Source: Mesostigma viride (taxonomy: Eukaryota > Streptophyta > Mesostigmatophyceae > Mesostigmatales > Mesostigmataceae). From it: DNA of 64,000 nt. Made by a program: the position numbers and the translations under genes. The stretch spans positions 9,454,468-9,518,467 of the forward strand of contig RPFO01000041.1 in assembly GCA_009746045.1 (NCBI GenBank), given 5' to 3'. Within the stretch, counting starts at the first letter, position 1, and every line of letters begins with the position of its first letter. Shown piece by piece: positions 1-64,000 of this stretch. Below the pieces are notes generated by a model that was given only the letters and a program-made list of their open reading frames with translations, had not been told where the DNA came from and searched no databases.

Positions 1-23
1 CCGCTGCCAGACTATGATGTAAC

Positions 24-362
24 ATGCCCCGACGTAAAATAAATAAGGGTGGACAGTCTGGTTTTCCTTACTATGCAGTAGCTCACGACGGGGATAAGGG
101 TAGACCTGCTATATTCTACAGCTGGAAGACTTGTGAGGAACACATTAAAGATAAGATATTGTCCCAAGGCTCTAGTGCTAAGTGGAAAGGGTTTGATAAC
201 ATTACAGATGCAGATAGGTTTGTTAGGGAACACATGCCATTGCCTGAGGGGATGCACATCACACGTGAATGCTCCAAGCCACCCACACTCAGAAGTCAGG
301 GGGAGGGGACAGCACTTACAGTTACCTTCTCTCAGCTGACCATTGGCCCTAGCAAACAGTAG
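24..362 (+). CDS. Small protein with RNase H1-type hybrid-binding (viroplasmin-like) domain
   Basis: This is a 112-residue ORF with ATG at 24. Residues about 15-75 read like the RNA:DNA hybrid-binding domain found at the N terminus of eukaryotic RNase H1 and in caulimoviral viroplasmin: PYYAVAHDG, then an aromatic/Trp patch (IFYSW), a Cys-Glu helix start (TCEEHI), then AKWKGF and a final helix (DADRFV). No catalytic RNase H domain follows; the protein ends with a Ser/Thr-rich tail. It lies 128 bp upstream of gag on the same strand, so it is probably a leader ORF of the retrotransposon that binds RNA or RNA:DNA hybrids. That role is inferred from the domain. It could instead belong to whatever lies left of the window. 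Confidence 0.6.
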   Translation: MPRRKINKGGQSGFPYYAVAHDGDKGRPAIFYSWKTCEEHIKDKILSQGSSAKWKGFDNITDADRFVREHMPLPEGMHITRECSKPPTLRSQGEGTALTVTFSQLTIGPSKQ

Positions 363-489
363 AGGATACTATTACTAAGTAGTAATACTAGGTTCTATAT
401 CTATAGATCCATAGCACGTGGTTGCTCTTTTTCTCTCTCTTCTTCCTGGGGAGGTGATGCCTGCTGTGTAAGGTACCGGTACGAGCACC

Positions 490-795
490 ATGCCAACACG
501 GTACCAAACAAGGAACGCCAGAGAGACAGAAGACGAGCTTAGGGAGAGAGATTCAGATAATAGAGAGATAGAGCCGGTAGACAACCACGAGCACGGTACA
601 GAAGGGCTAGAGGTACCACCGCAAGTCCAAGTAGAGACAGGTACAGGTGAGGTCATGGGGAGACCTGTGGAAGGCTCCCTACGATCCAGATCTAGTTCCC
701 CAGCGGATGGGGACAATCTAGACGCCTTGACCAGGCAGGAAGAGGACAGAAGTGACCAAGAGATACTACAGGGGGGCTCGCAGCAGCAGCAACAG

Positions 796-848
<53 letters not shown>

Positions 849-2799
849 GCAACGACCGCAACAGCAGCAGCAGCAGCAACGACAGCAGCAGCAGCAGCAG
901 CAACCACAGCAGCAGCAGCAGCAACCACAGCAGCAGCAGCAGCAACAACCCCAGCAACAACGGCAACCCCGGTTACAGCAACAACAACTCCAGACGAGAC
1001 CACAATGGCCACCATCGGATCCTGAGCAGCAGGGGGGCGAGAATGAAGATACCCTGCACTACCGCCATCAGCAGCCAGCCACCGGGCGGCCAACGCATCC
1101 TTGGGCAGGTCGGGGGCGGCCCCAGGGACCTCCACCGGGCCCCACACACCGGGGGACACGCAGAGTGTCCTTCGGCAGCACGTCCCTGTTACCCACGGCG
1201 CTCTGGTATTCGGATGAGGAAGGGGAGACCCCAGGGGCAGATGGCGAGTTCGATGACCTGGAAGGGACTAACGAGGCGGACGAGGGAACTGTCACGCAGG
1301 GCCCGCCCGTGGGTATTCCTAGGCCACGGACCAGACCAGGGGAGACCAGGAGCAGTGTCACCACCCGAGACGAGGAGACTTATACGCCCGTCCAGCGCCC
1401 GGCACCTCAACCGCAGCGTCCACGGGTGCTTGACCAAAGCGCGGTCTCCTCGCCTGCGCCTGCTGGCAACCTCAGTTTCAGCAGGGTGGCCTTGGATGAC
1501 CCGGGGTACGAACACCCCTCCTCCGTACAGGTGCGGCGGACTCATGGTACGCCGCCCAGATCCGGCTCTCTCCCCCGGTCGCAGCCCCCCACCTTCGGCG
1601 AGATCCCCCACGTAGACGTCGGTGGGCCTATCACCGCCGCGGTAAAGGCCCCACCGATGCCCAATTTCAAGAATGTACCCAAGCTGCACGCGGACATGAA
1701 ACCGCGCGAGGTAGAGGAATGGGGACGCATGTGGCGACAGCAGTATACCATCTGGCGCAATCACCACAACTGGCAGCTGGCCACCAGCGATCTGATTCCG
1801 CTAGTGGTTAACTCCTGTATGGACCCCTCGGTGGTGAGCATCTTGAACTGTGAGAGCATCGCGTCCCAGTCATACCCGCAAACCTTAGCGGAGCTGATGG
1901 ACCGGGTGCGTCGCAAGCTGGTGCCCCCAGATGCTACACTCCACGAGCGGATCGCCTTCAGCAAGCTGCGCCAGGGGACCACTCCATATCGCGAGTTTCT
2001 GTCTAAGTTCGAGTCCAGCGCCGCCTACCTGGCTGACATGACCTGGTATGAGTACAAGAGCAGGTTCATCGAGGCACTCTGTCCTGAGCTGCAGGACGAG
2101 GTATTCAAGCACTACGCTGATGTCCCTTGGGAAGAGTGGGACATCTTGAATATCCAGAGGTATCTCCTACAGGTGGCCGACGTAGTGGCTCGCGGGCGTG
2201 CACCCTCAGTGCGCCGTTTCTTCAGATCAGCTCCCCCGCGACGGGTGAATCAGATGTACTCCACTGAGTTCGCCGGCGAGGAGGAGGACGAGTACCTCGA
2301 CGACCCTGACGAGGGCTACACTGACCATGGCGTCAACGCGATCGACGCTAGCAAGGCGCGCTGCTTCATGTGCAGCGAGGTGGGGCACCTCAAGCGCGAC
2401 TGCCCCAAGCTCCGGGGCAAGCACGCCAGTCGTGGGGCAGGAGAAGGGGAACCCAGTGTTCGTTTCTCTGGCCCGGCCTTCGGCAGCCGCCCCGACTCCT
2501 CCGGTCCTCGGGACCGACCCCGCAACGCGGGTGAGCGTGCGGCTCGCCTGCAGCACGCCAGACAGGTCCCGACGCAGTACCAGCAGCCGCGACCACCAGC
2601 GACCAGCTCTACCAAGGGTGTGTTGCGCGCGGTCAACGAGATTGAGGCGCGGCGACAGTCCTCCTCTTTCGGCCATACTCAGGCAGTGGCAGGCTACGAG
2701 TATGACGACGAGGAGGGGGCTGACGAAGAGGAGGAGGGGGGGGAAGAGGGCGGGCGGTCGGGCGAGGCGGCCTCCCGTCCCATCGCTCCTCGGGAGTAG
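490..2799 (+). CDS. gag: Gag polyprotein with poly-Q region and CCHC zinc knuckle
   Basis: This 769-residue ORF should form the capsid/nucleocapsid of the retroelement particle. The N-terminal 95 residues are acidic and charged. A Gln-rich tract (CAG/CAA codons, about 778-1000) follows, then a Pro/Arg-rich disordered stretch to about residue 390. Residues about 400-570 form a helical Gag domain like the retrotransposon Gag family, with Trp-rich helices (EEWGRMWRQQY, FLSKFESSAAYLADM). A single zinc knuckle CFMCSEVGHLKRDC (C-x2-C-x4-H-x4-C) starts at about residue 625 and would bind RNA. The tail is Glu/Gly-rich. The ORF stops at 2797-2799 and pol continues in other frames, so Pol expression would need frameshifting or reinitiation. 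ATG 490 is the first in frame after the upstream small ORF. Confidence 0.9.
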
Positions 2800-2810
2800 T
2801 AGCCCTGCCC

Positions 2811-3510
2811 GTGGGCTTGGGTCCCGGGGTAGGGGATAGGGCAGAAAAATCAGATGGTAGCCCAGACGCGGAGTCAACTAGAGTAGAGGTAGACGTCAAT
2901 AACGTGGCCGCAGACGCGTCCACCCAACCGCGGCGGCGCGTGCATCTCAAGGAGGGTCGCGACATCTGTTTCTTTTCAGCGGAGGGTTACTGGTCCCTCC
3001 CACCGTCCTTGATCCGTATTTGAAGGAGAAAACGATCATGGACGTGAAGTTCCTGGTCGACACCGGCGCCTCTACGTCCTTCATCAACGAGGCCCTGGTG
3101 CGTCGGCTGGGCCTGGTACCACGACCACACACCACGGCAGTGTATGTCACCTACTCGGACGGCCGGCGACACCAATCGCCGGGCCTAGCAGACATCAAGG
3201 GTGTGCTGCAGGGCACGCCGGTGGACCTGGTGGCGACTATTGCGCCGCTGGGCGCTGCCGACATCATCATTGGAGTGGACTGGTTGGACAAGCAGGATGT
3301 GGACATCAGTGTGCGCCGACGGGTAGTTTGGTTCCCGGACGGTTCCTTCTGGTGTCCCGACAGCGAGTACAGGGCACAGGCCGCTGAGGTCCATAACATT
3401 ACACACGAGCGCTCGGCGGACGGGCCTCGACCAGCGTCCCAGATCCTGATGAGTAGCAAGACGCTGGCGCGCCAGCTCCGGAAGGGCAAGGAGTATGCGA
3501 TGCATTACAA
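2811..3510 (+). pseudogene. pol: Pol protease (retropepsin) segment, truncated by MITE
   Basis: This is the aspartic protease region of pol. The active-site motif LVDTGAST lies at about 3053-3076, and the second conserved block IIIGVDWLD at about 3268-3294, as in Ty3/gypsy retropepsins. A homologous stretch is seen on the minus strand at about 25660-26080. The first part (2811 to about 2985) reads in one frame and the active-site part in another, so there is a one-base shift near 2985. The frame runs into the inserted MITE at 3511 after the sequence YAMHY, so the linker to RT is lost. The protease would cut Gag and Pol if expressed. Confidence 0.82.
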
Positions 3511-4278
3511 TTCGTTCAAGTGGCCCGCCGGAGCGGCTGTACAATTTTTCCCAGTGAGCGCGCTGCCAAGTGTACTTGTGGGCAAATTTTTAGGTGCCCC
3601 GTCACTTCGAGGTACTAAAAATTAGGCTACGGTACGAATTCAGCGAATTTCAGCGAATTTTCAGTCGAACCAAAGGAAGTGACGCCAACTACCAAAAAGT
3701 TTCCGTTACGAATTTTCAGCCCAACACTCGCGCAAAATGAAGTGACGGCAACTACCAAAAAGTTTCCGTTACGAATTTTCACTCCCACACGTTTGCACAA
3801 AAGGAAGTGACGGCAACTACCAAAACGTTTCCGTTACGAATTTTCAGTCCCACACTTCGCGCAAATTTTAGTAGGGCTGCACGCAAGCTACCTTTCAAAA
3901 TTTTGCGCTAGTATGGAACGCATTTCATTCGTCTGGAGGAACGCTGCCCGCCAACTACCCCCGTTCAGAAAGTTCCGCCGAAATTTACCGAGATTTGGAA
4001 ATCTGAACGTCCGCGCAAATTTTAGTAGGGCTGCACGCAAGCTACCTTTCAAAATTTTGCGCAAGTATGGAACGCAATTCATTCGTCCGGAGGAATGCTG
4101 CTCGTCAACTGCCCCCGTTCAGAAAGTTGCGCCGAACTTTACTTGAGATTTGGAAATCTGAACGTGCGGTTGGAGTTTCGCGGGGAAACCCAAGTTCCCA
4201 AGTAATTCACCAATGACGCGCTTCGAACACTTGTCCGCTAAAACCTAAGCAGCCGCTCCGGCTGGCCACTTAAACGAA
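3511..4278. mobile_element. 768-bp MITE with 30-bp terminal inverted repeats
   Basis: The first 30 bases (3511-3540, TTCGTTCAAGTGGCCCGCCG...) match the reverse complement of 4249-4278 at 27 of 30 positions. The element splits the protease from the RT of the gypsy pol. Inside are three direct copies of a roughly 60-bp unit containing GTGACGGCAACTACC (about 3670-3857), then two copies of a 154-bp unit (3861-4014 and 4015-4168). No long ORF is present, so it is non-autonomous. I could not see a clear target duplication next to the TIRs, so the superfamily is unknown. Confidence 0.8.
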
Positions 4279-4290
4279 ACTTGATGGTAC

Positions 4291-5330
4291 CGGATAGACC
4301 TGGACAGCACTCAGGCCCTCCCTAACGAGATTGGTGCCGGCTTCACACCGGACGAGCTGGCGCGGTTCAATGCCGTCCTGGAAAAGCGCACTGCTCTCTT
4401 CGCGGATCGCACCCCCCAGTTCCCTCCCAATCGATCGGTGTTACATCGTGTCCAGCTCCAAGAGGGTTCCGGGCCTACCGTGTCCCCCATGTACCGCATG
4501 GGCCCAGTCGAGCTGGTGGAGCTCAAGAAGATCCTCATTTCACTGCTCGACGCTGGGCTCATTGAACCCAGCAACAGCCCCTTCTCAGCGGGCGTGCTGC
4601 TCGTTCCCAAGCCAGGGGGCAAGTGGCGTCTGGTGACTGATTACCGGAAGCTGAACGCCATCACCATCAAGTCCCGGTATCCTCTACCGCGGATCGACGA
4701 CATCTTCAACCGTGTCCAGGGGGCTACGTGTTTCACCGTCATCGACTGTGCGGACGGGTTTTGGCAGCTGCGCATCGCGCCAGAAGACTGCCACAAGACC
4801 GCGTTCGCTACGCCCTTCGGTCACTACCAGTTTCGGGTGGCGGCAATGGGGCTGTGTAATTCGCCTGCGTCCTTCCAGATGCTGATGAATGACATCCTCC
4901 GTCCGGTGATGGGCACAGCCCACTTGCCGCAGGTCTCCCAGGACCTGGCGGACCCGCAGAAGGGGGCGCGCCCGCCCTGGACCTACAAGCGCACGTGCGC
5001 GCTGGCGTATCTGGACGACATCCTGGTGTACTCCAAGACGTTCGAGGAGCACCTGGAGGATGTGGACGCCGTGCTGCAGATCATGGAGGATGAGCACCTT
5101 TCGGCGCGGAAGGCCAAGGTGCGCGCCGGTCGCTGCGTGCCGTTTCTGGGCCATACCCTGTCCGCGGACGGCATCGCGACCGACCCTGAGAAGATTGAGT
5201 CCGTCCAGCAATGGCCTGTCCCTACGGACGTGAAAGGGGTGCGCAGTTTCCTGGGATTGGCATCTTACTACCGACGGTTCATCCCGCGGTTTGCCACCAT
5301 CGCCGCCCCGATCAACGCTCTTCTCAAGAA
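4291..5330 (+). CDS. pol: Pol reverse transcriptase domain
   Basis: This is the Ty3/gypsy reverse transcriptase. In order it shows the RT entry block PMYRMGPVELVELK, the LVTDYRKLN block, YPLPRIDDIF, FTVIDCADGFWQLRI with the first catalytic Asp, TAFATPFGHYQF, the NSPASFQ block, and the catalytic YLDDILVYS (Tyr-x-Asp-Asp). It ends with the thumb/connection SFLGLASYYRRFIPRF. The reading frame is open from about 4291, just after the MITE, with no credible start of its own, so it was part of a longer Pol. Near 5330, where the family reads PFLW, the frame shifts by one base into the next ORF. The insert PQVSQDLADPQKGARPPWTYKR between the palm blocks is also found, diverged, in the second gypsy fragment. 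Confidence 0.93.
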
Positions 5331-7353
5331 GGGTACCCGTTCCTTTGGGCTGAGCAGTGCCAACAGGCCTTCGAGGCGCTTAAGCGCCACCTCACCACAG
5401 CGCCAGTCCTTGTCCTGCCGGATCCGGCCCTTCCTTTCGTCGTGGCCACGGACGCCAGTAAGGTGGCCATTGGGGGTGTTCTCCTGCAGGACCAAGGCAA
5501 GGGCCTTCAGCCCATCGAGTACATCTCACGCACGATGATTCCGGCGGAGCGGAATTATCCAGTGCATCAGCAGGAACTCCTGGCAGTAGTCTACAGCTGC
5601 CACTCGTGGCGTCATCATCTCTTGGGGGCCCAGTTTTCGGTGGCCATCAGTGAGCAGGGGGATCTCGACCCCCATCGCCTGGTGATCCACACGGACCACC
5701 GGCCGCTCACCCACCTCCTGGTGCAGCCCAACTTGACGCCCCGCCAGGCGCGGTGGATGGAGTACCTGTCACAGTTTGCGCCGTTCAAGATCCAATATGT
5801 CAAGGGCGCGGACAATGTGGTGCCCGACGCCCTCTCGCGACGGGCGGACTATTGGTTCTACGAGGACATGGACGTGCTGCATACCACCTGTGTCCCAGTG
5901 GCCGCCCCGGGGACCGCCTATGGTGTGGAACCACGGTCTCCCCAGGCCCGCCACTTGTTTCATCTTGGGCACACCACCATGGATAACTTGTCACCCCTCC
6001 CGGAGGAGACGGTCCAACCAAGCGCCCACGAGGACGTGGACACCCCCGGGGAGGGGGAGGGGTCGCATGCGCGCGTGCCCCTTAGTCATGTGGTACCGCC
6101 CCAGGGAATTTTTCAGCTTCAGCCGCTCGGCCCTCCCACAGTCTTCTCAGAATTCGTCAACCAGGCGGGTACGGATGCGGCAGAACCGGCTGCGGACGCG
6201 TTCACAGTCACGTCGGACTTGGAGATGCTGATCAGCCGTTTCACGATCACGGAGGAAGCAGCACTTGAAGCCATCCGGGCACATCCCCAGCAGATGGGGG
6301 CCTATCCTTGCAAGTTCCAGGAGGGACGCCTGTTCGTGAGCCCCCAGCCAGAGGAATGGCGGCTGTATGTTCCTGAGCTTTGTAGGGCTGCCTTGCTTCA
6401 CGAGCTCCATGATTCTCTTCTGGGCGGACATCAGGGAAGTCACCGTCTCCTTCCCCGGGCACGTAAGCACTTCTACTGGCCAGGGATGAAGGAGTATATC
6501 GAGACGTATGTGCGCCAGTGCCCCTCGTGTCAGATCATGAAGTCCAGGAACACGGGCTCTCAGGCCGTCCCCAAGACGCTGCCGGATCCTATGGGTCCTT
6601 GGGATTCTATCATGATGGACTTCATCGGCCCGTTTAAGAAGACGAAGAACGGCAACAGCATGGTCTTGGTGTTCGTGGACCGCCTGACGCGCATGTGTCA
6701 CCTGGCTCCGTGTCCGGTCGACCTCACAGCGGAGGAGTGCGCCAAGATATACCTGACGCACGTGTTTCGGTTTCACGGGCTCAGCCGGCAGTTCATCTCT
6801 GACCGCGACAAGCTCTTCACGGCCAAATTCTGGCAGGAGTTTTTCGAGCAACTGGGCACCAAGGTGTCGCTGGGCACGGCCTACCACAGCTCGTCGTCGC
6901 ACCTGGTGGAGCGGTTGAACCGCACGGTGCAAGAGACCATGCGACACTACACCGACACGGTGGGCAGCAATTGGGAAGAACTTCTGGGCTTGGTGGAGTT
7001 TTCCCTGAACAATGCCCCCCAGGCCGCCCATGGGTTTACCCCCTTTTTCCTCAACTCCGGCCGACACCCCCTCACACCGCTCGACTTGCTTGGGAGCCAC
7101 GAACTTGGAGAGGATCAGGTCAAGCTGGATACCCTGCAGGGGGTTGAGCGGTTGCTGCAGCGGATGCACCAGGCGCATAACAGCGCGGTTCAGGGCTATC
7201 GCGCAGCGGCAGCGCGGTATCTGGAGAGGACAGCCGGCAAGCGGGATCACCGGACGCCGTCCATCGAGGTGGGCGATTGGGTCCTGGTGGAGGGCCCGCA
7301 GATCGGGCGATTTTCGCACAAGGTGGAGAAGGAGCTGAAGACTAAGCTCCGAC
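5331..7353 (+). CDS. pol: Pol RNase H and integrase (interrupted by hAT element)
   Basis: This continues Pol after a one-base frameshift. The RNase H part shows VVATDASKVAIGGVL, the Glu-bearing helix RNYPVHQQELLAVVY and LVIHTDHRPLTHLL, and ends at VPDALSRR. A linker of about 170 residues precedes the integrase zinc-binding module (HELHDSLLGGHQG ... CPSCQIMK, an HHCC pattern). The catalytic core has MMDFIGPF (Asp), FISDRDKLF (Asp) and a Glu in HLVERLNRTVQ, a D,D,E arrangement. Where most relatives have a Gln-Thr-Asp-Gly run before the Glu, this copy has a Ser run, which is unusual but may be lineage-specific. The C-terminal region breaks at 7353, inside the target duplication of the hAT insertion; the frame resumes at 8717. 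Confidence 0.93.
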
Positions 7354-8716
7354 CAGTGAACAGCCATACGCAATACGCAGCCATACGGGGCCCTTGTGTA
7401 TGGTGTATAATACGCCATACGGGGTATAATACGCAAACCATACGGGGACTCTTGAAAATGCTGTTTTTTGCATGGTTCAGGGGGTTCTTCAACATTCTGA
7501 CCAATCAGGCATGTTTTTTGTGTGTTCTTGCAACACCACTTGCCTTTATTTAACACATCATCACATAATATTGCCGTTGCCGTCGCTGCATGCCTACAAA
7601 TACAAGCATTGTACATCTGTTGTTATTAATAATGTCTGTAAATAGCACACGGTCAGTCGGCCAACTTGCCAAAAGTAATAAGACATTGTGCCAGAAACAG
7701 ACATCTTGCCTACTCGTGGTAGGCCACCATGCAATATTGATCTACATGAAGCAAGAATCCATACGGGCTGCCAACAATGTGGCTAGCGTGCAGGATACCA
7801 TGCATGCCGGCAACCCGACCCAGCTTCCCTAAACCATTAACACATATGGTACGGTGGCTGGCTAGCAGCAGCCTGCATGGCTAAATAAGGCATTTATGTG
7901 CATCGCGAGTCACACCAAATACCCCGCAGCCTGCGACGTAATGCCTCCGGCGGCCTCTTGCACTCGCTCACTCTTGCCTCCTTCGCGTACGTAGCGCCCA
8001 TGATATGGCGGGTGCTAGCCTTGCTCGGGTGGTAGAACCCGAGAATTCTGCATCCAAAAGTGTGCACGTCACTTAGCTTGTAGTTACCTGTCGGCTGCCC
8101 TTTCTTGTTGAGAGTCTGTTCTTTCACGATGTGTGTCCAGACAGTCTCGAATACGGCCTGCATCTCGTCGGCCCAGTCATCATCGTGTTCCATAGACCCA
8201 CACCATCACCGTCGCTAGCCATGGTGCCTGGATGTCAATTGTGCTACGATTAAATGTTAGGTGCCAGATGCGCGCCCTTGTTGGCAGACAACATAACTTC
8301 GTCACCTAATTTCCTCGTCCTTCGTCTCCTAGACCCTAGTCCGACACGCAGCAATCTGCAGCAATGCACTTACAGTCGTACATGCACGGCCAGCTTGGCA
8401 CCTGCATGTCGTTTATTTGTCGCGGAGTTCCAGGTGTGGGCGGTTCCGCTTACGGCGGAGTTGTGCGCGGAGTTCCAGGTCGCCTAGATACAGTCTAGTT
8501 CCGGCTCCACTGCCGTCCAAAATGATGCCAGAAGCTACTTCGAACGCGGTTCATACGCAAAAAATACGCAAAAAATACGCAAAAAATACGCAATACGCAA
8601 AAAATACGCAAACCATACGCAGTGCGTATTTTTTTTCCCATACCCATACGGAAATCTTGCGTATGGCGTATAATACGCGCCATACGGCGTATTATACGCC
8701 GTATGGCTGTTCACTG
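7354..8716 (-). mobile_element. hAT-like non-autonomous DNA transposon (copy 1)
   Basis: This 1363-bp element starts CAGTGAACAGCCATACG and ends with the exact inverse (...CGTATGGCTGTTCACTG). It is flanked by a perfect 8-bp direct repeat GCTCCGAC (7346-7353 and 8717-8724). A CAGTG-type end and an 8-bp target duplication are hallmarks of the hAT superfamily. The subterminal regions carry many GCGTAT/ATACGC repeats (7375-7440, 8555-8705). A minus-strand ORF for a BED-finger-like protein lies inside, but no full transposase is present. Removing the element with one duplication would restore the integrase frame, so the insertion is recent relative to the gypsy copy. Confidence 0.9.
7894..8193 (-). 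CDS. BED-finger-like N-terminal fragment of a hAT transposase
   Basis: This 99-residue ORF begins MEHDDDWADE. It resembles the protein at 21862 in the second hAT-like element: an acidic start, VWTHIVKE, a Gly-Gln-Pro-Thr-x-Asn-Tyr stretch, a Cys, then STRHIMGATYAKEARVSECK. The order Trp, Cys, His, Cys followed by a Pro-Pro-x-x-Leu helix is like the zinc-binding BED domain at the N terminus of plant-type hAT transposases, but the second Cys of the first pair is missing. It ends soon after the finger, so no catalytic part is encoded. It may be a DNA-binding remnant. Role inferred from the element type. Confidence 0.55.
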   Translation of the reverse strand: MEHDDDWADEMQAVFETVWTHIVKEQTLNKKGQPTGNYKLSDVHTFGCRILGFYHPSKASTRHIMGATYAKEARVSECKRPPEALRRRLRGIWCDSRCT

Positions 8717-9104
8717 GCTCCGACCCATGTTCCTGGGACCCTACAAGGTCCTCACCAAGTTCGATGATGTCATGTTCCAGGTGGACATTCCAGTGTCATG
8801 GAACCTCACGTCCAACCGTTTCCACCGTGACCAGCTCAAGTTGTATCACCAGAATACCATTCAGGGCAGGGTCAATCCCCCAGCCCCACTGGAGTTCAAT
8901 CCGGACACGGGGGAACAGGAGGACGAGGTGGCCGCGATTGTGGGTCACCGGGATGTCAAACGGGGACGAGGGGTCCAGCGACAATATCGGGTGCGATGGC
9001 GATTCGCCCAACACGAGTCTGAGGACTCCTGGCGCACCGCTACCGAGTTAGCGGGGTGTGCCCGCTTACTAGAAGCATACAGGAAGACGCACCAGTTGCG
9101 TTAG
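8717..9104 (+). CDS. pol: Pol C terminus: integrase tail and chromodomain
   Basis: Directly after the hAT insertion the integrase C-terminal motif resumes (FLGPYKVLTKFDDVMFQVDIP), with FHRDQLKLY typical of gypsy integrases. The last 60 residues form a chromodomain: EVAAIVGHRD, QYRVRWRF, a Trp in EDSWRTATEL and a final helix to LLEAYRKTH. Chromodomains fused to gypsy integrase are known to steer integration to chosen chromatin. The expected aromatic positions look mostly preserved. The frame ends at 9102-9104, and a separate ORF begins 25 bp later. Confidence 0.9.
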
Positions 9105-9129
9105 CAGACCACATCCGATAGGGTGTAGG

Positions 9130-11346
9130 GTGAGGGTAGTGCGTGAGCCAGGTATTAGGTACACGCCGACTAACGCCCTGGCATCTTGTGTGTGGGCTGT
9201 GCAGGGGGACGCCGCGGAGGCGCTTCCCAGAGGCCAGACTTCCGTCGGCGCCGTGGAGGCTGCCGACGCAGGATTCCGGGATGCAGATGGGGAGTCCAGT
9301 GAGGGAGATTTGGTCGACATGGATATACCCGACGACCCTGAGGTCCCAGAACCGGAAGTGGGGGCGAGGACGCAGATAGCTCGTGGAGAGCCTGCGGTCC
9401 GAAGGGGTGCACCAGGGGCCGGGGGCTCGAGAGAGGGTGGCGGACAGACGGGGCCCTCATCTAGTCGCGAGCGCCGGCAAGAAACATCGTCAAGGCCCGG
9501 AGCACCGGACACGCGTACGTTGCAACTGGTAAAGGAGCTGAACGAGGAGACGTTCAATCCCCGGGTGTTCTTGCGTGACTACGGTCGGGAGGGGGAAGCC
9601 CTGTTGGAACGACGACGGCGTCGCCGTAATCAGATGCCGTCGGACCTCCGCGCTGATTCTATTATGGCGCGGGTCGGCCCTGTGCAGATGGAGGCTTTTC
9701 GAGGGTTCGTGCGGCGCAACGTGAGGTTCCGGGTCGAGACCCGCACTGCTGCACGCAACGGCGTGGTGGTCGGGACCGAGTGGGAAACACATGAGCGGGA
9801 GTGCTCCTGTCACGAGTGCATGAACACGCTGGAAGCGGGTATGGCATTCCCACGGCTCCTTCTCCTCTTACTTCCACCCCCAGTGCGGAAGCTGCTGGAA
9901 TACCACTTTCCCCGGTACCTTCTGCCAGAGGGGGCGCTACGGGGTGAAAAATGTCTGCGAGAAGGGCAGTATTCGTTACGGCAGGCGCTGGATCGCATCG
10001 TGGCTATGGATGATGAGGACCAGGACGATGGGAGTGAGGGGTATGACTCCGGTTCCGACGACCATCCTCCACGCCCTCCCTCTCGTTCCCCTCCGCGGGA
10101 TCAGCCCTCTCGGGGCTCCCAGGGGAGCGGCGGAAGAAACCGTCCTGTGCCTCGTTATGAGGCGCCACCGCCGGCGACGGGCTGGGGGCGACCTTCAGGG
10201 CGCGAGACGCGGAGTCTTCCGAGGGCTACCGGGTGGGGTGGGGGCAGTCAAACCGCCCCTCGACGGGCCCCGGAGTGGCCGGCACGTCGTCGCTCGCCAT
10301 CACCGCCCACCCGCTCGCGTTCCCGCTCGGACTCTGGGACCGATGTACGCCCCGCTCGCCAAGCGTCACCACCACCTCGCCGACCAGAGGATCGGCAATG
10401 GGAGCGCACGTGGGGGTCGACGGTGGAGTTGGAGCGAGAGCGAGAGAACCGGCGACGGCGAACGGATACGACAGAGACCGCGGTGGCCAGGACTGAACGG
10501 CCGGCTAGAGAGGAGCCGGTTGATGGGGCTCCCGCTGGCACCCCGCACGATGCGGGCCAAGGAGAGCCTACCTTCCATGTCTCCCTGGAACCCCGCTCCC
10601 GAGCGGAAGAGGTTCCACCGGAGCCTAAATTCTTGGTCTCCTTGGAGCCACGTCCCCGGCCTGCCCAGGCCGAATCGTTGATGTCACGTCCTGCGGAGGG
10701 ACCCAGTAGACCCACCACCTCGGATCGACACTCGCACCTTCCCGCGGAGGGACCGTGCTTACCTACCGTACGGAATGCCGCGGAGGGTCCCAGCGTGACG
10801 GGTGTCATGGTGCCGGCGGAACCCGTGGTTACCATTGAGACGCTCGTACGTGGCAGCGGTGCAATCAGGGCAGGGTCTCATACAGCGGATGCTGGACCAG
10901 CTCGGGCGCCAGGGCGATCACTCAGTCGCCACCTCAGTAGGCTACGAGGCCGCTTCCCGGGCAGCCTCACACGAGGAGTGGTCGATGGGGGACTTCATAC
11001 GGACAATTCCTGGGAGGACCGTAAGACATGGTGGGCCGGGGCCTCGAACGGAGAAGTTGTGTGTGGTGTTCGAGGGACCTTTGGTCTCGGTCCCTCCCGG
11101 CATGCACCTGCCCGCCCCTTTGGTTTTTCAAGCGGGTCCTTGGTGCGCGGTTGACCGTGGTGCTTACTGGGAACAATTAGAAATCACCTTCTTCCCACAG
11201 GCGCCGCTGCCCTTGCCGCAACCCGACGACCTTCGTTTTCCCCGGACGGTGGGCCACACGGTGCGGTTCGGTACCGAGGATTGGTGGGATTGGAGGTATC
11301 AGGTGGATGGAGTGGGGCACGTGGTTACGCCGCCCAAGGTGGCCCC
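9130..11346 (+). CDS. Post-pol ORF of the gypsy element, first part (unknown function)
   Basis: A long ORF lies between pol and the 3' LTR, where some retroelements carry an envelope or accessory gene. Residues 1-120 are acidic and low-complexity. Residues about 130-290 look folded: FNPRVFLRDYGREGEALLE, an Arg-rich patch, and a possible metal site ECSCHECMNTL, followed by a Leu-rich helix. A long Arg/Pro/Ser-rich disordered stretch follows. Near 10850 the frame shifts by one base into a second folded-looking region rich in Trp and Gly (WWDWRYQVDGVGHVV). It has no signal peptide or clear membrane anchor, which argues against an envelope. E1 interrupts the ORF at 11347 and it resumes at 20104. 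I do not recognise the family. Confidence 0.7.
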
Positions 11347-11399
11347 GGGTGGTTTGTTTGGGTTAGGACAGATTTGTCCATTTAGGACAGTCCTGCAGC

Positions 11400-11839
11400 C
11401 AAAGCGTGAAAACATTAGCTTATTGGTGCCTTACGCATGCTTGCTTCTGCATGATAATTTTTTGAATGGGATTCAACTGTTTTTATGTGTATATAACTGC
11501 CGTCTTGTTTCACGTGTATGTATGTGAATACACAAATGTTCTCAGCATTGAGTTATGCACAATGCACATCAATTAATTTATTAAAAGTAATTAGTAATCA
11601 TGTAGACTGCGTCACGTGAGCATCGATTAAGTGAGACAACTATTCCTTGACGCAAGGCGGTCCAACGTCGTGTAAACTTGTACAAGCCGTTACTAGTTGT
11701 ATGAGAAATAAATCGTTGTCCTGATTAGCCAAGATGTTGCACTACCACAATACCCATGATGTTGCTCTTAATAATAATGCCATGTCCTATAATGCATGAA
11801 TGGGCGGTGATCTAAGCATGTCATAAAACATCCTATTCC
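11400..11839. other. E1 left subterminal non-coding region
   Basis: About 440 bp of AT-richer sequence between the left TIR and the heptamer array. Apart from the overrun of the gypsy reading frame (to 11527) I see no gene. Confidence 0.5.
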
Positions 11840-12296
11840 AGCGAGCAGCGGGCAGCGGGCAGCGGGCAGCGGGCAGCGGGCAGCGGGCAGCGGGCAGCGG
11901 GCTGCGGGCAGCGGGCTGCGGGCAGCGGGCAGCGGGCAGCGGGCAGCGGGCAGCGGGCAGCGGGCTGCGGGCAGCGGGCAGCGGGCAGCGGGCAGCGGGC
12001 AGCGGGCAGCGGGCAGCGGGCAGCGGGCAGCGGGCAGCGGGCAGCGGGCAGCGCGCAGCGGGCAGCGGGCAGCGGGCAGCGGGCAGCGGGCAGCGGGCAG
12101 CGGGCAGCGGGCAGCGGGCAGCGGGCTGCGCGCAGCGGGCAGCGGGCAGCGGGCAGCGGGCAGCGGGCAGCGGGCAGCGGGCTGCGGGCAGCGGGCTGCG
12201 GGCAGCGGGCTGCGGGCAGCGGGCAGCGGGCAGCGGGCAGCGGGCAGCGGGCAGCGGGCAGCGGGCAGCGGGCAGCGGGCAGCGGGCAGCGGGGCA
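11840..12296. repeat. Heptamer satellite (GGGCAGC)n
   Basis: About 65 tandem copies of a 7-bp unit GGGCAGC, with scattered GGGCTGC and GCGCAGC variants. It lies just downstream of the stop of the minus-strand E1 gene. All frames are open only because of the repeat. Confidence 0.95.
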
Positions 12297-12387
12297 AAGT
12301 ACTGCCAAAAAAAGGGACCCTGCTTTGGGCTGGGCGAAGCCAGCGGGTTACTCTAGTAATAATTAGTCACAAGGTCCTGTTGGGACG

Positions 12388-13286
12388 CTAACGCGGTGGC
12401 GCAAATTCGAATGGCACATACATGCGTGGCGCCTCGCGTGGCGCAGATTCACATGGCACATACATGCGCGGCGCCTCGCGTGGCGCAGATTCACATGGCA
12501 CATACATGCGCGGCGCCTCGCGTGGCGCAGATTCACATGGCACATACATGCGCGGCGCCTCGCGTGGCGCAGATTCACATGGCACATACATGCGCGGCGC
12601 CTCGCGTGGCGCAGATTCGCATGGCACATACATGCGCGGCGCCTCGCGTGGCGCAGATTCGTACGGCACATACATGCGCGGTGCCTCGCGTGGCGCAGAT
12701 TCGCATGGCACATACATGTGCGGCGCCTCGCGTGGCGCAGATTCACATGGCACATACATGCGCGGCGCCTCGCGTGGCGCAGATTCGCATGGCACATACA
12801 TGCGCGGCGCCTCGCGTGGCGCAGATTCGCATGGCACATACATGCGCGGCGCCTCGCGTGGCGCAGATTCGCATGGCACATACATGCGCGGCGCAGATTC
12901 GCATGGCACATACATGCGCGGCGCCTCGCGTGGCGCAGATTCGTATGGCACATACATGCGCGGCGCCTCGCGTGGCGCAGATTCGCGTGGCACATACATG
13001 CGCGGCGCCTCGCGTGGCGCACATTCGTATGGCACATACATGCGCGGCGCCTCGCGTGGCGCATAGTCTGGTGCCGGCACCGCTGCCGCTGTTGCCGCAG
13101 GGGGCGCACTGGCTGCCGGCACCGCTGCCGCCGCTGCCGCCGCTGCCGCCGCTGCCGCCGCTGCCGCCGCTGCCGCCGCTGCCGTGGTGGGCTCACCGGC
13201 TGCCGCCACCGCTGCTTTGGTGGGTGCGGCGGCTGCCGCCCCCGCTGCCACTGCCGCCGCCGCCTCTTTATGCTTCTGCAGCAGTC

Positions 13287-13317
<31 letters not shown>

Positions 13318-15109
13318 CTGCTGCAGCTTTGTCATCATGGCATTGAATTGCTGCTGTTGCTGTTGCTGTTGCTGCTTCATCATGCTGTCGAATTGCTGCA
13401 GCAGCGCTGCCATCCCCTTCGAATTTTCAGCCGGGGCGTCAGGCTGCTTGGCAGGCGCTGAGCCGTTTTCTGAGCGGCGCTGGCGCTTGACTGGTTTCGT
13501 CGCCGCAGCTTCTTTGGCAGGCTGCTTGCTCACGATGCGCTTGCCGCGCCCATGCACGTTGGTGACCTCCTGCAACGCGGGCAGCCCTGCAATTTGTGGG
13601 TCGGGCATGTCAGAGTCTTGTGTTATGCAAGCTGGCAGACGTGGCAGCGTAGCCGGGTATTTCGCCAAGAGGGCCGATCCTGGAAACTGCTCAGCGGACA
13701 AGATGAATGGCGGTGGGCCAGCACTCAATATCTGGGGCAGCAGGTCCGCCTTGTTCTTGATGGCCCAACTCATCACCGCCTGCATGTCCTCATTCCAAGC
13801 GGATGATGGGAGAACGCCCTTGTGCTCCAACCCCAGGGTAGTGGGAAACGTGGTGGCATTCTTGTCGTTGACAACGATGACCACTGCGTCGAAAAATCCG
13901 ATCGCGGACGGTCGCCTGGTTGGGCTGCCTTTGAGTCGGTCGAGCAAGTTTTTAAATTTCTTGTAGCGGCTCTGCCTCACAAAATGCGCGCAGATTGACG
14001 AGCTCGCGATTGCCCCCACTACCACCCCCACATGAGGCCATTCGGGGATTGCAAGGGCCACGATATCATCCTCGCTGTCGCTGGTGGAAGCACCGCCTGG
14101 TGTTTTGTGCATCCCCGGCCCTGCCGGTGGAGGAGAAAAAGCTAGTTCTTTTCTTGTGTCGCCGACATCGAAATGACGCGACGCCGAAGCCCGAAAGGTA
14201 CCAGCTGCAGGGCCCGGGGTGTTCTCCTTCTTGGAGGCGTCGCGCTCAACCACGGGAATGTGCGCGCCGCCAACAGCATGCTTGCCAACCGTGGGGCCCA
14301 TCGCAGCACGCAAAGCTGCATCACCTTGGCCGCTCTTGTCCTGATTGCCATCACCCATCGCACCCTTGCCTGCGCCGTTCTTTTCCTCCTCGCCATCACC
14401 CATCGCACCATAGCCTGCGCCGTTCTTTTCCTCCTCGCCATCACCCATCGCACCATTGCCGCCTGCGCCGTTCTTTTCCTCCTCGCCATCACCCATCGCA
14501 CCATTGCCGCCTGCGCCGTTCTTTTCCTCCTCGCCATCACCCATCGCACCATTGCCGCCTGCGCCGCTCTCCTCCTCGACGCCACCACCAAGCGCAACAC
14601 CGCCTGGGCCGTTCTTCTCCTCGACGCCACCACCCGTTGCATCATCATCGACATGACCCTCGTCATGCAATATTATCACCAGAACCCAGCTCACCATCGT
14701 CGACCCTTCCATCCACGACTTTGGCTAGCTTAACGAGTTTCCGTGATGGAACCTTAACGACCTTGCCCTTGCCGCCCAGCGAATAAAGAGCACCAAGGCC
14801 GGCCAGTTGGGCGTCGACGACCTTTTCCTTAAAATCGACAGGCGAGGCCTCCTTACTGATGGCGGTAGGCGGCCAAGGGCCGCCACACTCCTGGCAGGTC
14901 CACTCTGTGCCATCCTCACCCGCCGATGCATCCCTAAACATCCCGGTGCACAGCCCATGCAAGTGCTTGCCACACTGGCCTGAGCATGGATGGTTGGCTC
15001 CGCCCAGCAGCTCATTTTTGTCGACACTATCAAATCCGGTTGCATGATCAGCGCCGGGCAATTTCTTGCATCTATCGCCTGCGTAGCAGGGGCCGCTTGA
15101 CCCCTGCAT
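12388..15109 (-). CDS. E1 PHD-finger and poly-Q protein (gene A)
   Basis: Two overlapping minus-strand ORFs (15109-14663 and 14712-12388) appear to be one gene joined by a frameshift or an intron. The N terminus has eight zinc ligands in PHD-like C4-H-C3 order: CYAGDRC, then CSGQC, LHGLC and CQEC. A repeated acidic segment (GNGAMGDGEEEKNGAG) follows. A folded region comes next (FFDAVVIVVNDKN ... FILSAEQFPGSALLAKYPA) that is alignable with the E2 protein. Then come a Gln-rich coiled-coil stretch, a poly-Ala run and about 15 copies of a 14-residue repeat (APREAPRMYVPCES). PHD fingers usually read histone H3 tails, so a chromatin-targeting role in transposition is plausible but unproven. The gene diverges from the transposase-derived gene to its right. 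Confidence 0.7.
12400..13065 (-). repeat. 42-bp coding minisatellite in E1 gene A
   Basis: About 15 tandem copies of a 42-bp unit, encoding the 14-residue APREAPRMYVPCES repeat on the minus strand. One unit near 12890 is shortened by 27 bp, still in frame. The opposite strand is also open throughout. Confidence 0.92.
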
Positions 15110-15289
15110 TCTTCGCTTGCTACAGATTTAACCACCGGAAAATAGACAAAGATTGCACGCAACCTTCCAATAATGCCGGCTGCGATTTAACCTTCGTTTG
15201 CTGGGCGCTGCACGCTGCAATGTATCGAGTCAATTAGAAATTGCGCGGGATCTGGAACTTTGAATATATGTTTAGGCAAGAGGCTGCGG

Positions 15290-16045
15290 CGTCATTTGGC
15301 TGCAGCTGGGTAACTACTTGCGTCTTGCGGCCAAGATACGCAGCCTGCCTCGAGAGGGCTGCGTATCTTTGCCGCAGCCTGCCTCACCAGCTAAAAACCT
15401 TGCGGCCAAGATACGCAGCCTGCCTCCTCGAGGATATCCTCGAGGAGGCAGGCTGCGTATCTTGGCCGCAAGGTTTTTAGCTGGTGAGGCAGGCTGCGGC
15501 AAAGATACGCAGCCTGCCTCGGCAGCTGGGGAAGTAACTACTTGCGTCTTGCGGCCAAGATACGCAGCCTGCATCACCAGCTAAAAACCTTGCGGCCAAG
15601 ATACGCAGCCTGCCTCCTCGAGGATATCCTCGAGGAGGCAGGCTGCGTATCTTTGCCGCAGCCTGCATCACCAGCTAAAAACCTTGCGGCCAAGATACGC
15701 AGCCTGCCTCCTCGAGGATATCCTCGAGGAGGCAGGCTGCGTATCTTGGCCGCAAGGTTTTTAGCTGGTGATGCAGGCTGCGTATCTTGGCCGCAAGACG
15801 CAAGTAGTTACTTCCCCAGCTGCCGAGGCAGGCTGCGTATCTTTGCCGCAGCCTGCCTCACCAGCTAAAAACCTTGCGGCCAAGATACGCAGCCTGCCTC
15901 CTCGAGGATATCCTCGAGGAGGCAGGCTGCGTATCTTGGCCGCAAGGTTTTTAGCTGGTGAGGCAGGCTGCGGCAAAGATACGCAGCCCTCTCGAGGCAG
16001 GCTGCGTATCTTGGCCGCAAGACGCAAGTAATTACCTCCCCAGCT
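15290..16045. repeat. Nested palindromic repeat block between the E1 genes
   Basis: About 750 bp built from a few short modules: AAGATACGCAGCCTGCCTC, ACCAGCTAAAAACCTTGCGG and TTACTTGCGTCTTGCGGCC. They alternate between direct and inverted orientation. The centre CCTCGAGGATATCCTCGAGG occurs four times. The left edge (TAACTACTTGCGTCTTGCGG, from about 15309) is matched in reverse at the right edge (about 16030), so the block as a whole is one imperfect giant palindrome. It separates two divergent genes and may hold both promoters. Confidence 0.9.
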
Positions 16046-16523
16046 GCCGAAGCAGGCTGCGTACATTTTGGCGGCAAGTTCCCCAGCTGTTCGCTGCTTA
16101 GGCAAGTTGTTGCAACGACTTCGCCACGTGACTGCCAACAGGGGCGCCTGCGTTCAAGTCTTCAGTGCGTGCCCTGGCGGCACATCATTATTACGTAAAT
16201 AGCCGTGAAGCTTTCGGTACCTTAGCAGTTTATAGTTGGATTTATGGCAGACAAGGCTGACTGCAGGGTATTATTTTGTGGTTTAACAAGTGACGCCGAA
16301 ATGAATAGGCACGGAGCCGAAAAATAGCCGACGTAGTTGATTTGCATGGAGACGAGTTGTTAGCATTGATGACAAAAATGGGATTAGGTTTACACAGGAC
16401 AGTAATAGGCGCTGAGCTGCTTACTCTTATGAGGTCCGGCATCCATTCAGCGCCGGGGGAGTCCTGCTTTTGGTTTAGGTTGAAACTTTTATAAATGTTA
16501 GAGATAAAGGCTAGGATAGCAAA

Positions 16524-19318
16524 ATGGCCGAACATGTCGAGTGGGACGGAGGTATTGTCTCCGACTCGGACGACGATGACGATTTTGCGTACCATGACGG
16601 AGGGCTCGGTCGTGCTATACTGGCATCCCACGTGCCAAATGCTCTGCAACACCGACGTCCCCCGGCCCCCCATGTTGGTGGGGGTGGTGAAGAAGGTAGA
16701 GCAGCCTGCAGCCGATGAGGGGGGCAGCGAGCCTCACCTGGTCCTCTCTGTATACCGTGCCAGGAGCATGACCGTCGGATGCTTGGCATCAGTGGGACCC
16801 GAACAGCGCCACATGGCCTCTGCCGAGCAAGTCGTCCGCAAACTCCCACACAGTCACCATCGCAGCATCCGAGGTCATCCTCACCTATTGGATCCCGGCG
16901 AAGAAGCCCACCTCGCGCCACTTGGTGTCTTTGGATGCCAAGAAAAAGCTGTCTGCTGCGTGACTGACCGCGCTCAAGCAGGTGCCAAGGGACGCAGGTC
17001 ACCCGACGGTTGACTGGCAACTAGCTTCAACTCCCAAGGGTGTGGTGCGCATGGCTGAACGTTGCTGGCAAACGATCTTGGAGCAGGTGATGGGTGGCAA
17101 GCTCTGCCTGGTAGGACAACTTGTGTGCAGCTATGAGATTGTGCACGAGTCCGTCGGCGGCCGCACAGTGAACCGTCCTAGAAGATTCCATGGTCAAGTG
17201 GCAGCTGTGGACACGGAACATGGCAAGGTGGCTATGTTTTGGGGTGCTCAATGGGAAGAGCTGGCAGTGACGTGTGTGGACCTCCCAGAATTGGGGAAGA
17301 AAATCTGTGGATGCCCCGGTGTGTCCGTCCCTCCTCTGCAAGCGTCTGAGATCGCCGTTGCCGAGTCCCGCTTACGTGCGGAGGTGCACGCTGCGCTGAC
17401 CAGCGCAACTGCGCGCAGCTCGCCTGAGGCAGCGCGCGGCACGGCCGACACAACTAAGCGCAAGCCGCCTGCGCCTGCAGCAACCAGCACAGCCACGCGC
17501 AACCCACGTGCGGTGGCGACCAACTTGCGCGTAGCAGTGCGCGCCCTGAATGATAAGGCTGCAAGTGACTTGCGTGCGCCCGCGCGTGCGGCCACTGGCG
17601 CGGCTGCACCTGCCAACTGGCCTGCGCCTGCGCGCGCGGCTGCACCTGCCAACTCGCTTGCGCCTGCGCGCGCGGCAGCACCTGCCAATTCGCTTGCGCC
17701 TGCGCGCGCGGCAGCACCTGCCAACTCGCCTGCGCCTGCGCGCGCGGCAGCACCTGCCAACTCGCTTGCGCCTGCGCGCGCGGCAGCACCTGCCAACTCG
17801 CCTACGCCTGCGCGCGCGGCCACCTGCGCGGCTGCACCTGCCAACTCGCCTGCGCCTGCGCGCGCGGCAGCACCTGCCGACTGGCCTGCGCCTGCGCGCG
17901 CGGCAGCACCTGCCAACTCGCCTGCGCCTGCGCGCGCGGCCACCTGCGCGGCTGCACCTGCCAACTCGCTTGCGCCTGCGCGCGCGGCAGCACCTGCCGA
18001 CTCGCCTACGCCTGCGCCCGCGGCCACCGGCGCGGCAGCACCTGCCAAACTCGCCTGCGCCTGCGCGCGCGGCCACTGGCGCGGCTGCACCTGCCAACTC
18101 GCCTGCGCCTGCGCGCGCGGCAGCACCTGCCGACTCGCCTGCGCCTGCGCGCGCGGCAGCACCTGCCAACTCGCTTGCGCCTGCGCGCGCGGCAGCACCT
18201 GCCGACTCGCCTACGCCTGCGCCCGCGGCCACCGGCGCGGCAGCACCTGCCAAACTCGCCTGCGCCTGCGCGCGCGGCCACCTGCGCGGCTGCACCTGCC
18301 AACTCGCCTGCGCCTGCGCGCGCGGCAGCACCTGCCGACTCGCCTGCGCCTGCGCGCGCGGCTGCACCTGCCAACTCGCCTGCGCCTGCGCGCGCGGCAG
18401 CACCTGCCAACTGGCCTGCGCCTGCGCGCGCGGCAGCACCTGCCAACTCGCTTGCGCCTGCGCGCGCGGCAGCACCTGCCAACTCGCCTGCGCCTGCGCG
18501 CGCGGCCACCTGCGCGGCTGCACCTGCCAACTCGCCTGCGCCTGCGCGCGCGGCAGCACCTGCCGACTCGCCTGCGCCTGCGCGCGCGGCAGCACCTGCC
18601 AACTCGCTTGCGCCTGCGCGCGCGGCAGCACCTGCCGACTCGCCTACGCCTGCGCCCGCGGCCACCGGCGCGGCAGCACCTGCCAAACTCGCCTGCGCCT
18701 GCGCGCGCGGCCACCTGCGCGGCTGCACCTGCCAACTCGCCTGCGCCTGCGCGCGCGGCAGCACCTGCCGACTCGCCTGCGCCTGCGCGCGCGGCTGCAC
18801 CTGCCAACTCGCCTGCGCCTGCGCGCGCGGCAGCACCTGCCAACTGGCCTGCGCCTGCGCGCGCGGCAGCACCTGCCAACTCGCTTGCGCCTGCGCGCGC
18901 GGCAGCACCTGCCAACTCGCCTGCGCCTGCGCGCGCGGCCACCTGCGCGGCTGCACCTGCCAACTCGCTTGCGCCTGCGCGCGCGGCTGCACCTGCCAAC
19001 TCGCCTACGCCCGCGCCTGCGGCCACCGGCGCGGCTGCACCTGCCAACTCGCTTGCGCCTGCGCGCGCGGCCACCGGCGCGGCAGCACCTGCCAACTCGC
19101 CTGCGCCTGCGCGCGCGGCAGCACCTGCCAACTCGCTTGCGCCTGCGCGCGCGGCCACCTGCGCGGCTGCACCTCCCGACTCGCCTGCGCCTGCGCGCGC
19201 GGCAGCCGGCGCGGCTGAAGAAGATATGTTGTCTGATTCCCGTCGTCGCCGGGCACACCGTTACATAGTGTGTCCGGACAGTGATAGCGATGGAGCCCCG
19301 GAGGCTATGGAAACATGA
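16524..19318 (+). pseudogene. E1 remnant of the transposase gene: acidic start plus C-terminal domain
   Basis: ATG 16524 opens an acidic stretch like the start of the E2 gene. Almost at once the sequence changes frame to VVLYWHP, which in E2 lies after the transposase core and the minisatellite. The rest matches the E2 C-terminal domain (MAERCWQTI, LVGQLVCSYE, FHGQVAAVDTEHGKVAMFWGAQWEE, ICGCPGVSVPPLQA). The DUF7869-like core is absent, so an internal deletion removed the catalytic part. Several frameshifts occur before about 16985. After the conserved domain a minisatellite adds hundreds of Ala/Pro/Arg residues before a short Asp-rich end. The product is unlikely to be an active transposase but could still bind element ends. 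Confidence 0.72.
17565..19215 (+). repeat. 36-bp GC-rich coding minisatellite
   Basis: Tandem units of about 36 bp (GCGCCTGCGCGCGCGGCAGC...) encode APARAAAPANSP-type repeats. Higher-order blocks repeat about every 420 bp (near 18050, 18250, 18690). A one-base insertion (CCAAACTCG for CCAACTCG) at three places changes the frame, yet all frames remain open. Confidence 0.93.
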
Positions 19319-20070
19319 AGTCGCGGTTGCTACCATTGTTGCTACCAATGATTGCTATGTGTGCACCATGGCTGCCAACATTGCTGCTTCCTTTGCTGCT
19401 TCTCCGCTGATATGCCGTGCTTTTGATTCACTCTCTGCCATGCATGCCAGTATAGTGCTGCCACCATTGTCATGATGTAACTTGTCAACACCAATGCATG
19501 TTCTGATTCTGATGTGATTGATTATATTCCTGGCCTGCATGAGTCTGTTGAGGTTGTTTGTCGCTGCTGCGGCTGCTATGACCATTACTAGTGTGCTCAT
19601 GTGAGTTTTTTGCCATGTCCATTTGCGCAGTCATGGAGCATTTCAAGGTTTGCCCGAGATTTACGAGACCCAAGTGTCAGTCATTTTCCGCGAAGCCGCG
19701 ATATAATCCCTGACAGAAACTGGCAAAAACCACATGGAACATATGCAGAATCCTCCTTGATAATGTCTCATGTAGTAGATACATTCCAGCCTTTGCAATT
19801 ACAATCACGTCACTAAATTTTTAAGTATGCAAAATTACAAGCTGTGAGTGCGATTGTCTCTACTCATCATAAGATACCAGCTTGACAATCATGAATGCCC
19901 ATTTGGTTACAGCATATAAGGCAACTTGTCATTATATAACACAATTATTGACTTGAAACTCCTCGACCAATGCAAAAATTTGCCCAAACCTTCTATCAAA
20001 CTATTTTGGGAAGTCCACAGCATCCAAAAAACACATTTTTCAAATTTTCATTTAGGACAGACCTGCAGCC
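19319..20070. other. E1 right subterminal non-coding region
   Basis: About 750 bp between the end of the E1 plus-strand gene and the right TIR. It is AT-rich with short GTTGCTACCA-type repeats near 19320-19370. I see no gene here. Confidence 0.5.
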
Positions 20071-20103
20071 TCCCAAATCTGTCCTAACCCAAACAAACCA
20101 CCC

Positions 20104-20497
20104 CCCGGCGGAAGGGCGTGCCTTTCTGGAACGGGTAGTGCCGGACATTGTAGGGGCCCCCAGGGCGACCATCCTTGAGGATCACGTGCGCACCGAGGTT
20201 TTCATGATGGGGGTGAAGTTTGTTCGTGATCACCGCTGTGGGGTGGCGGATTGGTCGGCACTGACCCTTCTCTTTACCCACCCCCAGTATCTCGCTGGGT
20301 TCCTGACCATGTGGCCCCGGGGCACGTGGGTGGAGCTGTCCAGGTTGGGTCGGCAGAAGACGTCCCCATATCAGATCGCCTTCGAGGTGGACTTATGTGC
20401 GCATCCAGGGGCGATGACCCATATTATGACCCCCGTGGGGCGACGGGCTCTCCTTGAGGCCCAGCAGCAGCGGCGGACTACTAGCGGCGGACGCTAG
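20104..20497 (+). CDS. Post-pol ORF of the gypsy element, second part
   Basis: After E1 the post-pol ORF resumes in a matching frame (AEGRAFLERVVPDIVG) and runs about 130 residues to a stop at 20495-20497. This part looks folded and rich in hydrophobics (EVFMMGVKFVRDH, LTLLFTHPQYLAGFLTMWPRG, YQIAFEVDL). It has no transmembrane segment of typical length. Function unknown. Confidence 0.68.
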
Positions 20498-20689
20498 AGT
20501 AAATAGTTCAGTTTCGGGATGGATAGCGGAGTCCAATCCCCAGAGTTTTGGCTACTACGTCAGGGTTGGGCTTGTGTATCAACCTCTAGAGGAACTGGTA
20601 TTACTGACCTGTGGGTGGACCGAGGTCGGGACATAGTACTCTTATAGTAGTCTTGTTTTGTGATCCTATTCTATCTTTGTACGGTAGGG

Positions 20690-20717
20690 ACTACCGACCC
20701 CCGTGGGGGGGGAGGAG
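20690..20717 (+). other. Polypurine tract before 3' LTR
   Basis: A G-rich run (GGGGGGGGAGGAG) ends directly at the LTR start TGTTACG. This is the expected primer site for plus-strand DNA synthesis in LTR retrotransposons. Confidence 0.8.
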
Positions 20718-21300
20718 TGTTACGTCCCGGCCCTTTAGGTCAGACGTAACAATGGAATAAATTACTAAGGCCTTGTGGCCGTTGTACTGAGTTTTATGGA
20801 CATTGGCTATTGTGTGAATTGGACTAGTTATTTTGGTCCTAGGTTGTCCTTTTAGGGGCCGGTGCTGTGGCGCCGCGCCAGTTCTGAGTCTGTCCGTAGT
20901 TCTAGGCGTGGATCCTGTAGTTGAGGGTCGATGTCGGCCCGGATCCTACGTGGAATGATTGGCTTGGATTGTTCCAGGGAAATTGGCGTGTATCTGCGCC
21001 GCAATCAACCTAGGTTAAATTGGTCCGAGGACGAGAGTCTCGTCCTCTTGGTTTGATGAATGATAAGTGCGAATACGCCTACACATTGAGCCCGGGGCAA
21101 TTATCCATTTGTATTTGGTGTTGCTAGCCATTATGAGTGTGTACTAATTAGCTTGGCATCAAGCCGTGATGCCAGACATCTCACGACTCACGTCGTGAAG
21201 CGCAACCTACTTTAGGCTACCTTGAATTATTCCTAATTCCGGCAAGAAGGGTCTTTCGCTACGTAGCTCAGGCTAGGTGTGTCTGGGCTGGGACGTAACA
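20718..21300 (+). repeat. 3' LTR of gypsy element (583 bp)
   Basis: Begins TGTTACGTCCC and ends GGGACGTAACA, an inverted repeat of 11 bp with the usual TG...CA ends. It follows the polypurine tract. The next five bases ACTCC would be the target duplication, but the left flank is outside the window. Confidence 0.88.
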
Positions 21301-21861
21301 ACTCCTGGATCAATATATTGACCAAGCGCTCGCAGGTTTGAGCAACGATCTCTGCGGAACCCCACGGGTTGTCCTCCTCGCGCGTCTGCGCGTCCCGTAT
21401 AATGTGCGACGCGTCGGTGCCCTCCCCCAAAGAGCTCGTAGCCACCCAGTGATTATACAATCTGGGCCAGATTGTATAATCATACGCCGTATTATACGCC
21501 GTATCGCGCGTATTATACGCGATACGCGAGCAGCGCGTACGAAAATGGGGTACTTTCGTACGCGCCGCGTATTTTTAGGGTATTTCTTGCGTATCGCGTA
21601 TTTTTTTGCGTATTTTTTGCGTATTTTTGGCTCCGGCATCAGTTTACAGCTCGGGTGAAGCGGAAGTTTCTAGACTAGGCTGCGGCGCGCCGAGTAGTAG
21701 AAACAAGTGAGCAGCAAGGTGCCACTTGGCCAAGATCAATGCATATGGCTGCGTGTATTGGCAGGACAAGAAGGCACCGTTCAAGAAGACAAAATGTGCC
21801 AAGATCGCGGTCTGCCAGCAAGATCGCGGTGGTCACCTATCGTAGCATATCAACAGGCGCC

Positions 21862-22305
21862 ATGGCTACGGAGAGTGAGGAGATGGGCCATGATGATGAT
21901 GGGGCCGACGAGTTAGAGGCTGATTCTGAGGATGTTTGGACATATGTTAGCAAAGAGCGTGTCTTCAAGGATGGGCAGCAGACAAATAACTACCAAATGA
22001 CGGGCTCAGAATGCAAGGCACATTTCAAGGGTTCTTCTACCCGAGGAAGATGCCATATCATGGGCGGCACGTATGCCAAGGATGCGAAAGTGTGCCCATG
22101 CTCGAAGCCGCCCAATGGGCGGCACGTATGCCAAGGATGCGAAAGTGTGCCCATGCTCGAAGCCGCCCAAGGCATTGCGTCTCAAGCTGTTGAGAGAGCA
22201 GGCGGAGAAGGATGACAAGGCCAGGAAGAGAAAGGCGGGTAGTGACGCCGGGAAGCAGGCTGATGCGCGCGGGCGGCAGCCAAAGACAAGCTTACTGACC
22301 TTGTA
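21862..22305 (+). pseudogene. BED-finger-like hAT protein with a 55-bp frame-breaking duplication
   Basis: The ORF starts MATESEEMGHDDDGADE at 21862 and shows VWTYVSKE, ECKAHFKGSSTRGRCHIMGG and VCPCSKPP. This resembles plant-type hAT BED fingers, including the Gly-rich turn, His and final Cys. A 55-bp segment starting at 22060 is repeated at 22115. Because 55 is not a multiple of three, the frame changes. The natural continuation (ALRLKLLREQAEKDDKARKRK, basic) lies in the second frame after the duplication. The copy in the first hAT element lacks the duplication. Confidence 0.6.
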
Positions 22306-22416
22306 GAAACCGACGCCTCCGAGTGGCAGTCCGCTCATGTCAGCTCCTCCGGCATGGCCGGCTCTGGGCGCACTACTGCTGGGCCATCCGGTGCACTTTG
22401 TTACATGGCTTTGTAA

Positions 22417-22566
22417 CAATGAATCCGGTGCGACTCATGTCGCTGGGCACAATGGTTGCCACATTGGTTGCAGTCTGCCATGGTTATATCTTAACAACCC
22501 GTGGCAAGACTGCAACCATTGTGGCAACCATTGTGCCCAGCGACATGAGTCGCACCGGATTCATTG
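22417..22566. repeat. Long hairpin inside hAT-like copy 2
   Basis: Arms of about 65 bp (22417-22481 and 22501-22566), starting CAATGAATCCGGTGCGACTC and ending with its inverse, around a loop of about 20 bp. Confidence 0.88.
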
Positions 22567-24254
22567 TCCGCATCTAGGTAATCAACATCACGTGCGGCAA
22601 ACAGATATATTGCATAACAGAAAACCGGGATTGAATAATGCATACATTTATTTCAATGTGTCGTTCCGACAGTATTTTTCCGAGCCCTGCCCAGCATCAT
22701 TTGTAATGCTTTACAACTGCCTGCATGCCAGCCATAAAGCCTTTTGTATCCTTGCTTCATGCAGAACCATTAGTAATGGCCGGCCTACGATGAGTAGGCA
22801 ATGTGTCTTATTTCTGGCAAAATGTCTTATTCAGTACCCCTAGTTGAATATAAACTTGACGTTTTGTTGTGCTTTTATTGAGTAACTATTCATTAGGGAC
22901 AGCGCTTGTTGTTCTAGGTAGTGACGACATTGGCAAGGCCATGTGATAATGTGGCATATAAAGCCAAACTTGTGATGCTGGAGAACATGTTGGGTTGGTC
23001 AGATTGATGAATGATCATCAAAACCATGCAAAAACAGACTTTCAAGGGGTTAGCGTACGATTAGCGTATAATACACCGTATGAAGCGTATTATACATTAT
23101 ACATCTGGGCCGCGTACGATAGCGTATTGCGTATGATTATACACTGAATCTGGCACCACCTAAGCAGATGGCCGTCAGCTGACTCAGCGTTTCCCGTGCC
23201 AAGTCTAGCGCTTGAATTGTCACGTGACCGCCCTGGTACGCGACCTCCAAACTGTAAATCAAAGAAGCAATCTCGTCTCGGATACCTACGAGACGCTCCG
23301 TGGCCACTCTCCCGGTTTCGCCTGGCGACGTCGTCGCCCTTATCCTCATCACCACCGGGTCGTTTGCAGACGGCCCTGCTGCGTTACCGAACACAGCCAC
23401 CCACCCACCCTCAGCAAGTCCTTGCGCAACGTATGCCGCTTGCACGAAGGTAGATGCGAACGTGGACTGATGGGTATAAGGATAAAAAGAGCTCTCGCGC
23501 GCCGGCGGCTCCGGCGTAGCTTGGCGTCTGGGAGAAGACAGCTCAGGCGTCTCTGCCCGAGCTTCGGCCGACATGAAAACCTTGCAACAGGAAATGCAAT
23601 AGTACGAGTTAGCAACAAAGCCCAGAGCGTGAGCTCCTGGTCTTTCACGCACAACGGGATGAGCCAAAGTTGCAGGCAGCAACCTTTTAACCTGTGCACC
23701 AAGTCACGACCACGGTGGTCACTTCCACGTCCAATGTGGGCGCCCACGGTTCGTGCTTGCCAAGATAGCTGGTCATCCCCCATGACCAAGCTATAATATC
23801 CCCTTCGTTGTTCCTCGTTCCCATCGGCGTGACGAGGCACGTGCAGGCGTGCAAGCAAATCCCCAACGTCCACTGGCATCAGTGCAGAGCCAGGACGAGC
23901 TGGATTTGCCTAGACTCTGCAACCTAGGAAGTACAGGACCTGTCACAAGCCTGCAAGGTCTAGTATCCTTGCAATCCTGTGCCAGCTCCAGTACCCCACC
24001 AGTCACAGGCTGCTGCTCCTCCTGGTCTACGTGGACCACAGTCACGTGATGGACAGGCTAAGCCTGTGCAGGCACGGCCTGCCACGTGTCCTGTCCACTG
24101 TACCAGAGGACTGCACCCTAGTCGGCCACGGATGGCTAGGACTTCTGGACTTCATATCTTTCTTGTCCCTTGTCTGTTTCAGGCGGTCAGCACGGCGTTG
24201 GAAAGGTCTTTCCAAACTGCATCCACTTAGCATATTGGTTGCCCAAAATGCTAA

Positions 24255-26090
24255 CTGATCTATCTCACAAGGTTCATTCAGGCAAACATCAAACTGAGCA
24301 CCTTTAAGAAAGTGCTGCCACGCGTGGCAACAATACACCACAGCTAATAATTCCTGCTGGTGTACAGGATAGTTGCGCTCCGCAGGGAGCATCGTCCTAG
24401 AAATATACTCAATTGGCTGTAAGCCCTGACCCTGATCCTGGAGAAGGACCCCACCTATAGCTACCTTACTAGCGTCTGTAGCCACCACAGACGGTTTTGT
24501 AGTATCGGGTAGGATGAGAACGGGAGGAGTGAGGAGTAGGGATTTTAAACAACTAAAAGCAGATTTACACTCACTACTCCAGAGGAAGGGGATATCTTTC
24601 TTTAACAAATGATTGTTAGGGGCTGCTATAGTTGCAAAGCGAGGGATAAAACGCCTATAGTAGGAGGCAATACCTAGGAAACTACGTACACTTTTAACAT
24701 CAGTAGAAGTAGGCCAATCCTGAATTGACTTAGTTTTATCCGGGTCGGTAGCGACACCGGCATCTGACAAAACATGTCCTAAAAATGGTACACTCCTACC
24801 AGAACGAACTTTAGCACGGCGAGCCCACAAAGAATTTTCAGACATTATTTCTAAGACTTTCTTTAAATCACGTAGGTGTGTTTCAAAATCTGGGGAGTAA
24901 ATAAGGATGTCATCTAAGTAAGCCTGAGCACACGAACGATCGTGCTCAGCTAAATAAACAGAGGAGAAGGAAGGATCCTTTAAATCAGAGGACACTTGGG
25001 GAAGGTGAGAATTACCCATAACAGGTCTAAGCACTTCATTCATCAACATTTGGAAGGAAGCAGGAGAATTGCAGAGTCCCATAGCCGCTACTCTAAACTG
25101 ATAATGACCAAAAGGGGTAGCAAAGGCAGTTTTATGGCAATCCTCGGGCGCTATTCGCAATTGCCAAAAACCATCTGCACAATCCAACACGGTGAAACAT
25201 GTAGAACCTTTAACCTTATTAAATATATCATCAATACGAGGTAGAGGGTATTTAGACTTCACAGTGATATCATTTAACTTCCTATAATCAGTAACTAAAC
25301 GAAACTTTCCATTTGGCTTAGGCACTAAAAGGACACCAGCTGAGTAGGGGGAGTTACTAGGCTCTATCAATCCTGCTTCTAATAGTGACACTACTAAAAT
25401 CTGTTTTAGTTCCTTTAATTCGGTAGGGCCCATTCGGTACATTGGAGAATGCGTAGGAACTGCACCGTCTTTAATAACTACACGGTGTAAAACAGAACGA
25501 GGAGGAGGATAAGGAGTCTTTTCTTCAAAAACTTTGGAGGAGTCTATCACAGCCATGTATCTTACTAGTTCGTTTTCCGTAAATCCCACCCCTATGGTAT
25601 CTACTGTGTTTACATCTATATCCACACTATTATTAGGGATAGGTATTTCCTGTACTTCTCACTGAAGGAACATACATAATAAATATCCATATTCCTTTAG
25701 TTCAGATCGCAATTCATCATTGGACATTAATACTTCAGGTATAGGTCTTACAGGAGGATCAACATGTGTAGGAGGAGTAATATCTACCAAGGATAAATTT
25801 TCTACTCTATAATGACGTTCCGGTACCCAGTAAGAACTATCTGGAAACCAGATGACCATGGTATCATAATTAATAGTAATCTTATTATCCTGATGCCAAT
25901 CTAATCCTAATAATACATCAGCGGTAGTGATAGGACCTATAGTGGCCGTAAGGTTGACAGTACGTCCTTGTATAATAACGAGGGGAAGGGATACCGTACC
26001 CGGGGAATGACTGGTGCGACCATCAGCATAATGGACAGTGACGGGTTTGGTGTGAGGGATAGGGACTAGTCCTAACTCGTCGTCTGTCCC
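24255..26090 (-). pseudogene. pol: Second Ty3/gypsy pol fragment (protease-RT-partial RNase H), low GC
   Basis: The minus strand encodes the end of a retropepsin (VLLGLDWHQDN, VIWFPDSSYWVPE; 26080-25660). One in-frame TGA follows, then RT from about 25650 with LVTDYRKLN, FTVLDCADGFWQL, YLDDILIYS and SFLGIASYYRRFIPRF. RNase H then begins (VVATDASKVAIGGVLLQDQ, HQQELLAVVY) and breaks near 24255, before the third catalytic block. It aligns with the first gypsy element block for block and shows that no MITE is expected between protease and RT. Its codons are A/T-rich while the first element is G/C-rich. Gag, integrase and LTRs are missing, so it is a truncated fossil. Confidence 0.88.
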
Positions 26091-26099
26091 AACTCAGTC

Positions 26100-27567
26100 C
26101 TCACAGGAGGACTGAGTTGACAATTTTCAACCGCGTGTAGCGACTAGGTGGGGGGTCCATCCCAAATGTTTTGATGTGGATCGGGGGTGTACTAGATGTC
26201 ATTTTGTTGGCAAAAATACTGCATATGTGAAAACTTGACCCGAACACCTGAAAATTACACGGACGTTGGGCACCTCTCGCGAATTTGCATTTTTCGGGAT
26301 AAGAACGAGTGGGAAAAATTCAATCAAATCCTGGTGCATGAAGAAAAAATATAGGCATGTAAACAATACAGTTCATGAAAAGTGGCAAAAAACTGGGCTC
26401 GATTTGGCCACTGCAACTGCCTGAAACAATTAAAAAACTCTCAGTCCTCAGGAGAGGAATGGGGCTTTTGCTAACTTTGCTAGCATGTAAGTGCGGTCAT
26501 ACTACACACCACCGTGGCCACCAACCATCCCAATCAACTCATTTCCCTTCAAGCATTACAGGACAACACACTTGCATCATCATACTTCAGGTATATCATA
26601 CCTTATAATGCAGTGAGAGCCTATGCATGCATGTAGGGAAAGGGCTTGGATACCTACCAACAAAGGGTTATGTTATAAGTGTCAACCACCAATATAATAG
26701 GTAGGTTAAGCATATTTCCATTGTTTCTAACAACAATAGATATGGCTATAACTGTTTTGCCTTGCCATGATGTGGCCAACATTATTAGTTGCTGGCACAT
26801 GATGGCAGTGGTTTGTCACCAAGACTTTTCACTCACCCGTAAAAGCTTGAATGCACCCTTGACGCAGCCCGTGGCCACACAATCATGCAGTATGAACGTA
26901 GCAAAAGAATAACTAACATCTACGAAGGTGTTTAATGCACAGCTCCTAAAACCCTGCACAACTACACTGGGTTAAGGCAAATGCCTGCTAACATCATCTG
27001 AAAAGGGGGTTTTAGAGAGGGGCAGGCAACGGTCAAGAAAGAGCATCAAGACTTGAACCTGACAACGCCTCGCAAGCTTAAACTCATGTAAGAACATCAA
27101 GAAACGAAGAGGCAACGATTATCCGGCTTTACCTGGCACGGCTGGCGTTACCTTGGCCCAGGCGGTGCCCGCAAAAGTGGCACTTTGCGGCACATAGACC
27201 ATGACGTGACAGAATGGTCGAAATCATCAAATCTATACTGTCACTCAATTTATTCTAATACGATGCATGTTAAAATGTAGAAAGATACCTATCAGCCATT
27301 GAAATTGCGCCGGAAAGCAAGCGCAGTCATCAATTCCGTCGACCTGCCTTATCGCAGTTTTTTCCAGCAAGAACAGTGCCGACACCGGGTAAATCGCATC
27401 CCCGCGAGCTAAAAATTGATTTTTATCATCTTTAGAGCATGTTAAATCTATTTCCTGAGTTTGGACAGCTAACTCGTCCGCAAACGTAAACTGCATGCAT
27501 GGGCGCGAGCCGCCATGGCTAGGTCGTGCATTTCCGGAACTCGCGTTTCACGTGGAAAAGTACCCTT
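26100..27567. repeat. Diverged relative of the TTAA transposon; insertion site of E2
   Basis: From about 26455 this stretch aligns, with many differences, to 62220-63292 inside the TTAA-flanked element: for example GGCGTTACCTTGGCCCAGGC near 27143 and 62880. It stops at 27567 where E2 begins and continues for about 20 bp at 57043-57062. It has no long ORF. Near 26095-26125 a short palindrome (CAGTCCTCACAGGAGGACTG) marks the junction with the gypsy fragment. Confidence 0.7.
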
Positions 27568-27599
27568 GGGTGGTTTTACCGGATTAGGATACATTTTTT

Positions 27600-28261
27600 T
27601 GTCTAGGATACATTTGATGCACTGTGCAGTTTTCAGATGTGTTTGAGGGGGTTGACTGCGCCTAACATGCATTTTATTGAAGCAATGAGTTTCCCAAGAT
27701 ATACATGATATAAACTAAGACAATTGACCCATTAACGCAATGAGACAACATCAATAAGACAACATATGCCAATTGAAGGCTGCCCGCAACTTTATTCCAA
27801 GCTCATTATTATATGATTCCAAGACCATAATTCTTCCAAGATCGTACATCTTCAAGATATAGCACTACAGACACCCACGCGGCTTCCGCGGTCATCACGC
27901 TCCTCCTCCAAGACAACTCAACCTTACAGGACGTTGGGCCATCATACGTCCGGAATAATTGTCTCACTTATTACATAACCAAACTTTTTGAGGGATCGCC
28001 ATGGTTGCATGGTTTCAACACATGCGCCCTGCACTCATGTGCATCAAAGGTGTTGCGTCTAGTGCCAACTCAGTGTCAAAGAACTGATTCAATCATATTT
28101 CCCGTGTGGCCATGAAGGCCCACATGAGTTAAACATGGCCGAGAGTGATTGCATCATCCTTCTTGGCGACATCGGTCTTGACGACGTCGATGGGGAAGAC
28201 GGCAGCACCTGCATGTGAACAAAAGAATCCATGAATTGTGGCATCCAAAGGCAACAACATA
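27600..28261. other. E2 left subterminal non-coding region
   Basis: About 660 bp between the left TIR and the end of gene A. I see no gene. A second TIR-core copy is at about 27605. Confidence 0.5.
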
Positions 28262-29164
28262 TTAGCATCCCATTGAACACGCAGCCACGCTGACCCGGCC
28301 ATCCAGCCGCCCACGCAGCCACAAAGCCAGCCAGCTACGCAGTGACGCACCCACCCAGCCACACATCCACGCATCCACGCATCCACGCACCCGGCACCCC
28401 CCCCAGCCAGCCAGCCACGCAGCCACGCAGCCACGCAGCAGCGCAGCCACGCAGCCACGCAGCCACACAGCCACGCACCCTCCTTTCCAGCCAAGCAGCC
28501 CCGCAGTCACACAGTCAACCCCCCCATCCCCCCCACCCCCCCACCCCCCCCCCACCCACCCACCCACCCACCCCACCCACCCACCCCACCCACCCACCCC
28601 ACCCACCCACCCCACCCACTCAACACTACACGAATGACTCACAAAGAACTGCTGCACCACCGATGATCCCTGCGGGAACTGCTCTGCTGCCGACGGTCCC
28701 TGCGAAAACTGCTGCAGTGCCGACAATGCCTGTGGAATCTGCCACATTGCCGACGCTGCCTGCGGGAACTGAAGCGCTGCTGGTGACGCCATCTGTAACT
28801 GAAGTGCTCCCGACGATGCCTGCGGGAACTGCTGTGTTGCCGGTGACGCCAGCTGTAGATGAAGCACTGCCGACGATGCCTGCGGGAACTGCTGCTGCTG
28901 CTGCGGGAACTGCTGCTGCTGCTGCGGGAACTGCTGCTGCTGCTGCGGGAACTGCTGCTGCTGCTGCGGGAACTGCTGCTGCTGCTGCGGGAACTGCTGC
29001 TGCTGCTGCGGGAACTGCTGCTGCTGCTGCGGGAACTGCTGGTGCTGCTGCTGCGGCGGCGGCGGCGGCTGCGGGAACTGCTGCTGCTGTTGCTGTAGCT
29101 GTTGCTGTTGCTGTTGCTGTAGCTGTTGCTGTTGCTGTTGTTGTTGCTGTTGTTGTTGTTGTTG

Positions 29165-29228
<64 letters not shown>

Positions 29229-30730
29229 AGTTGTTGCTGCAGTTGCTGCTGCAGTTGCTGCTGCAGTTGCTGCTGCTGCTGCTGCAGTTGCTGCTCCAGC
29301 TGGACCACTTGTTTCTGCACCTCTTGACGCAGCTGCAAACCAAGCTCTTCAACCTTCTTGCTTTGGTTCTCCATAGCTCGTTGCATCTCTCTCATCGTCT
29401 GTTCCACGCCCACCAGTACGGGGGTCGGCGGCGGCAGCGGCTGGGTACGCTCTGGCTGGGTGCGCTCTGGCTGCCGGCGTTTCTCTGCCGGCTGGGAGGA
29501 CTTGGCTTTGCTGTTCCGCTTGGGTCGCTGTTGTGCGTTGGTGACGTCCACCAAAGGCGTGGCTGCCTCTGGGGGCTTCACTGTGGGCGGGGGGGCACGC
29601 ACTCGCATCCCCCGGCTAGGCGCCGGAGACCACACCGCTGCAGCAGGACCTGAATACAAGGCAAGGGCGGGGTCCCTAGGAAATCCTGTTGTCAAGATGC
29701 ATGGGGCCTCAGCGAGGAAGTCCCATGTCATCTGGGACACCAGCTCACCTTGGTGCGACTGGGCCCAGGCGAGAGTGCGCTCAATACGCTCGTTTCGCGC
29801 ACTCTCCGGAAATGTGTCAACTACCTTGAATCCGGGGATGTGCCCAGTGGCAGGGTCACGATCGACGACCATGCACACCACATCTGTCATCTTGATGGTA
29901 GAGGATCTCCCCCGTGCCGCATTTGTGTATGCCGATTTTAATGTTTTCTTTGTTGTGTAGGTCGTTTGGGCGACCAGCACCGCTTGCAGCTGTTTGTCGA
30001 TGGTGAGGCCCCCCCCACCACCCCGAGGGTATCCCAGCCAGAAATTTCCACGACAGACAGTGCCATCGGTCCACTGCGGCTAAAAGAGCTTGCAGTAGGG
30101 ACCGGCGTGCCATCGTCCCGCTTTTCAGGAACGCCGGCCTCAGGTAGAGGGGAAAAGAACACAGCCTCCTTAGTGGCGTCCAGCCCCGAACCCGGGTTTG
30201 AATGACCATGCTCGTCGGCAGGACGCTGAGGAGACATCGCGGAATCTTTCTCGTTTGTCGCATTTGCAGCCCCATCATGATGGAAGTCATCCTCTGCCCC
30301 TGCAGCTTCATCATCACAACCGCCATCATCTTCGAAAGTCAGGTCATCCTCGGTGTCACCGTCAGACGGGCGTGCGAAACGAAACATCCGGGCACTCTGG
30401 GCTGATAGTGGAAGGCTCCGTGGGCTTAATGTTGCTAGTGTGCCCTGGCTGCTCGAGCGTGGCGCACGGCTGGCATCGTGGAGGGCCGCCGCAGTCAGAG
30501 CATTGCCATTCCGTGCCGTCACCGTCGTCTGCGTGCCTGAAAATATGCGTACAGATGCCGTGCAGGACCTTGCCACATCGGCCGGCGCATTGGTGGTTTG
30601 CACCGGCCAAAAAATCTACTTTCATGGCACCAGATTTCTTTCCTAGCACCCATTTTCTACAATCGTCCCCGGCATAACACAAATCAATCAATTCGTCCAT
30701 GTCATCGCTTCGGCTATCAGCATCGGGCAT
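28262..30730 (-). CDS. E2 PHD-finger and poly-Q protein (gene A)
   Basis: Three overlapping minus-strand frames (30730-30362, 30603-29938, 29980-28262) form one gene with two one-base shifts. ATG 30730 starts an acidic N terminus. Zinc ligands then follow PHD-like spacing: CYAGDDC, CAGRC, LHGIC, CSDC (C4-H-C3). An Asp/Glu-rich linker leads to a folded region (MTDVVCMVVDRDPATGH ... LALYSGPA) that is alignable with E1. A Lys/Arg-rich patch with PKRNSKAK precedes a coiled coil (MREMQRAMENQSKKVEELGLQLRQEV), a long Gln tract and QQQQQFPQ repeats. The last 100 residues come from a CCCACCC-type repeat and may not be real coding. A chromatin-reading or complex-forming role for transposition is inferred. 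Confidence 0.72.
28480..29310 (-). repeat. CAG/CAA and CCCACC low-complexity tracts
   Basis: On the plus strand: CCCACCC repeats (28510-28620), 24-bp GGGAACTGCTGCTGCTGC units (28878-29040) and long GCT/GTT runs (29040-29300). On the minus strand they encode the Gln tract and QQQQQFPQ repeats of gene A. Confidence 0.9.
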
Positions 30731-30894
30731 AGTTCCCGTGGCTAGTGCCCATCATTCTTTCCACCTTGAGCGGGGCGAAGTCACGAATTCAAGCGCGAAG
30801 TGCATTTGAATCAAGCGGGAACTGGGTGACACTGCTTGATGACGTGCAGCTCCAAGGCATGCAAATGATGCAATGTATCAAAGATACGATACGC

Positions 30895-31440
30895 AAAGTT
30901 CAGGTGTTCAGGTGAAGACGTGAAGACGTGAAGCCGTGAAGCCGTGAAGACGTGGTGAAGACAGGTGAAGACGCGGTGAAGACGTGAAGACGTGAAGACG
31001 TGAAGACGTGAAGACGTGAAGACACGATACGGCAAGTTCAGGTGAAGTTCAGGTGTTCAGGTGAAGCCGTGAAGACGTGAAGACGTGAAGCCGTGAAGAC
31101 GTGGTGAAGACAGGTGAAGACGCGGTGAAGACGTGAAGACGTGAAGACGTGAAGACGTGAAGACGTGAAGACGTGAAGACGTGAAGACGTGAAGACACGA
31201 TACGGCAAGTTCAGGTGAAGTTCAGGTGTTCAGGTGAAGCCGTGAAGACGTGAAGACGTGAAGCCGTGAAGACGTGGTGAAGACAGGTGAAGACGCGGTG
31301 AAGACGTGAAGACGTGAAGACGTGCATGCAAGGTATCAAAGATACGATACGCCGCAAGTTCAGGTGAAGTCGTGAAGCCGTGAAGCCGTGAAGACGTGAA
31401 GACGTGAAGACGTGAAGACCAGGACTGTCACATGAAGACT
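30895..31440. repeat. GTGAAGAC minisatellite with higher-order repeat
   Basis: An 8-bp unit (GAAGACGT) with GAAGCCGT variants is organised into about three longer blocks of 140-185 bp. Each block starts near TTCAGGTGTTCAGGTGAAG (about 30900, 31045, 31225). It lies between the two divergent E2 genes. Confidence 0.9.
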
Positions 31441-31489
31441 GGGACGTGAAGACAAGTTGCAGCACTCAGCCGCAGCAGTCGCACGCAGG

Positions 31490-31915
31490 TAGAAACGAGT
31501 ATTGCTGCTTGAATCTGTCAAGACCCCATCGAATGTAAAACAGGTTTTTCGTAAAGAAATCCGATGTGTGGGCGGGCTTTACATAGTGCTTCTGTCCAAG
31601 CACTACCGGGTGTAAAACAGTATACTTCTTGAAGAAATCAGTTGGGGCTTTGTTGGGCGTCACATTTGACCGGTGGGCGGAGTTTCCTGCTTCTGTGAAG
31701 GCGCCATCGAATGTAGATCAGTAGATTTTCTAAAGAAATCTGAGGTGTGGGCGGGGCCTTTATTGCTTGTGTCCATCCACCACCGGATGTAGAACAGTAG
31801 ACTTATTGAAGAAATCAGTTTGGGGCTTTGTTGGGCGCCACATTTGAGCGGTGGGCGGGGTTTCTTGCTTCTGTCCAAGCACCACCGGGTGTAATACAGT
31901 AGATTTCCTATTAAC
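31490..31915 (+). promoter_or_regulatory. Tandem repeats directly upstream of the E2 transposase gene
   Basis: About four to five diverged units of roughly 90-100 bp, each with ACCGGGTGTAAAACAGTA(G/T)A and GAAATCAGTTGGGGCTTTGT variants, run up to the ATG at 31916. Position and repetition suggest a promoter or transposase-binding region. This is inference; no TATA box was assigned. Confidence 0.5.
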
Positions 31916-34900
31916 ATGGATGAAGAATGGGATGTGCCAGACCTGGTGGATTCGGATGCGAGTTCTGAAGCTAGTTGGGGCGTGGATTCTGACGGCTCTG
32001 ACGACGACCTGCTTCACACGGAAATGGGGCCCGGCACGTCTTCCTCTCGAGCGAAGCGCAGTGGGAAGAAAGATGGCGCCCGGCTTCTCGCCTCCAAATT
32101 GAAGTCCGTTGACAAGGACATCGCCAAGGCCAGGAAGTGCGGTCCGACTTGTGGGGAGCATTGCCTCGAGAAGGTGGGCACCTTACTTACCGATACCAGG
32201 TCGTGGACTGCCTTTCGAGAGTTCCTGTACAACCAAACGGACCAGCAGCGCATGGCCTCCCTTTGCGACGTGATCCGGTCGGCCGGCGTGGGCAACATCG
32301 AGGTAGAATCCCCTGCTGACGGTGGCCGTTACAAGAAGTACATCATTACCGGCCCTTTACACGTGGACGTGGTGATTGCGGGGTGCATGTACACCGTCAC
32401 CGGTTGTGCATCTGCCATCCGGAAGATGGCCGGCGTTATCCGGGCGATCGACTTGGAACAATCTGGTGGCGTCGGTCGTGTCGGCGAAGGAGTATTTCCT
32501 GACCGTGCATCCCAACGACCTAGCGACTTTCGGTGTTGGTCTGGAGCACGCACCACCTGAGCGTGATGCTCGGGGGCGTTCGGAGGTTGGCGAACACGCA
32601 GCAATGTGGATGCACGAGTTGGTGCAGCAGATCGCAGACCATGACCCGACTCATGCTGGCGTTGTCTTCATGGACGTCATGTCCATCAAGGAGATGCACG
32701 CCATGTACGTTGAAGACGTGGTGGCAGAAGCGGGGGAAGGGGCCAGGTGCTAGGCTACAACGCATTCTACCGCATCTGGCGCACCTACTGCAAAGGCGAC
32801 TACTTCCCAGGGCAGAGGAGCCCGAAGGTGGTGGTATGCCCGCACAACAAGAGCACCGGTCACTGCGCGGACTGCGTGGAACTGCGCATGCGGCGCCGCG
32901 GTGCTTCAACTGAGGCACAACGGAAGTACGTCGACAACCAAATCAAGCAGCATGTCGCTCTGGCCTGGTTTACCCGCCAGAACTATTGGTTGAGGCGCGA
33001 GCTTGCCTGCGCGATGGTGGCCGCTATGTTGACGGCCATTTTGTCGATCAACCTCGACAAGCTGGATCACGCCAAGACATACTGGCCGAAGCTGGTGGGG
33101 GGGCCTGACTCATGGGGCAGCTATGCAGGTGGCATGATGCCGTTCTCGCTCTTCTGTGCGGCCGTCCATGGGTACAAGGCGATGTGGTTCATCGTTCTCG
33201 CATGGGTCCTCATGACCGACAACCTCTCCGGCAGTGTCACCGTCACGATGCTGATGCACATCCTGGCGCAGTTGATGAGGGACCAGCCATGGAGGAGGGC
33301 GGGGCTGCCGCACATGCCCAGGTGTTTGGTCCTGCAACTGGACGGTGGGAGTGAAAACCGGAATCACACCGTCTTACTGTTTGCATGGTGGCTCGTACAC
33401 GTTGGCTTCTTCGACGTCGTCGAAATGCACCGCATGCTCGTGGGCCACACGCACGCCGACCCAGATCAGAAATTCGGCGTGCTTGTGGCCTACATGAGAC
33501 ACGCTGTGGCGGGGGGGCCTAGCTTCGTGCACAAGTACCCAACTTTGGAGAGCTGGGTGGCGGCCATAGAAGAGGCATTCCGTCAGCCTAGTGGTGCAGC
33601 TGCGAACTGCAACTCGACCGTCCCCGCTGGCACGGAGGTCAAGGTATTGGGGGTCGCTTACGATGTCAGGAACTTTCTCACTCCGTTGCAGCGCGAGTCG
33701 TTTGCCGGTTGGTGCAGCTCGGTAGATTGGATGACCGGTAGGGAGGATCAGGTTATCAAGGTCACCAGGGTGCGTGGTGATGTCGTGCAGCCTGCGTGCA
33801 GCGAGGCGCAGCCGGCGCACGGAGGGGCGGCGCCATCGGTGCGCGGCGGGGCGGCAGCGGCGGCGCAGCCGGCACGCGGCGGGGCAGGGCAGTTGGCGGG
33901 CAGCGGGGCGGCGCTGCCGGTGCGCGGCGGGGCGGGGCAGTCGGCGGGCGGCGGGGCGGGGCAGTCGACGGGCGGCGGGGCAGGGCCGTCGGCGTGCGGG
34001 GGCCAGCGGTGCTGCCGGCGCGCGTGGGCGGCGGGGCGGGGCTGTCGACGGGCGGCGGGGCGGGGCAGTCGACGGGCGGCGGGGCGGGGCAGTCGACGGG
34101 CGGCGGGGCAGGGCCGTCGGCGCGCGGGGGCCAGCGGCGCTGCCGGCGCGCGTGGGCGGCGGGGCGGGGCAGTCGACGGGCGGCGGGGCAGGGCCGTCGG
34201 CGCGCGGGGGCCAGCGGCGCTGCCGGCGCGCGTGGGCGGCGGGGCGGGGCTGTCGACGGGCGGCGGGGCGGGGCAGTCGACGGGCGGCGGGGCAGGGCCG
34301 TCGGCGTGCGGGGGGCCAGCGGTGCTGCCGGCGCGCGTGGGCGGCGGGGCGGGGCAGTCGACGGGCGGCGGGGCAGGGCCGTCGGCGCGCGGGGGCCAGC
34401 GGCGCTGCCGGCGCGCGTGGGCGGCGGGGCGGGGCTGTCGACGGGCGGCGGGGCGGGGCAGTCGACGGGCGGCGGGGCAGGGCCGTCGGCGCGCGGGGGC
34501 CAGCGGCGCTGCCGGCGCGCGTGGGCGGCGGGGCGGGGCTGTCGACGGGTGGCGGGGCGGGGCAGTCGACGGGCGGCGGGGCAGGGCCGTCGGCGCGCGG
34601 GGGCCAGCGGTGCTGCCGGCGCGCGTGGGCGGTGGGGCGGGGCTGTCGACGGGCGGCGGGGCGGGGCAGTCGACGGGCGGCGGGGCAGGGCCGTCGGCGC
34701 GCGGGGGCCAGCGGCGCTGCCGGCGCGCGTGGGCGGCGGGGCGGGGCTGTCGACGGGCGGCGGGGCGGGGCAGGGCGGCGGGGCAGGGCCGTCGGCGTGC
34801 GGGGGGCAGCGGCGCTGCCGGCGCGCGTGGGCGGCGGGGCGGGGCTGTCGACGGGCGGCGGGGCGGGGCAGTCGACGGGCGGCGGGGCAGGGCCGTCGGC

Positions 34901-36637
34901 GCGCAGGGGGCCAGCGGCGCTGCCGGCGCGCGTGGGCGGCGGGGCGGGCCGGCACAGCTGGCATGCGGCGGGGCGGGGCTGTCGACGGGCGGCGGGGCGG
35001 GGCAGTCGACGGGCGGCGGGGCGGGGCAGCCGGCGCGCGGCGGGCCGGCGGCGCAGCCGGCGGGCGGCGGAGCGGCACAGCCGGTGCCTGAAAAACGCGG
35101 TCGCTCAATGAAGGTGCACCACGCCGTCTTCTTCCAGGTACAGGGCAACACAGAGACCTGGTTGTCCTACCGGACCACGGAGTCCCAAAAGACGCCGTGG
35201 CAGCCCGCGGGGACTCGACAGGAAGGCGCGCCACGGTGCGGGAAGGCGATGGCACAGCCTTACAAGTTTGATGCGGAGGGGCGGCTGCTGTTTGGCGTCC
35301 GACTTGTGGATCCAGACCGCATTCCGATGTTGCAGGACACCCCAGCCTTCGCACCATTGAACATGGAGTTTCTGGGGAAGGAGCTGGAGTCGATCAAAAC
35401 AAGGGTCGAGAAGTTGCCCCATGGCATCTGGCAGTGGTACTTTCCGCCCGACACCATCAAGCCAAACGAGGCCTTTTTCGCAAAAGTCCCACATGCCCCT
35501 GAGGAGGTGCCTGAGGAGTGGCGCCCTTTGCCGTGGCCATCTCGCGCGGACATCTCCGCCCTGCGTGAGCACGATGCAGCGCCTGCACCACCACCGACGC
35601 AAGAAGAGCACTTCATGGCGTTGGTCGACGCAGAGGCGGTGCGCGTCACCCCGCTGGTAGACCGAGTTCGTCATGATGGCCACACACAGCAGGAATGGGC
35701 GGCTGAAGACAGGGCCATGACAGCCAAGGTCGCTTACTTGAAGCGCATGCAAGGCGTTGAGAAAGGCTCCGCTGTTCTATACTGGCACCCTTCAGCTGGT
35801 ATTCTCTGCAACTCGAAGCTCACGTGGACTCCAGTCCTCTTTGGCATCATCAAGGAGGTGGTTGCGAAGGAGGATGGCGGCCAACCTTCTATTGAGCTCT
35901 TTGTATACCGCGCTAAGCATTTGCGTGACACGTGGCACCCGTGGAACCCAGACATTGCACAATGGCCCCATCCGCCAACCACTGCGGCGCACACGGTGAT
36001 CATCACCGCGTCAGACCTCGTCTTGACACAAGTGGTGGGCAAGCGAGGTCAGCCGCCCCATGCAGTCTCCTTGGGTGCGAACAAAAAGCTCACCAAGGAG
36101 TGCCTAAAGGCGCTGAAGGAGGTGCCCTATGACGCGGAACACCCGGTCGTGAAGTGGCAAGATGCTGAATGCTCGAAGGGCATCGTCGGCATGGCGAAGG
36201 CATGCTGGGAAGGCATAACGCTGCAGGTCAAGAGTGGCAGCCGCAACCTCGTAGGGCAAGTCGTGTGTCATTGGGCGTCGGAGCGTGTGACATCCGCGGA
36301 CGGTCGCACCGAAAGCCGGGACGGCAGGTACCATGGTCGTGTCGCTGTTGTCGACACGCAAAACGACATGGTAGCCATGTACTGGGGTGCCCGTTGGGAG
36401 GAGGACGCGGTTTCTTGCGTGCCTCTCCACGAGCTGGAGGCACAGATCTGCGGGTGCCCCGGTGTGGTCGTCCCTGCGTTGCAAGCGCCGGATATCACCC
36501 TGGCCGAGGCTCGATTGCGCGAGATGGTTCCACCCAGCGACGATGTGGCGGAGAACAACAACGCAGGCGCCTCCCGGCGTCGGAAGCGAGCGTTCATCCT
36601 TGCCGATGACGATGACGACGACGACGACGACTGCTGA
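31916..36637 (+). CDS. E2 transposase-like protein: DUF7869-like core, minisatellite linker, conserved C-terminal domain (gene B)
   Basis: ATG 31916 opens an acidic N terminus. The gene reads through two one-base shifts (near 32450 and 32750) into a 1296-codon frame. A Cys cluster (KSTGHCADC) precedes a helical region. The core then shows VLQLDGGSENRN, a hydrophobic helix (LFAWWLVHVGFFDVV) and MLVGHTHADPDQKFG. This Asp...Glu-Asn-x-Asn...Gly-His-Thr-His-x-Asp-x-Asp-Gln pattern is that of DUF7869-type proteins, which look like RNase-H-fold DDE transposases. A Gly/Ala/Arg minisatellite linker follows (33780-35090). The C-terminal 500 residues include VLYWHPSAGILCNS, YHGRVAVVDTQNDMVAMYWGARWEE and ICGCPGVVVPALQA, shared with E1. 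The end is a poly-Asp run. Catalytic assignment is inferred. Confidence 0.68.
33780..35090 (+). repeat. GC-rich coding minisatellite in E2 gene B
   Basis: Repeats of about 100-135 bp, built from GGCGGCGGGGCGGGGC(A/T)GTCGACGG and CGCGCGGGGGCCAGCGGCGC modules, occur about ten times. The gene frame stays open, and so do two or three other frames, on both strands. Confidence 0.93.
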
Positions 36638-36639
36638 AG

Positions 36640-37346
36640 CGCGAGCAGCGTTGTTGTCATTGAGCTGCTCATGTGCTGCTGCTGCTGCTGCTGCTGTGCT
36701 GCCATGCTACTGTTGCTGCATTGCTGCCGTGCTGCTGTTGTGCTGTTGTGCTGATGTGTTGCTGCATTGCTGCCGTGCCGCTGATGTATTGCTGTCGTGC
36801 TGCTGCCGTGCTGCTGTGTTGATGCACTGCTGCATTGCGGCCGTGCTGCTGAGCTACAGTTGTGCTGCTGCTGTGCTACGGTCATGCTGCTGCTGTGTTG
36901 CTGGGCTGATGTGTTGTTGCATTGATGTAGTGGCTATTGTTCCGCTACTACAATTTGCTACTGATGCCGTTGCTGGTGCTTTGTTGCATGTCAGTGCCCG
37001 CTATGTTCACACCACTGTTGCCGCGGTTGGTATCGCGTGATTTCCACCGGTTGTGCGTTGACATGTGTTACTCATGCATTTCCCCCTATATTTGGTAGCA
37101 CGCGGTTTCGCGTTAGTTAGGTGCAGACAGCTGCATGTAGACAAACATCTTGTTTAAGTCCGTCAATTAACTGTTCTTGACACATCATGGTCCAAGTCGA
37201 CCGACCTGTAGGGACCAGTAGAGCAATTGTCTAGGAGAAAGAGCTCGCTGCAGAAGCCGCGTGGCAGCCGTGGCTGTACCTGTAGTACGACCTGCATACA
37301 TATGGATACTGTATTTGGATACTGGGTTGTTGATCAATTCTGGTTT
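36640..37346. other. E2 sequence right of gene B
   Basis: 36655-36960 is a degenerate GCTGCTGTGCTG repeat just after the gene B stop. The rest, up to the E3 insertion at 37347, is AT-rich and I see no gene in it. Confidence 0.5.
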
Positions 37347-37794
37347 GGGTGGTCCCACGCGGAATGGGGTAGATTTTTGCAAGAAAAAAACGCTAATTTC
37401 AATCGTCCGAAAACCGGACATTGCGCCGAAATTCTTGCCGAAAATTTGGCAGCCGAGCGAATTTTTCGCCCGACGGACTTTGCGCCGAAATTTTGTGTCT
37501 GCCGTGCTTCGAACTCAACCGACTCCTGCTGTTGCGTGCACTTTGTCCGATGCCTGCAGGCCACGCACGAATTTTGCGACCGAAATATGACGACTAGACA
37601 AGTTTATCGACGACCTACATCGATCTATTGCCACTTTTGAAGTCCTTGGCTTGCTAGCAGCTATTGATTATCAATGCCGGGAACAAAATTGCCGAAAGTT
37701 TTTATTGAATCAGTACATATATGTGCACATGTCCGTAATTTTATCATTCGCAATTTTGACATTGTCGGAGTATTTGACAACTTAGGCATTGCGC

Positions 37795-38434
37795 CTAGAA
37801 AAAGGTGCCCCATCCGTCGATGTCAAAATCGCCGAAGGAGTACACTCCCTGGTACTGGTCTCCCCTGTAGTTGGGAGGCTCGCCTGTATACATTTTGGTG
37901 TTCCACTTGGCCCCGCCGTTCTCCGCAGCAGCCAGGAACTCCTGCTGGGCCTCGGCCCTCAGGCGCATCATTGATACATTGGGAGAGCCCGGAATTTCCG
38001 TGCTCTCCACCACCACTCTCGCCTGATTGTCAGGCACGCATTGGTAAGCAGGGTTCAAATCTGAATCGGGTGGCACCAGATCGATCATGCCATTGCCGAA
38101 CGCAATGACACCTGCACCCCACTGTGCAGAAGGTCCGAGCAACTCTACATCAATTCTGATGTTTGCAGCGTGCTCATTTTTGTCGACCATCACATAGGTA
38201 TGCTGAGAACCGAAAATATTGCTCTGCTCCATTTGTGACAGTGTTAAATTTCGGCAAGGTTGGCTGCTTGCAATCGACAGGAAATTGGTGACCCCGACAG
38301 CCAGACGCGCAAGGGTTATAACTGCAGGTAGAACCCAAAATTTGTCGATAAGGAGTAATGGAAGGGCACGACCACCAGTCACTAGTATTCGCTTCACCGG
38401 ACACCTTTTTCAGCTTCCGGATAAAATTCAGCAA
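37795..38434 (-). CDS. Unrecognised E3 ORF of about 200 residues
   Basis: The main ORF runs 38397-37795. The first 45 residues include a hydrophobic stretch (LPLLLIDKFWVLPAVITLA) that could be a signal anchor. The rest is soluble-looking (NIRIDVELLGPSAQWGAGVIAFG, QARVVVESTEI, a C-terminal Gly/Tyr/Asp-rich end DIDGWGTFF). An overlapping second frame at 38434-38174 has a Cys-rich stretch (YNPCASGCRGHQFPVDC), so a frameshift or splice may join them. The WGAGVIAFG stretch faintly recalls DOMON-type beta-sandwich proteins, but not enough to name it. It lies next to the left end of E3, downstream of the transposase-like gene, and may be cargo. Confidence 0.4.
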
Positions 38435-38553
38435 GAGCAGCGGCGATTAGATACTAAATATTGCGTTATTGGTTCGTACCGTACCCAGACAAAAATTGTA
38501 CTAGTGACGCAATTGTACTAGGCGGAATGACAACTGCGCCCGGCAAATAAGTA

Positions 38554-38765
38554 TTTATTGCTCCAACCCCACACCTAACTTGTTCCGGAGCTGTTCGAAG
38601 CGAAGAGCAATGGGAGGGATCGGACCCGAGCCAGATTTGAGTGCGGAACATGATGGCTGGCCTACCTCACTCCGAACATTAAGGTGGACCCGGGTTCGAA
38701 TCCTGTCAGTGCTATTCGCTTCGAACAGTTCCGGAACGATTTTTTTTGTGGGGGTGGAGCAATAA
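38554..38765. repeat. 212-bp foldback element with tRNA-type B box
   Basis: Arms 38554-38605 and 38715-38765 are inverted repeats of about 50 bp (TTTATTGCTCCA ... TTCGAAGCGAA). The loop contains GGGTTCGAATCC, the consensus pol III B box, with a weak A-box-like TGGCTGGCCTA 50 bp upstream. This suggests a tRNA-derived SINE or MITE. It does not fold as a functional tRNA. Confidence 0.65.
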
Positions 38766-38797
38766 ATTCTCGACATGCAGAAACAAATGTCGAATAA

Positions 38798-39197
38798 GTT
38801 AAGTAATGCAATACGCATTACTTTTGCATACTTGCAAGTATGCAAAAGTAATGCGTATTGCATTACTTAACTAAGATTGGCGTTCGCTCCTGGGGTACCG
38901 GGTTCGAATCCTCTCGGAGGCACGGAAATATTTGCGGCGGGTAGGCCTGGGAGGCCGAGTCGAAATATTTGTGGATTTCTATGTTTGGCGGAGGCCGGGT
39001 AGGCCAAGTCGAAATAGGAATTACGGCGCGAGGCTGGGAATAGCCGAGTCGTAATTAATCGAGTCACCTCGGTAACGAGCGGTGTGTGCGGAACGCCGGA
39101 TTTCCCCACGCGGCCCAATTTTAGTTAAGTAATGCAATACGCATTACTTTTGCATACTTGCAAGTATGCAAAAGTAATGCGTATTGCATTACTTAAC
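38798..39197. repeat. Two identical 74-bp perfect palindromes flanking 252 bp
   Basis: The palindromes at 38798-38871 and 39124-39197 each have 37-bp arms starting GTTAAGTAATGCAATACGCA, with no mismatch. Between them are three degenerate units of about 45 bp (GGCCGAGTCGAAATATTTGT type) and another GGGTTCGAATCC box. The unit may be a small transposon whose ends are palindromes. Confidence 0.9.
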
Positions 39198-39199
39198 TG

Positions 39200-39461
39200 A
39201 ATAGATTGTGCAAAAAAATATCGAAATCCTTATCATTATTTAAATATACAGCATAAAATTATGTTGCAGTAAAAAATAACTGTTAATTGAAGGCCGCAAA
39301 AAATTATCAACTACCCTTAAACTTGACCTCAGAAAGATCTCGAAAAATATATACAATATATGCGGCCACCTTTTTACACCCTACTGAAGCCCCACTCTAA
39401 AGATATAATACAAGCCGAAACTAGGGCGTCGTCTACCCGCAGCGAGACCCCAATTTCTTGT
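39200..39461. other. AT-rich non-coding stretch in E3
   Basis: About 260 bp of AT-rich sequence downstream of the transposase-like gene stop. I see no feature except one ACTAGGGCGTCGTCTACCCGC stretch that may be a decayed copy of the E3 palindrome. Confidence 0.35.
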
Positions 39462-42400
39462 TTAAGTCGGTGCCGGCCCCTCCGGGGCTTCATCCTTGAT
39501 CACCAGCGCAGTAAGCCACTTGTCGAGCTCCTTGCTCATCCTGATGTCGGCACACATTCCGTCGCTGCGCACGCGTGCTTCTAGCCGGAGAGCCGGAGCG
39601 ACGCAGAGATAGCAATTCACAAGCTCGGGCTGGCGTGACGGTGGCCAATCCTCAACGTTGAGCGTGAAATGCAGGGGGTCATGCTTATCCCGCTTCCAAA
39701 TCCGAACGGGAAGAATGCCGTTCCCGGCGAGGAACAGCTCCTTCTCCCGTCCGTTCCGGCCCTCGACCCACCTCTCGAAGTTCTCGTCTAACACGATCGG
39801 CCCGGCTTCGCTTACAACCTCAGCCAACCAGAACGGGTGGATGGGATCGTGATCCGTGTCCTTGTCCGATGGAACTGCCACATAGTCGTGGAGTCTCATC
39901 TGCCGGCCCATCGCCTCCCGCTTGTCCTTCAGCTGCTCCCCCCGCGTCACCATGCGAACCGGAGGGTTGGGCTGGCTCGGTGGCAGCAAACGGACAGTTT
40001 TCATCGAGCTTCCTGCATCATTGAACTCGATGATAAACGACCACTCGCTTAGACATCCCTCAAACCGCCCAGCCAAACAGGGCGGACAGTAGCAGGAATA
40101 GCGCCTAATCATCAAAAGGCCAGGGTCGGACTTGTCCAGTCGCCACCAATGCGCCTTCTTGATGCCAGGCACCTCCTCCACCTCCGCGCGTCGGCCGGAC
40201 TCGACGTCCTGTCATCAAATAGTTAGGGCAAAAAGAATACCGTTCAAGTTAGCAAAATTGACCAAAAATCAATAAAACAGGGTATAGCTGCAGAGAGACC
40301 CCTTACAAAAAAAAAATAACGACAAGACATCAAGTGATCAAAATTCGACACAGGGTATAGCTGCAGAGAGACCCCATTCGAATCATAATAACAACGTACG
40401 ACAAGATATTAAGTGATCGAAATTCGACACAGGGTATAGCTGCAGAGAGACCCCATTCGAATCATAATAACAACGTACGACAAGATATCAAGTGATCGAA
40501 ATTCGACACAGGGTATAGCTGCAGAGAGACCCCTTCATACCGATAGAACAAGCGAAATTTCATACCTAAAAGAAAAGCAACCCATTGACAGTATATAGGG
40601 TCTCTCTGCAGAGATACCTTTATTGGGTTTGAATTTTTATAGAACAGCGGCAGTTGACGTCTTAAAACCTGAAATAACACACAATTCCGTACCGGGGGTA
40701 AAAGGAAGAAGTGGCGAGTGACGTTCTCGGCCCGCGCGCGGGCCGACTCCCTGCTCGATGTCTTGCCGCCCTGCCAGTTCTGGTTCAAGTAGGCGACTAG
40801 CTGGTGGGTCTCAAGTATGTGCTGGTTTTCGGGAATCCTCTGCATTTCCCTCAAGACGCACTTGCACTTCGCTCCTTGACCATCCACCTCCCCCTTCCCA
40901 TGCTGCTCCCCCATGTAGTGGAACTCAAAGGCCTGCAGGTCGGGATCCCCCATGAGCAGACCGTTAATCTGGTTAATCACGTACCTGGACTTAAACTGCA
41001 CCGCGCAGTTGTCCGAGCACATGTACAGGTTTCGCACCTCTACCCCTACTTCTACCCGCAGGGTTTCCAGAATCTTGCGAAGAGCGTATACGAGTGCGCG
41101 CTCGCCCCGCTTGATACTGGAATCCCCCAGGAAAAAGAAGACGCGCTTTTCCAGCTCGCCGTTGAGCCGATAACGCACGATCATGGGCATCAGGATGTGG
41201 CTGCGCTTGTGGAAGTACTGCGACTGCAGTTGGACGTAGCTGCTGTTCTCGTAGTTCTCGGCCCAGTCGCCGTGCACGAGCACGTCCCCCTCTCTCAGAT
41301 TCTTCTCCCGATCCTTGATTGTATCCGCCTGCGACCAGGCCGTAAAGCAGTGCACGGTGAACTTGTCCCACATCTTAAGAATCTCGTCCCGCAGCTCAGC
41401 TGGGGTGGACCTCATTTGGACTTGCTCGGGCCGCTTCACCTTCTTCGCCGCCCTGCCATCGGTCTCGCCCTGTTTCGCAAAGGTCCGCAGACAGTTTCGA
41501 TTTGCAATAAAATCGCATTTCGATAAGATAACTGCAACTCACAAAGGGTCTCGCTGCAGCTATAGGTCACAAAAAAAAAAGTCAACAACATATTAACGGA
41601 GAAATAAAATCGAAACCAACTCACATTCACCCGTCGGGTCACAGTCTGCTCCACCATCTCGAACTTGAACCAATTCAGAATCTCCGTGGAATTCTTGTCC
41701 CGATCACACTGCACCCAGTTATTATGGATGCCGCATGATTCCTCAGGACAGAACCCCTCCACACACGCCATCTTCAGTATGCGGTGAACCCTCTCCGTCC
41801 TCGGCACCCCATCTTCGTCCTCCACCAGCCTCTCAGAAATGTCGAGGTCTTCCAGGTCCCGTCCCCGCCATTCATCTTCCCCCTCCCCCTCTTCCATCCC
41901 CCCGCCCATTCCGCCCCCTTCACGCAGCCCGTTATCCCTGCCGTCAGTCTCGGCGGACACCGGGCAGTGAAAGTGCTTGATCCAGTCCGTCGAGTGAATG
42001 GCTTTCCACATTCCGCAAGTACCGTCCGGCTCTCTGTACTTGGAGCATCCCGCACACTCCGCGCCACACTTGCAGTTCTTGCCGTGGTTCGCATTGGAGT
42101 GCTTGGTCCACGCCCCCATGGCCGACTGCATGGTGACGTGCTTCTCACACGCGCACAGGTTCCTCTCCTTCCACTTGCCCTTGATGCAATCGGGCGCGTA
42201 TTTGCAGAAGGTCGTGTAGCCCACGTGAATGCCCACGTCCTTATCATACTGGTTACTCCTTTTGTTCCAGTACGCATGCTTTTCGAGAAAGTGATTGTAC
42301 ATGTCCTCCTTGGAGGTCATGTAATAGCGCGCTCCCTCAACGGCGACGAGCACCCCGTGATTGCCACGACCCTCCCTGCTGTAAGTGCGCTTGACATCCT

Positions 42401-43190
42401 TCATCTGGGAGGAGGCGCGCGACTCATCATCGTGCATCCACGCGTCCACTATCGCGTCAATCACGAATTGCGGCAAAGGGCGCCCCTTGCGAGCCTGCGC
42501 GTGTCTGAGGTAGTCCAACTTCTGCTGCCTTCGTATCGCGCGAATTCCGCGAATCTTCTTGGCGTCCATCCCCGTCAGGTTCTCCAACTCCGCGGCCGAA
42601 AACTCCTTCTCCAAGTCGTCACCACAGTAAAGCGTGGACATCAGCACCATCCTGACGTCTCTGTCTGCGTCGCTTTTGGTCAGACCATCAAAAAAGCCGT
42701 TAATCCGAGCCACCCAGAACCTGTTCAGTTCTGCCATCCGCTCCTGATTGTAAAGCTTTTTCGCCTCCTCATGATACTTCCCGTGACCTAGTTCAGCGGC
42801 CCTAGAGTTAAAGCCAGCAATCATCTGGTCGAAAGCCGGCCCCCGCCCCTCGGGTTTTGTCATCGCCTGAGCCGCTTCAAACGCCTGGTCAGCGAAATAT
42901 TCCCCAATAACCCTCTTTGATTTCGAGTATTCTCCCGGCCGCTTGACTTCCTTGGCTTCAGGCTGCGCTGGATTCTGGTTCTCATCTCCGAAAACCCTTT
43001 TTGCGCCAGTTGACTGCTTCGTCCCGGTGTTCAACTTAATTGCACTGAATCCTGGACGACCGGACGCAAGGGCGAAAACTCCCACCCGTTCGCGTGCTGC
43101 ATGCCATGACGACCGGCACAACGAAATCCATGCAAATCGAGTATCGTTGGGAAAAGCGACAATTACAGACAAAGTTCGAAAGTGTATCAT
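39462..43190 (-). CDS. E3 transposase-like protein (spliced, DDE-type candidate)
   Basis: At least three large minus-strand exons: 43190-41625, 41469 to about 40695, and 40208-39462. Intron 41624-41470 (GTGAGT...CAG) keeps the frame. Exon 1 is Lys/Arg-rich, then has a DNA-binding-like region and a Cys/His cluster (NLCACEKHV, NCKCGAECAGCSKY, HFHCP). Exon 2 has blocks typical of a widespread uncharacterised transposase-like family: VHGDWAENYENSSYVQLQ, LYMCSDNCAVQFKSRY and YMGEQHGKGEVDGQGAK. The two Asp blocks and the Gly-Glu-x-His-Gly-Lys-Gly block are candidate catalytic sites. Exon 3 has another Cys cluster (YSCYCPPCLAGRFEGC) and a PFWLAEVV stretch. The catalytic assignment is inference. A partial second copy is at 57121-57785. 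Confidence 0.7.
40213..40620 (-). repeat. Intronic tandem repeats carrying the E3 palindrome
   Basis: Within the introns before the last exon, an 80-bp unit (GATCGAAATTCGACACAGGG, then TATAGCTGCAGAGAGACCCC) occurs about 3.5 times. A further palindrome (GGTCTCTCTGCAGAGATACC) is near 40600. A small exon may lie at about 40625-40672, between CAG/GT splice signals. Confidence 0.7.
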
Positions 43191-43199
43191 TTTTTACCA

Positions 43200-43560
43200 C
43201 GATTGGGGTCTAGCTGCAGCTAGACCCTTAGAGGGGCTTTTTCCGTTAGACGAAAAGATTACCTGATGTGGTGAACTTAGCATACCCCGACCAAGATTGG
43301 GGTCTCGCTGCAGCTAGACCCTTCATTGCGGCGTGCGATTGTTAAATCACAGACTTCTGATTCATTAATTTTATAGCAACCATAAAGAGGGTCTAGCTGC
43401 AGCGAGACCCTTGAATTTAAGCTATTGCTTGTGGTTATAAATGGTCTAGCTGCAGAGAGACCCCAATAAGGACGAAAAGATTTCAGGTTTTCCTCACCTT
43501 CGCGGCTCATTCTCTTATTAGTTCTCCCAGAACACTCAGATACCTGCATGGCGAGAATAA
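43200..43560 (-). other. E3 upstream exon candidate and four palindromes
   Basis: The minus strand at 43549 starts MQVSECSGRTNKRMSREGEE and runs about 30 codons into a palindrome that could supply the 5' splice site. The same reading is conserved in the second E3 copy (60034). Palindromes are near 43207, 43301, 43387 and 43443. This is probably the first exon and introns of the transposase-like gene. Confidence 0.5.
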
Positions 43561-44286
43561 CAAAAATAACACAGTAGCATTGATAAAATTGTTTATCAGA
43601 AAATATATATACTAATTACAGTATATTTTGCAAAAGATTTTATAATATATTGTGAATAGCATGGTTAAATTCCACATACTTTAATAATATGGTATGTTAA
43701 AGTATATAGAATCATTATTTAGTAAATCATTTACAAGAAAAAGTGGTATAGACTATTATTATTATATAGTTCGGCAATCTATGATAGTAAGACGTACCGG
43801 ATGTCAGGTTTATCAGCGGCTCCAGGGCTATAGCGTCTCGCTGCAGCGTGATTGTTTGGTGCTATGACTGATTTCAGTAGATGTGCAGAAAAAAATTTAT
43901 TTCCATGACCACACCAGGAATCGAACCCAGAACCTCATTGTACATTGACGCATGGTAACGATGTCAGCCAAACATCCGAATGTTCCCAGGTAAATGGGCT
44001 GGAGGTCGTCTCTTTTTATACCTGCGGCCACAAGCACGGGTGACGGCATATTGGATGTCGTCCAATCCGCTAGCTTGGTTCCAAAAGATGGGATCGAGCT
44101 TTTGCACCAGCGCCGCGCTTCCAGTTTTCAGTTCCGTGGGGAGGAACGAGGATGCCACGTTTCCAATTTTTTCAATACCGTTCAGCCCTGTGACGCCGCG
44201 TCCGTTTTGCGAATTGCGACCGTCCCATCGCCCATCGAAAAAGAAGCGCAGCCGCAGAGAGACCCCATAGCTGATACGAGCTGCCA
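43561..44286. other. Non-coding E3 region with a tRNA-like sequence
   Basis: 43561-43850 is very AT-rich and matches the second E3 copy. On the minus strand at about 43975-43905 the sequence has GGTTCGATTCC and TGGCTGACATCGTTACC, resembling B and A boxes of a tRNA-derived SINE. 43980-44280 has short ORFs on both strands, none recognised. Confidence 0.4.
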
Positions 44287-45012
44287 TATCGTTTCGACGT
44301 TTGCATGCTACCTGCTGGATTATAAAATCCTACGTTGATACCTGCCTGGTGCCGGAAGTTTACAAGGAAATCGGTCTGCTTTCGCCGCACAACGAAAAAA
44401 AGGTGAGCTTTTGCCGCATCCTGGATGGTAGGCTGACTAAAATTGTTCTATCAAAAACGGCAACTAAACAGCGCATGCACGCCGACGACACAGTTAGCCA
44501 GCTGGGCGAAGACATGTCCTTGCTGCCATCGCAAGAAACTCTATGTTGCAGCAAGAGTGATAAAAATGTCTGGCTTCCTTCTTTTCGTTGCTAGCTAAAC
44601 CCTGCAGACATCTCGGTAGAGTCAGCTAAGCCGATCCTAATCCACATCTGGCATCCATCCCTTTAGTCTAGTTGCCATGGAGCGTTTCTTGGTCTCGCAC
44701 ATGTCGATCATGGTGGTGCTAGGCTTTCACTTGGGTCACCCTTTCCATGTTTGCTATGCCTTTGGTCTGGTTAGGTTATAGGTGTAGATGTGCACATACT
44801 GCATTTGCTGCGTTTCTAATCGGTGCTCCTGTTTGATGCTTTTTTTCCCCTTCATATCGTTTCGACGTTTGCATGCTACCTGCCGGATTATAACATCGGA
44901 CGTTGCTACCTGCCTGCATAACGATAGTTTGCAAGAAATCTTCATTTTGCCGAAACACAAAAAAAGGTGATCTTTTGCCGCAACGTGGATGGTAGGCTGA
45001 CTAAAATTGTGC
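44287..45012. repeat. Direct duplication of about 165 bp next to the E3 satellite
   Basis: 44287-44455 and 44857-45012 are diverged direct copies (shared: ATCGTTTCGACGTTTGCATG and ATGGTAGGCTGACTAAAATT). The satellite array starts at the end of the second copy. The sequence between has no recognised gene. Confidence 0.75.
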
Positions 45013-46545
45013 TGCTACGTATCAATACATGTGGGGGGGTGCTGCTACGTATCAATACATGTGGGGGGGTGCTGCTACGTATCAATACATGTGGGGGGGT
45101 GCTGCTACGTATCAATACACGTGGGGGGGTGCTGCTACGTATCAATACATGTGGGGGGGTGCTGCTACGTATCAATACATGTGGGGGGGTGCTGCTACGT
45201 ATCAATACATGTGGGGGGGTGCTGCTACGTATCAATACACGTGGGGGGTGCTGCTACGTATCAATACATGTGGGGGGGCTGCTACGTATCAATACATGTG
45301 GGGGGGTGCTGCTACGTATCAATACATGTGGGGGGGTGCTGCTACGTATCAATACATGTGGGGGGTGCTGCTACGTATCAATACATGTGGGGGGGTGCTG
45401 CTACGTATCAATACATGTGGGGGGTGCTGCTACGTATCAATACATGTGGGGGGGTGCTGCTACGTATCAATACATGTGGGGGGGTGCTGCTACGTATCAA
45501 TACACGTGGGGGGGTGCTGCTACGTATCAATACATGTGGGGGGGTGCTGCTACGTATCAATACATGTGGGGGGGTGCTGCTACGTATCAATACATGTGGG
45601 GGGGTGCTGCTACGTATCAATACATGTGGGGGGGTGCTACGTATCAATACATGTGGGGGGGTGCTGCTACGTATCAATACATGTGGGGGGGTGCTGCTAC
45701 GTATCAATACATGTGGGGGGGTGCTGCTACGTATCAATACATGTGGGGGGGTGCTGCTACGTATCAATACATGTGGGGGGGTGCTACGTATCAATACATG
45801 TGGGGGGGTGCTGCTAAGGTATAAAAAATAACTGTAGGAGGGGTGACATGCTATTATACATACATTGGGGGTACTGCTATAATCATAACTAGGGGGGTAG
45901 CATAAGCACGTATAATACACGTGGGGTGCTGCTACGTATCAATACATGTGGGGGGTGCTGCTACGTATCAATACATGTGGGGGGTGCTGCTACGTATCAA
46001 TACACGTGGGGGGTGCTGCTACGTATCAATACACGTGGGGGGTGCTGCTACGTATCAATACATGTGGGGGGTGCTGCTACGTATCAATACATGTGGGGGG
46101 TGCTGCTACGTATCAATACATGTGGGGGGGTGCTGCTACGTATCAATACATGTGGGGGGTGCTGCTACGTATCAATACATGTGGGGGGGGATGCTACGTA
46201 TCAATACACGTGGGGGGTGCTGCTACGTATCAATACATGTGGGGGGGTGCTGCTACGTATCAATACATGTGGGGGGGTGCTGCTACGTATCAATACATGT
46301 GGGGGGTGCTGCTACGTATCAATACATGTGGGGGGGTGCTGCTACGTATCAATACATGTGTGGGGGGGATGCTACGTATCAATACATGTGGGGGGGTGCT
46401 GCTACGTATCAATACATGTGGGGGGTGCTGCTACGTATCAATACATGTGGGGGGGTGCTGCTACGTATCAATACATGTGGGGGGGATGCTACGTATTAAT
46501 ACACGTGGGGGGGTGATGCTACGTATCAATACATGTGGGGGGTGA
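45013..46545. repeat. 30-32 bp satellite array (GCTACGTATCAATACATGTG)
   Basis: About 47 tandem copies of a unit GCTGCTACGTATCAATACATGT followed by six to eight G. There is a short interruption at 45825-45925. G-run length varies from copy to copy. Long ORFs here are products of the repeat. Confidence 0.96.
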
Positions 46546-46549
46546 TGCT

Positions 46550-47227
46550 ACGTATCATTTATTTATTCATGCCATCATCCCCCCACATTTAATTATTAAT
46601 GCCATCACCCCCCCACATTCTTTTATTCATGGCAGCACACCCCCACATTTATTTATTCATGCCATCACCCCCCCACATTTAATTATTAATGCCAGCACCC
46701 CCCAACATTCATTTATTCATGCCATCACACCCCCACATTCTTTTATTCATGGCAGCACCCCCCACATTTATTTATTCATGCCATCACCCCCCCACATTTA
46801 ATTATTAATGCCAGCACCCCCCAACATTCATTTATTCATGCCATCACACCCCCACATTCTTTTATTCATGGCAGCACCCCCCCACATTCTTTTATTCATG
46901 GCAGCACCCCCCCACATTTATTTATTCATGCCATCACACCCCCACATTCTTTTATTCATGGCAGCACCCCCCCACATTTATTTATTCATGCCATCACCCC
47001 CCACATTTAATTATTAATGCCAGCACCCCCCAACATTCATTTATTCATGCCATCACACCCCCACATTCTTTTATTCATGGCAGCACCCCCCACATTTATT
47101 TATTCATGCCATCACCCCCCCACATTTAATTATTAATGCCAGCACCCCCCCACATGCATTTATACATAGCATCCCCCCCCACATGTATTTATACGTAGCT
47201 TCCCCCCCCACATGTATTTATACGTGG
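46550..47227. repeat. Inverted partner satellite array (ACATTTATTTATTCATGCCATC)
   Basis: About 22 units of roughly 30 bp with runs of C. The reverse complement (GTGATGGCATGAATAAATGT plus G-run) is a diverged form of the preceding array, and the last units (CCACATGTATTTATACGTAGC) match it closely. The two arrays form a large imperfect inverted repeat. Confidence 0.9.
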
Positions 47228-47233
47228 TCGTAA

Positions 47234-47696
47234 GGGTCTCGCTGCGGGTAGACCCTCGGAATTTTGTTTTTGTATTGACGTTAGGGTCTCGCTGCAGCGA
47301 GACCCCAAGGAATGTCAATTTTTCATGTTTTCATGATGGGGGGTCTTTCTTTTCTCACCCTTAAAATGATTTGTTTTTGTATCGGTGTTAGGGTCTCGCT
47401 GCAGCGAGACCCCTACGAATGTCGACTTTTAATGTTTGCAAGATGGGAGGGGGCTTTCTTCGCTCACCCTAAAAATTATTTGTTTTTGTTTGACGTTAGG
47501 GTCTCGCTGCAGCGAGACCCCAAGGAATGTATACTTTTTTATGTTTGCATGATGGGAGGTTGCTTGTTTCGCTCACCCTAAAAATGATTTGTTTTTGCTT
47601 GAAGTGAGGGTCTCGCTGCAGCGAGACGCCAAAGTTTTGCATTAAACTAAATGTCCCTTTTAGAATCCACGAAAGGGTCTAGCTGCAGCGAGACCC
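47234..47696 (+). promoter_or_regulatory. Palindrome array upstream of the E3 plus-strand gene
   Basis: Six palindromes of the GGTCTCGCTGCAGCGAGACC type at 47234, 47284, 47391, 47499, 47608 and 47675. The middle four are in tandem units of 107-109 bp that also share TTTATGTTTGCATGATGGG. The array ends about 80 bp before ATG 47774. It may bind a regulator or the transposase, or may be a repeat-derived leader intron. Confidence 0.6.
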
Positions 47697-47773
47697 TCCC
47701 CATCGTTTTTCTGCCGGCGATTCAGATTCTGAATGACATTTGTGAAACTTGCTTTTTTGATATTGTTCTGCAG

Positions 47774-50700
47774 ATGTCGTCCTCCTATTCCGATTCTGTC
47801 AAGGCCACTCCCGTTTCACCCAAGATGACGTCGAACACCTCGCCGGACCGAACGGCAACGGAGGAGTTTCCTCGTTGCAGTTCGGTCCCGTAAAAGATCT
47901 TGCGAGGTCCCCCCCACCGAGTCCCCTCGCCCTCCAAGTCCAACTTGCCCCCCAGCGAGTTGGACAGAATTATACCCCCCACCTCTCTCGCTGCTGCGTC
48001 TCGCGCTCCGTCCCGCTCTCCGCCCCGTAAGTCTCCATCGCCGCCCCCCAAGTCGGCCGGAGCTACTGCGTCCCGCTCGCCGCCCCGCAAGTCCCCCAAG
48101 TCCCCCGCAACTGCGACCCGTTCGCCGAACCGCAAGTCCCCCTCTCCGCCCAAAGTTCCCCCCGCTACCGCGTCCCGCTCTCCTTCTCGCAAGTCCCCCT
48201 CGCCGTCAACCAAGAACCCCGCAACTGCGCCCGCTCGCCGTCCCGCTCTGCTTCCCCCAAGTCCCGCTCGCCGCCACCCAAGTCCCCCGCTGCTGCGTCC
48301 CGCTCGCCGTCCCCCAAGCATTCCAGTTCTAAGCGTAAGCCTGCGGCCGAGTGGGTAGAGGAAGACGACCGCACCAAAGAGCTCAGGAAGCTGAGGAAGT
48401 CTATCAGTGAGCTTGTTGAGGAGGACGAGCGCGATCAGACTAACGGGAGGCCTGAAGACCCGGAATCGCCGGTTCGGGAGTCGCGTCAGAAGCGGTTGTC
48501 CGATTTGTTAGCAATGGCCGCAAGCTTTGCTGACGAATACGCGGCTCTCGACAAGAAGGACAAGGAGAAGGAGAAGGCGGAGAGGGAGGCCATCGAGAAG
48601 GCGGAGAGGGAGAGGGTGGAGAGGGAGGAGAAGGAGAGGCTGGAGAAGGCGGAGAGGGAGGAGGAGGAGAGGGAGTACAAGGAGAAAAAGGCTGCCCAGG
48701 AGAAGGAGCACAGGATCCTGGTGGCGAAGCAGAAGGAGGAGGCGAAGAAGAAGACGGAGGCGGCAGCGAAGGAATTCTTGCGGAGGAGGCCGCTCTTTTT
48801 TTGCAGATGCGACAGGAGAGGATGAAGGCGGAAGAGGCCGCGAGGAAGATGGAGGAGGAGGCTGCGAGGAAGGAGGAGGAGGCTGCGAAGGCAGTTGAGG
48901 GGGAGAAGGACGAGAACGGGAGCCCACCCCTTCTTCACGAAGGATTTTCAGTCGATTATCAGGTATGTTTATTAATGTGAGACGTACATTTTTCAGATGG
49001 CTTGAACGGCGTGTGTGTATCGTAGAAAGGGTGGGATTTTATGTCATACATTGATCGTAAGGGTCTAGCTGCGGAGAGACGTTGACCTAGGAGTTAAGGT
49101 TGTTGACGACGACGATGTGTGGCCTTTTTTTTACTCTTGTTGTCTGCAGCCCGACACGCTGGCCATTCTGAAACAGTACCTGGCTCAGGCTGAGTCTGAG
49201 TCTGGGGTGAGTCGTAAAGCCGAAAAGGGCTTGAGAGGCTTGATCCGCTTTCTTTCGGCCGAGATAGCGTTTGCAGAGAAGTCCGGTGTCGTCGCCGTGT
49301 CCTCCAGTCAGAACATAATTTGGAAGAACGACCGCTGGGCCGTCTTGCATTGTTCGAAGCCACACAGCGAGCCATTCATGGGAAGAGGGTCGTTGGTGAC
49401 GACATGTATGAGGTTTTGAAGATCGCGCAGTCGTGCATCCTTAATCTGAAGGAGGATGTCGGACGTTACTTTCCCCGTCGTGCTTTAATATGGTCGACGC
49501 TCTTTGATGAGGTTGAAAAGTTCGAGGTCCACATTGGCTTCACATGCATCGAGGCTTCCTATATGGAAACCTTGAAAACCACTGCGTTGCATCAGCTCTT
49601 TAAACTCATGACTGGAGATATGAGAGCGGATTCGAGGGCTTCACTGTCGGAAGATGAAGTGTTTGATATTGTCAGGCAAGGATTTGTTGACACGTCCAAC
49701 AGTGACTATATCGTAATTGTGCCGGGAAGAATGAATGACGTAGGAGGATTGGAGGAGCGCGCACATGAAGTGATCGCGCATTTGGACATGGCAAGAGACC
49801 ACTTACTGCAATCTTTTGTTAAGTGGCGGACTGACTTTCTTGTCAGCCCGGACGCCAGCCTTTCGCGGGAAGCGGTCGCTTTCTTTTTGGATTGGGCTGG
49901 ACAGGTGATCCAAAGTTTCCGGCACCGGGAGGACTTCCATGTTATTCAGACATATAAGCCATACCGGGAAGTCGTCCAGGAATGGTTGGATCAAATCTCG
50001 TTGGTTGATTGTCTCCAGAGTATCCGAACCAAGACAGACACGGAGTGGTCTGATTTAGAGGCGGGAGGCCATTGGCAGTCCCTCGAGTTGTTCTTCGAGG
50101 CGGAATTGAGGCGGCAACTGGAAAAGGAGAGAGCCCATCAAGTGCCGATATGGCCTTTGGGGAAGATTTTGAGGAGGTGGAAGTTCTACGTTTCGGTACG
50201 TTAACTTGCCGATATCGTTTATCGATTTGGGTTGTTTCCATTCCCTGAATAGGGCTCTATATGCTGACCAACCTTCATGGTTTGTCCTGTCATATCATGC
50301 AGGGGGGCTCCATGCCAGGGGACGTATCGGAGGATTTACCTAATTTGTCAGACTTGGTTGATAAGGTGGGTGCTTGTCCGTCGAGTTTCCACGAGCATCT
50401 TACATGGGGTCTAGCTGCAGGTAGACCCTCACCCTTTTATTGAGACTGACATGTTCGGCTAATTTCAACGGTGCCCCCAACCAATCTGTTGTCTTTTTTC
50501 AGGGGGCGGCTGCGGCGATGGCTGTTGACAGTGCTGGTATTTGGTCTGGACTCGAGATGGAAATGGTAAGCATTAAACGATATCCGGATGTCTGCATTTC
50601 GCCTGAAGTTTTAGTGAGCGCATTATGCGAAATATACAAATATCGACTAATTTTGATTTCCAATGAGCTGTCGTATTCGGTGTTGACAGGCGGGGGGTTT

Positions 50701-53700
50701 GGCCTCAGCAGGCGCTGCCGGAGAGGAAGAAAACGCTGGAGGAGATGAGGATGGGGGGGATGAAAACGCTGGAGGAGATGAGGATGGGGGAGACGCTGAG
50801 GGAGAAGTGGCTGTGCAGGTACGTTCATCCGCCGCGAGTTCGTGTGATTTTTTTCGTGCTGAGGGGTATCTCCGCAGAGAGACGATGGTGCAACAATCGA
50901 ACTGAGGTCAAGTCCCTTCTTGTTCGTTTTTTTTTGTCATGCAGGCGGGGGCTGTCGCTGGGGGTACTGCGGGGGGGAAGGCGGCGAAGCCTCCATTGAC
51001 TGAGCATGAAAGGGAAAAGCTGGATTCCCGCAAGAAGGTTGCGAAGGATCATATTATTGCTGTTGGCCTGATCATGCTTAAGTCTCCGCCCGATGGCGTC
51101 GATTCGGAGGGACCTGCGGGGTCCGAGTTTCGCAAGTACCTGACACGACTTGAGGCGGAAGTCGATGCCGATTTCGATACGGAGGTGTTGGGTGACGCTA
51201 CCTTTAAGAGTGAATTGGCATATGAATTCGCAAATCTGGTGAAGTCGAAAGCCACCAAGAATTTCAAGTGGCAGCCTAAGGAGTACTCAGAGGCAAAGGT
51301 TGACAAGATCGAGAAATTCATGAAGGCTGATTTTCGTCGTCGGGCCGCTGAGGGAAAAAGGGCGCTGAATGCGGTGGCAAAGGCCAACAGTAAGAAGAAC
51401 GCGGAGGCGAAGGCGGCGGAGAAGGAGGCGAAGAAGGCGGAGAAGGAGAAGGCTAAGGAGGCCAAGAAGCAGCAGAAAACTGGACAGGTACGATTGTTGT
51501 GAAAATTTAGACCTCTCGCTGCGGGTAGACGCTGACCGGCTGCGGGACTTGGTGTTTAGTGTCAGTAAGGTACTATTCCAACAGAACTTTGTTCGTCCCT
51601 GAACAGGATGTCGTGGTCGGCCTAAAGATTACTGACTTGAGCAAATCCTGCGGTCCTTTTCGATTTTTTACTTCAGGATGACGGGGGGGACGAAGACGCC
51701 ACGGTGGAGAAGAAGTTACCTGGTCATGACGCCGTGTTCGCGCTGGTGAAGGATATGCTCAAGTACTGCTCGAGTAGGCGGATGGCGGACGTCGATGACC
51801 TGCCAAACTGGCCCGAGTTCTCCCCCTTTCTTGAGCTGCTCCGGTCACTCAACAAGCTTTTTAAGGAGGGGGTGCTCACGAGCAGTGGGAACCCGGACAC
51901 CGACCCTATCATTGAAAGCTGGAAGCCTTCGAAAAAGGTCGACTCGAACAAGGAGGTCAGGGACCAGAACATCCGGAAGGCCAATTCTCTCAGGGAAACG
52001 CGTTGGATTCGGCCGGCCGATTTTCAGCAGACCGGATGTTTCAGTATGCGGATCCAGACGGTCAACGCGCTTATTTTGCCAGAGGCTTTGAGGCAGCGGC
52101 GTTTAAACCTTGAAACCATTAAGGAGAACGGCCGCATTCTCCTCAATGCGCGGGACAACGCCTTGCACTTCAAGGTTGTTGTCCCGGTCTGGCAGTTCCC
52201 TTTCCAGGCGCTTGCCGAATCTCAACCTGACCTGTTCGACAAGCAAATCTTGTGCATGCCGGATTTCGTCAAGTGGCTGAAGCATTCACCACGGCGCCAA
52301 GATTGACGCGGAGGATGTGGGGTCCAGGTACTTCCGGCCCCTTTCGGATACTGAAGTCGACGTGTGGCTTAACACGGAGTCCACCACCTCTTTCCTCGCG
52401 AGAGGACTTGAGTGGCGTACCTACGCCAGGGTGGACGAGGTGGAAGCAGTTTTGCCTCAGGAGATCGAGGGCAGTCGGCAAGTTTTCAACCTGCTGTGCA
52501 ATACTGCGATGAAGTCCTACGATCCGAAATTTTTTGAGGAACGGGTACCGGTACCGTATCTGGTTCTCCGGTACGCGGTGGTGGATGGGAACCACTACTT
52601 TAAGGGGTTAAAGTCGTTTCTCAGGGGGCCGGATGGCGGGTGGGGAGAGGTTCGGGCAATGATGTGCGAGGGTGGGGCGGAGTCCAATTTCGCAAATACT
52701 CCTAAGGAGGCGGAGCACGCCTTCCAGGACCTGTTGCGGAAATTCCGTGGTGGTTACATGGGTACGAACGTCATTCTTCTCAAGGGTGGCGACCTGCTCC
52801 CGTCGTGGAGTGAGCTGCGAAATCTACCTAAGGCAAAAGAAGATGTAAGCTATCTATTTTGGCAGGGTCTAGCTGCGGGTAGACCCTCGGAATTTTCGTG
52901 GTTGTTTTTTGTGTGCGCTTCAAGTTTTTTGCGAGGGTCTCGCTGCAGCTAGACCCTCTCCTTTTTTTTGTTGGAATTTTCGTTGCGTATTGTCGGCCGT
53001 TTCTTTTTCGAATTTTGTTAGGGTCTATCCGCAGCTATACCCCTCGCCTTTTATGACTGAGTTTTGTCGTTGCTCGCTCGATGTTAATTGATGTCGCAGG
53101 CGGTGCTGACCGGCAAGCTGGAGAAGCTGTTCGACATCGCCAAGGGGGCGAATTCGGAGGACTTAGCCGTGGCGGATCGTACGCTGGGCCAGGCGTTGCT
53201 TGACGTGTGGAACTACAACAAGCTATATCTATACGGCAAAGTCACGCGTGGGAAGGGCCACTATATTGCGGATGGCCACTACACCAATCTGCTCACGTAC
53301 ATCCTCCCGGCTATGCGGCAAGCGGGGGGAAGGGAAGGGAATGTGGAGCCGGCAGCGGTGGATGTACACGAGGAGGAAGCAGAAGGAAAGAAAAAGCCGG
53401 CCCACAGCATTGCTTCAGTGCATTCCGCTTACAGTCGCACGCTGGCCAACACGTTTCTCCGTCTGACACAGGAGCAGACTGATGATCCTGCCTCAACGAA
53501 ACCCGCGCCTGAGGAGGTGATGATGCAAAGGTGCAAATTCGCCAATGCAGAGGGGGAGAAGAAAGGCCAGAAGGTCTCTTGGACTTCTTTCAGGAACTTG
53601 GCCAGCCTTCCTATGATGGACGCCGTGATCGATTGCATCATGAGCTGCCAGGTTGGACCGGAAAAGCTCACCAAGTTGGTGGAGATCGCCAAGGATGTGC

Positions 53701-56261
53701 TGGAGTGCCTGCGGCTGACCATTTGCGCCAGATTCAAGGAGGATGTGACGCTGGAAGCGCAATGCAAGGACGCAAATGGCAAGGAGTTTGTGGCGTCTCA
53801 TATTTTCGAACTCGTCTTCAATCTCCATCCTCTCGCTCGGCCGGTCGGCAGGAAGGAGATTGTGGCCAGATACCGGGAATTTTGGGATGTGGCCGTCATC
53901 ATAACGAGGAACATCGCCTACCTTCTTAAAGCCAAAAAACACGCCGCACATCTGAGGATTCCGAGAAAGGATATCAGTAATGGCAAGATCGACTTTCAGG
54001 AGATTCTGCTAAAAGAGAGCGAGGACAAGACGGTGGGTTTGGCACTTTTGGCTCCGGAAGCGTTCAGGAAGTACGCTCCAAAAGTTGGATTACTCGAAGG
54101 GGGGTGAAGGAGGCGGCGATGAAGGGGCCGGTGAAGGGGCTGGAGAAGGGGAAGGGGAAGGGGAAGGAGACGGAGGCGAAGAAGGAGGAGGAGGAGTGGG
54201 ACGTGAAGTATGAGTGGCAGAGTGTGGACTGGGGCCGTCGCCGGGTCTGGTTTTGCTGTCAGGCTAGACGGTGATGATGATGACAAGTCGCTCGTCAAGC
54301 AGGTGGCAGGCGAGGTTGCCTCAGCTTCAGCCCGCCCCTTTCCCTTGGGCAGGTCCCTTCCGTGCCTGAGCCTGCTGAACTTGGCGAACATTTGGGGTGA
54401 TAAGTGGAGTAACTTTCAGAGAGGGTGGTGGGCGTTCGGTCCTTGCCCGACAGCTTCGGACATTCCCCAACCGGGCGGGATGTACGATAATGTGCTGAAG
54501 GCTTGCGCCCACGACTTTTTCTCCAGGTTCGAACCGATGGTGATCGTGTTTGGTACCGAGACGGAGATTAAGGGGTTTCAAGAGATAGTGGAAAGGATCG
54601 GGAAAGGGAGTGAATTGTGGGAGCGGCTTGAACAGGGGGAAGGTGATGGGGGGCCTAGGCTCGGAAGGGCGAAGAAGCGAAAAGCTTCCCACGAAGCTGG
54701 GGGATCGTCCGCCGTGGTGGAGAGGGATGACCAACAGTTGTTGGAGGGAGGGGATGGAGGGGATGGAGGTCCGGCAGGAGGGTCTAACCGCGGAGAGACC
54801 CCCGTCGAGGTCAGAACGCAGCAGGCCGAACAGAGGACGGGGCCTGAAGGTGATTCGGATCCGCCTGCGGCGAAGAAGCCCGCTTCTCAAGTGACTCGAC
54901 GGGCAGTCGTGTCACTTGTTGAGGATGATGGAGGTGGGCCTTCCAAGCCTGCCGCGTCGCAGCCCGTTTTTCAGGTTCCGAAGAAGCAGCTTCGGGTTCC
55001 CCCGGCGACTCTGCCCACCCCGGCGCCTCTGCCCAGTTCTCAGGTACCGAAGAAGCAGCTTCGGGTTCCCCCGCCGACTCTGGCCATTTCTCAGGTACCG
55101 AAGAAGCAGCTTCGTAAGCCAGTTGTGGCAGTGGCTGATTCGGACGACGATGCTGAGGAGGAGGAGGAGGAGGAGGACGACGATGCTGAGGAGGAGGAGG
55201 GGGAGGAGGAGGAGGAGGAGGAGGAGGAGCAGCACGTTGCTACCAAGAAATCCGCCAAGGGTGGGAAGGCTGCGGAGCACGTTGCTTCCAAGAAATCGGC
55301 CAAGGTGGGGAAGCCTCCCAAGCCTGCCCTGCCTCAGAAACGGCGTCGAAAAGCAGTTGTGCTTTCAGATTCGGACGATGAGGAGGAGAAGGAGGAGGAG
55401 GATGGCGGCGGAGAGGAGGAGGACGGGGGAAAGGAGCGCGTTGCTTCCAAGAAGTTACCCAAGACCGCGAAGACTGCCAAGGTTGCCGAGCCCGCCAAAC
55501 CCGCCCCGGCGCCTGCCCCCCACCCCCAGACGGGGTCTACCTGCGAGCAGAGGTCGAAGGAAAAGGCCAAAAAGGGTAAGAAAAAATCTGCGAGTGAATT
55601 CTGGTATGTAGAGTGTTTTGATTTTTCACGGTTGGCAGTCCGATTTCTACTAACTCGATTTTAGTCATGCGTTGATGGCATGATCGGTTTGCTCGCAGGT
55701 AATGAGGATGTGGAGCAGTTACTTCGCTTGGCTAATGTGGCGGTGGGCTTCGGACCAGCGGCTGTACATGCTGACACTTCCGGACGGGAGGAGCCTAAGG
55801 GGGCGGAAGACAGTCAGGCGGGCGATGAGGATGATGACAAGCCCACGTTGGAAATGAGACTTATGGACGGGGAAATGGGGTTCGGAGCACCAGAGGCCTT
55901 TTGGTGTGATGGGTGGACTTTAGCCATTATGCAAGCAGGGAACAAGGATACGGCTACGCCAATGTATGCCAAGCTAGAAGACGTCATGCTTTATGGGCAG
56001 GTGTCTGGATACGACACCAAGTGGAGGGACGTCGCATTTAAGTTTTTCGCTGAGGGGGAGAAGGGAGGGAAGTTGAAGAACAAGTTGTGGTGGATGCCGC
56101 TGGACTACGCGATGAAGGTGGTAAAGCTGACGGATGGCAAGAGCTGGAAGGATGTGGAAGTCTGGGCGCCTGCAAAGGAGATCGATAAGAAGAGGAGGAA
56201 CTCGAAAACGGAACAGCAGATCGCGGAAGCGAAATTACGGAAGAGGCCCTCGAAAGTGTGA
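47774..56261 (+). CDS. E3 multi-exon plus-strand gene, large charged protein of unknown function
   Basis: Exons with GT-AG borders: 47774-48962, 49150-50195, 50303-50365, 50503-50565, 50690-50818, 50945-51487, 51677-52844, 53100 to about 55603, and 55699-56261. The start is Ser/Pro/Arg-rich (SPPRKSPSPPPKS repeats), then a Glu/Lys coiled coil. Helical unknown regions follow (exons 2, 7 and 8; LRRSLNKLFKEG-like, VAVIITRNIAYLLK). Exon 8 includes an acidic/basic tail with three VPKKQLRVP repeats. The last exon has WCDGWTLAIMQ, MLYGQVSGYDTKW and KNKLWWMPLDYAMKVV, which could be a small chromatin-reader-like barrel. One-base frameshifts lie near 48240, 48773, 49330, 52285, 54100 and elsewhere. It diverges from the transposase-like gene. 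Function unknown; it may be two genes. Confidence 0.6.
52845..53099 (+). repeat. E3 intron with three palindromes
   Basis: A single intron (GTAAGC...CGCAG) contains three variants in a row: GGTCTAGCTGCGGGTAGACC (about 52866), GGTCTCGCTGCAGCTAGACC (about 52936) and GGTCTATCCGCAGCTATACC (about 53022). Confidence 0.85.
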
Positions 56262-57039
56262 GGGAAAGTTAGCACTTGGACATGCGCTGGCAATGCTCGT
56301 CCTATGGTTAATACAAAGGTTAGGATGATGTCGAGTCTCTCCACGTAAAATTTACATGAATTACTAACTTTCAAGCCTCTCGATGTGGAATGTACGCTCA
56401 AATTGACATGAATTAAGCATTATGACACCAAATTAGCTCGAAAATACGCGATCGGACGCCAAATTCGCGCGAAAAAAAGATATCGGACGATTGAAACTAG
56501 CGTTTTTTTCTTGCAAAATGCGCCAAAAATGACCCCATTCCGCGTGGGACCACCCGTTTTAATTTATTTAGTGTACCTGGTGTTGGCATGCAAACTCAGT
56601 GCTAAACTACGTGATGCACAATGATGCAACTTGATGCTATAGTGACGTGCCACGATGTAACTTTATTAACTTCACCATTAGTCATGGGGTCAATAGGATT
56701 GCTCATTATGCCATGTTAACATGAACCATGGGTTACGTAATAGTGAAAACAGTAATCATGATGCTCCACTTGAAGTCTCCAACATGGTCATGTTTGGAAT
56801 TTTATTGATCATATTTACAATATATGAAAAGAGACAACAAACGTGGAAGCATGGCACGCCGAGGCCGATAATATATGTGTGAAATATGAAAAGAGACGAC
56901 ATCTTTGGCAAGCATGATCATATCATGCTTGCCAAACATATGAATGATATTGACCATGTCCAGAAACCATGTTTGCCAATGGTGCATTTAGGATACATTT
57001 GAAGCCGTGCAAATGTATCCTAATCCGGTAAAACCACCC
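56262..57039. other. Right subterminal regions of E3 and E2
   Basis: 56262-56555 is the non-coding right end of E3. 56556-57039 is the right end of E2, AT-rich, with a short hairpin (TGGCAAGCATGATC/GATCATATCATGCTTGCCA, near 56905-56935). I see no gene. Confidence 0.55.
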
Positions 57040-57120
57040 CTTACCACCTGTACTTTGACCGTACATTTAGCCGCTCATACCAAATCCAAAAAAATCCCAA
57101 AAATATGTCCAAGAAAGATC

Positions 57121-57785
57121 GACTCATCATCGTGCATCCACGCGTCCACTATCGCGTCAATCACGAATTGCGGCAAAGGGCGCCCCTTGCGAGCCTGCGC
57201 GTGTCTGAGGTAGTCCAGCTTCTGCTGCCTTCAAATCGCGCGAATTCCGCGAATCTTCTTGGCGTCCATCCCCGTCAGCTTCTCCAACTCCGCGGCCGAA
57301 AACTCCTTCTCCAAGTCGTCACCACAGTAAAGCGTGGACATCAGCACCATCGTGACATCTCTGTCTGGGTCGCTTTTGGTCAGGCCATCAAAAAGGCCGT
57401 TAATCCGAGCCACCCAGAACCTGTTCAGTTCTGCCATCCGCTCCTGATTGTAAAGATTTTTCGCCTCCTCATGATACAGCCCCTCACCTAGTTCAGCGGC
57501 CCTAGCGTTAAAGCCACCAATCATCTCCTTGAATGCCGGCCCCCGCCCCTCGGGTTTTGTCATCGCCTGAGCCGCTTCAAACGCCTTGTTAGCGAAATAT
57601 TCCCCAATAACCCTCTTGGCTTTTTTGTATTCTCCCGGCCGCTTGACTTCCTTGGCTTCAGGATGCGCTGGATTCTGGTTCTCATCTCCGAAAACCCTTT
57701 TTGCGCCAGTTGGCTGCTTGGTCCCGGTGTTCAACTGAATTGCACTGAATCCTGGACGACCGGACGCAAGGGCGAAAACTCCCAC
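57121..57785 (-). pseudogene. E3b transposase-like gene, first-exon fragment
   Basis: The minus-strand ORF 57785-57231 matches the N-terminal part of the E3 transposase-like protein (RVGEF-like start, KRVFGDENQNPA, LYNQERMAELNRFWVARING, YCGDDLEKEFSAAELEKLTGM). A frameshift near 57231 separates it from the remaining 110 bp. The rest of the gene is missing. Upstream the reading differs from E3 before the Gly-Val-Phe-Ala-Leu stretch, so the true start of the family protein is probably near that point or in an upstream exon. Confidence 0.75.
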
Positions 57786-58063
57786 CCGTTCGGGTGCTGC
57801 ATGCCATCACGACCGGCATAACGAAATCCATGAAAATCGAGTATCGTTGGGAAAAGCGACAATTACAGACAAAGTTCGAAAGTGTATCATTTTTTACCAC
57901 GATTGGGGTCTAGCTGCAGCTAGACCCTTAGAGGGGCTTTTTCCGTTAGACGAAAAGATTACCTGATGTGGTGAACTTAGCATACCCCAACCAAGATTGG
58001 GGTCTCGCTGCAGCTAGACCCTTCATTGCGGCGTGCGATTGATAAATCACAGACTTCTGATTC

Positions 58064-59848
58064 TATTCCCACTATTACCAATCCACCAACAAACAATAAG
58101 TGGGCAATTACAGAACCCATGAGTGAGCCTGCCACGCTGCACCCATTTCATGATTGATTGTAGTTCTCGTTACCCTAGAAACAAACACAAGAAGAGGGAG
58201 GGAGGGCGGGACAAGAAAAAGAGACCTAGAACATCGTGCAATTGGCACTTTAGGGCGGCGTAGCCCGGGCTCGCCTCATGAGCCGTCAGCAACAGTAACT
58301 TAATTGCTACTTAACTTAACGAACTAGAAATGGCCATACAAAACTGGCCAACTAATTCTAACTCATGGAGCCGGTCCAGCCCAAGGCCCACCGTCCCGTA
58401 GTACCACTCACATAGCGGCGTTCATTCTCATCTGTTATAAAGAAACTACGTTCAGAGAACACCGATTCTATTCCCACTATTACCAATCCACCAACATTTG
58501 ATTAAAACAATAAGTGGGCAATTACAGAACCCATGAGTGAGCCTGCCACGCTGCACCCATTTCATGATTGATTGTAGTTCTCGTTACCCAACCCCCCTTT
58601 CCTGGTGCTTTATCTCCAAAGCTCCGCCAACCACTTTCGCTCAGTGGCTCTCGAGGCTGCCCTGCCGCAACGGTCACGACCATTACAATCGCCGGCGGCT
58701 GTAGCGAGCCTCATGCACGATAACCCTTCGCAGGGCCCCCCCCAGCCTTCCACCCTCGGCCAGTAAAAGAGGGTGTTGAATGTGCACGCAAAGACAAGGA
58801 AGAAGACGCCTCGTTTAACGACCACGGACCTCCCTCAAAGGCCAGTGCCGCCCTAACGTGACGACAACTTGTAGGACGTCACCCGATGCCACCATATCTC
58901 GATTACTGTCAACGTTGTCACCTGGGGGAGTAACTTTCCATATTTCAGGTTTTAGTTGATGAGCAGGCTCTCATCACACACCCCAGCGGCCGATAAAGCG
59001 CAAGCGCAACTGGGCCGGCCAAAATATTTGGTCCTGCCCGGCCCAGGTCCGTCTGTTAAACTGGCCCCTTAAGTCTCGGTCTGAATCGAAATATTGCATA
59101 ATTCCGGAATTCGTCCCCACCACATTCCCGAGACCTCACGCACCCATAAGAGCGGATGCTGGTAAATATTTTTCTACTTACGCGAGGGCCGACAGACTTG
59201 TCGTCCATCACAATGCCCACTGAAAGTAACCCGACCACCCTTCCTTCGGCAGTCAGTAGTCAGGAACTGCAACCCTGCTGCGACATTCCGCAGCAAAGCG
59301 GTAGGCACTGCAGCGTGGCACGGAAATCTTACTCATGGTTTCAGAGTTCCGTACAGGTGCCACGCGCAGGCAAACGCGAAGTATTTTATAGTCTCTCGTC
59401 GGCCAAGAACCCAGCTGCGGGGAGAAAACCGACGAGGGTAATTAATTTCTTTTTCACAGTCACGTGACTGTTCAAGCTATGTCAGTCACGCGCCATCTCT
59501 AATCGGCCACCGCCAGCCAAAAGGCTGACGCGATTAGGGCAGCATTAAATTTCTTGTAATCCGCCATACCCATACCCCATACATCCGATTACAAGAAAAA
59601 GAGACCTAGAACATCGTGCAATTGGCACTTTAGGGCGGCGTAGCCCGGGCTCGCCTCATGAGCCGTCAGCAACAGTAACTTAATTGCTACTTAACTTAAC
59701 GAACTAGAAATGGCCATACAAAACTGGCCAACTAATTCTAACTCATGGAACCGGTCCAGCCCAAGGCCCACCGTCCCGTAGTACCACTCACATAGCGGCG
59801 TTCATTCTCATCTGTTATAAAGAAACTACGTTCAGAGAACACCGATTC
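58064..59848 (-). mobile_element. Non-autonomous split-direct-repeat retroelement A (DIRS/TOC1-like)
   Basis: Read on the minus strand the order is repeat A1 (59848-59591), internal 59590-58590, B1 (58589-58469), A2 (58468-58211), a 35-bp spacer and B2 (58175-58064). A copies are 258 bp each; B copies are 121 and 112 bp. This A1-internal-B1-A2-B2 layout is the split direct repeat of Ngaro/PAT-type tyrosine-recombinase retroelements and of algal TOC1. The same five bases GATTC stand at both outer borders and at the B1/A2 junction, as expected for recombinase insertion. The E3 sequence matches across it. The internal 1 kb has only an unrecognised 71-codon ORF. Confidence 0.78.
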
Positions 59849-60181
59849 ATTAATTTTATAGTAACCATAAAGAGGGTCTAGCTGCAGCGAGACCCTTGAA
59901 TTTAAGCTATTGCTTGTGGTTAGAAATGGTCTAGCTGCAGAGAGACCCCAATAAGGACGAAAAGATTTCAGGTTTTCCTCACCTTCGCGGCTCATTCTCT
60001 TATTAGTTCTCCCAGGACACTCAGATACCTGCATGGCGGGAATAACAAAAATAACACAGTAGCATTGATAAAATGGTTATCAGAAAATATATATACTAAT
60101 ATATTTTGCAAAAGATTTTATAATACATTGTGAATAGCATGGATTAATTTCCACATACTTTAATAATATATGGTATAAAAT

Positions 60182-63100
60182 AATCGGGGTTCTTTGAACG
60201 GAGTTTCTTCTATACGTGAATGCGGGAACAAGAGGCCGCTGGATGAGCGGCTTATAGGTCGTAGTGTTTTCTCGTAGCTGTTTGGCTAGAGCTTTTGTGA
60301 TTAATAGATGCAGTATAGTGCATGGTTGAAAAATGAATTAAATAAAATGTGCGTTCCGCGCTTGGGTTGATTATACCCGGGCGGAACGGGGCGTGCATGA
60401 GGTGCAGTGCCCCTGAAAAGAACAACCTACGCATTATTTAATACTAGCCGTGCAGATTCGGGATATTCTACCCCCGGTCTGTACGGTTAGCGTCTTACTA
60501 GCATCACTGAACATAAGGGTTTAATGACGTCAGTTAGCTAGGGATAAGGGAGGTTTTGCGACTAAAAGCCGCTCTGGCTGGTTTTGTCGGCCTCTTTCTT
60601 TGCTCGTTGTCGTTGCGGCGGCAGCCGCAGCTATGGGTGCTGCGGAGCAAAATCCCAAAAGCACTGGTTGCACCGGCCACTTGGCCAGTGGTGAGACTTC
60701 CAGTTGTTAACCGGCCAGGCGTAGTTCCTCGCCCGGTTAACTAAAAGAAAAGAAAATGATTACCTCCGGTCCGCACCTTTTCCCCAGCTTGGGGTCTTTG
60801 GTGGGCCGGGTGCCGTGACAGGTGCTCAACTGTCGCTTGGTCGGCCTAGTGCGCGAGCTGGTGCTCCGTACCTGGGGATGCTTGCACCCCGGGTTGGAGC
60901 CGGATGGCTGGCACTGGCGACCCGTGTCTCGGTCCGCGGCCTGAGGCTTTTTCTTCGGAAATTGCTGCTGGCCAGCAAACTTTGCAATTGCCTTCCGCCG
61001 AGGGGGGGGTGGTTGGGGCTGGGGACGGCGATGGGAAAAGCGCTTAAGCTAGAAATTTTTTCCCCACGCATAGAAACCTCGGGGGGGAATGCGGTCTTGG
61101 CTGAACGGACTCTCGTTCAGCCAGGTGCCTGGGGCTGTGGCCTCGGGCATCCGGGCTGGCGGGGCCTGGGCTAGGTCCACGTTTTTTCTCGAAGCACCCC
61201 GGGTCTATGGGGAGACGGCCATAGCGGTACCGACTCGGGGCCCCGAGAGGGGTCATGATAGGCTGGCCGTGCGCAATTCGCAGTGCAAATGCGCTGGGCC
61301 TTTTTGGGCCTGGCCATGCATCCACAGCCGCCGGGCACACGCCTCCCGATGTGGGGGGCTCCCGTTTTGCGGCAGGGCGGTCACTTGTGACAACGAGCAA
61401 GGTGGAGTGCGGCTTCAAGGGAAAGCCAGGGCGGGGGTGATTGGGCAACGTACTTCATGAAGGGCCTTGAACGGCGTGCCTCCGGGCATGTCAATAGTGT
61501 CACATGTATGCTTCCACTTATTGTTTTAATGAAGATGCTGGTTTTTGTGGGAGCTACGTGGGACATGAATCGGGGTTCTTTGAACGGAGTTTCTTCTATA
61601 CGTGAATGCGGGAACAAGAGGCCGCTGGATGAGCGGCTTATAGGTCGTAGTGTTTTCTCGTAGCTGTTTGGCTAGAGCTTTTGTGATTAATAGATGCAGT
61701 ATAGTGCATGGTTGAAAAATGAATTAAATAAAATGTGCGTTCCGCGCTTGGGTTGATTATACCCGGGCGGAACGGGGCGTGAGGTGCAGTGCCCCTGAAA
61801 AGAACAACCTACGCATTATTTAACCCCTAAATGGGCGGAAATGCTGCCGATAAATCGGCAGTAACTCACCTATTTTGTAAACCAGCCCCTGTACAACCTA
61901 GCAATATCCAATGGCTGTCCTTGGGGGGCAAGCATGTCCATGAGTTGCCCTAAGCCATGATATATCACAACCTCACATATATTCATCGTAGGCCATGTAT
62001 AACTGCCGTCAAAGTCAGTGGGGTCAAGACGAGCGTTTTCATTTTTGGTAGAATGTGCATTTTAAATTATGTTGTAAGAGCTAGGCACCTACCACTTCAG
62101 GGATGATAAACAATTAGTTGCTGAACAGTTTGAGCCATTGGGGTCATCATTTGGGTGGGTATACCAGCAGTTACACCCAGTACAGCCCATAGGGGTACCG
62201 TTGGTAAAAAGCAACCAAGGGGGTAGGAGTGGGCATACTACCTACTAATACCTACTAATATGGCCCCCAACCATGCCAAACAATACATTTCCCTTCCACA
62301 ATGATGGGGAAACATAACTGCATCATCACACTGCCCTTACATGGCACCTATGTGCAGGTGCCACCTTGTCCATGCACGTAGGTAACGTGGTACGGATACC
62401 CTACGCAAGGCATGCATTCTAGGAGGCAGCCACCAACAAACTAGTGATTTTAAGCCTATTTCAGCCTGCCCTAGCAAGGATAAACTAGGCCTAAGCTGCT
62501 ATAGCTTTCCAGGTGATGGCCAGCACACCTGGTGGCACATGCTGACAATGGGAAGCTTCTACTCACCGGTTACATGCTTGATGATGCCACAGAGACCAGC
62601 CAACTGCCTCACACTCATGCAATATGTGTGTGGGAAATGTATAACAAACATATATGGAGGTATTCAAACCCATACAGCCTCTAAAACTTATCACCATCAC
62701 CCTGTGGCAGGTCAACTGACTGAGGGAAGCATCTAAGAAGGGTGTTTTAGAAAGGGGCCAGGCCAGGGTCAAGAAAGAGCATGAATAATGCAAAAAGAAT
62801 GTGCTACACAAGCTAGAACGTATATATAAACGTCAAACATCGATAGGAAAACGATGCTTAAGCTTTACCAGGCATGGATGGCGTTACCTTGGCCCAGGCG
62901 GTGGCCGCAAAATGGCGCATTTCGGCACACCAAAGTTGTGCAGCATGGTCGCTGGATTCGGCGACCCTTGCACGTTTACGACTAATATGTATCATAAAAA
63001 GTACAAAGAAACCGATATATCCTTTAAAATACGCCGGAAAGGTATTGCTGTCAACGTTTCTATCGTCCGGCCTGATCGCAGTTTGTTTCCAGCAAGAACG

Positions 63101-63841
63101 CTGCCGACACCTATCAAATGGCATTCCCGCGAACCAAAAATTGGCCTGTATGATCTTTAGGACGTATAAAATCAATATATTAAGTTTGGCCAGAAAATTC
63201 GAACGCAAACGTAAATGCCATGCGTGGGCGCAAGCCGCCATGGCCAGGTCGTCGTTTTCCGGAATGCACGTTGTACGTGAAAAAGTACCCTGACCCCTTG
63301 TACTTTGACGGTCTGGAACACCTGTTAAACTTGGTCAAAATATAGCAAACCCTAGTATCATAATCTGGAGAAACTTATAAACTTTCATTCTTCTCAGCTA
63401 AACGTTTCCTAATTCCCAATAGTATTCTTGCAAACTGGTCCCCGGAGTAGGTGCCGACAAATCGGCTGTAAGTCACTTTTTGGCGGAAAATCGGCAGCAA
63501 GACCATTTAGGGGTTAATACTAGCCGTGCAGATTCGGGATATTCTACCCCCGGTCTGTACGGTTAGCGTCTTACTAGCATCACTGAACATAAGGGTTTAA
63601 TGACGTCAGTTAGCTAGGGATAAGGGAGGTTTTGCGACTAAAAGCCGCTCTGGCTGGTTTTGTCGGCCTCTTTCTTTGCTCCCCACCCACCCACCCTTGT
63701 CTTGGTTGCCTCTAGGGCAACGTACTTCATGAAGGGCCTTGAACGGCGTGCCTCCGGGCATGTCAATAGTGTCACATGTATGCTTCCACTTATTGTTTTA
63801 ATGAAGATGCTGTTTTTTGTGGGAGCTACGTGGGACATGAA
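60182..63841 (+). mobile_element. Non-autonomous split-direct-repeat retroelement B (DIRS/TOC1-like)
   Basis: On the plus strand: A1 (60182-60605), internal 60606-61442, B1 (61443-61569), A2 (61568-63681, itself interrupted by a 1.69-kb TTAA element), a 33-bp spacer and B2 (63715-63841). A is about 424 bp, B about 127 bp. The layout matches the first element but the sequence is unrelated. Short ORFs in the internal region (60815-61174, 61089-61460) are GC-rich and unrecognised; no RT or recombinase is present. It sits in the AT-rich part of E3b. Confidence 0.78.
61824..63513. mobile_element. piggyBac-like non-autonomous element with TTAA duplication
   Basis: The 1690-bp insert starts CCCCTAAATGG and ends CCATTTAGGGG, flanked by TTAA on both sides (61820-61823, 63514-63517). 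The intact A1 repeat at about 60430 has the single TTAA (GCATTATTTAATACTAGCC), proving the insertion. TTAA with CCC...GGG ends is typical of piggyBac. Subterminal CGGCAG/CTGCCGA repeats are present at both ends. No transposase ORF. Confidence 0.85.
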
Positions 63842-64000
63842 AGTATATAGAACCATTATTTAGGAAATCATTTACAAGAAAAAGTGGTATACACTATTAT
63901 TTTTTTAAAGTTCGGCAATCTATAATAGTAAGACATACCGGATGGCAGGTTTATCAGCGGCCTCCAGGGCTATAGCGTCTGGCTGCAGCGTGACCGTTTG

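Follow-up and report, generated by a model that had tools for sequence, protein, structure and literature searches.

A candidate DDD transposase domain, DUF7869, in GGGTGGT-ended transposons of the streptophyte alga Mesostigma viride

The genome of Mesostigma viride carries, within one analysed stretch of 64,000 nt (the window), three large elements that begin with the same bases. The questions raised by this locus are which enzyme moves them and whether they form a single group. E1, E2 and E3 are transposons bounded by perfect terminal inverted repeats (TIR) of 30, 29 and 24 bp, respectively, the first bases being GGGTGGT in all of them. E3, which has an inner inverted repeat besides its TIR, is nested within E2. 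The target site duplications (TSD) in the window are CCC for E1 and CTT for E2 (3 bp) and GTTT for E3 (4 bp). Each element contains two divergent genes (or gene regions), separated by 339-bp perfect inverted arms in E1, by tandem repeats in E2 and by a 2.2-kb stretch of 30-bp tandem repeats in E3. The putative transposase is encoded by the right gene in E1 and E2 and by the left gene in E3. The original prediction had described these ends with their coordinates, the 3-4 bp flank repeats, the nesting of E3, and the divergent genes with a repeat-rich or palindromic stretch between them, all of which is confirmed (Table 1). Very probably, E1 and E2 represent two families within a single cut-and-paste group that uses a DUF7869 transposase, and E3 is a separate element, possibly a distant relative.

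Table 1. Positions of the features of E1, E2 and E3 in the window.
Feature	Position	Strand	Details
E1 element	11347..20103		8757 bp; non-autonomous copy; TIR, TSD CCC, at least 38 good genome matches
E1 left TIR	11347..11376	+	30 bp, perfect
E1 right TIR	20074..20103	-	30 bp, perfect
E1 TSD CCC	11344..11346 (left), 20104-20106 (right)		
E1 left subterminal sites TAGGACAG	11364 and 11383 (span 11364..11390)	+	offsets 17, 36
E1 right subterminal sites TAGGACAG	20053 and 20079-20086 (span 20053..20086)	+ and -	offset 43 (+), offset 17 (-)
E1 left gene	12388..15127	-	PHD-like zinc finger, Q-rich, repeat tail; ORF pieces 14663-15127, 12388-14724
E1 palindromic region	15315..16030		arms 15315-15653/15692-16030, 339 bp perfect
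E1 right gene remnant	16495..19318	+	C-terminal domain and repeat tail only; DUF7869 absent
E2 element	27568..57039		29472 bp with E3, ~10.26 kb without; TIR, unoccupied paralogous site, at least 40 left-end matches
E2 left TIR	27568..27596	+	29 bp; sites TAGGATACATTT at 27585, 27604 (offsets 17, 36)
E2 right TIR and sites	56989..57039	-	TIR 57011-57039; sites 57011-57022 (-, offset 17), 56989 (+, offset 43 as 8-mer)
E2 TSD CTT	27565..27567 (left), 57040-57042 (right)		
E2 left gene	28262..30751	-	PHD-like; ORF pieces 30362-30751, 29938-30615, 28262-30079
E2 intergenic tandem repeats	30896..31910		
E2 right gene	31916..36637	+	transposase candidate; two frames between ~32450 and ~32750
E2 DUF7869 (PF25273) match	33227..33685	+	E 8.6e-16; 8.4e-17 on shorter piece
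E2 candidate catalytic D codons	D1 33056 or 33065, D2 33341, D3 33464	+	D1 upstream of DUF7869 match
E3 element	37347..56555		19209 bp, inserted in E2; TIR, TSD GTTT, at least 40 identical left-end matches
E3 TIR	37347..37370 (left), 56532-56555 (right)	+ (left)	24 bp
E3 TSD GTTT	37343..37346 (left), 56556-56559 (right)		
E3 left gene	39465..43097	-	putative transposase; exons 43097-41625, 41469-40693, 40211-39465; tblastn of P0001/P0002
Possible short first exon, E3 left gene	~43543-43442	-	
E3 candidate D codons, left gene	ending 41266, 41011, 40882	-	
E3 30-bp tandem repeats between genes	45009..47221		45009-46557 and 46556-47221
E3 right gene(s)	49218..56261	+	series of ORFs without a Pfam match above cut-off
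22-bp palindrome GGGTCTMGCTGCAGCKAGACCC	38314..54801		24 dispersed sites within E3 (≤6 mismatches)
Second, interrupted E3 copy	57120..64000	+	57120-58067, 59844-60169, 63840-64000; 92-96% identity to E3

The left ends of the three elements were searched against the 440-Mb genome, the resulting counts being lower bounds. The E1 left end gives at least 38 good matches (94-100% identity over 121 or more of 154 bases; best 40 of 89 candidates), and at least 23 of these are 100% identical over all 154 bases, both counts including the window copy. All 40 matches of the E2 left end are 98-100% identical over 193 bases (best 40 of 276 candidates), and all 40 of the E3 left end are 100% identical over 214 bases (best 40 of 482). 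Such identical copies suggest recent activity in this early-branching streptophyte alga, where E1, E2 and E3 have apparently all moved recently. Copies were chosen by their left-end match, which makes the presence of that end a matter of construction; the test is whether constant sequence gives way to differing sequence at GGGTGGT. The 20 E2 copies and 9 E3 copies fetched all begin exactly at this heptamer, with differing flanks, and the E1 left flanks differ in 4 plus-strand copies and in 11 copies with both ends. This search, proposed together with the prediction, shows the elements to be multi-copy. An exact 3-bp TSD is present in 12 of the 16 E1 copies with both ends (8/11, 3/4 and the window copy), and the remaining 4 have no matching TSD. 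For E3 the TSD length rests on two copies with both ends, the window copy and one on C1491 (GGGT, also 4 bp); in 8 of 9 sampled copies, no right end turned up in the stretches where it was guessed to lie.

Further support for the ends of E2 comes from a paralogous site in the window that carries no insertion. When the sequences on either side of E2 are joined, they align to ~62635-63535, and the alignment spans the junction (~63292/63293); its score of 148 is not reached by any of 1000 right-flank shuffles (highest 144). A comparable alignment for E3, between the joined E2 flanks and the matching part of E1, runs through the junction with a score of 118 (shuffled maximum 89 in 30 shuffles), but shuffles of the right part only score 118 or more in 58 of 100 cases, so that this alignment gives no support to an empty E3 site. 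E1, E2 and E3 are genuine, multi-copy cut-and-paste TIR transposons.

The proteins and the end motifs tie E1 to E2. BLASTP aligns the left genes at 52% identity over 71 aa and the right genes at 56% over 142 aa. The protein families that the original prediction assigned to both elements are thus upheld, but the right gene of the window E1 lacks the catalytic part, and no Pfam family is listed for this remnant. The end-proximal motifs stand in four copies at identical offsets in E1 and E2 (17 and 36 on the left, 17 and 43 on the right), and the same offsets are kept in 4/4 DUF7869-bearing copies of the E1 family. The 8-mer TAGGACAG has only 4 exact copies in the whole window, all at the E1 ends. 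DUF7869 is found with three conserved D motifs in both families and scores 58.5 and 61.8 bits in E2 and 52.2 bits in the E1-family copy L014, the Pfam gathering cut-off being 26 bits. Judged by these sequences, E1 and E2 form a single group at superfamily level.

PF25273 is catalogued in Pfam as a domain of unknown function. The name DUF7869 was not found in the literature searched, and we know of no element with described ends and duplications for this domain. Its motifs, rather than the predicted folds, which cover E3 only, make it most likely a DDD nuclease of the RNase H-like kind, and we infer that it is a DDD transposase domain. E1 and E2 suggest that this domain does the cutting in a transposon group that has no name yet. 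The E2 right gene as a protein query gives no relative at E ≤0.001 (best 7965 candidates; second search, 4880 candidates). Viral contigs yield no confirmed relative of the E2 domain, of the E3 relative P0002, of A1 or of A2, and phage records no match to the E2 domain; a PDB sequence search returns nothing for P0002 and two chance-level rows for E2. The E2 right gene lies in two frames where L014 has one ORF, and the window copy of E2 is therefore probably broken.

Members of the E1 family either carry the domain or lack it. DUF7869 is present in four fetched copies of 10.1-10.5 kb; two of these, L014 and L025, contain a complete divergent ORF pair (1463 and 894 aa) free of introns, the left gene being the single 894-aa ORF. 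DUF7869 is absent from 14 of 18 informative E1 copies, and for this reason the idea that the window E1 is simply a damaged copy was dropped. The window E1 is a non-autonomous derivative that retains the two ends and the partner gene but has lost the catalytic domain. The left ends of the copies without DUF7869 are identical to those of the copies that bear it, which makes movement in trans likely. The same identity could be read as a sign that DUF7869 belongs to a captured or an accessory gene, that the true transposase lies elsewhere and that the enzyme of another element moves E1 and E2. This is very improbable, given that the three-D domain is found in both families alongside diverged end motifs, that the sole other gene is PHD-like and that no other transposase profile is listed in E1 or E2.

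If DUF7869 is the transposase, the right-gene protein is predicted to bind the TAGGAYA-type motif that lies 17 bp inside either end. The second motif copies, 36 bp from the left end in the same orientation and 43 bp from the right end in inverted orientation, may distinguish the ends and aid their pairing. The enzyme would cut at GGGTGGT and join the ends to the target with a 3-bp stagger. The left-gene product, PHD-like and Q-rich, would act as a partner, perhaps in chromatin targeting or end pairing, and the window E1 would presumably be mobilised in trans by the 10.1-10.5 kb copies, at least two of which have both ORFs complete. Should this be true, a Pfam domain of unknown function would acquire one, transposition. 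Its function is open to direct test, since intact two-ORF copies are available, together with precise ends, known end motifs, a rule for the TSD and matched copies that lack the domain. The conserved asymmetric motif layout also offers a system to study how a transposase discriminates left from right ends.

CACTA elements have subterminal repeats and two genes, and the KDZ (Kyakuja-Dileera-Zisupton) elements of algae and fungi are large and carry a transposase together with other genes. No transposase profile of Academ, KDZ, Zator, hAT, MULE, PIF/Harbinger or another named superfamily is among the Pfam matches listed (E ≤1, some queries ≤10), which leaves room for remote kinship. The original prediction had named no superfamily and had mentioned CACTA and Academ as possible known homes of these proteins; neither appears in the Pfam matches listed. 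The family that the catalytic domain does match in Pfam is DUF7869. The 3-bp TSD and subterminal repeats of E1 and E2 resemble CACTA, and both TSD lengths, 3 bp and the 4 bp of E3, fall within the 2-5 bp of the CACTA-Mirage-Chapaev-Transib clade. A PHD-bearing partner occurs in RAG-type elements, according to PMC4411706. That E1 and E2 are a divergent branch of this clade has nevertheless hardly any probability and is already contradicted, since the termini are GGG..CCC and not CA..TG, no CACTA Pfam family is listed, and the C(2)C and H(3-4)H motifs, common to the clade between D2 and the last catalytic residue according to PMC12730594, are absent from the D2-D3 stretch (42-44 residues) of E2, P0001 and P0002.

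The arrangement of E1 and E2, a transposase candidate head-to-head with a PHD-like gene, recalls RAG1-RAG2 and TransibSU, in which, according to PMC4411706, the genes for a DDE transposase and for a protein with a PHD-like finger lie head-to-head. On the other hand, Transib has a 5-bp TSD and a different transposase, and the E1/E2 partner matches PHD only below the Pfam cut-off in all three proteins (E 0.005 for the E1 left gene, 0.0098 and 0.063), with no Kelch match listed. Zator/ISAzo13 shares the 3-bp TSD, as given in PMC10045372, but no ISAzo13 transposase profile is listed for E1/E2. Kyakuja, as described in PMC12730594, has a 7-bp TSD and CA..TG ends without TIR, unlike E1 and E2.

E3 is the harder case. 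As predicted, BLASTP detects no similarity between its proteins and those of E1 and E2, and the single plan proposed for the three elements holds for E1 and E2, whereas the membership of E3 is not established. The N-terminal exon as query (best 7994 candidates) retrieves two gene models of Mesostigma: P0001, which is the same protein, and P0002, at 52%. Structure prediction gives, with moderate confidence, RNase H-like fold matches for the transposase core. The mean pLDDT of the E3 model is 52 (53-67 about strand 5, below 40 beyond it, where D196 is located) and that of full-length P0002 is 31. Foldseek TM-scores by E3 model length reach at most 0.35 among the matches listed; Hermes is the only transposase among them, which excludes nothing. 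E3 would be a cut-and-paste element in its own right that uses a 4-bp stagger and encodes its RNase H-like transposase in several exons.

Alternatively, all three elements may belong to one GGGTGGT superfamily in which the E3 left-gene protein is a highly diverged DUF7869 transposase and the TSD changed from 3 to 4 bp, a reading with somewhat less than an even chance. The first seven bases are identical and in register, the divergent two-gene plan is kept throughout, and the D2-D3 distance is 41 in E2 versus 43 in E3. P0002 matches DUF7869 at 12.3-14.8 bits (E 0.022-0.12), under the 26-bit cut-off, as the sole family listed or beside TniQ (E 0.11, also below cut-off), and its D2 falls in the same profile column. 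Against this, the E3 exon itself and 1/3 of the P0002 pieces have no DUF7869 match, neither BLASTP nor hhalign finds anything (probability 0.05, P 0.85 over 4 columns, with two sequences per side and little power), the TSD is 4 bp rather than 3 bp, and the E3 gene has introns that L014 and L025 lack. Slightly less probable again is the fuller proposal that DUF7869 and the diverged E3 family form one unrecognised eukaryotic DDD transposon superfamily with GGGTGGT ends, a divergent partner gene and left-right end-motif asymmetry in E1/E2, partly still active in Mesostigma. Chromatin-reader-like folds, seen by eye in C-terminal pieces of E1, E2 and E3, were set aside, these pieces having no Pfam match.

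The palindrome GGGTCTMGCTGCAGCKAGACCC is a peculiarity of E3. In the window, 29 of 30 sites lie in E3 or its second copy, with 0 in the three transposase exons and 3 in the right-gene ORF spans. Shuffled controls give a mean of 0.42 sites, yet one of 200 shuffles gave 27. Palindromes and arrays might mark E3 as other than a plain transposon, for instance if binding of the palindrome by the partner served replication, the control of silencing or RNA processing. This is unlikely, the TIR and the 4-bp TSD of E3 matching ordinary transposition.

E1, E2 and E3 are real, multi-copy transposons with terminal inverted repeats (TIR), apparently recent. E1 and E2 very probably constitute a group based on DUF7869 (Pfam PF25273, a domain of unknown function) with 3-bp target duplications (TSD). 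E3 is a further cut-and-paste element: its TSD is 4 bp long, its transposase is probably RNase H-like and its kinship is uncertain. The original prediction of one plan in three elements is retained for E1 and E2 and left uncertain for E3.

Features of the three elements and of neighbouring DNA, in positions of the window unless offsets are stated
Feature	Position	Particulars
E1	11347-20103	perfect TIR 30 bp; TSD CCC
E2	27568-57039	perfect TIR 29 bp; TSD CTT
E3, nested in E2	37347-56555	perfect TIR 24 bp; TSD GTTT
TAGGACAG, E1 left end	offsets 17, 36	+, +
TAGGACAG, E1 right end	offsets 17, 43	-, +
E1 intergenic palindrome	15315-16030	339-bp perfect arms made of shorter palindromes
Diverged duplicate of E2 flanks	62635-63535	without E2
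Repeated DNA around E2 insertion	26995-27566; 62730-63291	73% identical
GGGTCTMGCTGCAGCKAGACCC sites in E3	38314-54801	scattered
GGGTCTMGCTGCAGCKAGACCC site at possible first exon of E3	43442	overlapping
Second E3 copy	57120-64000	92-96% identity to E3; left part missing
Interruptions of second E3 copy	58068-59843; 60170-63839
Direct repeat	60438-60605; 63514-63681	168 bp, 100%
Direct repeat	61443-61569; 63715-63841	127 bp, 99%

The predicted inverted repeats of 24-30 bp starting with GGGTGGT and flanking repeats of 3-4 bp are both present in the window. The TIR of E1 and E2 are similar over much of their length, whereas that of E3 agrees with them in the first seven bases alone.

The left ends were searched in the 440-Mb assembly, where the window occupies 9454468-9518467 of contig C1579, and the best 40 candidates of each were scored, the counts being lower bounds. 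This search, proposed with the original prediction, returns at least 38 E1, 40 E2 and 40 E3 left ends. Among the best 40 E1 candidates, 38 match over 121 or more of the 154 bases, and 23 are 100% identical across all 154 (window copy counted). The best 40 of 276 E2 candidates are all full length at 98-100%, and the best 40 of 482 for E3 are all 100%. The portion consulted of the Mesostigma genome paper gives a size estimate of 329 Mb and a repeat annotation by MITE-hunter, LTRharvest and RepeatModeler (PMC7027972).

Twenty E1 copies, picked by left-end match, were fetched. Both ends lie inside the fetched piece in 11, with an exact 3-bp duplication in eight and a 4-bp duplication in none. The right ends of four longer copies, fetched separately, were all located (3-bp duplication in three), which brings the total to 12 of 16 copies with both ends, window copy included. 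The predicted left boundaries recur elsewhere in the genome: all 20 fetched E2 left ends, with 20 distinct flanks, and all nine of E3, likewise with differing flanks, start exactly at GGGTGGT. The E3 right end was located in one of nine guessed stretches (at 19,697 bp, with a 4-bp duplication GGGT); therefore, with the window E3, the 4-bp rule is based on two of two copies with both ends. The other eight contain no right end at 16.1-22.1 kb: one is still within the E3 tandem arrays where the stretch ends, in four the similarity breaks off short of the E3 end, one aligns with E3 solely in reverse orientation and two lack a match over 200 bp. In two sampled E3 copies, L082/L066 (contig C887) and L086 (C58), the match to the window E3 ends near-identically, at E3 ~16583-16587, which hints at a variant with a different right part or at an insertion.

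The DNA around the E2 insertion is itself repeated in the window, and an unoccupied site is therefore available for comparison. The alignment has no gaps near the junction, and 17 of 20 bases to its right match. It scores 148 after removing one CTT and 142 keeping both; none of 1000 right-flank shuffles reaches 148 (highest 144). Since the duplicate flanks align across the junction, E2 is one unit of 29.5 kb containing E3, or ~10.26 kb without it. The equivalent test for E3, with E1 as comparison, shows nothing (58 of 100 right-part shuffles score equal or higher).

The E2 right gene, the putative transposase, contains DUF7869 (E 8.6e-16; 8.4e-17 with a shorter piece). The prediction that E1 and E2 share both protein families is borne out: their right genes match at 56% across 142 aa and their PHD-like left genes at 52% across 71 aa, although the window E1 retains only the C-terminal part of its right gene. 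Fuller copies were looked for, and four of the 20 fetched (L012, L014, L017 and L025; 10.1-10.5 kb) carry DUF7869 (58-61% to E2) preceded by the N-terminal and followed by the C-terminal part. The C-terminal part is seen in 18 of the 20 pieces, 14 of them without DUF7869. L014 (10.2 kb) and L025 (10.1 kb) each have two uninterrupted, divergent ORFs without introns, of 1463 and 894 aa, matching in L014 DUF7869 (E 7.5e-14) and, below the Pfam cut-off, PHD (E 0.063), respectively. The L012 right gene is split in two frames. Because its right gene is split across frames where L014 has one ORF, the window E2 is probably dead, aside from carrying E3. The E1 palindrome occupies the region where fuller copies hold the right-gene start.

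The E1 and E2 families conserve N(L/I)DKLDHAK, LQ.DGGSENRN and GHTHAD.DQKFGVL, a pattern in which three D residues (D1-D3) may be catalytic. D2 is separated from D3 by 41 residues in E2 and by 43 in E3, and neither interval contains a C(2)C or H(3-4)H motif. Such motifs are shared by CMC-clade elements, described in the portion consulted as having mostly CA..TG ends and TSD of 2-5 bp (PMC12730594). Zator has 3-bp TSD (PMC10045372, excerpt, which counts 23 Repbase superfamilies at that time), and the RAG1/RAG2-type plan places a transposase head-to-head with a Kelch-PHD protein (PMC4411706, excerpt). As these excerpts describe them, none matches E1/E2 as a whole. No mention of DUF7869 was found in the literature searched, and no E1/E2-type element was recognised in titles and abstract openings on new superfamilies or in part of an Ectocarpus transposon paper (PMC12477816). 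The comparison covered this literature, and an unpublished or database-only name, as in Repbase, is therefore possible.

All four occurrences of TAGGACAG in the 64 kb lie at the E1 ends, and all four of TAGGATACATTT (up to one mismatch) at the E2 ends, at matching offsets. In the four E1 copies that bear DUF7869, the identical four sites recur and there are none besides. Between E1 and E2, position and orientation are kept and the motif sequence is changed, as would be expected of transposase binding sites co-evolving with the protein. The asymmetric layout could distinguish left from right end.

An exon of the E3 left gene, its putative transposase, is 100% identical to the gene model jgi/Mesvir1 over 84% of the query. 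The 22-bp palindrome GGGTCTMGCTGCAGCKAGACCC, with a CTGCAG centre, has 30 sites in the window (up to six mismatches): 24 in E3, five in its second copy and one elsewhere. They lie mostly in non-coding parts, transposase-gene introns among them; the three transposase exons have none, and three sites fall within ORF spans of the right gene. Shuffled palindromes (200) average 0.42 sites, one giving 27. As a guess, GGGTCTMGCTGCAGCKAGACCC could be the site of a putative dimeric E3 protein.

Around the first interruption of the second E3 copy the matched E3 stretches overlap by 8 bp, which may be a target duplication. The two direct repeats lie in the other insertion and possibly represent either another element or a locally arisen duplication.
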